From assembly GCF_050003625.1 (NCBI RefSeq), contig NC_134399.1, positions 34,240,671 to 34,304,670 of the forward strand: 64,000 nucleotides of DNA, in the 5' to 3' direction. A program made the position numbers and the translations under genes. Source of the DNA: Haematobia irritans. Taxonomy: Eukaryota; Arthropoda; Insecta; Diptera; Muscidae. This document shows positions 1 to 64,000 of this stretch, piece by piece; the first letter of the stretch is position 1, and the number at the start of each line of letters is the position of its first letter. Below the pieces are notes generated by a model. It saw only the letters and a program-made list of their open reading frames with translations, did no database searches and was not told where the DNA came from.

Positions 1-1081
1 TCTCAAATAAATTCAAAACATCTTTCCCCCAAAACTCCACAGTGTATTTCCTTTCTCTACGCCTCTGTGTAAATACTTATACCAACTTACATACATACAT
101 ATCCACTTGTTTGTAGTTGTCTGGGAAACATGTTAATTAAGCTTTTAAGTACTAATACTACAACTGGCAATGGAGAATATGTTGATGTTGCCACTCGTTT
201 TCCATTCATCCAGCCATTCATCCCTATCCTATAAAGTTTGTTGGAGCCGATTGCTGTCATACATACAGATATACCTGCATATATACATACATACATATTC
301 GATATACTTTACTTTCATTTTGGCCTTTGTTTTACATTGCTCTGCATATATTTGTTCCCTCTATCTCTCTCTCTTCCCCACTCTTAAGCCACCTTTTTCT
401 CCTACTCATTCTACTCTCAGGGCCTTTCAACTGAGCTTGAGGTTTTAATTTGACTATTGCCAATTAGGGACAGACACTTTATCGATTGGCAGCTAATGGA
501 AGATTTATTGTTCATCAGTCGGCGTCATGGGCCATTTGGATGAGCTTTGGGGTTTCTGTTTTTTTTTTCTTAATTCTCCAATGACGATGACCTCATAGTT
601 AGGGAGTGGATTGTTTTTTTGTTTTGTAGAGCATTAATGGTTGCTAGACACAATTTGGCAAATGGAGAAATGACCAAGAATAGGTTTTAATGGTGGTTTT
701 ATTTAAATCATATAAAATTTTGATTATATTGATTGACACAGAGAATAAAAAATTATAACAAAATATTTATTAGGAAAATTATTAATAATTTGCTAAAGTT
801 TCCTTTGATGCTTTGCTAAGAATATTTAATATTATGCTTTTATCAGTGTGGTGGTGAGTAAACTAAATTCAGCACTTGCTCTGAAAACAATATTGTCGTA
901 AGCAGAAAAATTTCTTGTGCTTAAAATTCGAACTAAAGGACAATTTAGATTAAGTCTCAAAAATTCTTGAATATTCATTTAAATTTCACTACCGATTGCA
1001 ACCTAATGGTATCTGCTATAGTTTCTGTATGAATGTCAATTAACTACAATCAAAAAAAAGTTTATTGGATCCAAAGATTTT
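1..1081. other. 5' flanking DNA, no gene seen
   Basis: No coding exon is recognisable. There are short runs of the CATACATA type around 90-100 and 280-300, and a pyrimidine-rich patch near 360-420. The open frames here are short and low-complexity with no family resemblance. It could be intergenic or part of an upstream intron of the homeobox gene. Confidence 0.4.
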
Positions 1082-1147
1082 GATATTACGATAAATAAGA
1101 TCTACAACCTACAAAATTAGGTTGTAGATCTCATTTATCGTAATATC
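1082..1147. repeat. 29-bp-arm hairpin
   Basis: Arms 1082-1110 and 1119-1147 are reverse complements with one mismatch and an 8-nt loop. The arms contain GTAGATCT and TTTATCGTAATATC. It is probably a miniature foldback element. No target duplication was identified. Confidence 0.7.
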
Positions 1148-1912
1148 ATTCTCTCTTTGTGATATACAACTCACGTGCTATGAAATTCCAATTCAAAAAT
1201 CCAAAATTAAAAAACAAAATTTTGAAGAAAAAAAAAAAAAACATTAAAACAAAAATGGAAAAACCTTTTTGCCTTTAATCCAAAGATTAAATAGATGACA
1301 TATTGGTTTGAAATTTTTTTCTTTAACTCGAAAATGTTTTTTTTTACCGTAGGAATAATTTGCCTGTCTTTCAAGACATAACGATTCTTTGGTGAAAAGG
1401 TCAAATTTCTGTCTGAATTTTATTTTAATGAAAATAAAGAAATTTTAATTTAAAATAAAAATAAAGAAATTTCAATTTATTTTAAAATAGTTAAAAAATA
1501 AACAAATTTTAATTAAAATAAAGTTTGTAATCTTTGCTATAAAAAATGCATTAAATTTATATTATAAATCGTTGAAATTTACACCCCTCTTTAAAGTATG
1601 GCACATTGTCGTTAAAATAAAGAAAAACTTTTTTGAATCAACGAAATAGTCTTTAAATCACTGAGATGTTGATTATTTTGAGGATTTAGATTTTTGATAT
1701 AAAGTTTTTTCGAAATCACGAAAACACGTGAAAATATCTTATAATTTACATTTTTAAATTAGTATTTATTTGTACGAACATAACTTTGTTAATATATCAC
1801 AAAAAGAGGACAAACCCGAAAAATTAGATCGGTGTCCTAATTTGAACTTTATACAGTTTAGCTTTAAAGATGGATGTCTTCCTAAAAAATAAGGCATTTA
1901 TTTTTCTTTCTT
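1148..1912. other. AT-rich unique DNA
   Basis: Mostly A/T runs with repeated TTTAAAATAAA-type words around 1420-1520. No gene, RNA or element ends were seen. Confidence 0.4.
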
Positions 1913-2049
1913 GTTACATATCATGCGTTAATCCGTGCGTTGATGGAAGGGTTGATTTTTTCAGTTTGAAGCACTCTAACAAAACTATTGCTTTCAAAGA
2001 GAAAATGCTACTCTTCAATCAACTGACGAATTAACGCATTGTATGTAAC
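1913..2049. mobile_element. 137-bp MITE with 37-bp terminal inverted repeats
   Basis: The left end 1913-1949 begins GTTACATATCATGCGTTAAT. It is matched by the reverse complement of the right end 2013-2049 at about 31 of 37 positions. The interior is about 60 bp and non-coding. This has the form of a miniature inverted-repeat transposable element; the superfamily is not assigned because no clear target duplication was found. Confidence 0.6.
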
Positions 2050-2267
2050 TCAACCTTAACTCCAACTGGAGCATAAGACGCTTTGCAACCATTATGGGGG
2101 AACCATATTCCGATATTCGGAATGGCAAAAATTAATTTTTCTCATAATAAAAAAAATCATATACTCTTGGACTTCTATCCAATTTACCATAAAAATAAGA
2201 ATATTTTACTTCAATATCACAAACAAAAAATCCAAATTATACTTCAATGTAGTTTTTTTTTTTTCTT

Positions 2268-2575
2268 AAATCCAAAAGAAAAAAGTTTTAATCAAAATAA
2301 ATTTAAACCCATATTTGAAACTTTTTTATCTTTAATCGTAATATTGACTATCATAAATCAAATCATAAATGTTTTCTTTTATATAAAGTCATGGCTGCAT
2401 GGCATTAATTTCTATCCTCAATCTGGAAAATTTTTATTGGCATCGCTTTTTCCATAAATCTAATTTTATTTATTCTTTTAAAAATATTTTAAAGACAAAA
2501 CAAAAATGTCTTTCTACATTTAAAATTGTATAATTTAGATCAATTATTATAATTTTATTCCTTTAACTAACACTG
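2268..2575. repeat. segmental duplicate, copy 1 (partner 4784-5105)
   Basis: About 310 bp beginning AAATCCAAAAGAAAAAAG recur with high identity at 4784-5105, directly after the right end of the DINE-like element. The copies differ by small indels around 2355-2385 versus 4865-4905. Non-coding. Confidence 0.75.
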
Positions 2576-4101
2576 GAGCATAAGGCGCTTTCAGACCATT
2601 ATGGGCACTGAAAAAACAGTGAACCCACCAGGAAGAAAACTGTCGGTTAATTTTAGAAAATTTTGAATATTTGTAAAAAATTTTAACCAAACAGTATTAC
2701 AAACGTTGGCATCACGCCGATGTCATAAAAATAAGTAAATATTTTTTGACAAATTCAAGAAAATTTATTACACATAACTAAGTTTTTTCACTTGTTAAAG
2801 AAAATTTTGTAGGTTGAAGGAAAAACTTGGAGTTCAAAATTGCAAGAATGTCTTTAGTGACATACGAAGTTCATGATGGACGCATGTTTGGTCAAATTTA
2901 CAAATTTAAAGAAATTCTGATCTATTTTGTGGAAGACACGAATTTAGTTAATCTTTATACTTCATTTGAGTATATTTTTTTCCTCGGTTTTAGTTAATTT
3001 AACTAACGTTAACAAAAAATTATTAGAGTAAAGAAAACTTTCTCCAAACATAATAATTCCATGAACTAAAATAAAGTTAAATTGGCTTTAGTGAAATAGA
3101 GAGTTCACTTTTTTTGAGTGGGGGAACCATGTTCCGATAATCGGAATTTCAAATCGCAAAAATTTATTTTTCTCATATTAAAAAAAAATCATATACTCTC
3201 GGACTTCTATCCAATTTCAATTCGAACTTCTCATTACTCTCTTCATTGTATAGCTAAACGAAATTTTTATACCCTCCACCATAGGGTGGGGGTATATTAA
3301 CTTTGTCATTCCGTTTGTAACACATCGAAATATTGCTCTAAGACCCCATAAAGTATATATTCTGAGTCGTGGTGAAATTCTGAGTCGATCTGAGCATGTC
3401 CGTCCGTCCGTCCGTCTGTTGAAATCACGCTAACTTCCGAACGAAACAAGCTATCGACTTGAAACTTGGCACAAGTAGTTTCAAGCTTGCAGAGCCTCTA
3501 AGAGAAGCAAATTTTATCCGATGCGGCTGAAAATTGGTACATGGTGTCAGCATATGATCTCTAATAACCATGCAAAAATTCGTCCACATCGATCCATAAT
3601 TATATATAGCCCCCCATATAAACCGATCCCCAGATTTGGCTTGCGGAACCTCTAAGAGAAGCAAATTTCATCCGATCCGGCTGAAATTTGGTACATGGTG
3701 TAAGTCTATGGTCTCTAACAACCATGCAGAAATTGGTCCACATCGTTCCATAATTATATATAGCCCCCATATAAACCGATCCCCCGATTTGGCTTGCGGA
3801 GCCTCTAAGAGAAGCAAGTTTCATCCGATCCGGCTGAAATTTGGTACATGGTGTTGGTATATGTTCTCTAATGACCATGCAAAAATTGGTCCACATCGGC
3901 CCATAATTATATATAGCCCCCATATAAATCGATCCCCAGATTTGTCCTCCGGAGCCTCTTGGAGGAGCAAAATTCATCCGATCCGGTTGAAATCTTAGTA
4001 TAAGGCCGCTAATAACCATGCCAAAATTGGTCCATATCGGTCTATAGTTATATATAGCCGATCCCCAATCACACAAAAATTGGCCCATATCGGTTCATAA
4101 T

Positions 4102-4410
4102 CATGGTTGCCACTCGAGCCAAAAATGATCTACCAAAATTTTATTTTTATAGAAAATGTCAAAATGTTATTTCTATAGAAAATTTTGTCAAAATTTTATT
4201 TCTATAAAAAATTTTGTCAAAATTTTATTTCTATAGAAAATTTTGTCAAAATTTTATTTCTATAGGAAATTTTTTTCCAAATTTTATTTCTATAGAAATT
4301 TGTTTTCAAAATTTTATTTCTATAGAAATTTGTTTTCAAAATTTTATTTCTATAGAAATTGTTGTCAAAATTTTATTTTTCCAAAAGTTTATTTCTATAG
4401 AAACTTTAAA
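4102..4410 (+). repeat. 29-bp minisatellite element, copy 1 (right end lost)
   Basis: It starts CATGGTTGCCACTCGAGCC, a variant of the family's CACGGTTGCCAC terminus. About nine degenerate 29-bp units follow (TTTATTTCTATAGAAA alternating with TTTTGTCAAAA). The GTGGCAACCGTG right end is absent. It is inserted in the DINE-like element. Open frames rich in F, Y, K and N across it are artefacts of the repeat. Confidence 0.7.
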
Positions 4411-4456
4411 CTTAATTATATACGTATTTAAATGGCCTTTTTTAGTTTAATATATA

Positions 4457-4532
4457 GGTTAGGTTAGGTTAGAGTGGCAGCCCGATTAAATTTCAGGCTC
4501 ACTTAGACTATTCAGTCCATTGTGATACCACA
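4457..4532 (-). repeat. tRNA-SINE tail fragment
   Basis: A TTAGG-type run (GGTTAGGTTAGGTTAG) is followed by the CCCGATT...TTCAGGCTCACTTAGACTA block that also ends the full SINE at 23091-23494, here in reverse orientation. Only the 3' part is present. Confidence 0.7.
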
Positions 4533-4783
4533 TTTAACTAAAAGTACCTATTACATATGGGCACTTCTAGTCTTAAGACTAGAAATATATACCTCGTATG
4601 GACTATGTGGTATATATTACGGTGTTAGGAAGTTTTAAGATACCTTGCCATCGGCAAGTGTTACCGCAACCCAAGTAATTCGATATTGGATGACAGTCTT
4701 CAGTAGAAGTTTCTATGCAATCCATGGTGGAGGGTACATAAGCTTCGGCCTGGCCGATCTTACGGCCGTATATACTTGTTTTA

Positions 4784-5105
4784 AATCCAAAAGAAAAAAG
4801 TTTTAATCAAAATAAATTTAAACCCATATTTGAAACTTTTTTATCTTTAATCGTAATATTCACTATCTCCGTTTAGTTAAAGATTATTTTTTTAAATCAG
4901 AAATGTTTTCTTTTCTATAAAGTCATGGCCTATTGCATTAATTTCTATTCTCAATATGGAAAAATTTTATTGGCATCGCTTTTTCCATAAATCTAATTTT
5001 ATTTGTTCTTTTAAAAATATTTTAAAGACAAAACAAAAACATATTTCTACATTTAAAATTGTATAATTTAGATCATTTATTATAATTTTATTCTTTTAAC
5101 TACAC
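4784..5105. repeat. segmental duplicate, copy 2 (partner 2268-2575)
   Basis: Second copy of the ~310-bp block described at 2268-2575. Its left boundary abuts the right end of the DINE-like element, so the duplication and the insertion share a breakpoint. Confidence 0.75.
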
Positions 5106-5669
5106 CCTCACAAAAAATCGCTTCTGTAACATATACTCCCAAACATATTTTGCTTCAAGCATATACATTTTTGGGTATTGCCCAAACATTTATATGTTTG
5201 ATCTCTTCCAATATATAATATGTTTGAAAGCATATTGGTCTAAACAATATATGTTTGGGTAGTCTAAGTTCCAAAAATTTTGTATTTTTGCATCCAAATT
5301 CAATAATGTTGTCTTCTAAAAAACAATATGTTATTATGTGAACATATAATATGTTTGGAAGCATTTTGCACCCAAAAATATTATATGTTTAAAAAAAAAT
5401 TCTCCCAAACAATATTGTGCTCAAAATTTTATTTATTTATTTATATATTTACAATCATAATGAATTATGAAAATAAACAGGTAATATAGGTGCTAACAAC
5501 ATAGGTTTTCGACCTGAATGCTCAAAATTTTGTTTCTGCCTAATTGTATATTCCCCCACATCTTTCTCACTTCCACGAGATTTTTTAGTTCTTAGCACCT
5601 TTTTCTGTAATACAAACATTGTAGAAGAAATTATTCAATTTTATGATTTTTATTTTAATTTTACCTTTT

Positions 5670-5745
5670 GCCGGACGGGGATTCGAACAGCGGAGCACAC
5701 AGTTTGTAAGGATCAAAGAAGTAGCTGATCAATTGCCCAAGGAAA
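5670..5745 (-). repeat. tRNA-like (SINE head) fragment
   Basis: On the minus strand the sequence reads GTTCGAATCCCCGTCCGGC, a good Pol III B box plus an acceptor-like 3' strand. A degenerate A-box-like region lies about 50 bases upstream of it. I cannot fold a complete cloverleaf, so a tRNA-derived SINE remnant is likelier than a tRNA gene. Confidence 0.35.
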
Positions 5746-6009
5746 AATAAAATGTTAATTTTGTAATAACAAGCAACAACCACCAACTTAATTCAATATC
5801 GCTCCCTGTTAAATAGCGCTCCAAGCTTCTAAACACATATATGTTTATAGGCTATTTCTAAATTAATATATGTTTGCATCCAAGCATATTATATTTACAA
5901 ACATTTTATGTCCCAAACATAATATGTTCTAACATATTAACATATATGTCCCAAACATGTTATACTAGTTTATGAACATTATATGCTTGCACTCAAAAAT
6001 ATTGTGTTT

Positions 6010-6060
6010 AAAAATTTGTGTTCCAAACATAAACATTATATGTTTGGAACACAAATTTTT
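6010..6060. repeat. perfect 22-bp hairpin
   Basis: Arms 6010-6031 and 6039-6060 are exact reverse complements (core TTTGTGTTCCAAACATA) around a 7-nt loop. It sits at the right side of the AACATATATG-rich repeat and is probably part of it. Confidence 0.75.
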
Positions 6061-6560
6061 AGCCAAACATATGAAAAACAGTCTTTTTCATCCGTGTACC
6101 ACTGCAGCATAAGGCGCTTTCAGACCATTATGGGGAAACCATGTTCCGATAATCGGAATTTCAAATCGCATTCAAATGGATATAAAGCCAGGGAGGTCCG
6201 TAGAAAATGACTTTATTTTAAAGAAACCGCATCTTTGGCTCTTTGGAAGCAATACCAAAATCCTTAAGGAAAGATCAAAATCTTTGGATCCAAGTAAACT
6301 TTTTTTTTGAGTGTATGGGGGAACCATATTCCGATATTCGGAATCGCAAAAATTAATTTTTCTCATAATAAAAAAAATCATATACTCTCGGACTTCTATC
6401 CAATTTCAATTCTTCTCATTACTCCCTTCATTATATAGCTAAACGAAATTTTTTTATTTTAGGATTTCGAATATCTGAACATGTGATTTTTTTATTTGCA
6501 ATTTGCGATTTCGAATGTCAGAACATTAGGATTTATTTATTACGTCTAATGCTTAGACCA

Positions 6561-7651
6561 ATTCACCAATAAAATAAGAATATTTTACTTCAATATCACT
6601 TTTTTATATGACCAAAATAAAAATATTTGCTGGATTCACTTTTTTCCTTTAAATTGCCTTCCCAAAACACCGAAAAATGAATAGAATTACATTTTGTTTT
6701 TTTTTATTATAACTTTTATATCTTTATTTAAAATTTTATATAGAAAAATTAAAACGCCACACAAACAAACGATATATATATTTTTTAATAAGCAGCTGTA
6801 TTTTCAGCTTTAACACAATGCAATCGAGAAAAAAAACTCAAACAGCCGTTAGACAGGCCAGCCGCCATGCCGCCTAATTTTGGAGGTTGTGTTGGATAAA
6901 TGGATGAATATTGAGCAAATAATACTGACTGAGATTATAAGGTTAGTACATTTGAAGTATAGCAAACAGGCCAGGTCTTTCATACTCTCCAGTGGATTTT
7001 GTTTACTCTCTTTATATCTGACTCTTTTGCTCACGCAAGGGTACAACAAAATGGTCTAAATGAAATGAATGGTATTATAAGAACACACACACTCACACAC
7101 ATCTAAACACACAAAGCAAATCTTCAGCTAACACATGGTAGAATATAACTGAGCATAAGAAGAAGAAGCATACTGAAAGTTATTTTATCTAAGGGGAAGA
7201 GATATCTGACGAAGAGAAGAGTATTGTATGCCACAACTCATTTAGTAAGGAGAAAGATAATTTGTTCAAGAGTGAAAAGAATAGATATATACAAATTTAC
7301 AAATAGAGGAAACGAAAGAGATTCTCCCATTCAATTATCTTTCCCCTTTCAAAATACCAACAAGAATTTCCAATATACCATATGTCGAAATCAAATAAGT
7401 ATCTTATAGATAGATTTCCGTTTTATCTTATTGGAATAGAAACCTTAACACAATAAGAAATACCCCTCTTGCTTTATATCGTATTGAAACAAAATGAAAT
7501 AGCCTTATTCTTGTTAAATTATTGCTGTCTCCCTTCCACTTTCGTTTAGCGACTTAAGGGTAAATATGGCGTTTATTGTGATATTGTGCAGGGATTGTCG
7601 TCATATCTCATGGATACTCTTTTTCCGAGCTCTGTTCAAATCTAACCATTC
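6561..7651. other. upstream flank of the homeobox gene, no gene seen
   Basis: Largely unique DNA with a CA microsatellite at about 7083-7103. No element ends and no convincing coding frame. It is the most likely place for proximal promoter sequence of the downstream gene. Confidence 0.4.
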
Positions 7652-7684
7652 AGTTCATTTTGGTACTTTGAGCATAATAAACGT
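7650..7684 (+). promoter_or_regulatory. candidate Inr plus DPE core promoter
   Basis: TCAGTT at 7650-7655 fits the arthropod initiator with A+1 at 7652. AAACGT at 7679-7684 lies exactly at +28 to +33 and matches the DPE consensus RGWYVT at five of six positions. No TATA box is evident upstream. This is motif spacing only; other starts are possible. Confidence 0.25.
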
Positions 7685-8489
7685 TGTCCGTGGTGCGATG
7701 TAAAAAAATCCCAATGACGACAGTTAGTCCATAAAGAGTACAACACACACAAACGTTACATTAGTATGACAAGTGTCAGAGACATTAACGGAACTTTGAA
7801 AATAGAAAAAGAAACAAAATCACCTGAAAATTGAGAAACACGTGTAAATCGAAAAAATATGGGATTATTTTAATAAAAGTGAATAAAAATAAATCTATTT
7901 CATATAAAGAAATAATTAAACTGTATATGGAAAAAAACAGACAAAAAAATTAAAACAAAAATAATTTGAAACAGAAAAAAGTGCAATATCAACAAAAAGT
8001 CGTAGCGGAACTACAAAAAATAAAAGTGAATTTTCTTACCCCAAAAAAAATATGTTTGAAGTAGACATCACAAAATAACTGAAATAACTGCAAATATTTT
8101 TAATAATGAAAATGTTTTAAAGCCTAAAAGTAGGCTTTAAATTTTATTTATGTGCAAAAGCCTTAAAACAGAAATAATTTTCTAAGAAAAAAATGCAAAA
8201 TAAAATTTCTTTTAAATTGGCAAAATAACTAACATCACCATCAAATACAAAACAAAAGATTTAATAGACATATTTTAATAAAATAAAATAGATAAAAAAT
8301 ATTTTAATAAAAATTTATTGAATTTATAAATTAATAGAAAAAAACACATACGTACAATGATTTTATAATTTTCTTTGTGTTTCAAAACTGGACTATAGAG
8401 AACAGTTCTTCTCATTACCCTTAAAAAAAGAAAAACGCAAAAAAAATCATTATTATTTTGCCGTCGGCAAAATTCGATCTCCTTTAGCT
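7652..8489 (+). other. Vsx: probable 5' leader of the Vsx-class gene
   Basis: This A-rich stretch lies between the candidate initiator and the start codon. It has many A runs and several short upstream ATGs. A 10-bp perfect stem (TTAAAGCCTA, AAAG loop, TAGGCTTTAA) lies at 8117-8140. An in-frame TGA at 8358-8360, with no in-frame ATG after it before 8490, supports the start chosen. A 5' intron cannot be excluded. Confidence 0.4.
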
Positions 8490-9096
8490 ATGCAAGCCAC
8501 CAAAATGCGTACTCCATTTGCTATACAAGAAATTCTTGGTCTTGGAGTAGGTTCTGCAGCAGCTGCTGCTGCCGCCGGTTATGCACATCCCGTTCACTTG
8601 CACCAGCATCCCGCCGCTGCTGCTTTACCACCTGTCGTCACAACACCACCACCATCAACACACAACTCCAGTTCGGGTAGCAATAGCTCCCAGCAACATA
8701 TAGCTGCCCAACAGCAACGTTTGTCCACCTCATCACCGCCACCGGCCCATACACCAAATGATTGTAATAATGCCCCAATATCACCTGCCTCCTCAACAAC
8801 CCCGGGCCGGCATCGAGACTCACGATCCATATCGCCCGATGTAACCCGTTTATCGGCTGCTGCAGCAGCAGCTGCAGCCGCTGCCCATGTGCAATTACCC
8901 GTTTTTAATCCGGCCAATTTTTATGCAGCCGCAGGGTATGGTGATCACGCTGGTCCCCTTAATGTGGCAGCCCATCATCATCATATGACAACATTGGCAG
9001 CAGCTGCATATTTAAGGGGATTTTTACCGCCGGGTTTTAGTACACCTCATGAGTTTCGTGGACATTTTCAACAACATTTTGGTACACAATTTGCGG
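8490..9096 (+). CDS. Vsx: Vsx-class homeobox protein, coding exon 1
   Basis: This exon encodes residues 1-202 plus the first base of codon 203 of a visual-system-homeobox (CHX10-like) nuclear transcription factor. Residues 10-18 (FAIQEILGL) are the eh1/octapeptide motif near the N-terminus of Vsx/CHX10 proteins, known to recruit Groucho-type corepressors. Low-complexity sequence follows: poly-Ala 23-29 and 123-132, a Ser/Pro/Gln stretch 54-100, HHHH at 162-165. The exon ends with FRGHFQQHFGTQFA. The donor is GCGG|GTAAGT at 9096/9097, leaving phase 1. Reading through the donor meets a stop at 9117-9119. ATG 8490 is the first in-frame start; ATG 8505 (context CCAAAATG) is an alternative that removes five residues. 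Whether this is Vsx1 or Vsx2 cannot be settled without the C-terminal half. Confidence 0.88.
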
Positions 9097-9269
9097 GTAA
9101 GTCGATTTCTAATCTATGAAATGTGAATAGCAATCAAAAGTAGGAAGGGGAAAAGATTAAAAAAAAAAATAGTGAACTAAGGAATTTTTTTAAAACGAAC
9201 TGGAATGGCACAACAAAGAAAATTATTTAAAATTTTATTGAAACGATGAAAGAAAAAAATTAAAATACC

Positions 9270-9625
9270 TAACAAATATAGCGAAAGTAAAACTTTACTA
9301 TTTAATATTAAATTAATACAAAATATTAATATAAAGCAATCAGTGTAAAATAATTTTGATTTACGCGGAAAATTATGTTGATTCATACTTAAAAAATATA
9401 GTGAAAGTAAAACTTTACTATTTAATATTAAATTAATACAAAATATTAATATAAAGCAATCAGTGTAAAATAATTTTGATTTACGCGGAAAATTATGTTA
9501 ATTCATATAAAAAAATATACCGAAAGTAAAACTTTACTATTTAATATTAAATTAATACACAATATTAATGTAAAGCAATCAGTGTATAATAATTTTGATC
9601 TACGCGGAAAAGTATGTTGATTCAC
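9270..9625. repeat. three tandem copies of a ~120-bp unit
   Basis: Units start near 9277, 9397 and 9516 at the shared GAAAGTAAAACTTTACTATT. They are nearly identical, diverging most in the third copy, and each contains CAATCAGTGTA and TACGCGGAAAA. The high identity implies recent amplification. It sits about 180 bp after the exon 1 donor. Confidence 0.9.
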
Positions 9626-11714
9626 ACAGAATCGCTTTCTAATTGGATTTAGACATGGCTGTCCCTTTGTCTGTTAATTTATATTTTATTCCCAATATAA
9701 AATACACACATTTTCGATATTTAAGAAATTGGGAAAGGTTTTAATTTTTTTTTTTTTCATTCAATTAATTTTTAATTAAATTTAATACTGATCGACTTCT
9801 GATTTGATTTAGACCTAGTTGTCAGTCCATCTTTTTTTGCCAAATAAAGTTCAAATTTTCACCCTAAATTAATTGGGCACAGGAAAGTTTTTTTTTATTT
9901 TGATATTAGGGAAATTTTATTAAATTAAGGAAAATAATTTTAATAAATTTAGGGAAATTTATATTAATCACCTGCTGAGAGGATTTATATCTGGCTGTTC
10001 GTTCATCAGTTCAATTAGGTTATTCCCAAGTATAAGAACATTTTATTAAATTGAGGAAAGCTTTATTGACCGCATTCTGATTTGATTTAGATCGCACTGT
10101 CTGTCCGTCTGCTCATTTATATTTTGTTCTCTTGATAAAGAATGCAAGTTTAATCCGATATTTCTGATTTGATTTAAACCTGGTTGTCCGTCCAGCTATT
10201 CATTAACATTTTTTTCGCAACACAAAACGATCATTTGGGTTTAACCCAAATTATTTGAGCACAGAAAAGCTTTTTATTTTGATATTAGGAACATTTTGTT
10301 AAATAAAGTAAAATACTTTTATAAATAAAGGAGACTTTTATTGATCAGATTTTGCTTTCATTTAGTCATGGCTGTCTGTCCTTCTGTTCTTTTGTACATA
10401 TTTTTCGCAAGATAAATTTTTGAAATTTTTATCAGATTTTCAATAAATTAGGCATAGGCAATTTTTTTTTATTTTTATTAAAGGAAATTTTTATTATATT
10501 TAGAAAAATAATCTTATTAAATTTCGGAGACTTATATTGGTCGCCTTCTGATTTTCTTTAGGTCTGGTTTAGTTATATTTTGTTCCCAAATATATATTTT
10601 AATTTGATATGAGAACAATTTCGCTAAATTTAGGAAACTTATATTGATCCCCCTTTGATGTCATGTAGACCTGGCTTTCCGTCCATCCCAATTTTTATCC
10701 GATATTAAAGAAATTGGGCCCTTGAAAGTTTTTTATTTTTACTTTCAAATATGGAGCATTTTATTAAATTTAGGAAAATTATTTTATTAATTTTAGGAAA
10801 GGAAATTTTTATTATATTTAGAAAAATAATTTTATTAAATTTCGAAGACTTATATTGGTCGCTTTCTGATTTTCTTTAGGTCTGGTTTAGTTATATTTTG
10901 TTCCCAAATATATATTTTAATTTGATATGAGAACAATTTCACTAAAATTAGGAAACTTACATTGATCCCCCTTTGATGTCATGTAGACCTGGCTTTCCGT
11001 CCATCCCAATTTTTATCCGATATTAAAGAAATTGGGCCCTTGAAAGTTTTTTTTTTACTTTCAAATATGGAGCATTTTATTAAATTTAAGAAAATTATTT
11101 TATTAATATTAGGAAAATATTTTTATTGAATATATTAATAATAAAAATATTTTCCTAAAATTGGGTCCATGAAAGTTTTTTTTTTTATTTTCAAATAAGG
11201 AGCATTTTATTAAATTTTGGAAAATTATTTTATTAATTTTAGGAAAAAAATTAATAAATGTAGGAAACTTATATTGATTATCTTCTGTTTTGATTTATGC
11301 CTAATTATCTGTCCGTCAGTGCATTTATATTTTGTTTCCAAGACAAAAGGCTTAAATTTTTTCCAATGTTTAAGAAATTGACAAAGGAAAGTTCTTTTAT
11401 TTTAATATACGTTTATTTTTTCAATTATGAAAATAATTTGATTAAATTTAGCAAATTTATATTGATCAGTCAGAAGACTGGATTTATACCTGAGTGCCCG
11501 TTCGCATGATAAAAATCGCAATGATAAATACAAAATTTGATTAACTTCAGGAAATAATTTTATTAAATTCACGAGACACATTTTGAGCATCTTCTGACTG
11601 GATTAAGACATGTCTGTCCGTCCATCTGTTCATTTATAACATTGTGCGCAAGATTGAAGGAGCAATTTTTATACGATGTTGAAGAAAATTGAAACAGATT
11701 TTTTTTTCTTTTTT
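9626..11714. repeat. field of degenerate ~200-bp repeats
   Basis: Recurring words GATTTAGACCTGGCTGTCCG, CATTTATATTTTGTTCCCAA, ATCCGATATTAAAGAAATTG and TATTGATC mark about ten diverged units. The field resumes after the DINE-like element B (12997-13160). Within it, 10483-10800 and 10801-11117 are a nearly exact tandem duplication with a 318-bp period. No coding potential. Confidence 0.75.
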
Positions 11715-12996
11715 TATACCCTCCACCATAGGATGGGGGGTATATTAACTTTGTCATTCCGTTTGTAACACATCGAAATATTGCTCTAAGACCCCATAAA
11801 GTATATATATTCTGGGTCGTGGTGAAATTCTGAGTCGATCTGAGCATGTCCGTCCGTCCGTCCGTCCGTCCGTCCGTCCGTCTGTTAAAATCACGCTAAC
11901 TTCCGAACGAAACAAGCTATCGACTTGAAACTTGGCACAAGTAGTTGTTATTGATGTAGGTCGGATGGTATTGCAAATGGGCCAAATCGGTTCACTTTTA
12001 CGTATAGCACCCATATAAACGGACACCCAAATTTGGCTTGCGAGGCCTCTAAGAGAGGCAAATTTCATCCGATCCGGCTGAAATTTGGTACATGGTGTTA
12101 GTATATGGTCTCTAACAACCATGCAAAAATTGGTCCACATCGGTTCATATTTATATATAGCCCCCATATAAACCGATCCCCCGATTTGGCTTACAGAGCC
12201 TCTAAGAGAAACAATTTTTATCCGATCCGGCTGAAATTTGGTACATGGTGTTAGTATATGGTCTCTAACAACCATGCAAAAATTGGTCCACATCGGTCCA
12301 TAATTATATATAGCCCCCATATAAACCGATCCCCCGATTTGGCTTGCAGAGCCTCTAAGAGAAACAATTTTCATCCGATCCGGCTGAAATTTGGTACATG
12401 GTGTTAGTATATGGTCTCTAACAACTATGCAAAAATTGGTCAATATAGGTCCATAATTATATACAGCCCCCATATAAACCGATCACCAGATTTGACCTTT
12501 AGAGCCTGTTGGAAGACCAAAATTTATCTGATGCAGTTGAAATTTGGTACGTGATGTTAATATATGGCCTCAAACACCTATGCAAAAATTGGTCGATATC
12601 GGTCCATAATTATATATAGGCCCCATATAAACCGATCCCCAGATTTGACCCCCGGAGCACCTTGGAAGAGCAAAATTCTTCCCATTCGGTTGAAATTTGG
12701 TACGTGATGTTAGTATAGGGTATCCAACAACCATGCAGGAATTGCTTCCTATCAGTCCATAATAATATATAGCTCCCATATAAACCGATCCCCAGATTTG
12801 ACCTCCGGTGCCTTTTGGAGAAGCAAAATTCATCCGATCTGGTTGAAATTTGGTACGTGGTGGTAGTATATGATATCTAACAACCATGTGAGTTGACATT
12901 TGTGGATGACAGTCTTTCGTAGAAGTTTCTATGCAATCCATGGTGGAGGGTACATAAGATTCGGCCTGGCCGAACTTACGGCCGTATATACTTGTT
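11715..12996 (+). mobile_element. DINE-1/INE-1-like element, copy B (both ends present)
   Basis: Left end TATACCCTCCACCATAGGAT with its GGGGGGTATA partner, a (GTCC)n run at 11849-11880, then 153-bp tandem units phased at 12046, 12199 and 12352 (CCTCTAAGAG starts), then more diverged units. The right end has TTCGGCCTGGCCGAA, a 7-bp stem with a single-base loop, followed by CTTACGGCCGTATATACTTG. Because 153 is a multiple of three, the minus strand stays open for 239 codons (11754-12473); this is probably repeat-driven rather than a gene. The family name rests on remembered architecture. Confidence 0.65.
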
Positions 12997-14165
12997 TTTT
13001 TTTTGTTATAAGGACAATTTTATTAAATTTTGGAAAATAATTGGATTAAATTAAGAAACATTTAAGATCATCTTTTGATTTAATTTATACCTGGCTGTCC
13101 GTCCGTCTGTTTATTTATATTCCATTAAAATTTTTATATAGCAAAAATTTTATTATTAGAGAAATAATGAGACCAAATTTAGACATGCCTCCCATATATA
13201 ACGAAAGATCTCAAGTTTACACAATGCGAAAAACGGACAATTTTCATGAGAGATTTATTATATTACCAAACTATAATCAACTTCTTAGAAGTGGACATCT
13301 CTCAAATGAGAACAATAATGAGATGACCTTGGCTAGACATTTCTGAGAGGTTTCTTTATGAATCGCCCAATTTTTTAATTTTCTCCCTTTTGTAACTTGC
13401 ATACACCACCAACCTTTACCAAATAGAACATAAATTTTCGTATTACAATTTAAAACGTCTGATTTTATAAAAGCAAATTTATAAAAATAAATTATTCAAT
13501 TTTTTTTATTTTTTTAACCCATATGAGTGTTGATACTCTTTAAATGCCCTATAAGGGTTCCCTATTGGGAACAAATAACTTTTCATAATAATTTTATTGC
13601 ACAATATTTTACTTATTTTCGAATTAAATGTAATGGAACCATTGAGTACCGTGGAGCCCTTACTGACTCAACGGTGTTCCTACTGACCCATCTCGAATAG
13701 CTAGCTTGAGGGTCCCTTATGACTCGCTGTGGTCCTTACTGACCTATAGGGTCCCTTCTGGCCCACTTGGAAAATAGAATTATTTTTAATTGAATTGAAA
13801 AGTTATATTTTGTAATTTCCCGGCTGCTATTAGCCGTGTAAATAAATAAGATTTGAATGTAACCATTAATTTTATTGTACAATATTTTACTAATTTTCGA
13901 ATATCATAATAAAATTTAACCATTATAAATGCCAAATATTGTATAAACTAAAGCAACATTTAAATTTTGTTATAACAATAGTAATTATTAACTATAAATT
14001 TGGCTATAATTTTCCTGAAAAATTTTTATTTAATTGATTTTGAAATATTTTATATCATTATTTCCTGTTAACCTTTGATTGTACCATTTACGTAAAAAAA
14101 GACTCAATAAATAAACAAAAATAAATAAATTTCTCTATTCTACTGCAGAGTCTATGAACTAAAAC
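12997..14165. other. intronic DNA with repeat remnant and a GC-richer minisatellite island
   Basis: 12997-13160 continues the degenerate ~200-bp repeat. 13640-13775 holds a run of imperfect ~22-bp units of the type GTCCCTTACTGACCCA. It is bracketed by near-identical ~35-bp direct repeats around ATTTTATTGCACAATATTTTA (about 13594 and 13870). The rest is AT-rich with no gene seen. Confidence 0.45.
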
Positions 14166-14243
14166 ACTTTTAGGCGCTATAAGTAAATATATTTTATTTA
14201 TAAATAAATAAATAAAATATATTTACTTATAGCTCCTAAAAGT
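14166..14243. repeat. 35-bp-arm hairpin
   Basis: ACTTTTAGGCGCTATAAGTA and its downstream stretch (14166-14200) pair with the reverse complement at 14209-14243 with about one mismatch. A short A/T centre separates the arms. Foldback or miniature element. Confidence 0.7.
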
Positions 14244-14775
14244 ATGCAAATGTGTATGTGTTATATAGTGCCATGATTTCTATATAAAGAATAAATTATC
14301 ATCTAAATATTTTTGCAATTAACGCCCTGATTGAGTTTGAAAAATAAATAATATTTTAATTTTTTAATTAAATATTAATATAAATGAAAATTTGATTCGA
14401 AAATAATTAGTTTAAATAAAAATTTTTAAAAATTTCATTAAATTTGACTCAAATCCAAAGACTAACCCAATTATAGTTACAGTCAACTGATTAAATCAGT
14501 GATTAATACTATCATTTTAGTGACTGATTGGATCACTTAATTTCGTGATTGAATAAAAAACCAATTTTTTTTTGTGTATGTAGTTAACTCTTAAACGAAT
14601 GCAAGACTTTTTTTTATTTAATAATAACAAATTTATATCATTGGTCTAGTGGTATTTTTATTTAATGATCTAATCTTAAAATTAATTTTTAATATGCACA
14701 GATAAAATATGTTTTTTTTTATATTCAATGATGAAAATAATTGATCCAATTTTTAATTGAAAGTACATCAATAGG
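14244..14775. other. AT-rich unique intronic DNA
   Basis: No gene or element ends seen. Several short direct repeats of the AATTTTTAA type. Confidence 0.35.
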
Positions 14776-15490
14776 ACCGTTTTCTTTTAGCACTGGATGC
14801 AGCATTTGTATGGGCTATCCAAAACATCGTTGCATCGTTGCAGAACAACTCATCAGTGCAAGTTGCGCCGATGTTAGGCTAGGTTAGGTTAGGTGACAGC
14901 CCGATATTTCAGGCTCACTTAGACTATTCAGTCCATTGTGATACCACATTGGTGAACTTCTCTCTTATCACTGAGTGCTGCCCGATTCCATGTTAAGCTC
15001 AATGACAAGGGACCTCCTTTTTATAGCCGAGTCCGAACGGCGTTCCACATTGCAGTGAAACCACTTAGAGAAGCTTTGAAACCCTCAGAAATGTCACCAG
15101 CATTACTGAGGTGGGATAATCAACCGCTGAAAAACTTTTTGGTGTTCGGTCGAAGCAGGAATCGAACCCACGACCTTGCGCCGATGTCGCCAGATTGTAT
15201 TTTGATAAAGTGACGCTTCTTTGATTCACAATAGCAATTTATTGTGACTAATTTATCGATTTGAATTTCATGCAAAGTGGTACAGTGTCGTAAATAATCG
15301 CAGCAGTAAATATTTATTACTATTTGGGATTGTCATACATTAAAAATGCAAGATTTCACTTCTTTTCTGTGATTGTTTTAAACAGATGATGAGAGTGTTG
15401 CACATTTTTGGAGATGTCCTGGATAAACGAGTACTTTGTTTTCTTTTAGTCCTTCACGGTTTAGGGTATCCAGTGCTAAAAGAAAACAGC
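14776..15490. mobile_element. MITE with 23-bp inverted termini, split by a SINE
   Basis: The left terminus 14776-14798 (GTTTTCTTTTAGCACTGGAT) and right terminus 15468-15490 are reverse complements at 21 of 23 positions. A subterminal TTTTCTTTTAGTCCTT at about 15440 echoes the terminus. Without the SINE at 14875-15175 and its duplicated 12 bp, the element would be about 400 bp. No transposase coding seen. Confidence 0.65.
14875..15175 (-). mobile_element. 5'-truncated tRNA-derived SINE
   Basis: Reverse-strand copy of the SINE at 23091-23494. It starts with the TTAGG-like tail and ends in the B-box region (minus strand GGTCGTGGGTTCGATTCC), with the A-box part missing. It is flanked by a perfect 12-bp duplication TTGCGCCGATGT at 14863-14874 and 15176-15187; three bases may be shared with the SINE end. 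Confidence 0.8.
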
Positions 15491-17490
15491 CCTAATGATA
15501 ACCCTTGGAATTGATCAAGAGCCCATTTATTTATTTATGTTGTCTACAAAGCCTTTAAAGCTCTATAAAATATAATTTTCTTATATATTTTTTCCCTTCA
15601 CATTTCTTTGTCATTTTCCCATTTTTTTTTCTTCTTGAAAACGGACTTAAATTCTTGCTTGGCCCCTCTAAAATTATTAGCCCTTTGTAAAGCAACAAAA
15701 ACAAAAAGATCTCAAGCTAATTAGTGCATTTCACACGATGTTCTTGCTGTTCTTGCTGAAGATGTTGCAGTTGCCTCTTTTGTTGTTGTCGTGGGATATT
15801 GTAGCTCTTAGACATTTTTTAACCCATCCATTGGGTGTACTTGAACCAAGCACAAAAGGAAATGCAACATAGAGACTAAGAAACTTATACCACCATACAA
15901 TGATAATGTAAGGCAATGACAGCAAAAAAAAAACAAGAGGTAACTTTGGATAAGAAGAGAGGCGCCAGTTACTCTACAATTGTCAATGTCAGGAGAAAAA
16001 AAGCAGAAGAAGAAAAATATATAACTAAATATATGTAATGTATAAACATATATCGGAGGAAAGTATTTAAACAATATATACATACATACATATACATACT
16101 TAGGTATATCTATTAGAACAGGTCGATGAATTTGGGATGTTTTAGGTTTCACCTTTAAACTCTTCTCCGTAAGAGATTCCACTAGAAATGCCTGCTGCCT
16201 TACAGAGAGGAGAGAAACCACCACTAAAAAAACTTTCGTGTAGAATCAAAACTGGGAGAAGATCTTGAAGTTTTTGCATGAGAGGAAATAACAAAGGCTT
16301 TCCCCTAAATAAAGGATTCTTATTATCCCTCTAATGCCCAATCCTGCCTTTAGGAGGGCTTCATTAAATCAGCAAGATTTTAGTAAGACAACAAAAATGA
16401 ATAACATAAAAAGAAAACTTAGTTAAAACTATTCAAGAGGCATATACTGAATTTTACCTTATATTTTTTCTTGTTTAGTTTTCTTCTTTTTGTGTCGTTA
16501 ACATTGAATATTTAATCCGCTGGCAAAAAAATTCGGGCATTAGACGGTTTTATATAATGTGCGCTCTAGAATAAATATTTTTCTTAGGATAATGGCAACG
16601 GAATTACTAGACTTTGACGCTTCAAATGTTTCAAAATCCCTATTTGCAAAATGGTTTTTCGTCTTTTTCCATACAGCTTAAGTTTCTTACCAAGACAACC
16701 CCCATCTAATATACTTATATGTAAATTTATGTAACTCTTACAAGTGGGCTAACTTAGCTATCTAAGATGCAACACTTCATATGCAACATTTCAAAAGATT
16801 AGGGGGATGGGGGGGGAGACCACACACATGGACTGTTATAGCCCAAGAAAGGTCCATAAGAGTCTTAGAGAAAAAATGCCATAGTACTCTAAGAATGCTG
16901 GGTCTATTGGACGGGCTCCCTTATATCTACATATGGTCCGTCTGTCCTTTAAGTTGCCCTTCTTCTCATGTTCCGTATTTCCAAATGAAAAATGTTTTGC
17001 CTCATATAAGCTTGAGAAAGACACTGTTGCCTTTTCTTTTTCTTTTATTTTGCCTTTCAGTATTGTTGTCTAGAAACAATGAGGGTCTGGTTGGGCTGCT
17101 GTTGCTGCTAAAGAAAATAAGCTTATAAAGCTTATGAATACATAATATTGTCTTATATGAATGACTGACTTACCTTTTGGAGAGGGCGATTGAGCGCAAA
17201 TATAAGTCATTTTGTAGGTGTGTGTGTGTGTGTGTGAATGTTTTTGTTATATGAATAGGAATTTCTTATTTTATGAATAAGAGCCAACCAAGTGGCAACT
17301 CTAATAAGCCTTATGCATAGAAAATCATGTAACACCGTTATACAAAAGGTGGTGATGGTGAGCTACCGAGAAGTAGGAAAGGGAGAGAGAGCAAATAGCA
17401 TAGCTATTATGGTAAGCATTTTATGGCAAATAGACCTTTTTCCAGAAGCGATCACAATGATCGGTTATTAAATATTTCTTACTAGGAGCC
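15491..17490. other. intronic DNA, mostly unique
   Basis: Contains a CATACATACATA run near 16080, a GGGGATGGGGGGGGAG patch near 16802 and a (GT)n microsatellite at 17217-17237. Open frames at 15808-16224 (minus) and 16781-17128 (plus) have no recognisable domain and no splice logic. No gene seen. Confidence 0.4.
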
Positions 17491-17553
17491 AATCACAATG
17501 GACTGAATAGTCTAAGTGAGCCTGAAAATAAATCGGGCTGCCATTTTAACCTA
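17491..17553 (+). repeat. tRNA-SINE tail fragment
   Basis: CACAATGGACTGAATAGTCT, GTGAGCCTG and ATCGGGCTGCC match the 3' end of the SINE at 23091-23494. The copy is 5'-truncated. Confidence 0.7.
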
Positions 17554-18285
17554 CTAGGAGACAAATCAACGTCTACACATGTGTATTGGATGTATTGAAG
17601 AATACGACATTAGTGCTGTTAGTTAGTTTACAATAAGTTTTATTCATTCACAATAAGTTACTCCTGTGGTTATTGTGAACAGTGTTGCTAACTATTGAGA
17701 AGCAAATGTAGCTAAACCAAACAAAATTAATAGTAGAACATAGACAAAATTTTTAAAAAATAGCCAGAAAAAATAACTAAATTAAGTTTAATTTTTTACT
17801 TGAAATATAGCAAAAGTTAAAAATTGGTAAATCTCACAATACAGTTCATATGGTCCTAACGCCATTTGTCCAATTCAGAACTTCTATTGTTTCCTTTAAA
17901 CTTGGAAATTTTCTATAATGAAATGATTTATCAGACCTCGAGTTTGATAAATCTTTTACGGCCATTTTCATGTAGCTCCGTTAGGCTTTAACTGCCAGTT
18001 AACAGAAAGTAAATTGCAAATATCTTCTCTCCGGTTAACTTTAACTGAATTTTTTTCGTCAGTTAAGTTCCTAACTGGCCTATGGAATATAAAGGCAGGA
18101 TGACAGCTTCGTGTATAATACGGTTTAAAAGTTGGTTAGTTAACGGAACACTAACGGATCTTTATGAAAATGGGGGTTAATTATATATTGAAATTGGAAA
18201 TTTTCATTAAAAAATTAAAAATCAAAGTAATTACGTTTAATAATTTTTTGGAGTTTGTCGAAATATATTTAATTATTTTTGTGAA
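17554..18285. other. intronic DNA, no feature seen
   Basis: AT-rich; GTTAACTT/CAGTTAA-type words recur around 17980-18170. No gene or element ends identified. Confidence 0.35.
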
Positions 18286-19632
18286 ACCGTCGTGACACTA
18301 GCCAACAACAATCAAAATTCGAATGGAAATTTTTACCAAAAATCTTCTAACCAAAATTTTATTTCTAAAAAAAAAATTTCTAAAATTTCATTTCTAAGAA
18401 ATTTTGTCTAAATTTTATTTCCATAGAAAATATTGTCATAATTTTATCTACAGAAAATTTTGTCAACTTCTTTTTCTATAATTTTTTCAAAATTTTTATT
18501 TATACAAAAAATTTTCCCAAATATTTATTTCTATAGAAAATTTTGTCAAAGTTTTATTTCTATAGAAAATATTGTCAAAATTTTGTTTCTACAGAAAATT
18601 TTGTCAAAATTTTTTTTCTGTAGAGAATTATCTCAAAATTTTATTTCTACAGAAAATATTGTCAAAGTTTTGCTTCCATAGAACATTTTCTCAAAATGTT
18701 ATTTCTATAGGAAAATTTCTCAAAATTTTATTTCTAGCGAAAATTTTGTCAGTATTTTGTTTCGATAGAAAATTTTGTCAAAATTTTATTTCCATACAAA
18801 ATGTTGTCAAAATTGTATTTCCATGGAAAATTTTGTCAAAATTTTATTTGTACAGAAAATTTTGTCAATTTTTTTTTCTACAGAGAATTTTCTCAAATTT
18901 TTATTACTATAGAAATTTTTTTCAAAATTTTATTTCTATCAAAATTTTCTCAAATTTTTATTTATATAGAAAATTTTCTCAAATATTTATTTCTATAGAA
19001 GATTTGCTCGAAATTTTATTTATATAGAAAATGTTCTCAAAATGTTCTTTCTAGAGAACATTTTGTCAGTATTTTGTTTCAGTAGAAAAATTTGTCCAAA
19101 TTTTATTTCTATAGAAAATTTTCTCAAAATTTTATTTCTATGGAAAATTTTATCAAAGTTTTATTTCTACAGAAAATTTTCTCAAAATTTTATTTCTATG
19201 GAAAATTTTCTCAAAATTTTATTTCTATATAAAATTTTACTAAATATTTATTTCTATAGAAAATTTTCTCAAAATTTTATTTTTATAGAAAATTTTCTCA
19301 AATTTTTTTCTATAGAAATTTTTGTCAAAAATTTTATTTCGTTAGAAAATTTGGTCAAAATTTTATTTATACAGAAATTTTGGCATAGAAAAATAAAAAA
19401 TTTTTCAAAATTTTATTTCTATAGAAAATTTTGTCAATATTTTATTTTTTTTTAATTGTTATTTCTGTAGAAATTTTTCTCAAAATATAATCTATATAGA
19501 ACATTTGTGGTACCTCTTAGTTGGAAAGGAATATTTGGAAAAATCTTCCATAACATAAATAATTCTAACAATCTAGCAAACAGTAAAAAATCTACCATTT
19601 TTGGTAGAATTCTACCAACTGTGGCAACCGTG
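18286..19632 (+). mobile_element. 29-bp minisatellite element, copy 2
   Basis: About 38 degenerate 29-bp units run from 18350 to 19495. The conserved subterminal block (CTAGCAAACAGTAAAAAATC, GGTAGAATTCTACCAA) and the right terminus GTGGCAACCGTG at 19621-19632 follow. The left end at 18286 (ACCGTCGTGACACTAGCC) is a decayed version of CACGGTTGCCACTCGAGCC. The flanks TTTGTGAA and TTTGTAAT agree at six of eight positions. Forward orientation. Long frames rich in F/K/Y/N are artefacts of the repeat. Confidence 0.7.
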
Positions 19633-19767
19633 TTTGTAATACAGTTAAGTTCAAAAGTTAACCAAAAATTTCCAAAAATAACCTAGATTTTCCTTTCTGA
19701 TGGGTTTACTGTTTGTTTATGGTGTCGTCCATGTTACCACACATAAGTTTAATCAGATCGTATAAAA

Positions 19768-19905
19768 CAGAGCTTCCCAACCCAAACCAGAGCTTCGCGC
19801 CCCCCAAAAAATGTAACAATTTCGTTGCCAACCAACCCCCCCCCCCCCCACGGAACCTCATGGTGCCCTCCTAGAGGGGCGCGTTCCCCCATTTGGGAAG
19901 CTCTG
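19768..19905. mobile_element. 138-bp hAT-type MITE with perfect 8-bp TSD
   Basis: Termini CAGAGCTTCCCAA and TTGGGAAGCTCTG are exact inverted repeats. The flanking GTATAAAA occurs at 19760-19767 and again at 19906-19913. Eight-bp duplications and a CAGAG start fit the hAT superfamily. The interior has a C15-type homopolymer near 19836 and no coding. Confidence 0.85.
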
Positions 19906-20169
19906 GTATAAAATATGAGACCCCAGTAGGCCTCAGACTTCAAATTAGGAATCGAAGATAGGTATTCTCATTAGGTATACATTAGGGGTTGATCAATAGA
20001 GAGAGAGAGAGAGGAAGAGTCATGCTAAATATCAACAAGTGGTGTCCTGCTCTAGGTTAACATCTACTTCAGTTCTTAATGTCATATCACATATATTGCC
20101 AGTTTAATATAAAATGGCCCTCATAGGATTCAATTTATTACAAATGGGCATTCTAAAATATATAAAATA

Positions 20170-20540
20170 TACCTTATGTTATCTTTTTGTAAATTCAAGC
20201 TCGAGGTCAAAGTTTTATTTTTATTTTTTTTTTTTTGTTTTTTTTTTGTTTTATTTTTTCATAATTCGATATTTCGATCTCCTTCGGAAATCATCAACGG
20301 GAATAAAATAAATAAATAAAGTTACAAGCTATGTCACTGCTGTTGTGCTACCACAACAACAGACATGGGAGGACAACAGCAGTGACATAGCTTGTAACTT
20401 TATTTATTTATTTTATTCCCGTTGATGATTTCCGAAGGAGATCGAAATATCGAATTATGAAAAAATAAAACAAAAAAAAAAAAAAATAAAAATAAAACTT
20501 TGACCTCGAGCTTGAATTTACAAAAAGATAACATAAGGTA
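20170..20540. repeat. large inverted repeat (arms ~170 bp, 26-nt loop)
   Basis: Arms 20170-20346 and 20373-20540 are almost perfect reverse complements, differing mainly in homopolymer length. Each arm carries GATTTCC-GAA-GGAGATC, a 7-bp stem with a 3-nt loop, followed by GAAATATCGAATTATG and an A/T tract. It lies in an intron, so the pre-mRNA could form a very long hairpin. Probably two head-to-head copies of one small element. Confidence 0.9.
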
Positions 20541-21929
20541 ATAAACAAAAAGGTCGAAAAACAAAAACAACAAACGTAGATATATAAAATATATTTAGTA
20601 AATTTTCTTTTTTAACTTGCATATTATTATTAACTTCGGAATATTATCTTTAAGACTAGGTCAAAAACCTTTGTTGTTAGCACCTAATTTTTTTTTTTAT
20701 ATTTATTTTCATAATTTATTATGATTGTAAATTTTGTAATAAATAAATAAATATCTTTAAGACATTTATTTAATTTTAATAATCAGTCAACCATGATATT
20801 GAATATTTTCCACAATTTCTTTAATTTTCTGTATCTCTCTCTACTTTACATAAATAAATGTATCCTTTTTCAATAAAAATTGATTCGAAAAGCCATAGCG
20901 TAACACGTTCTATTTCAAATTCAATTCACAAAATAACCGTCATCTCTGGACCGCGTCAATATGACACCTCTTAATCATATTTAGGTAGTTTTTCTTAGTT
21001 TCTATATATGTGTATGTGTAGGCATGTGATTTCATGTTTCTACCATATATAAATAAACTACTAATACATACATATTTTCCAATTAACCACAATCAACCCT
21101 TTAGTTTGTATCCTTCCAAAATGGATGGGTAAATATGTTTTTCTGTTTGTTCGTATATAAAATTAGCATTAACGACATATAAATATGGGTTAGACCCCGC
21201 GCTCAAGAGGTGTGAACATTTTGATTGCAAAAGGGGTAAGTTTAACAAAGAAAAGGTGTTGTTGATGTTTTTATTAATATCTACACCAATACACATATGT
21301 CTACGGGACAAAGAATAATAATAAGAATTCGATTTGAGTAGGAGAATACTACACTAAAGGAAATTTTATGGAATTGTTGGAGGCCATTTAAATGCTCTAA
21401 TTAGAGTCATAAAAACCGGTGGACCGGTTTATCTTCTTACACCGATTGTCGGTTTACGTGAAAATCTCATTTTCGGTGCACCGGTAGAACCGATGTTTTC
21501 AAGGCCTCAACCACCGGCTTTCGGTTTTAATAATTTCATGGTAAAATGACCAATTTTATACAAAATTCAGGCAAATACATCTGGGTATTTTAATAAACTG
21601 CAATGAAAATACTTCCAAATAGGTATAACGCACATTAGAATTAAAAAAACATTGTATCCAATTTTTTTCTAAATTACCAAGTTATTTTTTCGTTGATTTT
21701 TTGTGACAATTTTTATGAGTGTTGGGTTTGGAAAATATCCGGTTTCTTAAAACCGACTTTCAAAAACCCCGCCCTATTAGGATTATGAAAGTGATCGGTG
21801 CCTCAACAAATAATTAAGTTTACACTACAAAAATATAACTTTCCCCTTAGCATAGCACAATATTTTCAAGTGGACACATGTACCGCCTAAAACTATGCAA
21901 CGAAATGTTCTGCTGTAGATAAATCGTAT
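20541..21929. other. intronic DNA with a CCGGT-rich repeat
   Basis: 20541-21350 is AT-rich without a visible element. 21400-21780 has many ACCGGT/ACCGGTT words in both orientations (for example ACCGGTGGACCGGTTT), suggesting a degenerate palindromic element whose ends I could not define. No gene seen. Confidence 0.4.
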
Positions 21930-22218
21930 CAGAGAACTGCAACCGGTGGCTTTTTTTTTCGTATTGCAATCTTAACCACAAAATGTCGGTGGCAGTGAGT
22001 AAGACAACAATTACCAAGCGATCTTTTACATTGATGCAAATGTACTACGGTATTTTCGAGAGACCAACCAACACTCATACTAACAAACACCGACAGTCGT
22101 CGGTTGCATTGGATATTGGTGGTTGAATTTTTGTTTTACCAATTGGTGTTTTAAAATTGCAAATATTGGTGTTTACTAAATACACTGGTCGGTTGCGGTA
22201 GATCGCAGCCGTTCTCTG
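21930..22218. mobile_element. 289-bp hAT-type MITE with perfect 8-bp TSD
   Basis: It starts CAGAGAACTGC and ends GCAGCCGTTCTCTG, inverted termini with one mismatch in the first 12. The flanking AATCGTAT is duplicated exactly at 21922-21929 and 22219-22226. The CAGAG start and 8-bp duplication match hAT. Non-coding interior. Confidence 0.85.
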
Positions 22219-22226
22219 AATCGTAT

Positions 22227-22526
22227 TATGCCCCTGAACTGTAAGCTTCAATTGGTCGTTTTCGATGAAATCGAGATAAAATAATTTTTAGGATCATTTT
22301 TAGGATAATTTATAAAATGAATGATCTTAAATTTTTTTAACAAAAAATTATAGAAAAGCAAAAAATTTTTTTGTTTATAAAAAAATGTGCCACCTTTTCA
22401 AAATGCTTGTGACACCTTTTGTGGCATTTTCTTAAAGTCATTACGCCACCTTATATTGCGAGTGAAATTTTTGTGTCATGTTCAATGGTAATGTTTACGA
22501 GTTTACAAAAAAAAAAAAATAAAAAA
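22227..22526. other. GTGCCACCTTTT repeat fragment
   Basis: Contains the words GTGCCACCTTTT, TGTGACACC and TGTGGCATTTT. They recur at 22985-23030, 23900-24000, 44650-45240 and 47950-48320, so this is one dispersed, undefined repeat family. No coding. Confidence 0.4.
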
Positions 22527-22607
22527 CTCCGCTAACGTGACTCGAACCTGAATTGCCTGCATCACACGCGCTAACAGTCACCTTAGCGAATTGCACCACC
22601 GACGGAG
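22527..22607 (-). repeat. tRNA-like SINE head
   Basis: On the minus strand: outer pairing CTCCG with CGGAG, an A-box-like TGGTGCAATTCGCTAAGG, a canonical B box GGTTCGAGTC, and a T-rich run just downstream that could stop Pol III. The anticodon region does not give a confident normal stem, so a tRNA-derived element is likelier than a functional tRNA. Confidence 0.45.
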
Positions 22608-23078
22608 TTGCCATAAGAGCGTCTAACAAATATTTTACGACTTTTCATGGCCAAAGAAAAACGAAAGCCGTTCATGAAATCGTGAACTCCCGTGGATGAA
22701 ACCGTGAACATTCTGTTTTGATTCGAACATATAAGTTGCGGTCACTCTAGTGAACAATTTCCCCTTTTGTATCATCATGTTCTCAGTGGACAAGTCATCC
22801 GCCCAAAATTATGCAATGGAAAAGTTGATAATCCGTGTTAATATTAAAGTTCAAGGAATGGTTTTAAATGAAATGGATATTAGATGATTGTTAGTTAGTG
22901 AGGATCTAATTTAAAAAGAAACTATTTCACAATTCTATATAAAATACTGATATAAATGTGGATAATTGTGACTTTTTCTTTGTGAAAAAGTGTGCCACCT
23001 TTTACAGCGAATGACACTTTTTGTGCCACTTTTCAGAAATTCCCAATGGTAACGCTGGATCCAATTCATTGAACTGTA
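22608..23078. other. intronic DNA with dispersed-repeat fragments
   Basis: ATATAAGTTGCGGTCACTCT at about 22728 recurs near 23765, suggesting ends of a related repeat. No gene seen. Confidence 0.35.
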
Positions 23079-23090
23079 TATACGATTACT

Positions 23091-23494
23091 GTGGTGCAAT
23101 GGTTAGCATGCCCGCCTTGCATACACAAGGTCGTGGGTTCGATTCCAGCTTCGACCGAACACCAAAAAGTTTTTCAGCGGTGGATTATCCCACATTTCTG
23201 AGGGTTTCAAAGCTTCTCTAAGTGGTTCACTGTAATGTGGAACGCCTTCGACCGAACACCAAAAAGTTTTTAAGCGGTGGATTATCCCACCTCAGTAATG
23301 CTGGTGACATTTCTGAGGGTTTCAAAGCTTCTCTAAGTGGTTCACTGTAATGTGGAATGCCGTTCGGACGCGGCTATAAAAAGGAGGTCCCTTGTCATTG
23401 AGCTTAACATGGAATCGGGCAGCACTCAGTGGTATCACAATGGACTGAATAGTCTAAGTGAGCCTGATATATCGGGCTGCCACCTAACCTAACC
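23091..23494 (+). mobile_element. tRNA-derived SINE with 12-bp TSD and internal duplication
   Basis: It opens with a tRNA-like head: A box TGGTGCAATGGTTAGC, B box GGGTTCGATTCC. A body follows, with a tail of CCTAACCTAACCT type. A perfect 12-bp target duplication TATACGATTACT lies at 23079-23090 and 23495-23506. The body has an internal tandem duplication (GACCGAACACCAAAAAGTTT occurs at about 23153 and 23248). The first copy lacks about 20 bp (CTCAGTAATGCTGG) that the second keeps. Shorter copies lie at 4457, 14875 and 17491. Confidence 0.9.
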
Positions 23495-23506
23495 TATACG
23501 ATTACT

Positions 23507-25465
23507 GATGTCTACTATGGAACCCATACACGAATAGAAAAAATTATGTTCAGAAATCATGAGCGGACGATAACAAAATGAAACGGAAACGTTCACACCG
23601 CCAAACTTTTTGGCCAAAACATTCGTTTTTTTTCAAATTTTGAGCGACGAGAGGCACGTGTTAATGTCGTTTAATCGGGCTCAAATTTTGGCTATCCCAA
23701 TATCTGGAAAAGGGATTCGTTTTGTGGGGTTAAGGCGAACAAGACTCCAACATTTTTTTGCCCCATATAAGTTGCGGTCACTCTATTGTTCACAAACATA
23801 GTATTCGAATGGTAAATTCGACCATATCCATAACAACGGTATTTAGGGTCTCAATGTCTGAAACAATCTGACAATTTTTGTTATCACAAAACAGCACAGT
23901 ATGACGAAAAGGTGGCACAAAAATGTAAAAACTATCACATTTAGTGGCACCGCTTGAAAAAAAGTGGCAAATTTGCCATTTTGCCAAATGGCACACTGGT
24001 GACACTGATGGGATCCTTACTTTTAATGTCATACTGTATCATAATAATAGTCTGGATTTAAGTAAATGAAGAGAAAAAGGAATCTGGATAAAGTTCAATG
24101 TATCGGGTCCTTGTTTCTTTCTAGAACAAAAGGTTTAGTCTTTTTAGTATAGGATAGCCGGTTAATACCCAAATATTGATCATTAAATTTTCCTTGCAGA
24201 TTCTGATCCATTTATTGGTCATTACAGGAATTCTTTGACTGCAACTCTTTCTACTGATACAGAATTTTTCTCATGACTTCTTTTTGCAATGTTCAACTGC
24301 AACTCTTCCCAGTGATTGATAATGTTCCCATGTCTTTGTTTTGCAACCACAACAGCCTCATATTAGGTCTAAACCTTTATGGAACAAAGAAAAACAAAAG
24401 GATAAGTTTTAATCAATGGCCACCTTTTTATTTAGTTTTCCCATAAATTCGTTTACTGCAACTAAAAAATATTTTTTTGTATGTCAATAACGGAATTTTC
24501 TTGGAAATAATTCTCACTCATTTCCTTTTCTACAAAATTTGCTCTCATCATATCCATATAATTTGCCATTAATTTCAAATGCCTTTTCATTATAATCCAA
24601 TTTGAAATTTCCTTTCGCCTCAAGAGGATTGAAAAGAAAGCATCAAAAATATGTGCAATATGACCACAGAATTCCCACCAAGAAATGGTGAAGAAATAAT
24701 ACCAACGAAATGGAAGGCAAAAACAAAAAAAAGCAAGCAACACAATAGTCATAAAGTAATCAAATTATGGCTAGAAAGTTGTAAACAACTATAATAAGTA
24801 ATAATGTAGTAATTGTATACTTATAATGGATGAATGGTTGCTGGCATTGGCAAAAGGGAAGACGAGCATGTGAGTGAGAAAAGTAAATAAAAGAATAGGA
24901 TGTCCGGATTTAACACCTATTGTGTTGAAATCTTAAGCCAACGGGCAAAAGTAAGTTAACTACAAACAAAGTTAAGCCCAAGTATACCAGTAGCTAACAA
25001 TAGATCAAAACCCTTAAGGATAGACATCTTCAGTATTGAGCCTCAATCTTCAGTAATCAGACATCAGGCATATTCAGGTATACGATGTCAGAAGACAATG
25101 GCTGACAGACTAGATGGCTCCCTTGGATTATTTTACCTGTCGTCAATATTGTTTCCTTTAGTTAACGTTAGTGAGTAATCAAACTAAAAAACATGAAGTA
25201 TTTCCTGGTGATAAATTCATGTCTGCACCAGTAAGGATATACATTCGAGGTATAGGAGATCTATAAGGGCTTACTATATAGATTCTACACATAAAGAAAA
25301 TTTCATTAAAATAAAGTTTTAGAAGTTGTTTGTTGTTAATGCACCCAAATATTTTTAGTGAAAACCCGATGAAAAAAATCGCTATCCTTAGGAAATGGGT
25401 CATCGGATTAATTTGGATATAGGTCATCGGATTATGCAAAAATAAAATTACTTCATGTCAGTTTA
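23507..25465. other. intronic DNA, no gene seen
   Basis: 23890-24010 is another fragment of the GTGGCAC repeat; the remainder is unique AT-rich sequence. The short frames (for example 24462-24752 minus) show no recognisable family. Confidence 0.4.
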
Positions 25466-26034
25466 ATTTATCGGTTTATATGAGGGCTATATATAATAAT
25501 GGACCGATGTGGACCAATTTTTGCATGGCTCTTAGAGACCATATACCAACACCATGTACCAAATTTCAGCCGGATCGGATGAAATATGCTTCTCTTAGAG
25601 GCTTCACAAGCCAAATCTGGGGATCGGTTTATATGGGGGCTATATATAATTATGGACCAATTTTTGCATGATTGTTAGAGACCATATACAAACACCATGT
25701 ACCAAATTTCAGCCGGATCGGATGAAAGATGCTTCTGTTAGAGGCTCCACAAGAAAATCTGAGGGTCCCTTTATATGGGGGCTATACGTAAAAGTGGACC
25801 GATACCATCCGACCTACATCGATAACAACTACTTGTGTCAAGTTTCAAGTCGATAGCTTGTTTCGTTCGGAAGTTAGCGTGATTTCAACAGACGGACGGA
25901 CGGACATGCTCAGATCAGAATTTCACCACGATCCAGAATATATATACTTTATGGGGTCTTAGAGCAATATTTCGATGTGTTACAAACGGAATGACAAAGT
26001 TAATATACCCCCATCCTATGGTGGAAGGTATAAA
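25466..26034 (-). mobile_element. DINE-1/INE-1-like element, copy C, truncated
   Basis: Inverted relative to copies A and B. Two 153-bp-type units, then the GGACGGACGGAC block, then CCCCATCCTATGGTGG and GGTATAAAAA at the element's 5' end. The TTCGGCC hairpin end is missing on the left. Confidence 0.7.
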
Positions 26035-28415
26035 AATGACTCTATTAACTATTCTTCTGGATAAGATAACTTAAATTATTTTAAATATCTTGTATTAACA
26101 TATTTTACAGTGTGGCTGGTATGTATTGCAATCAATTTCAAGTAGCTATCATTTCTAAACCGCTCTTCTGTTAGCTGACAGATTTATTCCAACGGCAGTT
26201 TGTTTTATTGTTGTTAAATGTTCTAAAAACAAACAAATACTGATTTTCCACAAAATTTCTTAATATTACCGATATTTTTTTTTACTTGATATTTTTACGA
26301 CTTCGAACTACTTTTTTTTTGAAAATAAGAACTTTTTTATTCCAAGGAAAAAATGTCTCTACTAACTATTCTTCAATTTCATATGCCATTCTTAAAACTT
26401 TCTCTCAAAAAATAACTCTCCCATCTTGCTCTATAAATAGCACCTTCTTCCTGCTCTTCCATATTCAGTGTTTTATCTTTTGGCTCAAGTGTTGTTCCCC
26501 CTTTCGAGTTTCACTGAGTAGTTGGAAAAAGAACTTCTCCAAAAAAAAGTGTCTCTAAAGAATGTTAATGACACATAAACTACCCTACAAAGAAAAAGGT
26601 GCAAAATACCTTGTTTACCTTAAACAAACCAGCCATAATAGTTGGTCTCAGCCACACTACATCTCTATGTCATCTCTAAAACCCTCAAAACTGATGGCAC
26701 GAACGAAAGAGTGGTACAAATTGAAAAAAAAGGTGCGAAAAAGTAGGCGTTTGCCTATTTACTTGAGGTAAACAAAAGACCTCCTTCCAAACGACAACCG
26801 ATAAACTGATGTTAGGGAAGAGGAGTGTTGCTAACAGATACTTACAGCAACTACCACTAAACAAATATGACCCTTAAGTCTGAGTAAGGAATTCACATCT
26901 TTGCTAAGGTCATACTTTCTAACAACAGCTATCTATTGTTTAGCTCAAACTCTCTCTCTCTACATAGACGAGAGAGGGTACGGGGCTTACTCAAGTGAGG
27001 GCTAACAAGCATTACCCACAAAAACCACAACACAATGTTGTGGTAAAAGCGAAAGAAAAAGGTTCACACTTTCTTTGGCCAAATTTCCAAGGAATTATTC
27101 TATTTTCCTTTCTCATCATTTTATCCATTTTCAAGTAGAGGATATTTGCCGAAGAACTAGAGGATCAACAGAAACAAAAAATGAACCATGATGGGCATAT
27201 TATCGACCAGAGTACCAGTACATAAGTAAGCACTTCTTATTCAAGTAGCATTTGCTACTGTTCCATTCCTTCCCTAGGCCAGAGCAAAAGGTATCATCTT
27301 CTCAATAATGGACAAACAATTGCTTTGGGTTCCTTAGCCTGGCTGGCAGGGAAAAAGTCAATATTATTCTTGTAATAATCACCCATTTACACACATGTCA
27401 CCAGTTGTTGTTATTGAGGACTATTCGACGACCCAAATAATCCCACAAATGTTATGGGTGATTTTCAACTTAGTTTTCACACTTTTTCACTTTTCGATAG
27501 CCAAGAGGGTAACTGAAACTATCATTAACTGAAGAAAGAAAACAAATTTTGTGTAGAATTTTCTATTTCTTTCCGTTTTTTTTTTTTTGGGACAAGAAAG
27601 TATGACTGTAAGTGGTATTTTGGCCTCTTTTGTTTGGCTTAGGGTTTTCAAATTTCAAGGATTGCATGTATACTCTTCCTATGGAATATGGTATGACTTT
27701 ACTTTTTCCATCTAATAATAAGGGAGGTGACTTCCATATTAGTTTACCATAAAATGACCAATTTGGCAAAATAGGAAAGAAAATTCATTGTAAAGTTTTC
27801 AAAAAACAAAAATGAAACAACAATGATGTGAATTCCTTTTGAGGGATATTGAAATAGAGCCCAGGAAACTAATAGGCTAAGAGGTTGCAAATGATTCCTT
27901 AGGGGTTATTAATCTTAGGTGCTAATGATATTTTGTGAATATCAATACCAGCGGTTTCAAACAAAAGAGAAAAAATATCTCCAATAGTTCTTCAATTAAA
28001 ATTTTAACTGCATTTGAAAAAATTAATACATTTTATGATTACTTGATAAAAGATTAAAAATAAAAATAAATTAAAAAATTTATAATGAATTAAATTTTTA
28101 ATTGTATCAATAAATTTTGAAATTGGTATCTCTGTGATTGATACAATTTCAATTAAAAATTTAATTTTACCAAATATTTTTATTTTGTGGTAGAGTGACA
28201 AGTTCCTAGGACTAGGTATAGGTATAGGAAGAAAATCGTGCAATATTCACTGATAAGAAAGAAAATCACCACATGTATCAACAAATAGCCATCATACCTA
28301 CATTTATCCTTATTTATAATGTAAGATAACTTAAATTGAAACGTATTAATTTAATTATTTTTCATGTTAGCCTGATACTGAAACAGGTGATTAACGTTCA
28401 AATGCATGATATCTT
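26035..28415. other. largely unique intronic block
   Basis: No element ends seen. It contains a TC run near 26950 and an (AC)-poor, mixed-composition stretch with higher sequence complexity than its surroundings (26560-27500). A candidate area for conserved regulatory DNA. Open frames at 26286-26771 match nothing I know. Confidence 0.4.
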
Positions 28416-28710
28416 AATTTACAATTAATTATTATTCGAGCTTTATGGACAAATTAGATTAAGGAACTTGATCAATAGAACAATTGAAAAGAAAACGCCG
28501 GATACAAATCTATACACGCCTAGACTGTACATGTTACAGTTCGGGCAAATGAACTTTTCCACAGCCTTTAAGTTCATTCGCCCGAACTAAAACATGTACC
28601 GTGTAGGCGTGTATAGATTTGTATCTGGCATTTTCTTTTCAATGGTTCTATTGATCAAGTTCCTTAATCTTATTTGTCCATAAAGCTCTAAAAATAATTA
28701 ATTGTAAATT
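28416..28710. repeat. foldback element, 141-bp arms
   Basis: Arms 28416-28556 and 28570-28710 are reverse complements with a few mismatches around a 13-nt loop. Inner arm GTTCGGGCAAATGAACTT, outer arm AATTTACAATTAATTATTA. The preceding ATGTTAGCCTGATA also precedes the second foldback at 29741, so both belong to one family inside the AT block. Confidence 0.85.
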
Positions 28711-31700
28711 CATGTATTAATTTAATTTATTTATATTTATTTAAATTTACTTTCAATTAATTTAAATTGATTTAATTTTTTCATTTCATATATGTTAATT
28801 AATACAAGATTTTTAAAATAATTTGTCTTATTCAAATTAAAGTAAATTATATAAATACATATACATAAATTTAATTTAAACTAACCAAATAAATTAAATT
28901 AATATTTTTAAATTGAAATTTATTTTAATTTAATTTAAGTTATTTAAAAAAACTTAATTTATTTTATTCTATTTAAAATAGTTTAAATACATATAAATAA
29001 ATTTAATAAACAATAATTTAATAAATTAGTTTAGTATTTTTAATTTAAATTGAGTTTACACTAATTTATAATAAAATTCAATTGAATTAAAAATTCATTA
29101 ATACGTTATATTAATTTAACTTTACTACAATTTAATTTAATATTACTTAATTTGTATTAAATTGAGTTTACACTAATTTATAATAAAATTCAATTTAATT
29201 AAAAATTCATTAATATGTTATATTTATTTAACTTTACTCCAATTTAATATTACTTAATTTAATTTATATTATTGTTTAATACATAATATTTAAAATTATT
29301 TGAAATGTCTTAAAATATTGAAGAAGAATTGAATAAATTAAATAAATATAAATAAATTAATTTTAAATTGCATTTTATTTTAATTTAATTTAATACAAAA
29401 TATTTACAGTAATTTAATTTATCTTATACAAATTAAAATAAGTTAAATAACAAAAAATAAATTTAATTTAAACTCACTAAATAAATTATTGTAATATTTT
29501 TACATTTAAATTTATTAAATTTATTTTTATTAATTAATTTAAATGAATATAAATAAACTTAAAATAAACGAACTAAGTCAAATGATTTAATATTTTTAAA
29601 TTTGAGTTTATTTTAATCGAATGCAAGTTAATCTCTTCTATTCAAGTTAAATTAATTTAAATATAAATAAATAAATTAATTATTTTTATGTTAGCCTGAT
29701 ATCAACGCATGCTGGTTTTTCGTCCAAATCAATTACTTATGCGAGCTAATTGGACATGAAGATTAAGGAATTGGTATTATTATGCTATTGAAAAGAAAAT
29801 GCCAGATACCCATCCTACAAGCCTGCTATACATATGTTTCAGTGTTGGCTAATCCACATTTCCATAGTCTCTAGTAAAATCTGGCTTCATGTCCAATTAG
29901 CTCGCATTTAAAATTGTAATTAATGTAAATAAATTAAATCTAATAAATTTACATAACTTTAATTTAAACTAACTAAATAAATTATTGTAATAATTTTAAA
30001 TTGAAATTTATTTAATTTATTTGAATTAATTAATTTAATTAAATATAAATAAATTTAATATAAACCAACGAAGTCAATAGAATTAATATTTTTAAATTTG
30101 AGTTTATTTTAATTTAATGCAAGTTACTTTAAAACAATTTAAATTCTTTTGTTCAAGTTAAATTAAATATAAATAAATTTAATTTAACTAAATACATTAA
30201 TTTAATATTCAATAAAATTTATTTTATTAAATACAACTTACTTTAAAATAATTTAATTTAATAAAATACATCAATTTAAATAAATATAAAATAATTTAAT
30301 TTAAACTGACTAAATAACTTAATTTAATATTTTTTAAATCAAATTTAATTGTCTTTTATTTATAATATAATTCAATTTCAATGTAATTTAATTTGTTTTA
30401 ATATTATATTTTAATATTTTTAACTTTAAATCAATTTCATTCTCATTTATTAATGTATTATTTAAAATAAATATTACAATATATTTAAATTAATTTAATT
30501 ATCTTATTAAATTAGTAATCAATTCCCGTACTCTTCTTGTCCAATAAGCTTGAATAAATATTGTAACAGTATGTCAATTAATTTAAATTAACTAAATAAA
30601 TTAATTTAATATTTTTTAATTTATTTTTAAATTTAATACAAAATATATAAAAAAAAATAATCTCTCTTAATGAAATTAAATTAATGCTTTTCTAATTTAA
30701 TTAACAGTTTAATTTTTAAATCATTTAAGATAGTCTTTAATTTATTTAATTTAATTAATTTATTTAAAAAAATTAAAACATCTTTCCCTATCAATATTAC
30801 CCTATAATTCGAAGCGAATTTGAGGAAATCTTCCACACAAAATAATCAATTAACAACATTAAAATAATTAACAGTTTTAAACTTAAATTTATTTAATACA
30901 ATATATTTAAAATAATTAATTTTTTTATATTCCAAAAAAAAATAATTTAAATAAATAAAAATAAATTTTTAAATAAAATTAATTTAATATTTTAAATTTA
31001 ATTTAATAAGAAATAATTTAATTTATTTTATTCCAATTAAATAAATTTAATATAAAATAAACAACTAAATTAACTAATTTAATATTTTTAAATTTGAACC
31101 TATTTAATCTAATACAAAATTAAAAAATAATAATTTATCTTTTTCACTAAGACTAATGTATTATTTAAAATAAATATTACAATATATTTAAATTAATTTA
31201 ATTATCTTATTAAATTAGTAATCAATTCCCGTACTCTTCTTGTCCACTAAGCTTGAATAAATATTGTAACAGTATGTCAATTAATTTAAATTAACTAAAT
31301 AAATTAATTTAATATTTTTTAATTTATTTTTAAATTTAATACATAATATTAAAAAAAATAATTTCTCTTAATGAAATTAAATTAATGCTTTTCTAATTTA
31401 ATAAAAAACAGTTTAATTTTTAAATCATTTAAGATAGTTTTTAATTTAATTAATTTATTTAAAAAATTAAAACATCTTTCCCTATCAATATTACCATATC
31501 ATTCAAAGCGAATTTGAGGAAATCTTCCACACAAAATTATAAATTAACATAAATTAACAACATTAAAATAATTAACAGTTTTAAACTTAAACTTATTTAA
31601 TACAATATATTTAAAATAATTAAATTTTTTATATTCCAAATAAATTAATTTAAATAAATAAAAATAAATTTTTAAATAAAATTAATTTAATAGTTTAAAT

Positions 31701-32230
31701 TTAATTTAATAAGAAATAATTTAATTTATTTTATTCTAATTAAATAAATAACTAAATAAACTAATTTAATATTTTTAAATTTGAACCTATTTAATCTAAT
31801 ACTAAATTAAAAAAAATAATAATTTATCTTATTCACTAAATACAATAACTAATAGTTTTAAATTTACATTTATTTAATTTAGTTCAAATTAATTTGATAT
31901 AACTAAAAGTTATTTTATTCAAATTAAATAAATTTAAGTGATTAAAAATTACTTTAATTAAAAATTAATTAATTTAATTTTTTAATTTCTATTATATTAA
32001 GTTTAACACTAATATTTTTAATTTCAACTAACTAAATGGATTAATTTTATATTTTTAAATTTATTTGTATTTCACTTAATACAAGTTAGTTTAAAATAAT
32101 TTAATTTATTTTATTATATTAATTATGGTAATATGGTGTAAATTGATTTAAATTTTTTATTTACTTTATTCAATTTAAAAATTAAAATATCGTTCCCCTT
32201 TCCATATTACCATATTACAAGAAGCGATTA
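28711..32230. repeat. 3.5-kb AATTTAATTT-type AT-only block
   Basis: Almost pure A/T built from TTTAATTTAA, TTTAAAT and AAATAAATTT words. It interrupts once for a foldback (29741-29906). It contains a ~703-bp tandem duplication: 30451-31153 and 31154-about 31850, both starting TAATGTATTATTTAAAATAA and both carrying CAATTCCCGTACTCTTCTTG. No gene. Confidence 0.8.
29741..29906. repeat. foldback element related to 28416-28710
   Basis: GCGAGCTAATTGGACATGAA at 29741 pairs with its reverse complement at 29885-29906. The interior shares AAGATTAAGGAA and TTGAAAAGAAAA with the larger foldback. A decayed, shorter family member. Confidence 0.65.
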
Positions 32231-33665
32231 TAAGGAAATCTAACACACAAAATAAACTGCTGATTACAAACAAATAAATCTCAAGTAGTTCCCAAAACTG
32301 AAGCACTTACTTCCTAGAATTGAAAACATTTTCAAATTTGTTGTCTATTTTTCTTTGGCACTTTTTAAAAGAAAGCAATCAACCCACAAAATAACTGCTA
32401 TTCTTGTCGTTCTACTAAAATACAGAAAGAGAGAGAGAGATGGGGAAGAAAAGACCATGTGAAACAATTTCTAATAAGTTGATCTGCTAACGATGATGAT
32501 GACAAACTCAAGTATCTTGTCCCAGTAATGTAATGATCCCATTTCCAACCTAAGTAAAAAGTAGCCACCACAAAAATTAGGACCTTAACAGTTGTCAGCC
32601 GGCCACTAAGAGCAACTCAAGTGTTAACTGGTGGCAACAGCATAGACAAAAACAACCTGTGATCGTCAGAGTGGATAAAAAAATAGTTTTTTGTTTATTT
32701 TTTGTAGAAAACCAATTTTCAAATTATCTCTTGAAATGTTTATTTATTTATTTTTTTTTTTTTTGTATTTTATAACGACGAAGAAATGAGTATTAGAAAA
32801 AACTAGCCTGGGTTTTGATATATTAAATACCCCCAAAATGTTATTGTGTGTAGGTTTTTATTTCAATTTCTAATTTAAAAAAAATTATCATTAAGAAAAT
32901 AATGACTAAAGAGTTTCTCTAAGGCGAAGAAAAAGATCGAAAACTCACCAAAAACTCATTCAACCTTGAATTATGAAAAAGAATTTTGTTGTTAGCTATA
33001 TAGGTGATCTTTTGTGTTGTCTAAACCTACCACCAAATGAGCAATTGGTTGTTTTTTAATCTTTGATAAAAATCTCTATTTTTTCCATAATTACCTTGAG
33101 AGTTGGATTTTATTTTTGCTATTTTTGGTGTTTTTTTTCGAAAATCTCATATTTCTTTTGCACATTTCATACCATTTCCTGGCAAGGCAATTAATCCCAA
33201 AAATAGTCTCCTAAGAAATTATTTCCTCTTTACCCATTTCAAATTTCATATTCGCAATTCTATTTTCCCTTTAAAACTCCCCTTTTTTCCAAATCTAATC
33301 TATGGTAAGGCCGGCCTATTGCCATATGATGGCAACTCGATAATTTGTTTAAGTTATTTTTCAATTAAACTGTAATGGATTTGGATTTGAGGGTAAAAGT
33401 GTATGAGTGCGAGTGTGTGTGTGTGTGAGAGAGAGATTGTCTATTTGAGGGGTATAATAAATTTTGTCACAAACATGTAATTTCATTAAATTTTAAAAAC
33501 GCAATCTAACTACTCATTTTTAAGCATTTATTGCAATTTTCAATACGTGGGTTGGCATTGAAGCATTTCAAATTTTTAATATTTTATGCCTTTTATATAG
33601 AATTCAAATTGAAGTAATACACAAAAATATTTGTAGTTTCTCGAATCGAAGTTTATATAAAAAAA
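32231..33665. other. mixed-complexity intronic DNA
   Basis: Unique sequence with an (AG)n run near 32420 and a (GT)n(GA)n run near 33410-33435. No gene or element ends. The frame at 33103-33375 is F/I/S-rich, without recognisable domains. Confidence 0.4.
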
Positions 33666-33857
33666 TTGCTTTTAAATTATTTTTATAAAAATTCAAATTT
33701 CCACCAATGAATGTTATTTTCCATTACAGGATAATTTTTAAATTATTTGAAAAATAATTTTTAAATTATTTGAAAAATAATTTTTAAATTATCCTGTAAT
33801 GGAAAATAACATTCATTGGTGGAAATTTGAATTTTTATAAAAATAATTTAAAAGCAA
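33666..33857. repeat. 192-bp near-perfect palindrome
   Basis: TTGCTTTTAAATTATTTTTA at 33666 pairs with its reverse complement ending at 33857. The inner arms contain CCACCAATGAATGTTATTTT. The centre is made of the same 23-bp AAATTATTTGAAAAATAATT unit that builds the array to the right. Confidence 0.85.
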
Positions 33858-34945
33858 AAATAATTTTTAAATTAAAAATCTAATTTTGATTTACCAAAAT
33901 TTGAAAAAAAAAAATAATTTTCTTTAAAGAAAAAACCTTGGAGTAAAATTTTGTTTTACCAAAATTTGAAAAAAAATAATTATCTTTAAAGAAAAAACCT
34001 TGGAGTAAAATTTTGATACAAAAATTAAAAAAAAAATTGAGTGCTGGCAATAGGGTTCTTTTCTTAAATTCACCTTTTAAATTATTTGAAAAATAATTTT
34101 TAAATTATTTGAAAAATAATTTTTAAATTATTTGAAAAATAATTTTTAAATTATTTGCAAAATAATTTTTAAATTATTTGAAAAATAATTTTTAAACTAT
34201 TTGCAAAATAATTTTTAAATTATTTGAAAAATAATTTTTAAATTATTTGAAAAAAAATTTTTAAATTATTTGAAAAATAATTTTTAAATTAAAAATCTAA
34301 TTTTGATTTACCAAAATTTGAAAAAAAAAATATTTTCTTTAAAGAAAAAACCTTGGAGTAAAATTTTGATACAAAAATTTTGATTTACCAAAATTTGAAA
34401 AAAAATAATTTTCTTTAAAAAAAACCTTGGAGTAAAATTTTGATACAAAAATTAAAAAAAAAAAAATTGAGTGCTGGCAATAGGGTTCTTTTCTTAAATT
34501 CACCTTTTAAATTATTTGAAAAATAATTTTTAAATTATTTGAAAAATAATTTTTAAATTATTTGAAAAATAATTTTTAAATTATTTGCAAAATAATTTTT
34601 AAATTATTTGAAAAATATTTTTTAAACTATTTGCAAAATAATTTTTAAATTATTTGAAAAATAATTTTTAAATTATTTGAAAAAAAATTTTTAAATTATT
34701 TGAAAAATAATTTTTAAATTAAAAATCTAATTTTGATTTACCAAAATTTGAAAAAAAAATTATTTTCTTTAAAGAAAAAACCTTGGAGTAAAATTTTGAT
34801 ACAAAAATTTTGATTTACCAAAATTTGAAAAAAAAATAATTTTCTTTAAAAAAAAACCTTGGAGTAAAATTTTGATATTTTTAATTTAAAAAAAAAATTG
34901 AGTGCTGGCAATAGGATTCTTTTCTTAAATTCACCTTTAGTGAAA
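33858..34945. repeat. higher-order tandem repeat, 430-bp period
   Basis: GAGTGCTGGCAATAGG recurs at 34039, 34469 and 34900. Each ~430-bp unit holds an AACCTTGGAGTAAAATTTTG block and a run of about nine 23-bp near-palindromes (AATTATTTGAAAAATAATTT). The third unit lacks the following 23-bp run. Confidence 0.9.
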
Positions 34946-36260
34946 AATATATTCGAATATACAGCAAAGACTGTGACCCAGGATTTTATTTGTGCTTAAA
35001 CCGAAAAATTCAAAAATGAATTAATTAAAATCAAATTCAAAAATTATTCCTATTTACCTTAAATTTTGAAAATTATCTCCTTGCCAATATAGCCCTAACT
35101 TCAACTTTTTTACATTTTCTTTAGTGACCAAAAAGTCCAAATTTCTAGAAATGCAGGCATTACCATTAAATACAAATGTATACTACAATTTTGATACAAA
35201 AAAATAAAAAAATCGACTAATGGCAATATGGCCATATTCAGTCCTATCTCCTTTTCTTAAATTTAGCTTATGAATAATGTGGCCAAAGACCTTATATGTA
35301 CTTATAGGTAAAATATTTTCGTGTTCAAAAATAAATTCCATTTATCTAAAATTTTTAAATTAAAAAAAAATATTTTCTGGCAATATAGCCATAACTTCAA
35401 TTTATATATTCTTGAGTGAGAAAATAACCCGAATTTTTAGCAATGCCATCATTAAAAAAATTGATTGCTGGCTATAAGGCTTTCGGCCGAAAGGCAATAG
35501 GACTCTCACTCGAATTTATAACAATGATTTTGGACAAGGAGTCTTAGGTTTTCTTAACAAGACAATTTTAAATTCAAAAGGATATTTTATTTTATTTTTT
35601 TTTTTTAATTTTGTTATTAAAAAGGGCCCTCAAATTGAAGTCTTTTTTTAATTTTGTTTCTATTACAATAAAACCGAATTTCTAGCATCGTGTGCGACCA
35701 ATAAGCTTTATTTCTTCTTAAGGAAATACTTTTCAATTTCCAAGCTAATTTTTTGTTTATAATTTAGAAATTTTAAAAATCGCCTGCTGGCAATGGGGCC
35801 CTCACTCAGGATTTTTTTTTTAATTTTTTGTACCACACCAGCGCTATATTCTAACAACTAATGTGTCTTATTTGTCCTTAAAGAATTTTTATGTTTAAAT
35901 CCTACCTTTTTCCAAAATATTTATGCAAAAATTAAAATCAATAACCATCGCTTGACTAACAGTTTGATACTGGATGATTTTTAAAAATTAGCTTGCTGTA
36001 GGGCCTTCCCCTCTATGTCACATTTTTTAAATTTATTTCTGTCACTAATAAATCCGAATTTACAACAATGAGCCGTATTTGCCTTTTAAGCAAAATTGGT
36101 CAATTCAAAATTAAATTTCGTTTAATTAAATTTTTGGATTTAAAATTATTATCTCTGGATCCTCATTTTAATGGCCTTTTTCTTTAGTAGCAAATAAGTT
36201 TGAATTTACTGCTGCGACTATAGCCAATGAGGCATATTTAATTAATTTTAATTAAATAAT
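34946..36260. repeat. degenerate repeats related to the 430-bp unit
   Basis: Variants of TGCTGGCAATAGGGC, CCTTTTTAGTGACAAAAA and CGAATTTCTAGCAATG recur about every 170-250 bp with strong divergence. This is probably the older, decayed part of the same array. No coding. Confidence 0.5.
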
Positions 36261-37074
36261 TTCCTTCGTTTCTTATAACAAAAAAAAACACGCAAACTTC
36301 AAAAACTCTTTGACCATCCCTCGCATATAAAATATATATACATTCATACATACATAGGCCCAAAATTCCATACAATCAATGTTACACATACAATCACAAA
36401 TGATATAACATGAATTCAAAGAGAAAACAAATGAGATGAATTTTATTTAATTCACACTAAATAAATAAAATAAGTTTTACTCTTTTGGTTTGTTCCTTAT
36501 GCTTCTTCCCTCAAACAAACATAGAGGGAAAGGGGTAAAAAAAAACTTTACAAATTTGCCTGTCAAACCTTTTTCACTTTTATTTTTGCACTCAATATCA
36601 AAAACAAAAAACTCGTGCAAATTTGCCACCCTATATTGCAGGTTTACACCTTCTATACCACATGTGTGCATGTGTGTGTAAGGCAAATGTGGTGTTGTGA
36701 TGTGGAACGAATTATTTCCCTTTTGGAAAAAGGGTTGTTTTCACATACACACATGGCTAAACAAACAAATAATTTGTTTTTTTGGTAAACACATATGCTA
36801 GTGTTAGGTGTGTGTATGTGTATTTAAATATTTATTAACCCATTAAATACGTGCTAAATTTACCGAAAAAGTCAATGTGGAGGCAGAACGAATTTGAAAT
36901 AATTGAAGACAATTTTTATGGAAATTTAATTTGAAAATTACTATGGAGTTTTCTATGGTGGCACAGATTAAATGAAGTTTTCGTTTTTGGCAGAACAGAT
37001 AAATTGCTGCTTTTTGGGATCATATTTAACAAACTTTATTTATTACAAGTTCTAGAAAAAAGAGAAGAATAAGA
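36261..37074. other. unique intronic DNA
   Basis: CATACATACATA-type run near 36340 and a TGTGTG stretch near 36665. Overlapping short frames on both strands at 36477-36686 are uninformative. No gene seen. Confidence 0.35.
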
Positions 37075-38452
37075 AAAATTTATTTTACGAAATATTCCTC
37101 TCCAACTAGGAGGTACTTCATAAATTTTCTATTGAAATAAAATTTTGACAAAATTTTCTATAGAATAAAATTTTGACAAAATTTCCTATAGAAATAAAAT
37201 CTTGACAAAATTTTTTATAGCAATAAAATTTTGACAAAATTTTCTATAGAAATAAAATTTTGACAAAATTTTCTATAGAAATAAATTGTTGACAAAATTT
37301 TCTATAGAAATAAAATTTTGACAAAATTTTCTATAGAATAAAATTTTGACAAAATTTTCTATAGAAATCAAATTTTGAAAAAATTTTTTATAGAAATAAA
37401 ATTTTGACAAAATTTTCTATAGAAATAAAATTTTGACAAAATTGTCGAAATAAAATTTTGACAAAATTTTCTACAGAATAAAATTTTGACAAAATTTTCT
37501 ATAAAATAAAATTTTGACAAAATTTTCTATAGAATAAAATTTTGAAAAAATTTTCTATAGAAATAAAATTTTGACAACATTGTCAAAATAAAATGTTGAC
37601 AAAATTATCTATAGAAATAAAATTTTGACAAAATTTTGACAAATTTTCCTATAGAAATAAAATTTTTACAAAATTTTTTTATAGAAATAAAATTTTGACA
37701 AAATTTTCTATAGATATAAAATTTTGACAAAATTTTCTATAGAATAAAATTTTGAAAAAGTTTTCTATAGAAATAAAATTTTGACAAAATTGTCAAAATA
37801 AAATGTTGACAAAATTTTCTATAGAAATAAAATTTTGACAAAATTTTGACAAATTTTCCTATAGAAATAAAATTTTTACAAAATTTTTTTAAAGAAATAA
37901 AATTTTGACAAAATTTTCTATGGAAATAAAATTTTGACAAAACTTTCTATGGAAATAAAATTTTGACAAAATTTTCTATAGAAATAAAATTTTGACAAAA
38001 TTTTCTATAGAAATAAAATTTTGACAAAATTTTCTATAGAAATAAAATTTTGACGAAATTTTCTATAGAAATAAAATTTTGACAAAATTTTCTATGGAAA
38101 TAAAATTTTGACAAAATTGTCAAAATAAAATGTTGACAAAATTTCCTATAGAAATAAAATTTTGACAAAATTTCCTATAGAAATAAAATTTTGACAAAAT
38201 TTTTTATAGAAATAAAATTTTGATAAAATTTTCTATAGAAGTAAAATTTTGACAAAATTTTCTATGGAAATAAAATTTTGACAAAATTTTCTATAGAAAT
38301 AAAATTTTGGCAAATTTTTCTATAAAAACAAAATTTTGAAAAAAATTTCTGAAGAAATAAATTTTTGAAAAATAATATTTTTAGTTTTGGTAGGTTTTGG
38401 TAAATCTTTCTCCAAATTTTGTAAGATTATTTTGTCTCAATTGGCTACCATA
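37075..38452 (-). mobile_element. 29-bp minisatellite element, copy 3
   Basis: Reverse-orientation array (37120-38345) of about 43 units of AAATAAAATTTTGAC plus AAAATTTTCTATAG. Left subterminal TATTCCTCTCCAACTAGGAG and right subterminal TTGGTAAATCTTTCTCCAAA match the family. The right end TTGGCTACCATA is a decayed terminus; the left terminus is not recognisable. Confidence 0.7.
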
Positions 38453-38489
38453 CATAGAATGTATTTCTTCCTTCAAAATATAAAATATT

Positions 38490-38720
38490 ATGAGAGAGAG
38501 GAAATATGATCACCTCCAACATGTTTCAAGAGCAAAATGTTATTTTTGGATGGTGACCATGTAACATGTTCTCGGCAACCATGTTCTGTTTTCCGAAAGC
38601 ATGTTATGTTTGCCGAGAAAACAACATCTTTGCAACAAACATGTTACATGGTTACCATCCAAAAATAACATTTTGCTCTTGAAACATGTTGGAGGGGATC
38701 ATATTCCTTCTCTGTGTGCA
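38490..38720. mobile_element. AACATGTT foldback MITE, copy 1
   Basis: Near-complete inverted repeat: AGGAAATATGATCACCTCCA at left pairs with GGAGGGGATCATATTCCTTC at right. Internal ACATGTTTCAAGAGCAAAAT is mirrored by its complement. A diverged copy is at 44113-44364. Confidence 0.75.
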
Positions 38721-40150
38721 CCTAGAATCCAATTTTAGCTGCAATTTTTTCCTTCAACTATGAACTATTGCGTGACCCACAATTTACAGAGTATTTATGG
38801 AAAATTTCTTTAAAATAAAAAAGCAATGTAATTTATATATTATGGTTGTTTTGATCTCAGATTAAAACCATGACTAAACCACAAGAGTAGCTTATTCAAC
38901 AGGGAAAAAAGAATATTTGTCAAGTTTATTTGGGCAAATACCTTGTCCAAATAAATTTGACAAATATATGGCGAATAATTCTCATTTAAAAAATGAACTA
39001 ATTATAGCTTGAAAAGTAGAAAAATCGTTCACATTCAATTAAAAATTTAATTGAACATAACTATTGATATTTTTTCTGTGTATCGTAATAAGGGTTATTT
39101 TCCGAGCCCAAACATTGATATTTAACCCTTCCACACTTAAAAATTGCATATCACCAGCATTATCCAATATTGGAATTTTCAATCATTGTTATTCTGAAAA
39201 TATCATTGAATGATTTAATCTGTTTTTTTTTCTTTTTATTTCAATTTACCTTTAAATTATCAATCTTCATAGCAATTTTTCATTTTATGCCCATTGTCTG
39301 TATAACAGCCGAAAATGTGTATAGCATACTAAATTCAATCATTTGAGATTTCCCAATATTTTATTCAAATATAATTTTCCTTCACTTCTCATTTTATTTA
39401 CACAACACGCCCCTTTCTTTCTAATTTCAATTACCCAGGTTTTTGTGTCATTTTTTTCTGCTTTTTTTTTTTGGTATAACAATTCCAAACGTCAACTTCA
39501 AATTGAAAACCTAAACCTCTACAAATTATCCAATTATTTAATTTAAGCTTCACTGGCGCTATAAATAAGTCTGAATGGCAGTCAAACAACAACAAAAGCT
39601 TTTTGAGAACACAATACATAACAATCATTAAAATGCAAACGGCAAATATACCGATGGTATGTTTGTATGTAGTCTATGTTATATATGTAAATAAATCTGT
39701 AAATGGTGGAAAACCTAAAGGAAATCCTGTAGATGAAGCAAATACTATGGCATTTTCATAAATACATACAAACTTAACGTATTTACAAATCTAAATACAA
39801 CTCTGTATGTGTGTATAATGTGTTTGGTTGTTGTGTATGTGTATATACCATTCAGAGAGAGAAAGCCAAAACAATACTAGAAGAAAATTGGAAAATAAGC
39901 GTAACATAAAACCGACAATACTTACTCACAACAACAGCAACAACAATATTTAGTTGTTGTATGTATATGTAGTACAATATACATTGGATCCTTAACTTCT
40001 TGCCTCTCAGTCTCTGGGTAACTCTGCCGGTCTTTGCTGGCTTTTAACATGACTTTAGCATCGCCATCATCATGAGCAACATCATTATTATCTTGCTCCA
40101 TGGCCAAAGGAATATTATTTCCTCTATATACTTTATTCACTTCTCTTTAA
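38721..40150. other. largely unique intronic block
   Basis: Contains a 25-bp-arm hairpin at 38913-38967 (AATATTTGTCAAGTTTATTT / complement, two mismatches, 5-nt loop). TTTTTTCTTTTTATTTCAAT at about 39230 recurs near 40446 and 55100. No gene seen. Candidate regulatory DNA. Confidence 0.4.
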
Positions 40151-40156
40151 ACCCAG

Positions 40157-40245
40157 GGAATAGAATAATAATGGCACAACAACACCCAGCCATAGCCGAG
40201 GCAGCAGCAGCGGCAGCACTCGAGTATCAAATGATGAATAGCTGA
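40157..40245 (+). other. possible alternative terminal exon or micro-ORF
   Basis: A pyrimidine stretch and CCCAG end at 40156. Joining exon 1 (phase 1) to 40157 keeps a frame that reads through ATG 40171 into MAQQHPAIAEAAAAAALEYQ and stops at TGA 40243-40245. The Ala/Gln/His composition resembles the Vsx exons and differs from the local AT-rich DNA. It lacks a homeodomain, so a product would be a truncated repressor-motif protein. Acceptor phase agreement has a one-in-three chance by luck; unproven. Confidence 0.2.
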
Positions 40246-40969
40246 AAAAACAGTCATGCTAGTTAGCAATCAGTAGCTTTGGAAAATTGGCAAGCAAATA
40301 GAGCAGAGAGCTAAAAAAAAAAAAAAACAAAGATTGCCTGAAAAATAGAAAGCAAATACTACGGAAATGGCTTATAGAAAAAAAAGTATTCACTCTCTGG
40401 GATATTTTCTCTGCATTGTTTGCTAATGCTGTTTTTTTGTAATTTTTTCTTTTTATTTCATTTTACCTTAAAATTAGTGCTTAACAAAAATCTCTACTCA
40501 TTTCCGTTTAATGTTTTCTACAAAAGTCCAAAGTGATTAATTAATGGTAAACATTAATCAACACACTTGTTCGTCTACTTCATTTCAATATCAAGTTTGT
40601 TTTTCCTAATAGCAACTAAAGTGCAATTCATTAATTAACAAAAACATGTTTACTTAACTTTTAGTTGCTTACATTACGATAAAGGTCCAGTGAATAACTA
40701 ATCAGTAATTAGAGAAATAGAGTATGTGCTGGTAAAATAATTCAACTTTGTATAGAGTTGCCATGATGAACTTTTTACCATAAAGTTTATTTTTTACATA
40801 TCGCAGAGGTGAGAGATTATCTCATCTGTAATGGGCCGTTTATATTGGCATCATAGCAATTAAAACGATAACAAAGATACTATTACCACAATGGCAGATA
40901 TATACAGGATAGCTGAGCCTGCAATGCAACAAAGTAAAGCTTTACATTTTTTTTAATTTCAGAATATGT
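40246..40969. promoter_or_regulatory. unique block with clustered TAAT homeodomain-type sites
   Basis: Between 40535 and 40715 there are GATTAATTAATGG, ACATTAATCA, TTCATTAATTAAC and CAGTAATTAGAG, in non-repetitive DNA. Vsx/CHX10-class and other homeodomains bind TAATTA-type cores, so an enhancer or autoregulatory element is conceivable. In an AT-rich genome such words are also common by chance. Confidence 0.25.
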
Positions 40970-41228
40970 TATTCTTTTTTAGGAACAATACAGATTTCTT
41001 CGGCTTGACTACCCCTGGCACTAATTATGGCCTTCAAACGGACGCCAAAGCCATCGCACGCTACACGAAAGTGGCTATGGGACACTGTGGCTATGGGACA
41101 AACTAACCTATGGGACACTTTGCTCCATTTCCGGCGAAGGGCAGTCTTAATATAACCGAAACTGTAGTAGTTTTTTAATGCCAATCTTACTACAAAGCCC
41201 CAGACGCTAACGTTCAACGGATTATGAT
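40970..41228 (-). pseudogene. Tc1/mariner-type transposase C-terminal relic
   Basis: The minus strand reads NPLNVSVWGFV near 41228, resembling the NPLDFSVW motif of Tc1/mariner transposases. It continues through SFGYIKTALRRKWSKVS and ends ACDGFGVRLKAIISARGS before a stop near 40970, as in the family C-terminus. A short TATGGGACAC triplication inserts extra residues in the middle. The N-terminal two thirds, with the first catalytic Asp residues, are absent. The relic stops exactly at the terminus of minisatellite element copy 4, which appears to have inserted in it. Confidence 0.55.
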
Positions 41229-42535
41229 CACGGTTGCCACTTGTGCCAAAAATAATCTACCAAAATTTGAAAAAAATATTTGCCAAAGATCTACTTAAAC
41301 TTAAAAAACTCAAAATTTTATTTCCATTGAAAATTTTGTCAAAATTTTATTCCTATAGGAAATTTTGTCAAAATTTTATTTTTATAGAAAAATTTTGTCA
41401 AAATTTTATTTCTATAGAAGATTTTATCAAAATTTTAATTCCATATAAAATTTTGTCAAAATTTTATTTTTATAGAAAATATTATCAAAATTTTATTTCT
41501 AAAGAAATATTTGTCCAAATTTTATTTTTATAGAAATTTTTATCAAAATTTTAATTCTATAGAAAATACTAGCAAAATTTTAATCCTATAGAAAATTTTG
41601 TCAAAATTTTATTTCTATAGAAAATTTTGTCAAATTTTTATTTCTATAGAATATTTTGTCAAATTTTTATTTCTATAGAATATTTTGTCAAAATTTTATT
41701 GCTGTAGAAAATTTCGTCAAAATTTTATTTCTATACAAAATTTTGTCAAATTTTTATTTCTATAGAATAGTTTGTCAAAATTTTATTTCTATAGAAAATT
41801 TTGTCAAAATTTTATTTCTATAGAATATTTTGTCAAAATTTTATTGCTGTAGAAAATTTCGTCAAAATTTTATTTCTATACAAAATTTTGTCAAATTTTT
41901 ATTTCTATAGAATAGTTTGTCAAAATTTTATTTCTATAGAAAATTTTGTCAAAATTTTATTTCTATAGAAAATTTTGTCAAATTTTTATTTCTATAGAAT
42001 ATTTTGTCAAAATTTTATTGCTGTAGAAAATTTCGTCAAAATTTTATTTCTATACAAAATTTTGTCCAAATTTTATTTCTATAGAAAAATTTTGTCAAAA
42101 TTTTATTTCATAGAAAATTTTATCAAAATTTTATTCCTATATTAAATTTTGTCAAATTTTTATTTTTAAAGAAAAGTTTTGTATAGAAATTGTTTTATAT
42201 AGAAAATTTTATCAAAATTTTAATTCCATAGAAAATTTTGTCAAAATTTTATTTTCATAGAAAATTTTGTCTAAATTTTATTTTCATAGAAAAATTTATC
42301 AAAATTTTATTTCTATAGAAAATTTTGTCAAATTTTTATTTCCATAAAAAATTTTATCAAAGTTTTATTTCTATAGAAAATTTTGTTAAATTTTTATTTC
42401 CATAGAAAATTTTATCAAAATTTTATTTCTATAGAAAATTTTGTCAAAATTTTATTTCTATAGAAAATTTTATCAAAATTTTATTTCTAAAGATATATTT
42501 GTCCAAATTTTGTCAAATTTATAGAAAATTCTTTA
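41229..42535 (+). mobile_element. 29-bp minisatellite element, copy 4 (right end lost)
   Basis: Begins CACGGTTGCCACTTGTGCC, then AATAATCTACCAAAATTTG and about 42 forward 29-bp units. A local higher-order period is visible where GCTGTAGAAAATTTCGTC recurs at about 41701, 41851 and 42022. The array stops near 42535 with no GTGGCAACCGTG end. Confidence 0.75.
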
Positions 42536-44112
42536 CATTAAAATAAAATTTCGCTTATCTACAATTTGATTCCCGGGAAAGTGTTTTTTTCACTTTGGGT
42601 GTATTTCTTATAAAATATGCCAATTAATTTCATGCTCGTTTAGGTCTTGAATTCTCATCTCCATTACAATTTAATTTTCCCCCTCTCAGTCAATATGTTG
42701 CGTTTTTTCCAATTTACTTTCCATAAAAATACCTATCGAAATTTGATGTTTCCTCTTGCCAGTCTCTTCATTACAAATAATTGCTCATACCCTTAGAGGG
42801 GTTCAACACAAAAAAAAGAAATAAAATATTGGCTTTTCACCAAACAGCTGTAACTTCCTTCCCATTCACTTTATGTCTGCAGTCAATATTTAAACCACGA
42901 CAATAAGGCACAATCATTTTCTTACAAAATTTACCTTAATGCCTTTAAGCATTAAAATACCAGCCATGTTGTCGCATAGTGAAAATATTTCTTCTTCCAT
43001 ATATAATTTCACGTTAAATGACAACTCACACTCTCTCTTTCTCTCTCATACTCACAATCATGAACATCATCAGCAACATTTGACTGTTTTCCTTACACTT
43101 CTTATTATTCGTTGTCTAAAGGTAAGTACTATGTTCGCTTTTCGAGTTCAAATTTTCGCGGTTACTTTATTAAAACAGTTCAATATAAAGCAGATAAATT
43201 AATTCAATTGATGCACAGTTTCTTGTTCCTCTAAATTTCGGCAAGATATTATGGGAATATGTTTGTTATCATTTACAATTTTGATTATTTAAGGAAAAGT
43301 AATCGCGAAAATAAAGTGGTTTTCAACTCGAAAACAGAACATAGTACACACCATAAGATGTTTGTCGACGTTGCTATTACCGCCATCGTTGCTATTTTTC
43401 TTTTTATTTGCCTCTAATTTTTTTTCCACACGCTCTATGGTATTTGGGGATAAAACTCAGATGACTAAGGTGGGGCAAGTGGTGAAAGAGACGTAATAGT
43501 AAGACTTGTAAGTAGCAATGAAGTATACTGAGTACATAGTTGGTATCCAGTAATAGTAGTAAAGTAGCAATGGCATGCTCTAGTATTGGTGGTAGTAAAT
43601 ACACTTGAGTATTATTAACGTAAATGCAAAATTGCCAATTTCGAGTGTATTTCCTGTCAACACAAGTTTCCGCTCTTTTTAGCGTTCTCCTTTTTTATTA
43701 TAAGCCATCATAGGTTACTGGGTATTTTTGGTATAAATAGAGAAAAATAAACTCCACAAGGAGTAATAGGCAAGAATGTTTCTATGTAAATGTAATTTTT
43801 TTTTTTTTGTAACAAAAAAATAAAATGTTTATGTAAATTACCTGGAAATAATGTTGCAGCATTTATTGGTAAATTATGAAAGAGCTTTCCTAAGTGGAAA
43901 TAATTGAAATAGGCGATCTTGATAAGTACTACATTTTTATGAAAATTTTTATAGATTATAATGAATTATTCATCTTTTTAAAATAATTAAGAAACATGTT
44001 TTTAGTTCGTAAAACATATATATTTGGAAATAAGGTATCGATCTTATTTATAAGAAATTTTCTTTTCGACCTAAAAACGGTTCGATTATTGCGTTGGAAA
44101 TTCGTTTATTAT
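42536..44112. other. largely unique intronic block
   Basis: Contains a CTCTCTCTTTCTCTCTC run at about 43030. Mixed sequence with no element ends; short frames match nothing. Candidate enhancer territory. Confidence 0.35.
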
Positions 44113-44364
44113 CACGCAGAGAAGGAATATAATCACCCCCAACCATGTTCCAAGAGCAAAATGTTACTTTTTCACGGAAAACATGTAGCATGTTTGTCGT
44201 AACCATGTTCTTTTCTTGGAACTGACGTTTTCTTTTTTCGGAAAGCATGTTATGTTTGACGAGAAAAGAAAAGTTTTGCGACAAAAATGCTACATGGTCG
44301 CTATGAAAAAGTTACATGATACTCTTTAAACATGTTTGAGGTGATCATATTCCTTCTCTGGGTG
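44113..44364. mobile_element. AACATGTT foldback MITE, copy 2
   Basis: CAGAGAAGGAATATAATCAC at left pairs with GTGATCATATTCCTTCTCTG at right; the interior has CATGTTCCAAGAGCAAAATG and mirrored parts. Diverged partner of 38490-38720. No target duplication was seen. Confidence 0.75.
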
Positions 44365-45029
44365 TTGGGGGTTATATTTTTTAAATAATTATTTTTTTTT
44401 TTTAAGTTAAAGATAACTTCCTTTTTCTAAAGGTTCGTTCCATAGAAAAGAAAACACCTCTATCAGTATCTGAGCTTAACACCAATAGAAGACTTTAAAA
44501 ACGGGTTCGAGAGATAGATCACAAAAGTTGATAACTTCATAGAGTAGGTTCCACAACATCGAATTGCAGTTAATAGAGTAGGTTCCTCTGCGCTCTAACT
44601 CAACCTTTTCATACCTTAGAAGCAGCCTTACCGTTAAGGATTTCTAAAAGTTGCTCAAAAAGTATCACTTGCATAAAGGTAGCATAAAAACTGTCACTTG
44701 CCATAAATGACCGCACAGAAAGTGCCACATTTTTTTATAAAGAAAAAATACGAAATTTACTGAAAATTTACTTTGCCTATTTTCGAACTCAACTAAACGT
44801 TGGTATACCTTAGGTTCTACAAAGGTATAATTTCTAAAACTGGCACACTAATTTAAAAAAAGGTGGCACAAAAGTGGCATATTATTTACAGTAAAAAAAC
44901 GAATTAAATGAATTAATTAACTTTTCTATGAAAATATGAAATCGTATTTTTTTAGTTAGACCAAACTAACATGTAACTGAAAATCATACTTGAAATTAAG
45001 AGTTCATGGGGAAACCCTACCTAATATAG
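44365..45029. other. intronic DNA with GTGGCAC repeat fragments
   Basis: 44640-44890 contains the dispersed AAAGGTGGCACAAAAGTGGC-type repeat. No gene seen. Confidence 0.4.
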
Positions 45030-45880
45030 ATAATGTTCTTTGCCAATTTTTAGGCGTCATAGTTTTATTTTATATTATAACATAGAGCCCATTCGGGATC
45101 CATCATAAAGAGATCCGGGATCAAAATTTACGTTAAGTATTGCAAGAAAAGACGTACATTAAAAAGTGGCATAATATAGCAAAAAAGTGGCATAAAAATG
45201 TAAAAAGTATGGCATTTAGTGGCATATTTGTTTCCTAACCACGGTTGCCACTCGAGCCAAAAAGAACCCACCAAAAAATTTGGAGAAAATTTTACCAAAA
45301 ACTAGCAAAAACTAGATAATGTTCTTTGCCTATTTTTAGGCGTCATAGTTTGATTTTATATTATACCATAGAGCCCATTCGGGATCCATCATAAAGAGAT
45401 CCGGGATGAAAATTTACGATAAGTATTGAAAAAAAGTCATACATTAAAAAGTGGCATAATATGGCAAAAAGGTGGCATAAAAATGTAAAAAGCATGGCAT
45501 TTATTGGCATATTTGTTTCCCAACCACGGTTGCCATTCGAGCTAAAAAGAACCCACCAAAAAATTTAGAGAAAATTTTTACCAAAAACTAGCAAAAACTA
45601 CATAATGTTATTTGCCTATTTTTAGGCGTCATAGTTTGATTTTAAAATATACCATAGATCTCATTCGGGATCCATCATAAAGAGATCCGGGATCAAAATT
45701 TACGATAAGTATTGCAAGAAAAGACATACATTGAAAAGTAGCATAATATGGCAAAAAGGTGACATGTAAAAAGCATGGTATTTAGTGGCACATTTGTTTT
45801 CTAAACACGGTTGCCACTCGAGCCAAAAAGAACCCACTAAAAAATTTAGAGAAAATTTTACCAAAAACTAGAAAAAAAAA
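45030..45880 (+). repeat. three tandem copies of a 286-bp unit
   Basis: ATAATGTT is at 45030, 45316 and 45602. Each unit contains TTTTTAGGCGTCATAG, CATTCGGGATCCATCATAAA, a GTGGCATAAAAATGTAAAAA stretch, then CACGGTTGCCA and AACCCACCAAAAAATTT. Each thus joins genomic flank to the first ~70 bp of the minisatellite element. The duplication happened after the element inserted. Confidence 0.9.
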
Positions 45881-46302
45881 ATTATTATGCAAAATTTTAT
45901 TTTTATAGAAAAATTTTCTCAAAATTTTATTTCTATAGAAATATTTTCTCAAAATTTTGCGAAAATTTTATTTCTATAGAAAATTTTGTCAAAATTTTGC
46001 GAAAATTTTATTTCTATAGAAAATTTTGTCAACATTTTATTTCTATAGAACATTTTGTCAACATTTTAGTTTTTTATAGAAATTTTTGTAAACATTTTAT
46101 TTTTATAGAGAATTTTGTCAAAATTTTATTTCTATGGTAAATTTTATAAAAAACTTTATTTCTAAAGAAAATTTGTGAATTACATCTTAGTGGGAGAGGA
46201 ATATTATACAAAATCTACCAAACTATAAACAATTCTACCAATCTACCAAACAGTAAAAAATCTACCAGTTTTGGTAGAATTCTACCAACTGTCGCAACCG
46301 TG
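45806..46302 (+). mobile_element. 29-bp minisatellite element, copy 5
   Basis: CACGGTTGCCACTCGAGCC at 45806, a short array (45885-46170), subterminal ATCTACCAAACTATAAACAA, then GTCGCAACCGTG ending at 46302. The original left junction is preserved in the first 286-bp unit at 45240. It is preceded by TTCCTAAC, while GTCCTAAC follows 46302: seven of eight bases agree with an 8-bp target duplication. Confidence 0.8.
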
Positions 46303-46310
46303 GTCCTAAC

Positions 46311-47930
46311 CCTTTTTCTAATCCCTCTCCTCATCCACCGAGACCTATATCTCTAGAAAGCAAGACCATTTAATACCCCAAAATCTCATCATACTGACCA
46401 GATGTACCCTCAATTTGATGAGCAAACATAATTATCACGTTCATACTGACCATAATCCTATTCTCTTACAGAAGTTCTTCTTCGATCTGTTCGACATCGA
46501 TATTTGTATATTCAGAATCATGATTCCCCAAAATGGACACTGAAGTCTACTTCTCTTTGTTATCTTGCTATCCACTTATCATAGTTCTCTTGCTGGTATT
46601 TGCTCCTTATGTTGCCACTTAATCCCACATTTCCAAGCATTTCTTTGATGCAGATTTTGTCTAAAGCCTGAAATTACTCAAAATATTTAAAAGTATATGT
46701 TTATAAATAGCATTCGTTTTAGGGAACAAAACAAAAACACTTGCTGTTCCCAGTATAGTTAATTTAGAACGAAACACAATCGATTTCCATTCAACCATTG
46801 CCTGTTGTTTGTCTGTCTACCAGCTTCTTGCCGTTTTTCCTCATAATTGCTAATAATCCTTCAAAACTAATTAAACAATTTTCCCCCTTTTTTTGACCAG
46901 CTTTATATTTATAGATATTTTCCACTGGCCACTGGTCATTCTCTTCATCATCATCATCAGCATATTATATACACATCAATTAACAATTATGTTTGTTGCT
47001 TTGCTGTTGTGGTCGTCGAAATTTCATCCCTCTTATATTTTTACCAACTAATTGATTTACAAAATTGGTTTCACCAAAAGATATATGAGATACTAAGAGA
47101 GAGAGGGTGGGTAGAGGACGATAACCAAGAACCATTCATCCATCCACCCATGCCCTTCTTCAATGAAGCGTAACGAAAGGAACACTGACCCTTCTCTCTG
47201 GACGGCATTGGGTCTAGCAGGATGATGGCATGGGTATCTCCGATTCATGAACGAACACCTTGTTTATGTCTAAGAGAGAATTTTGCCTATTAATTTCATA
47301 GGGCATATGCCTGACCAAAGGTTCACATTAAATGGCTCAGGAAAACAATAGCCAAGTATTTTGATTGATATTTCTTTAACTTTATGGTCATGCGATACTT
47401 TAACAACTTTATTATTGATTACATTAGTAAAATATAGTTCCATTGAAGATTTATTTCGAGTTTTTCTGTGATTCACTTTGTTTTTGGGAAATTGGCAAAT
47501 TAATTGTTCAATTAAATTGGATGTTGGATCTGTCAATAAAAATAAGCATTGATTGTGGTCTTTATTGTATAGTGCATATTCTGCATGGGATCGTATTACC
47601 AAGGAAAAATCAAGGAAACTAAAGAAAATCGAAAGCTAAACCGGAAATATAAAAAGGAAATCATATCATATCGGCTAGGATTGTTTCTCTTCGAGTGGTG
47701 AGTTAAAATGGCATAATAAAGCAAATATCCTTGGATTGTAGTTTTCCCTACAATGAAAATCTTTTATTGTCTATAGCATTACAAATTAACAATAGTTTGA
47801 GTGAGATTGCAATTAATGCAACCTTCCTAATACAAGGCAACCAAGGCTGGATCGACACTTGCGTTTTGTGTAGATTCACGTAGCCACTTTTTCGTATGAT
47901 GATATTTTGTATCACCAGATGTGTTACTAT
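46311..47930. other. largely unique intronic block
   Basis: Higher complexity than most of the intron; TCATCATCATCATCAGC near 46950 and an AGAGAGAGAG run near 47095. The minus-strand frame 47270-47602 (110 codons) has no recognisable family or splice support. Candidate regulatory region. Confidence 0.4.
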
Positions 47931-48655
47931 TTGCAGTTTTCTGCAAGATTTCACAATTTTAAAAAATAATTGGCACAAAAAGTGTCATTTACAACAATAG
48001 GAGGCACATTGATTTAAAAAAGTGGCACATTTTTCTAAAAAATCGAATTAAATTAATTTTTGTCATTTGGAGTTAGATCTAATAACCAATTTGTCAGGGT
48101 AACTTAATACACGTAATATATATTTTTTTCTTTGCATACTTTAAGGCGGTCTACATATCCCCTTGAAAACATTATGAGAATGAAAAGGAAAAATTCCCTA
48201 CAAATATTGTATTGGACGAAAAAACGCCCCAGCAAAAAAAAGAGTAGCTGCCTTTGAGAATTTTTAAAAATGTGGCATTCACAACAAATTGTGGCACACT
48301 AATTTTAGAAAAGTGGCACATTTTTATATGAAAAAAAAACATACGAATTAAATTAATTTCTAACATTCGGAATTAGATCTACCACCACCATTTAATCTCC
48401 ATTTCATTCAAAGTGACTCCATGAAGTTGACAATTTGGGCAGAGTAACCCAATATTGATATATAATGTTTTTAATTTGCATACTTTAAGGCGGTGAACGT
48501 TTCCATTTGAAAACATTGTGAGAATAAGAAGGAAAAATTGCCTACAAATATTGTTTTGGACTAGAAACGGTCCAGCAAGAAAAACGTAGTCAGAAAAGCA
48601 ATGAAAATTTTCTTTTTGGTTTAGGTGGTGATGCAAAATCGGCTTATAATTCAAG
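47931..48655. repeat. diverged ~340-bp tandem duplication
   Basis: GCATACTTTAAGGCGGT occurs at about 48135 and 48478. The flanks AAAAGTGGCACATTTTT, GAATTAAATTAATTT and CCTACAAATATTGT are also shared in the same order. The unit includes the dispersed GTGGCAC repeat. Confidence 0.7.
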
Positions 48656-48984
48656 AATTTTATATGGGCTTGTGGAAGTCTTCTTTTTAAACATCCGCTG
48701 CATTAATTTCACATTAGTTCTTCAGATATGATAATATTTAAATATTCCGGTTTTCATTAAAAACAATAATAAGGAAAAATTAAAAACTACAAGTTTTCGT
48801 CTTTTATCTCTACGTAAAGAGCAAATATATCATCGCAAAATTCAAGTTTGCGATAAATGGGTCGGTACATTTCTCCAATATTTTTTTTCGGAATTTTCCA
48901 TTATTTTATTTATCTTTACTGTTTTTTATACACAGATAAAATTTAGAATCTTGCGTAATATAATGGATTTTTATATAAACTTTT
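48656..48984. other. intronic DNA, no feature seen
   Basis: AT-rich, no gene and no element ends. The left terminus of the next minisatellite element should lie at its right edge but is not recognisable. Confidence 0.35.
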
Positions 48985-50165
48985 TTTTTGACAAAATTTT
49001 ATTTCTATAGGAAATTTTGTCAAAATTTTATTTCTATCGAAATTTTTATCAATCTTTTATTTCTATAGAAAATTTTATAAAATTTCCAATTCTATAGGAA
49101 TTTTTGTAAAAATTTCATTTCTATAAGAAATTTTGTCAGAATTTCATTTCTGTAGCAAATTTTGTCAAAATTTCATTTTTATAGAAAATTTTGTCAAAAT
49201 TTCATTTCTATAGGAAATTTTGTCAAAATTTCATTTCTATAGGCAATTTGTCAAAATTTCATTTCTATAGGAAATTTTGTCAAAATTTCATTTCTATAAA
49301 AAATTTTGTCAAAATTTCATTTCTATAGGAAATTTTGTCAAAATTTCATTTCTATAGGAAATTTTGTCAAAATTTCTTTTCTATAGAAAAATTTTGTCAA
49401 AATTTAATTTCTATAAGAAATTTTGTCAAAATTTCATTTCTATAGGAAATTTTGTCAAATTTCCATTTCTATAGGAAATTTTGACAAAATTTCATTTCTA
49501 TAGGAAATTTTGTCAAAATTTCATTTTTATATGAAATTTCGTCAAAATTTCATTTTTATAAAAATTTTTTTCAAAATTTCATTTCTATAGGAAATTTTGT
49601 CAAAATTTCATTTCTATAGGAAATTTTGTCAAATTTTGTCGAAATTTTTATCAATCTTTTATTTCTATAGGAAATTTTGTCAAAATTTCATTTTTATATG
49701 AAATTTCGTCAAAATTTCATTTTTATAAAAATTTTTTTCAAAATTTCATTTCTATAGGAAATTTTGTCAAAATTTCATTTCTATAGGAAATTTTGTCAAA
49801 ATTTCATTTTTATAGAAAATTTTTTCAAAATTTCATTTCTATAGGAAATTTTGTCAAAATTTCATTTCTATAGGAAATTTTGTCAAAATTTCATTTCTAT
49901 AGGAAATTTTGTCAAAATGTCATTTTTTATCAAACTTTTATTTCTATTGAAAATTTTGTTTTTATATAAAAATGTTTACAAAATGTGTATTTATATAGAA
50001 AATTTTGTCAAAAGTGTATTTATATAGAAAATTTGAGAAGTACACCTTAGATGGAGAGGAATATTTTTCAAAATCTACCAAACCATCAAGAATTCTAACA
50101 ATTCACTAAATAGTAAAAAATCTACCATTTTTTGTAGAATTCTACTAAACGTGTGTATAACACGA
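48985..50165 (+). mobile_element. 29-bp minisatellite element, copy 6 (C-variant)
   Basis: About 36 units 48990-50035 in forward orientation. It is a distinct subfamily with TTTCATTTCTATAGGAAA instead of TTTTATTTCTATAGAAAA. The homogenised variant implies local amplification. The right subterminal block (GTACACCTTAGATGGAGAGG, AAATCTACCAAACCATCAAG) is present and the last 20 bp are decayed. It lies 1.0 kb upstream of exon 2. Confidence 0.75.
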
Positions 50166-51149
50166 TTTACCTCTTTTCGTTGCATATTTCTAGGCGGCAC
50201 ATAAATCCCACTGCAAATGACAAACGTCACCATTCTGCATATCTTGCAGATTTAATCTCCTTTATTTCTTTTTTAATAGACCCTAATTTCCCTTAATATA
50301 AATCTCTTCTTTTTTCATTTTAAATACTTAAATGGCATTTTTCCATCTAAATATCATAACAATACACCCATTTGGAAAGAAATAATCCACAACTAATTCT
50401 CCACATCCTCAAACCCTCGATAATTGCCTTAACAATGGAAATGTGTAAAAATCAATTGTTCAACGATATAATTCATAATTTTCTTAACTAAGATGACAAT
50501 CTTAGATGGGATACTTGATATGAGAAACAGTCTCTTTCCATCCCCAAGAAGATTTGAGAGGAATGATTTTATCACACCTTTTACTTTATTTTTGGGATGA
50601 AAACATCCTTTAGAACTGTCACAATACACCGCACCCTAGACACCTTAGAAATGCAAAATTTTCGAATTTCTTAACAATAGGGAAACGAAAGGAAAACGAT
50701 TTTGAAGGATCAAATAATGGCACGTTTCCTTAAGCACATGTGTTGTTATTTTAAACCGGAATACCACATCAAAGTAAGGAACAAACAAAAAAGAGCAGAA
50801 GGTCCTTATGAAGGATCTAAAGAGGTTTACATGTGAATTGTTAACATATTTCCTTGTAACCAAAATCCTTGCCAACAATAAATATCACCATTGAATGGGA
50901 ATTGGCAAAAAAAATGCTGAGGATTTTTTTTTGACAAATGTTTTCAGAAACATGAGTAGACAATGTAGGATTATTGAAATGTCAATTGTTGGTGCAGAAG
51001 AAATCAAGCAAACAACCATGGTATCTTCTAAAGTGGCATATAAAAGGGTTAAAGAAAAATTTCAAGGTGTTAGTCCTATTATCATACAATTTAGAGATTA
51101 AATTTTTAATTTTATTACAATTATATCTTTTCTTTTGTTTTTCTTGCAG
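50166..51149 (+). other. 3' end of the large intron, with the exon 2 acceptor
   Basis: Non-repetitive. It ends with TTTCTTTTGTTTTTCTTGCAG at 51130-51149, a strong pyrimidine tract and acceptor. No other gene. Short frames at 50895-51195 cross the splice site and are artefacts. Confidence 0.6.
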
Positions 51150-51769
51150 ACCAAGCTTCAAGAGGCAGTGGAGACTATGCGGGATCTTTAAATAATAATG
51201 GTAACAATGATGACAACTCCCCAAGTAAAAATAGTTCAGCGAGTAGCCAAAATAATACCTCCTCGAATAATACACCAAATTCAACGAATAATTCTGCAAA
51301 TCAACCCACAACGCCCACCAGACCCACACTCTCACCAGCCGAACATGCAGCCGCGGCATTGGCCCACCATGCCGCCGCTGCAGCTGCAGCCCATCATGCC
51401 CACTCACACTCCCAACATCATGGCCACCCGATGACGGCTCACCATGCCGCTGCTGCAGCCGCGGCAGCCCATCATCATGCCCATGCCCATAATCCTGCAG
51501 CACACCATGAAGCTTTTCTTAATGGGGCTGCAGGAGCTGGGGCAAATGGCCTGCTAGGCCATCATCATGCTGCCACAGGGCCAGATGGTGTACTCCTGGG
51601 TCCCGCTGGTAGCAGTAAAAAGAAGAACAAACGTCGTCATGGTCGTACCATTTTTACAAGTAATCAATTGGAAGAGCTGGAAAAGGCATTCAAAGATGCC
51701 CATTATCCAGATGTCAGCGCCAGGGAATTGCTATCAATGAAAACTGGTTTAGCCGAGGATCGTATACAG
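51150..51769 (+). CDS. Vsx: Vsx-class homeobox protein, coding exon 2 (homeodomain 1-46)
   Basis: It completes codon 203 (G+AC, Asp) and encodes residues 204-409. An Asn/Ser-rich stretch comes first, then [12 protein letters not shown], two Ala/His-rich segments and a basic KKKNK. Homeodomain residues 1-46 follow at 51632-51769 (protein 364-409). [17 protein letters not shown] and [12 protein letters not shown] are characteristic of CHX10/Vsx paired-like proteins. The exon stops after Q46 at donor CAG|GTAAGG, phase 0, the intron position known in paired-class homeobox genes. Recognition-helix residues 47-60, including position 50, and the CVC domain are not in this window. Confidence 0.92.
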
Positions 51770-52250
51770 GTAAGGTGATAAATTTTATGAACTTGAATTT
51801 ACTGCCTCCACCTGCAAGACAAAAAAAACTATCATTGCCAAGCAAATGGCAAAGCTCAATAAAGGAAACGGTCATCGGAAGGATAATTTACAACAGGTTG
51901 TTGAGATAACATTTCCAAGTCCACAGTAGTAGTGGATTATTTATAGAGATTGATTGAAACTTCTTACTTAGCCCATATGGGGAATAGACAAAGAGTTATA
52001 ATGCATGGATGCACATGAAATGACTTTCATTTGAAATTCTATTAAGGATCTTTATGGGTGGACCAAACATAAAAGTATAGATTTAGAAAATTAAATTTAC
52101 AAATTTAATGATGTCATCACACAACGCAAAAAGGGTCTGAAAAAAAAGAGCAATGCCGCAAGATATAAATGCAGTTACACAGATAGAAAAAATGTTTGGT
52201 TTCAACTTATTAATATATAAACAACCAATCTTATTTAAATTAATAATAAT
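51770..52250 (+). other. start of the next intron
   Basis: Donor GTAAGG at 51770; a stop follows immediately in the read-through frame (TGA 51776-51778). The rest is unique AT-rich DNA up to the next array. Confidence 0.6.
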
Positions 52251-53828
52251 AAATTTTCAATAGAAATAAAATTTTGACAAAATTTTCTATAGAAATAAAA
52301 TTTTGACAAAATTTTCCATAGAGATAAAATTTTGACAAAATTTTCTATAGAGATAAAATGTTGACAAAATTTTCTCTAGAGATACAATTTCAAAAAAAAA
52401 TTATAGGGACATTATTTTGACAAAATTTTCTATAGAGATAAAATTTTAACAAAATTTTCTATAGAAATAAAATGTTGATAAAATTTTCTATTGAAATAAA
52501 ATTTTGACAAAATTTTCTATAGCAATAAAATCTTGACAAAATTTTCTATAGAGATAAAATTCTGACAAAATTTTCTATAGAAATAAAATTTTGACAAAAT
52601 TTTCTACAGAGATACAATTTTTACAAAATTTTCTATAGAAATAAAATGTTAACAAAATTTTCTATAGAGATAAAATTTTGATAAAATTTTTATAGAGATA
52701 AAATTTTGATAAAATTTTCTGTAGAGATAAAATTTAAAAAAAAAATTATTGGGACATTATTTTGGCAAAATTTTCTATAGAGATAAAATTTTGACAAAAT
52801 TTTCTATAGAAATAACATGTTGACAAAAATTTCTATTGAAATAAAATTTTGACAAAATTTTCTATAGTAATAAAATTTTGACAGAATTCTCTATAGAAAT
52901 AAAATTTTGACAAAATTTTCTATAGAAATAAAATTAGGGCAAAATTTTCGATAGAAATAAAATTTTGACAAAATTTTCTATAGAGACAAAATTTTGACAA
53001 AATTTTCTATAGAGATAAAATGTTGACAAAATTTTCTATAGAGATAAAAATTTGGCAAAATTTCTATAGAAATAAAATTTTGACACAATTTACTTAGAGA
53101 TAAAACTTTGACAAAAATTTTCTATAAAAATAAAATTTTGACAAAATTTTCTATAGAAATAAAATTTTGACAAAACTTTCTATAGAAATAAAATTTTCTA
53201 TTGAAATAAAATTTTGACAAAATTTTCTATAGCAATAAATTTTGACAAAATTTTCTATAGAAATAAAAATTTGACATAAAAATTTATAGGGACAAGATTT
53301 TGACAACATTTTCTAAGAGATAAAATTTTGGCAAAATTTTCTATAGAGATACAATTTTGACAAAATTTTCCATAGAGATAAAATTTTGACAAAATTTTCT
53401 ATAGAAATAAAATTTTGACAAAATTTTCTATAGAAATAAAATTTTGACAAAATTTTCTATAGAAATAAAATTTTGACAAAAATTTCTATAGAATTAAATT
53501 TTGACAAAATTTTCGATAGATATAAAATTTTGACAAAATTTTCTATAGAAATAAAATTTTCTATAGAGATAAAATTTTGACAAAATTTTCTGTAGAAATA
53601 AAATTTTGACAAAATTTTCTATAGAGATAAAATTTTCTATAGAGATAAAATGTTGACAAAATTTTCTATAGAAATAAACTTTAGACAAAATTTTCTATAG
53701 AAATAAAATGTTGACAAAATTTTCTATAGAAATAAAATTTTGACGAAATTTTCTACAGAAACAAAATTTTGACAAAATTTTCTATAGAAATAAAATTTTG
53801 ACAAAATTTTCTATAGAGATTAAATTTG
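52251..53828 (-). repeat. 29-bp minisatellite array, copy 7 (no termini seen)
   Basis: About 54 units in reverse orientation, many with the GAGATAAAATTTTGAC variant and a few degenerate spots (AAAAAAAATTATAGGGACAT recurs about 52395 and 52740). Neither CACGGTTGCCAC terminus nor subterminal blocks were seen, so the element is reduced to its array. It lies 0.5 kb downstream of exon 2. Confidence 0.8.
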
Positions 53829-55413
53829 GATTTTTTTTTAACTTTTAAATTAATTTATCCATTTTCTTTAGTATTAACTAGAACTTTTTTTATCCGTGTA
53901 TAAAGAATTTTTTCAAGTTGATTTTTAATTAAGAAAAATCTACACACGCTTATTCAAGATGTATCTACCACACCGTGAGATTTGCAAAACTCTTCATTTT
54001 TTTCCTAACATAGGCCACTTATAAGTAATGGCAAACTGCATTAAGCAGCCATTATGTTTGCATGATATTTTCACCCATTATAAGCCTTCGACATCCACCA
54101 TAAATCGAGGAACAATGCCTATATGTCAGCAGTATAGCATACAAACGCAAATGCATATATTATGGCGGCGGTGGCAATGGTAACAAGTTTTTCTCATTGA
54201 AAAATTAGCAACGCCTTCGTAACTGCAATACTCCTTGATAAAAAATGCGCCCTACTGTTTTACCTCAAAAAAAAATTCAATGAGATTAAAATTCAATTAA
54301 CTACAACAATTGCCAATATAGAAAAATGCATGCATCCATTAGTCCTCATGGACTGCAAGTTTACGATATTCAAATTCTATACTTCAATTAAAAATTCCCC
54401 AGATTCCAGGCAAAGGTTTGGCTTTGCAATGACATCGTTGTAAAAGAAACCCCTTTTTAACTTAGGACTACAGTGAATCAGTATTGAATTTCAAACTGCT
54501 GCGGTAGCCACTCATGACTGCCGGTTGTAGTTCGAGATTTTATTACCATAAGGCGTTGTTGAATGAATGGCTGCTTATAAAAATATACAAACTGCCATAT
54601 ATCCACATGCATGTATAGGAAGAATGTATGTTTGCCAAAAAAAAAACCGAAAAGTATGGTAAACGTAACGAACGAAATCAGCCATTAATTTGTGCCCTCT
54701 CGTCGTAACACAAAAGTTTTGAGTGGTTTTTTGGTTTTTTTTTTTTCAACAAGTTTTCTTCCCTATGCCATCCATTCTGCGTAAAAGTCGTAATTTTTCA
54801 AGGATAACTGGAGAGCGCATTGAAAGCTGTTTCCTTGCCTTGAAATACTATAGGACAACAACAACAACAAAAACAAAAAAACAAACATGGCTGTCTTCAT
54901 AATAAAAGACGTAACAGCAACCATCAACATTTGCCTCCAACTACGCCATCACATTCCTCCCGTAAAAAAATGAAATCGGAAAAAACGCGCCTGTGCAAAT
55001 TCAGTGAAGGCTTTTAGTTAGTGCTTGACATAAAACTTATAAGAAATTTTGTATGGCCTCACGCATGGTTTACATTATGGGAATTTAAATTATTGATTTT
55101 TTTCTTTTTATTTCAATTTACTCAAGGAAAACTAACAATTATGAAAAATTTCTTTGAAGCGTTTGATTAAGTAGACTTCTAATAACACGTGGTTATGTTT
55201 GACTCAAACCAAAAGCTCATGTATTGCGTTTGCCTTGAGTCCTCTGTTTATTGACCGATGTCAGAGATGACAAATCGTAATAGCAAAATAATAGTTCTGT
55301 TCATTACCTCAAACATGTTGCGCATAACTTAATTTCGGAATACAATATGTCCAAATACTTTGGTAAACTTCTAAGCAATAAAATGAACTGTCACTGGAAT
55401 AAATCTGAAATTG
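53829..55413. other. largely unique intronic block
   Basis: Mixed sequence containing CAACAACAACAACAA near 54860 and TTTTTTCTTTTTATTTCAAT near 55100. The missing third coding exon was looked for (a V-W-F/Y-Q-N-R-R-A-K-W-R coding string after AG) and not found here. Confidence 0.4.
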
Positions 55414-55421
55414 GTTGCAAT

Positions 55422-57821
55422 CACGGTTGCCACAGTTGGTAGAATTCTATCAAAAATGGTAGATTTTTTTCTGTTTGGTAGATTGGTAGAATTCTTGATG
55501 TTACAGAGATAAAATTTTGACAAAATTTTCTATAGAAATAAAATGTTGACAAAATTTTCTATAGAATTAAATTTTGACAAAATTTTCTATAGAGATAACA
55601 TTTTTCTATAGAGACAAAATTTTGACAAAATTTTTTATAGTGATAAAATTTTGACAAAATTTTCTATAGAGATAAAATGTTGACAAAATTTTCTATAGAG
55701 AAAACCTTTTGACAACATTTTCTATAGTGATAAAATTTTGACTAAATTTTCTATAGAAATAAAATTTTGACAAAATTTTCTATAGAAATAAAATTCTCTA
55801 TAGAAATAAAATTTTGACAAAATTTTCTATAGAAATAAAATTTTGACAAAATTTTCTATAGAAATAAAATGTTGACAAAATTTTCTATAGAAATAAAATT
55901 ATGACAAAATTTTCTATAGAAACAAAATTTTGACAAAATTTTCTATAAAATTAAAATTTTGACAAAATTTTCTATAGAAAGAAAATTTTTGACAAAATTT
56001 TCTATAAAAATAAAATTTTGACAAAATTTTCTATAGAACTAAAATTTTGACAAAATTTTCTATAGAAATAAAATTTTGACAAAATTTTCTATAGAAATAA
56101 AATTTTGACAAAATTTTCTATAGAAATAAAATTTTGGCAAAATTTTCTATAGAAATAATATATTGAAAAAAAAATCTATAGAAATAATATATTGAGAAAA
56201 TTTTCTATAGAAATAAAATTTTGAAAAATTTTCTATAGAAATAAAATTTTGACAAAATGTTCTATAGAAATAATATATTGAAAAAAAATCTATAGAAATA
56301 ATATATTGAGAAAATTTTCTATAGAAATAAAATTTTGAGAAAATTTTCGATAGAAATAAAATTTTGAGAAAATTTTCTATAGAAATCAAATGTTGACAAA
56401 ATTTTCTATAGAAATAAAATTTTGACAAAATTTTCCATAGAGATAAAATTTTGACAAAATTTTCTATAGAAATAATATATTGAAAAAAAATCTATAAAAA
56501 TATTATATTGAGAAAATTTTCTCAAAAAATTAAACTTTGACAAAATTTTCTATAGAAATAAAACTTTGGCAAAATTTTCTAAAGAAATAAAATTTTGACA
56601 AAATTTTCTATAGAGATAAAAATTTGACAAAATTTTCTATAGAAATAAAATTATGACAAAATTTTCTATAGAAATAAAATTTTGACAAAATTTTCTATAA
56701 AAATAAAATTTTGACAATATTTTCTATAGAAATAAAATTGTGACAAAATTTTCTATAGAAATAAAATTTTGACAAAATTTTCCATAGAAATAAAATTTTG
56801 ACAAAATTTTCTACAGAAAAAAAACTTTCTATAGAAATAAAATTTTGAGAAAATTTTCTATAGAAATAAAATGTTGACAAAATTTTTTACAGAAACAAAC
56901 TTTGACAAAATTTTCTATAGAATTAACATTTTGACAAAATTTTCTATAGAAATTAAATTGTGACAAAATTTTCTATAGAAATAACATTTTGACAAAAATT
57001 TCTATAGAAATAACATTTTGAAAAAATTGTTTATAGAAATAAAATTTTGTGAAAATTTTCTATAGAAATAAAATTTTGAGAAAATTTTCGATAGAAATAA
57101 AATTTTGAGAAAATTTTCTATAGAAATAAAATGTTGACAAAATTTTCTATAGTAATAAAATTTTGACAAAATTTTCCATAGAGATAAAAATTTGACCAAA
57201 TTTTCTATAGAAATAATATATTGAAAAAAAAATCTATAAAAATATTATATTGAGAAAATTTTCTATAGAAATAAAATTTTGAAAAATTTTCTATAGAAAT
57301 AAAACTTTGGCAAAATTTTCTATAGAAATAAAACTTTGGCAAAATTTTCTATAGAAATAAAACTTTGGCAAAATTTTCTATAGAAATAAAATTTTGACAA
57401 CATTTTCTATAGAAATAAAATTTTGACAAAATTTTCTATAGAAATAAAATTTTGAGAAAATTTTCTATAGAAAAAAAATTTTGAAAAAAAAATCTATAGA
57501 AATAATATATTGAGAAAATTTTCTATAAAAATAAAATTTTGAAAAATTTTCTATAGAAATAAAACTTTGGCAAAATTTTCTATAGAAATAAAACTTTGGC
57601 AAAATTTTCTATAGAAATAAAATTATTTATATAAATATTGTTTATTTTAATCACTTAGTAAATGTATGATAAAAAAGAGAAAGAAGCAGTGGCTGCTAAG
57701 GCTATCAGCTAAGAAATAAAATTTTGACAAAAATTTCTATGGAAATAAAATTTTGAAAAAAAAATCTGCAAAATTTTCTTCAAATTTTGGTAGATTATTT
57801 TAGGGTCGAGTGGCAACAGTG
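55422..57821 (-). mobile_element. 29-bp minisatellite element, copy 8, full length with perfect TSD
   Basis: Left terminus CACGGTTGCCACAGTTGGTA at 55422, right terminus GAGTGGCAACAGTG ending at 57821 (one mismatch). Both flanks carry GTTGCAAT (55414-55421 and 57822-57829). Between them are the subterminal GTTTGGTAGATTGGTAGAAT, about 75 reverse 29-bp units, and TTTTGGTAGATTATTTTAGG. Several subfamilies (AATATATTGA, ACTTTGGC, AAATGTTGAC) form local blocks. A 65-bp non-repeat insertion sits near 57635-57705. No coding; it would need a transposase in trans. Confidence 0.9.
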
Positions 57822-57829
57822 GTTGCAAT

Positions 57830-58835
57830 ACAAACAAACGATGCGTACAGAATACAACGCTCAAACTTCAAAAGCCCACTCTTGCAGTATGGTCACATCC
57901 CTGCAAAAATGTCTTTGAATGAGTTTGTCTCCCACTCTTTCCACATGGTATATTAAACCTTTTAATATATTCATATCATATATCATTAAAATATTTTATA
58001 TTCTTTGTATCAAAATGTATCATTATCTCACCCTATTTCTTTCATGTCATATAAAGTGCATGTAAGGCACTCAACGAATTGAGTTTGAATTGATACACGA
58101 TTTCAATGAGGCTAATTTCAGCAGGTTTGTTTTTTATGATTAAGACAAAAAGCACACAAAATTTAGGGTGCGGATTTGTTTGAAGTATTGCAACAATTGT
58201 TGTAGGTTTTTTGATTTTCAATAATACTTAACCGTATGTTATAAAAAATTGCGCTACAAGTCTTTTGAAGTTTTGCAAAAAAACGTTTTTGAAGTGAAAA
58301 ATGCACAGAAGACTCTTGCATTTTTGTTTTTACATTTAAAAATGCTCATTTAAGATTTCCCTAATTGGTAAAGTAAAAGAAATGTTGAAAAATGTCTTTT
58401 GTCTGCTCTAAGAGCTTCAAAACTCCTCTTAACGAAAACAATGAAGGCTACAAATTTTGTACAATTTCCTTAATAGAGAATTTCTTACCAAATCAAATCA
58501 TTATGGATATTTTGCATTGGATTCAATGTAAATTTGTAATTGCTATTTTATTCTATCCAGTACAGTTCATTGTTGGTTATCTCACAGATGTTGCCAGATT
58601 GAATTACATTTCTGCCAGTCACAATAGCAGGCTATTGTGAATTAAAACAATTCAAAATAAGCTTAGAAAAATTAACGATTTTTGTTGAAAATTAAAACTA
58701 ATAAACTAACTCCGTAGAAATGGAAGAAATTGAATTTGGAATACAAACATGCCCAACTGCATGTTCATCGATCTCAAAATTTACAGAAGACATTTCCAGT
58801 TTTTTTGTAATAAATGTACAAGCACGACCTTGATT
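57830..58835. other. unique intronic DNA
   Basis: No gene or element ends. The frame at 58392-58640 is unrecognised. Confidence 0.35.
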
Positions 58836-59815
58836 CACGGTTGCCACAGTTGGTAGAATTCTACCAAAAAGTGATATAGTTTTTACCGATAGTATTCTTG
58901 ATGTTTTAATAGACTTTGCAAAATATTCCCCTCTAAATAAGAGGTACTTCACAACATTTCTATAGAAATGAAATTAGGAAAAAATTTTCTACAGAAATAA
59001 AAATAGGACAAAAATTTTTAGAGAACTAAAATTTTGACAAAATTTTCTACAGAAATAAAACTTTGAAGAAATTTTCTATAGAAAAATTTTTTTACAAAAT
59101 TTTCTATAGAAATAAAATTTTGAAAAAATTTTCTATAGAAATAAAATTTTGACAAAATTTTCTACAGAAATAAAATTCTGACAAAATTTTCTATAGAAAT
59201 AATATATTGAAAAAAAAATTTTCTATAGAGATAAAAATTTGACAAAATTTTCTATAGAAATAAAATTATGACAAAATTTTCTTTAGAAATAATATATTGA
59301 AAAAAATTTCTATAGAAATAAAATTTTGAGGAAATTTTCGATAGAAATAAAATTTTGACAAAATTTTCTATACAAATAAAATGTTGACAAATTTTTTTAT
59401 AGAAATAAAATTTTGACAAAATTTTCTATAGAATAAAATTTTGACAAAATTGTCTATAGAAATAAAATTTTATTAAAATTTTCTATAGAAATAAAATTTT
59501 TGGCAAAATTTTCTACAGAAATAAAATTTTGACAAAATTTTTTAGAGAAATAAAAATTTGCAAAATTGTATATAGAAATAAAATTTTAATAAAATTTTCT
59601 ATAGAAATAAAATTTTGACAAAATTTTCTATAGAAAAACATGTTTACAAAATTTTCTATAGAAAAAAAAATGTTGACAAAATCTTTTGTAGAGATAAAAT
59701 TTTGACAAAATTTTCTATAGAAATAAAATTTTGAAAAAATTTTCTATAAAACATATTTTTTTTTTGGTAAACATTTCTCCAAATTTTGGTAGATTATTTT
59801 TGGCTTGGAAACACT
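58836..59815 (-). mobile_element. 29-bp minisatellite element, copy 9 (right end decayed)
   Basis: Left terminus CACGGTTGCCACAGTTGGTA at 58836, subterminal TATTCCCCTCTAAATAAGAG, array 58955-59750 of about 27 reverse units, then TTTCTCCAAATTTTGGTAGA and a decayed right end (GGCTTGGAAACACT). Confidence 0.75.
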
Positions 59816-60768
59816 ATATTATTGGCATGCAACAGAAATGTTTGCCAGATCTGCATATCAAGCTTTATGGGGGGGGGGGCAATTTTTTGCCTCCACCTAC
59901 AAAAAAGTTACAGAAAACATTAAGCCTACTTTTACCATATAAATTCCTTCGATAAACTCTTACTAAATTGTTTTCTATATGGGCATTAAACTTTTCATTC
60001 TTATCAAGTACTAAAACAAAACAGACCTATTATTAGATTATACTCCACCAACCCACACATTTTTTTGGGTCCAATGCAAGTGGTTGACAATAATTAAAAA
60101 ACAGAAATCTCCATAACAGGATAATAACATAATTGTAATTATAATCATTGTTGGCTTTCGTATAACCATTTTACCATAATGGTGACAGCCGTCTCTCATT
60201 TCCCTTCCATTGCAAATCTCTTTCTGTTTTGCCTTTCCGTTGCAACTCTGTTTTCCGGTGATTTTCATATCAACGATGCTACCGTTAATTATTTACTTTG
60301 GTATTTTGCATTAATTTGTATAATGAGCTGTTAATTTTTGTTGCAATGCTAACATTGACAAACAAGAGAGAAACAAAAAAACGAGGTGATAGTGAAACAA
60401 CAAGGATAAAAATTGCATAATTATGTAATTAACATTTAAAGCAAAGTAACACAAAAAAAGAGAGAAGAGAAAATAAAAAAACCATTGAAGCGCTAACAAA
60501 GGTTATGACAGAATTATACAGTCAAGGGTATCACAATTCAAAACAAAAAAAAAACACACACACAAGTGTTTAATAGCCGGATAAAATTTTACATTTAAAA
60601 ACAATTGCTCCACTTTTTTTTTTGGACATTACAATTTCAACGGACATTTATCATAGAATTAGATTTGAAGCAAATTTTGTTGTTTTTAAACCATTTCATC
60701 CATACAATACATTAAACCAATGTTGATGACATTGCTAGGCCGTTCGTTCGTTGCTAACGTCTGCAGAT
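59816..60768. other. unique intronic DNA
   Basis: Contains a G9-type run near 59870 and a CA microsatellite near 60555. No gene or element ends seen. Confidence 0.35.
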
Positions 60769-62646
60769 CACGGTTGCCACACGAGCCAAGAATAATCTAC
60801 TAAAATTTGGAGATAATTCTACCAAAAAACTAAAATTTTGTCAAAATTTTATTTCTATAGAAAATTTTTTCAAAATTCCATTTCTATAGAAATTTTTGTC
60901 AAAATTTTATTTCTATAAAAAATTTTGTCAAAATTTTATTTCTATAGAAAAATTTTTAAAAATTCTATTTCTATAGAAATTTTTGTCAAAACTTTATTTC
61001 TATAGAACATTTTGTCAAAGTTCTATTTCTATAGAAAATTTTGTCAAAATTTTATTTCTATAGAAAATTTTGTCAAAATTCTATTTCTAAAGAAAATGTT
61101 GTCAAAATTTTATTTCTATAGAAGATTTTGCCAAAATTTTTATTTCTAGAAATTTTTGTCAAAATTTTATTTCTATAGAAAATTTTGTCAAAATTTTATT
61201 TCTACAGATTTTTTTTATTTCTAAAGAAAATTTTGTCTAAATTCGATTTCTATAGAAAATTTTGTCAAAATTTTATTTCTATAGAAAATTTTGTCAAAAC
61301 TTTATTTCTATAGAAAATTTTGTCAAAATTTTATTTCTATAGAAAATTTTGTCAAAATTTTATTTCTGTAGAAAATTTTGTCAAAATTTTATTTCTATAG
61401 AAAATTTTGTCAAAATTTTATTTCTACAGATTTTTTTTTTATTTCTAAAGAAAATTTTGTCTAAATTCGATTTCTATAGAACATTTTGTCAAAATTCTAT
61501 TTCTATAGAAATTTTTGTCAAAACTTTATTTCTATAGAACATTTTGTCAAAGTTCTATTTCTATAGAAGATTTTGCCAAAATTTTTATTTCTAGAAATTT
61601 TTGTCAAAATTTTATTTCTATAGAACATTTTGTCAAAGTTCTATTTCTATAGAAAATTTTGTCAAAATTTTATTTCTATAGAAGATTTTGCCAAAATTTT
61701 TATTTCTAGAAATTTTTGTCAAAATTTTATTTCTATAGAAAATTTTTTCAAAATTTTATTTCTACAGATTTTTTTTATTTCTAAAGAAAATTTTGTCTAA
61801 ATTCGATTTCTATAGAAAATTTTGTCAAAATTCTATTTCTATAGAAATTTTTGTCAAAACTTTATTTCTATAGAACATTTTGTCAAAGTTCTATTTCTAT
61901 AGAAAACTTTGTCAAAATTTTATTTCTATAGAAAATTTTGTCAAAATTCTATTTCTAAAGAAAATGTTGTCAAAATTTTATTTCTTTAAAAAATTTTGTC
62001 AAAATTTTATTTCTGTAGAACATTTTGTCAAAATTTTATTTCTATAGAAAATTTGGGAAAATTTTATTTCTATAGAAAATTTTGTCTAAATTCGATTTCT
62101 ATAGAAAATTTTGTCTAAATTCTATTTCTGTAGAAAATTTTGTCAAAATTTTATTTCTATAGAAAATTTTGTCAAAATTTTATTTCTATAGAAAGTTTTG
62201 TCAAAATTTTATTTCTATAGAAAATTTTATCAAAATTTTATTTCTGTAGAAAATTTTGTCAAAATTTTATTTCTATAGAAAGTTTTGTCAAAATTTTATT
62301 TCTATAGAAAATTTTATCAAAATTTTATTTCTATAGAAAATTTTGTCAAAATTTTATTTCTATAGAAAATTTTATCAAAATTTTATTTCTGTAGAAAATT
62401 TTTTCAAAATTTTATTTCTATAGAAAATTTTGTAAAAATTTTATTTCTACAGAAAATTTTGTAAAAATTTTATTTCTATAGAAAATTTTGTCAAAATTTT
62501 ATTGCTATTAAAAATTTGTGAAATGACTCTTGGTTGCCGAGGAATATTTTGCAAAATCTACCAAAACATCAAGAATTCTACCAATCTACCAAATAATAAA
62601 AAAATCTACAATTTTTGGTAGAATTCTACCAACTGTGGCAACCGTG
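60769..62646 (+). mobile_element. 29-bp minisatellite element, copy 10, full length
   Basis: Left terminus CACGGTTGCCACACGAGCCA at 60769, about 58 forward units, subterminal AAATCTACCAAAACATCAAG, right terminus GTGGCAACCGTG ending 62646. Flanks CTGCAGAT (60761-60768) and CTTCAGAT (62647-62654) agree at seven of eight bases. A local higher-order period is visible: TTTCTACAGATTTTTTT plus CTAAATTCGATTTC recurs at about 61200, 61425 and 61760. Confidence 0.88.
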
Positions 62647-62654
62647 CTTCAGAT

Positions 62655-63616
62655 GAGTGTGACATTGTTGCCATATTTGAGTTTTAGGTATGGGGGCTCG
62701 TTAAGTGCTATCATTTGTAGTGGAAATAATTTAGTGTTGTCATATTTGATTGTTTTGGCATTTACTCGACTATGTCTTCAAAAAAAAAAAAAAAAAAACA
62801 AAAATGCAAATATCATAAATGTGGACGATTATCATATAGCAAAAATAGTAACCCCTAAACAGTGTCTAGTCTCATCCTTAATCATTTATCACAACCTTTG
62901 AAAGAAAAAACAAAATCATTGCAGTTGTTAACGTTAATAGATTCCAAGTCAATTGTTTTTTTTTTATGGCCTCATCTATTCCACCCTTGCTAAGAGTATA
63001 TTTTTTGTCTCTTGCATAAGCAAACATTGCCAGCACCACATCCCTTCATCCATCCATACAAATCCCTTGGGCATTTTTGGGCCAGGCAACAAAGACACGC
63101 GTTTACACTTGAAATTGTGGGAACCAGCTTCCTTTCCGGCTCTGCAACATAAGATTAAGTTGTCCCCTAGGATTTGCACGGGTTTTTATTTGTACCTACC
63201 AAAATGGAAATGCAACAAATTGAAAATTGACCGTTTAATGTCATGTTCGAATTCACACAAGTACTTCACAAACATTAAACAAGAGTTACGCCGCCGCCTT
63301 TATAAGGAAAAGTGTTTATATGCGAACCTAAATAAATTTAATGTAATTAGATTTGGGAATTAGCGACCAATGTTGTGGTACTTGAGATACCAATCCAATG
63401 CTTGGGTGTTCCACTAAACGCTTAAGTAGTGGGCGTGTCCTATAGTTTTTGATAAATTAAAATGTAACAGCAACAACAACAACAAAGCGACGATACATTA
63501 AAAAAGATTAAATTTATGGATAGTGGGCGTTGAACCGTTTTAATGTGAGAAAATGAAAAGAGGAAGATTTAGAAATACGCCATATATCTATGACAATGCA
63601 AATATTTTTTTTTCCG
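62655..63616. other. intronic DNA, no gene seen
   Basis: Unique sequence with an A18-type run near 62780. The plus frame 62953-63363 (136 codons) is unusually long for this composition but has no domain, repeat or splice signature I recognise. (CAACAA)n near 63470. Confidence 0.4.
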
Positions 63617-64000
63617 ATCATCCGATCCGGCTGAAATTTGGTACATGGTGTTAGTATATGGTCTCTAACAACCATGCAAAAATTGGTCCACATCGGTCCA
63701 TAATTATATATAGCCCCCATATAAACCGATCCCCCGATTTGACTTGCAGAGCTTCTAAGAGCAACGATTTTCATCCGATCCGGCTGAAATTTGGTACGTG
63801 GTGTAAGTATATGGTCTCTAACAACCATGCAACAATTGGTCCATATCGGTCCACTTTTACGTATAGCCCCCATATAAACGGGCCCCCAAATTTGGCTTGC
63901 GAGGCCTCTAAGAGAAGCAAATTTCATCCGATCCGGCGGAAATTTGGTACGTGGTGTTAGTATATGGTCTCTAATAACCACGCAAAAATTGGTTAATATC
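63617..64000 (+). mobile_element. DINE-1/INE-1-like element, copy D, left-truncated, runs off the window
   Basis: Starts inside a 153-bp unit (CATCCGATCCGGCTGAAATT at 63618) and holds about two and a half units. The minus strand again stays open (63514-63981) because the period is a multiple of three. Its right end is beyond 64000. Confidence 0.7.

Follow-up and report, generated by a model that had tools for sequence, protein, structure and literature searches.

A family of non-autonomous, MITE-like cut-and-paste DNA transposons, probably mobilised in trans by a transposase of the Ac-type hAT group, carries a 29-bp minisatellite whose arrays appear to grow copy by copy. The presence of the minisatellite inside a mobile element with terminal inverted repeats (TIRs), as a sequence-only reading had proposed, is supported because the ends of the element are fixed, the polarity of the unit is fixed and target-site duplications (TSDs) accompany three copies. 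The analysed window is a 64-kb stretch of fly-like DNA that includes a Vsx-like homeobox exon (a developmental control gene). One unit forms ten arrays (A–J) spanning 0.3–2.1 kb, and all ten that had been claimed were recovered (Table 1). The unit combines an 11-bp module, AAAATTTTGTC, with one of 18 bp, AAAATTTTATTTCTATAG, and folding of its dimer gives z = -5.3. The array occupies at most 88% of a copy (2120 of 2400 bp in copy H). The element is non-coding, reading frames across the arrays being repeat-coded only. No transposase was found among six scanned translated frames of the window, and no autonomous copy was seen there.

Table 1. Copies of the family, arrays and associated repeats, in positions of the window
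Feature	Position	Strand	Description
Copy A	4102..4430	+	Left end and short array of 9 units; right end not found
Copy B	18285..19632	+	Degenerate left end, 40-unit array, intact right end; flanks 6/8 at 1-bp shift
Copy C	37014..38449	-	Right end (inner part), 43-unit array, degenerate left end
Copy D	41229..42511	+	Intact left end, 40-unit array; right end not found
Tandem repeat at copy E	45027..45877	+	286-bp unit, three times in tandem, joining ~213 bp of flank to the left end of copy E
Copy E	45240..46302	+	Left end in three tandem versions (45240, 45525, 45806), 10-unit array, right end; flanks 7/8
Copy F	48986..50153	+	35-unit array in which a variant unit has spread; tip of the right end replaced; TACACAGATA at 48929 on the left
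Array G	52176..53900	-	55 units (52251-53827), neither family end; inverted TACACAGATA / TACACGGATA at the bounds
Copy H	55422..57821	-	Right end, 73-unit array, left end; flanks 8/8 (GTTGCAAT)
Copy I	58836..59815	-	Right end, 27-unit array, degenerate left end; flank duplication absent (4/8)
Copy J	60769..62646	+	Left end, 59-unit array, right end; flanks 7/8

The terminus CACGGTTGCCAC, allowing up to two mismatches, matches at 12 positions in the window, compared with a mean of 0.62 and a maximum of 4 in 100 shuffles. Each match adjoins an array at a distance of 32–637 bp from its edge, and no terminus without a neighbouring array was seen in the window. The TIR is 12 bp long; beyond it the two ends differ, continuing into dissimilar subterminal blocks that contain repeated TGGTAGA/TCTACCA. 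The inverted terminus and the fixed left and right blocks are present as previously described. Both ends are recognisable in six of the ten arrays (B, C, E, H, I, and J), being degenerate on the left of B, on the left of I and on both sides of C, while A and D retain only the left end, F only the right one (with its outermost bases replaced), and G has no family end within the window. Relative to the two dissimilar ends, the polarity of the unit is constant in all nine arrays that retain an end, and every array is of a single polarity throughout. As a separate observation, absent from the earlier description, the left end of copy E has been tandemly triplicated along with its flank; the two largest terminus-to-array distances belong to this triplication.

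Flanks were compared in the five copies B, E, H, I, and J, in which both ends were placed, with copy C left out. The 8-bp identity is 8/8 in H and 7/8 in J, as well as 7/8 in E when measured from the outermost version of its left end (5/8 from the innermost). In B, the first boundary gives 3/8 and a 1-bp shift raises this to 6/8; in I, identity is 4/8 (at best 5/8 across shifts). The earlier count of three duplicated flanks and a fourth matching 6/8 is reproduced, with the shift in B. When 8-mers from the window are paired at random, an identity of at least 7/8 has a frequency of 0.0027 and one of at least 6/8 a frequency of 0.016. The target pattern nTnnnnAn (T2/A7) is present at six of seven independent sites, against a background of 0.133. 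For the Buster pattern nnnTAnnn there is no consensus across the seven sites: TA occupies positions 4-5 only in the site of D (ATTATGAT), and positions 5-6 in the sites of A (TTCATAAT) and E (TTCCTAAC).

These features bear on the superfamily, which the 8-bp duplication had suggested to be hAT, P or a similar one, and which can now be narrowed: the 12-bp TIR, the 8-bp TSD and the target sites fit a putative Ac-type hAT better than P or Buster. The terminal CACGG agrees with the hAT terminus consensus YARNG at A2 and G5 but not at C3, a C as third base being unusual for hAT. As given in excerpts of the cited sources, hAT elements have 8-bp TSDs and TIRs of 5–27 bp, with nnnTAnnn as the Buster site (PMC3517528), and nTnnnnAn is the target pattern of Hermes (PMC10368747); here the 8-bp TSD occurs in three of the five testable copies, the TIR length is within the range, and the target pattern is present, a pattern also common to the P motif. 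An origin in the P superfamily, or in another superfamily with 8-bp duplications, would leave the rest of the reading unchanged and is improbable. P elements likewise produce 8-bp TSDs, and their target motif GTCCGGAC also has T at position 2 and A at position 7 (PMC3276498, excerpt), so T2/A7 alone cannot separate the two superfamilies; TIR length does, as P TIRs measure 27–31 bp, a range from Anopheles (excerpt of PMC1562414). The six T2/A7 sites are, moreover, AT-rich and do not resemble the P motif. Assignment to other superfamilies gains some weight from Tetris, whose TSDs measure 8-9 bp and which has repeats in its interior, and which was left unclassified for want of an autonomous partner (PMC4079207, excerpt).

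The absence of a family end from G and the presence of a different motif, TACAC[AG]GATA, beside both F and G are what one might expect if the 29-bp repeat were an independent dispersed minisatellite, either a chance neighbour of transposon ends or captured by several elements. Such an account is very hard to reconcile with the retention of a family end, in the same polarity, by nine of the ten arrays, with the array beside every terminus match, and with the lack of array-free termini in the window. The same motif enters a tentative extension of the hAT reading, which is possible but has less than even probability: in a hAT-mobilised family with a body consisting almost entirely of hairpin-prone minisatellite, each transposition would seed an independently evolving locus, and a second, TACAC[AG]GATA-ended element may carry the array (F, G). 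Long arrays may not bar mobility, since the 73-unit copy H retains its two ends and is flanked by a perfect 8-bp duplication.

Array growth is recorded by duplications of blocks of several units, which exceed all shuffles in six of eight testable arrays: the maximum of the shared-substitution block score is reached by none of 300 column shuffles in C (where the best block is weak, 2.5), D, F, G, H, and J. No block duplication was detected in B and I, whose maxima are reached by 44 and 299 of 300 shuffles, respectively. The test used substitutions only, and A and E, being too short, were left out. A block common to G and H proved to be an artefact, an 11-bp deletion having been scored as many shared changes, and is gone with substitutions only. 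A block score of at least 4 is found in 32 of 6194 within-array pairs outside F and in 20 of 351 within F (non-independent counts, because blocks overlap), and in 0 of 49805 between-array pairs. Block duplications are confined to single arrays; with multi-unit duplications within arrays and none between them, the arrays therefore appear to grow copy by copy. In addition, shared derived changes are commoner within than between arrays in all ten. Of the proposal that arrays both expand and contract inside the copies, the block duplications support the lengthening only. A lag test for higher-order repeats in the eight arrays is weak overall, with the observed value reached by 4 (G), 15 (H), 23 (C), 60 (J), 140 (D), 186 (F), 219 (B), and 432 (I) of 500 permutations. 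End divergence, considered as a clock, does not correlate with array divergence over nine copies (Spearman -0.02).

Alternatively, array lengths and block structure could have been set in different source elements before insertion, the inserted copies being inert and merely decaying. This agrees with the bulk of the units, which radiate star-like from a single common unit (in nine of ten arrays, pair identity is no more than 0.017 above the star expectation). It is nevertheless rather unlikely: the substitutions of the duplicated blocks are not shared as blocks with other tested arrays, so the units diverged before the blocks were copied, and each block-bearing copy would require a private source element.

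Under the preferred reading of growth within copies, the copies would be mobilised by an Ac-type hAT transposase whose gene lies elsewhere in the fly genome, and the repeated TGGTAGA/TCTACCA of the subterminal blocks might be binding repeats of this transposase. Copies would begin with arrays of one common unit, and the units would thereafter decay mostly independently. Multi-unit blocks would then duplicate within single copies, presumably after insertion, by slippage, unequal exchange or repeat-mediated gap repair; the two modules of the unit are together predicted to be hairpin-prone. A role of the array as extra transposase-binding sites finds no support in TGGTAGA and GTGGC, both being absent from 11,442 bases of array, although other motifs of the array may bind. 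Derivation of the unit from the left subterminal block is a weak lead only, because both are AT-rich: their comparison scores 31, which none of 300 shuffles reaches (maximum 30), while for other combinations 9, 31, and 58 of 300 shuffles reach the score.

Among known systems, as described in excerpts of the cited papers, the closest are tandem-repeat MITEs (Xenopus miDNA4 and Xstir/Xmix, Donax DTC84, and Pearl), which are non-coding and have short TIRs and a variable internal tandem array (PMC9659126, PMC12628747, PMC7492417). The present family is likewise non-coding, with TIRs, TSDs and an internal tandem array that varies in length, whereas miDNA4 is of Tc1/mariner type (PMC9659126) and the family has 8-bp TSDs and hAT-like target sites. 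The parallel first drawn, with Tetris / TIR-220 of Drosophila virilis, is fair: Tetris is non-autonomous, its TSDs measure 8-9 bp, and its internal tandem repeats vary in number; however, it is a foldback element with TIRs of up to 1,735 bp and ~220-bp repeats inside them (PMC4079207), and miDNA4 and its like match better. Here, the ends diverge after 12 bp, and a 29-bp unit of one polarity lies between dissimilar ends, unlike the long repeat-enclosing TIRs of foldback elements. Cg_HINE / DINE-type Helentrons are of the Helitron class and are not known to have an 8-bp TSD or a terminal inverted repeat of this kind. Those with central repeats resemble the family in their dispersed short arrays at the centre of non-autonomous transposons (PMC7492417, PMC9659126). 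The Drosophila hAT MITEs Mar and Vege are similarly AT-rich and non-coding, with 11-12-bp TIRs and 8-bp TSDs, but Mar has Buster-type sites (nnnTAnnn), and the excerpt of PMC3517528 mentions no minisatellite body for either. Galileo, a foldback element of the P superfamily, is also a fly DNA transposon with internal tandem repeats; its repeats reportedly contain additional binding sites for the transposase (PMC4079207), in contrast to the TGGTAGA-free 11.4 kb of array here.

Judging from the open-licence literature, the family seems to be undescribed, while the kind of element is already known. The sequence letters of the element were absent from the literature searched, near variants of the terminus returned no transposon title among the matches listed, and a combination of MITE, minisatellite and Musca domestica yielded only a hookworm mariner element. 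Judged by titles and the beginnings of abstracts, none of the listed papers, one on a Brassica hAT-MITE (PMC7385995) among them, appears to describe a hAT MITE whose body is a minisatellite. As exact patterns, the 29-bp unit had no matches in viral and genome contigs and the right end none in viral contigs; the right end had no match in a phage collection either. A single match of a right-end 21-mer in genome contigs, from Epilithonimonas hungarica (L001), is taken as chance because the similarity stops at the 21-mer.

The ten arrays of the 64-kb window, of which nine are linked to transposon ends, amount to near-replicates of one starting minisatellite at different sites, so that minisatellite growth becomes measurable: the order of block duplications within a copy can be read from shared substitutions, and the age of each copy can be estimated roughly from its ends. 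Should the family prove common genome-wide, it would be a major source of both dispersed minisatellites and gene-proximal length variation in its fly host.

The ten places at which Tandem Repeats Finder reports a 29-bp unit are the ten arrays (A-J) described by the sequence-only reading; splitting them yielded 391 complete units, with 9 to 73 in each array. The unit consists of two modules, AAAATTTTGTC (11 bp) and AAAATTTTATTTCTATAG (18 bp), which alternate almost strictly (377 regular pairs); the alternation breaks seven times with two adjacent 11-bp modules and 14 times with two adjacent 18-bp modules, in some cases at array edges. DNA folding gives -12.2 kcal/mol for a dimer of the unit (z = -5.3), z = -1.7 for a single unit, and z = -5.7 and -2.6 for two genomic stretches.

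When up to two mismatches are allowed, the inverted terminus CACGGTTGCCAC is matched 12 times, against an expectation of 0.62, and all 12 matches adjoin arrays, which bears out the common terminus claimed earlier. Beyond these 12 bp the two ends are dissimilar (left block ~63 bp, right block ~130 bp); pairwise identity among right ends is 0.71-0.85, with the degenerate end of copy C left out. The right-end consensus contains TGGTAGA five times and TCTACCA once, and the left-end consensus TCTACCA once plus one near match. Six arrays retain both ends in recognisable form, three retain one, and G retains none; unit polarity relative to the ends is identical in all nine end-bearing arrays.

Flanks are readable on both sides of five copies (H, J, E, B, and I). 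The 8-bp duplications noted before stand for H (8/8), J (7/8), and E (7/8); among random 8-mer pairs, 0.27% attain 7/8. A fourth, given as 6/8, is copy B: its flanks match at 3/8, and shifting by one base, which gave the highest match among 81 shift pairs, brings them to 6/8. Copy I matches at 4/8 (best 5/8). Of seven independent target sites, six (those of A, B, D, E, H, and J) carry T at position 2 and A at position 7 (T2/A7), and that of I does not; the background is 13.3%, and the binomial chance is ~3e-5 by our own arithmetic. Copy A is inserted in sequence related to a period-153 repeat family; at the position where the copy starts, uninterrupted repeats of this family read CATAATTATA (four matches in the window). 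Because the right side of copy A is missing, the empty site cannot be reconstructed.

The target preference of Hermes is nTnnnnAn (PMC10368747); hAT elements have 8-bp target-site duplications and terminal inverted repeats (TIRs) of 5-27 bp, and Buster target sites are nnnTAnnn (PMC3517528). P elements likewise duplicate 8 bp, with the motif GTCCGGAC (PMC3276498), so T2/A7 is compatible with them as well; however, their TIRs measure 27-31 bp in Anopheles (PMC1562414), as opposed to 12 bp here. Judged by termini and target sites, the putative superfamily that fits best would be hAT of the Ac type, which narrows the earlier proposal of hAT, P, or similar. The base C at position 3, present in this family, is unusual for hAT termini.

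Identity within arrays almost equals that between arrays for most arrays, and relative to a simple star expectation, the excess in pair identity is no more than 0.017 in nine arrays and amounts to 0.066 in F, in which a variant unit has spread; the copies thus set out from arrays of one common unit. For 44% of units the closest relative belongs to the same array (12% with shuffled labels), and derived changes in common are more frequent within than between arrays in all ten. In a block test of substitutions in common over five successive units, for which A and E are too short, C, D, F, G, H, and J exceeded all 300 column shuffles; B and I showed no excess, the observed value being reached by 44/300 and 299/300 shuffles, respectively. 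Block scores of at least 4 are reached by 32 of 6194 within-array pairs when F is excluded, by 20 of 351 pairs in F, and by none of the 49805 pairs between arrays (overlapping pairs, hence not independent events); the best block in C has a score of only 2.5, and blocks lie 5 to 46 units apart. Array growth was thus limited to single copies or private lineages of them, and we infer that it came after insertion. The earlier interpretation was mostly right, and the evidence for arrays changing copy by copy is clear. Over nine copies, the divergence of the ends (0.06-0.22) is uncorrelated with that of the arrays (0.04-0.12); copy C has the most decayed end yet the least diverged array.

TACACNGATA, a motif chosen after the fact, has only three exact matches in the window, each 47-65 bp away from an edge of F or G; with one mismatch there are 23 (9.7 expected). 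The two at G are inverted relative to each other, as if a second TIR element might carry the same array. The homeodomain frame has two top protein matches of 96% and 92% identity; among the best 120 of 148 matches, those with names are headed by Glossina proteins (92-93% identity, spanning 36-37% of the query); next come a Hermetia protein named goosecoid and many visual-system homeobox proteins. The window probably sits at a Vsx gene, in DNA of calyptrate-fly type.

Coordinates of features within the window
Position	Feature	Detail
3485-3993, 12003-12888, 25510-25786, 63618-64000	Period-153 tandem repeat family	Period 143 in one array
~4457-4472	GGTTAGGTTAGGTTAG, just right of copy A	Telomere-like; presumably the start of an apparent further dispersed repeat
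9905-11280	23-bp minisatellites, one of two further sets	
28001-32000	Strongly AT-rich stretch	GC 0.15
33731-34938	23-bp minisatellites, other further set	430-bp higher period
45027-45877	Left end of copy E plus ~213 bp of flank	Three tandem copies (286-bp unit, 91% matches)
48929-48938	TACACNGATA	Exact match
51110-51778	Frame with homeodomain	Pfam, 46/57 profile positions
52176-52185	TACACNGATA	Exact match
53891-53900	TACACNGATA	Exact match
57625-57708	~85 bp of other sequence in copy H	Separates the array from the last unit beside the left end
57708-57727	Unit-like matches outside arrays	First 20 positions listed, all within copy H; none before 57708

Tandem arrays inside transposons are known from Xenopus (miDNA4, Xstir), bivalves (Pearl-type and Cg_HINE elements), and Drosophila (DINEs, Tetris); the part consulted of the table in PMC9659126 contains no hAT element. 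According to a model cited in PMC7492417, mobility should drop as repeats increase; here copy H, with 73 units, keeps both ends and a perfect duplication. Some of these units may have been added later. The original observation as a whole is real. The family, of which the literature searched yielded no description, is of a known kind: a transposon carrying a tandem array.
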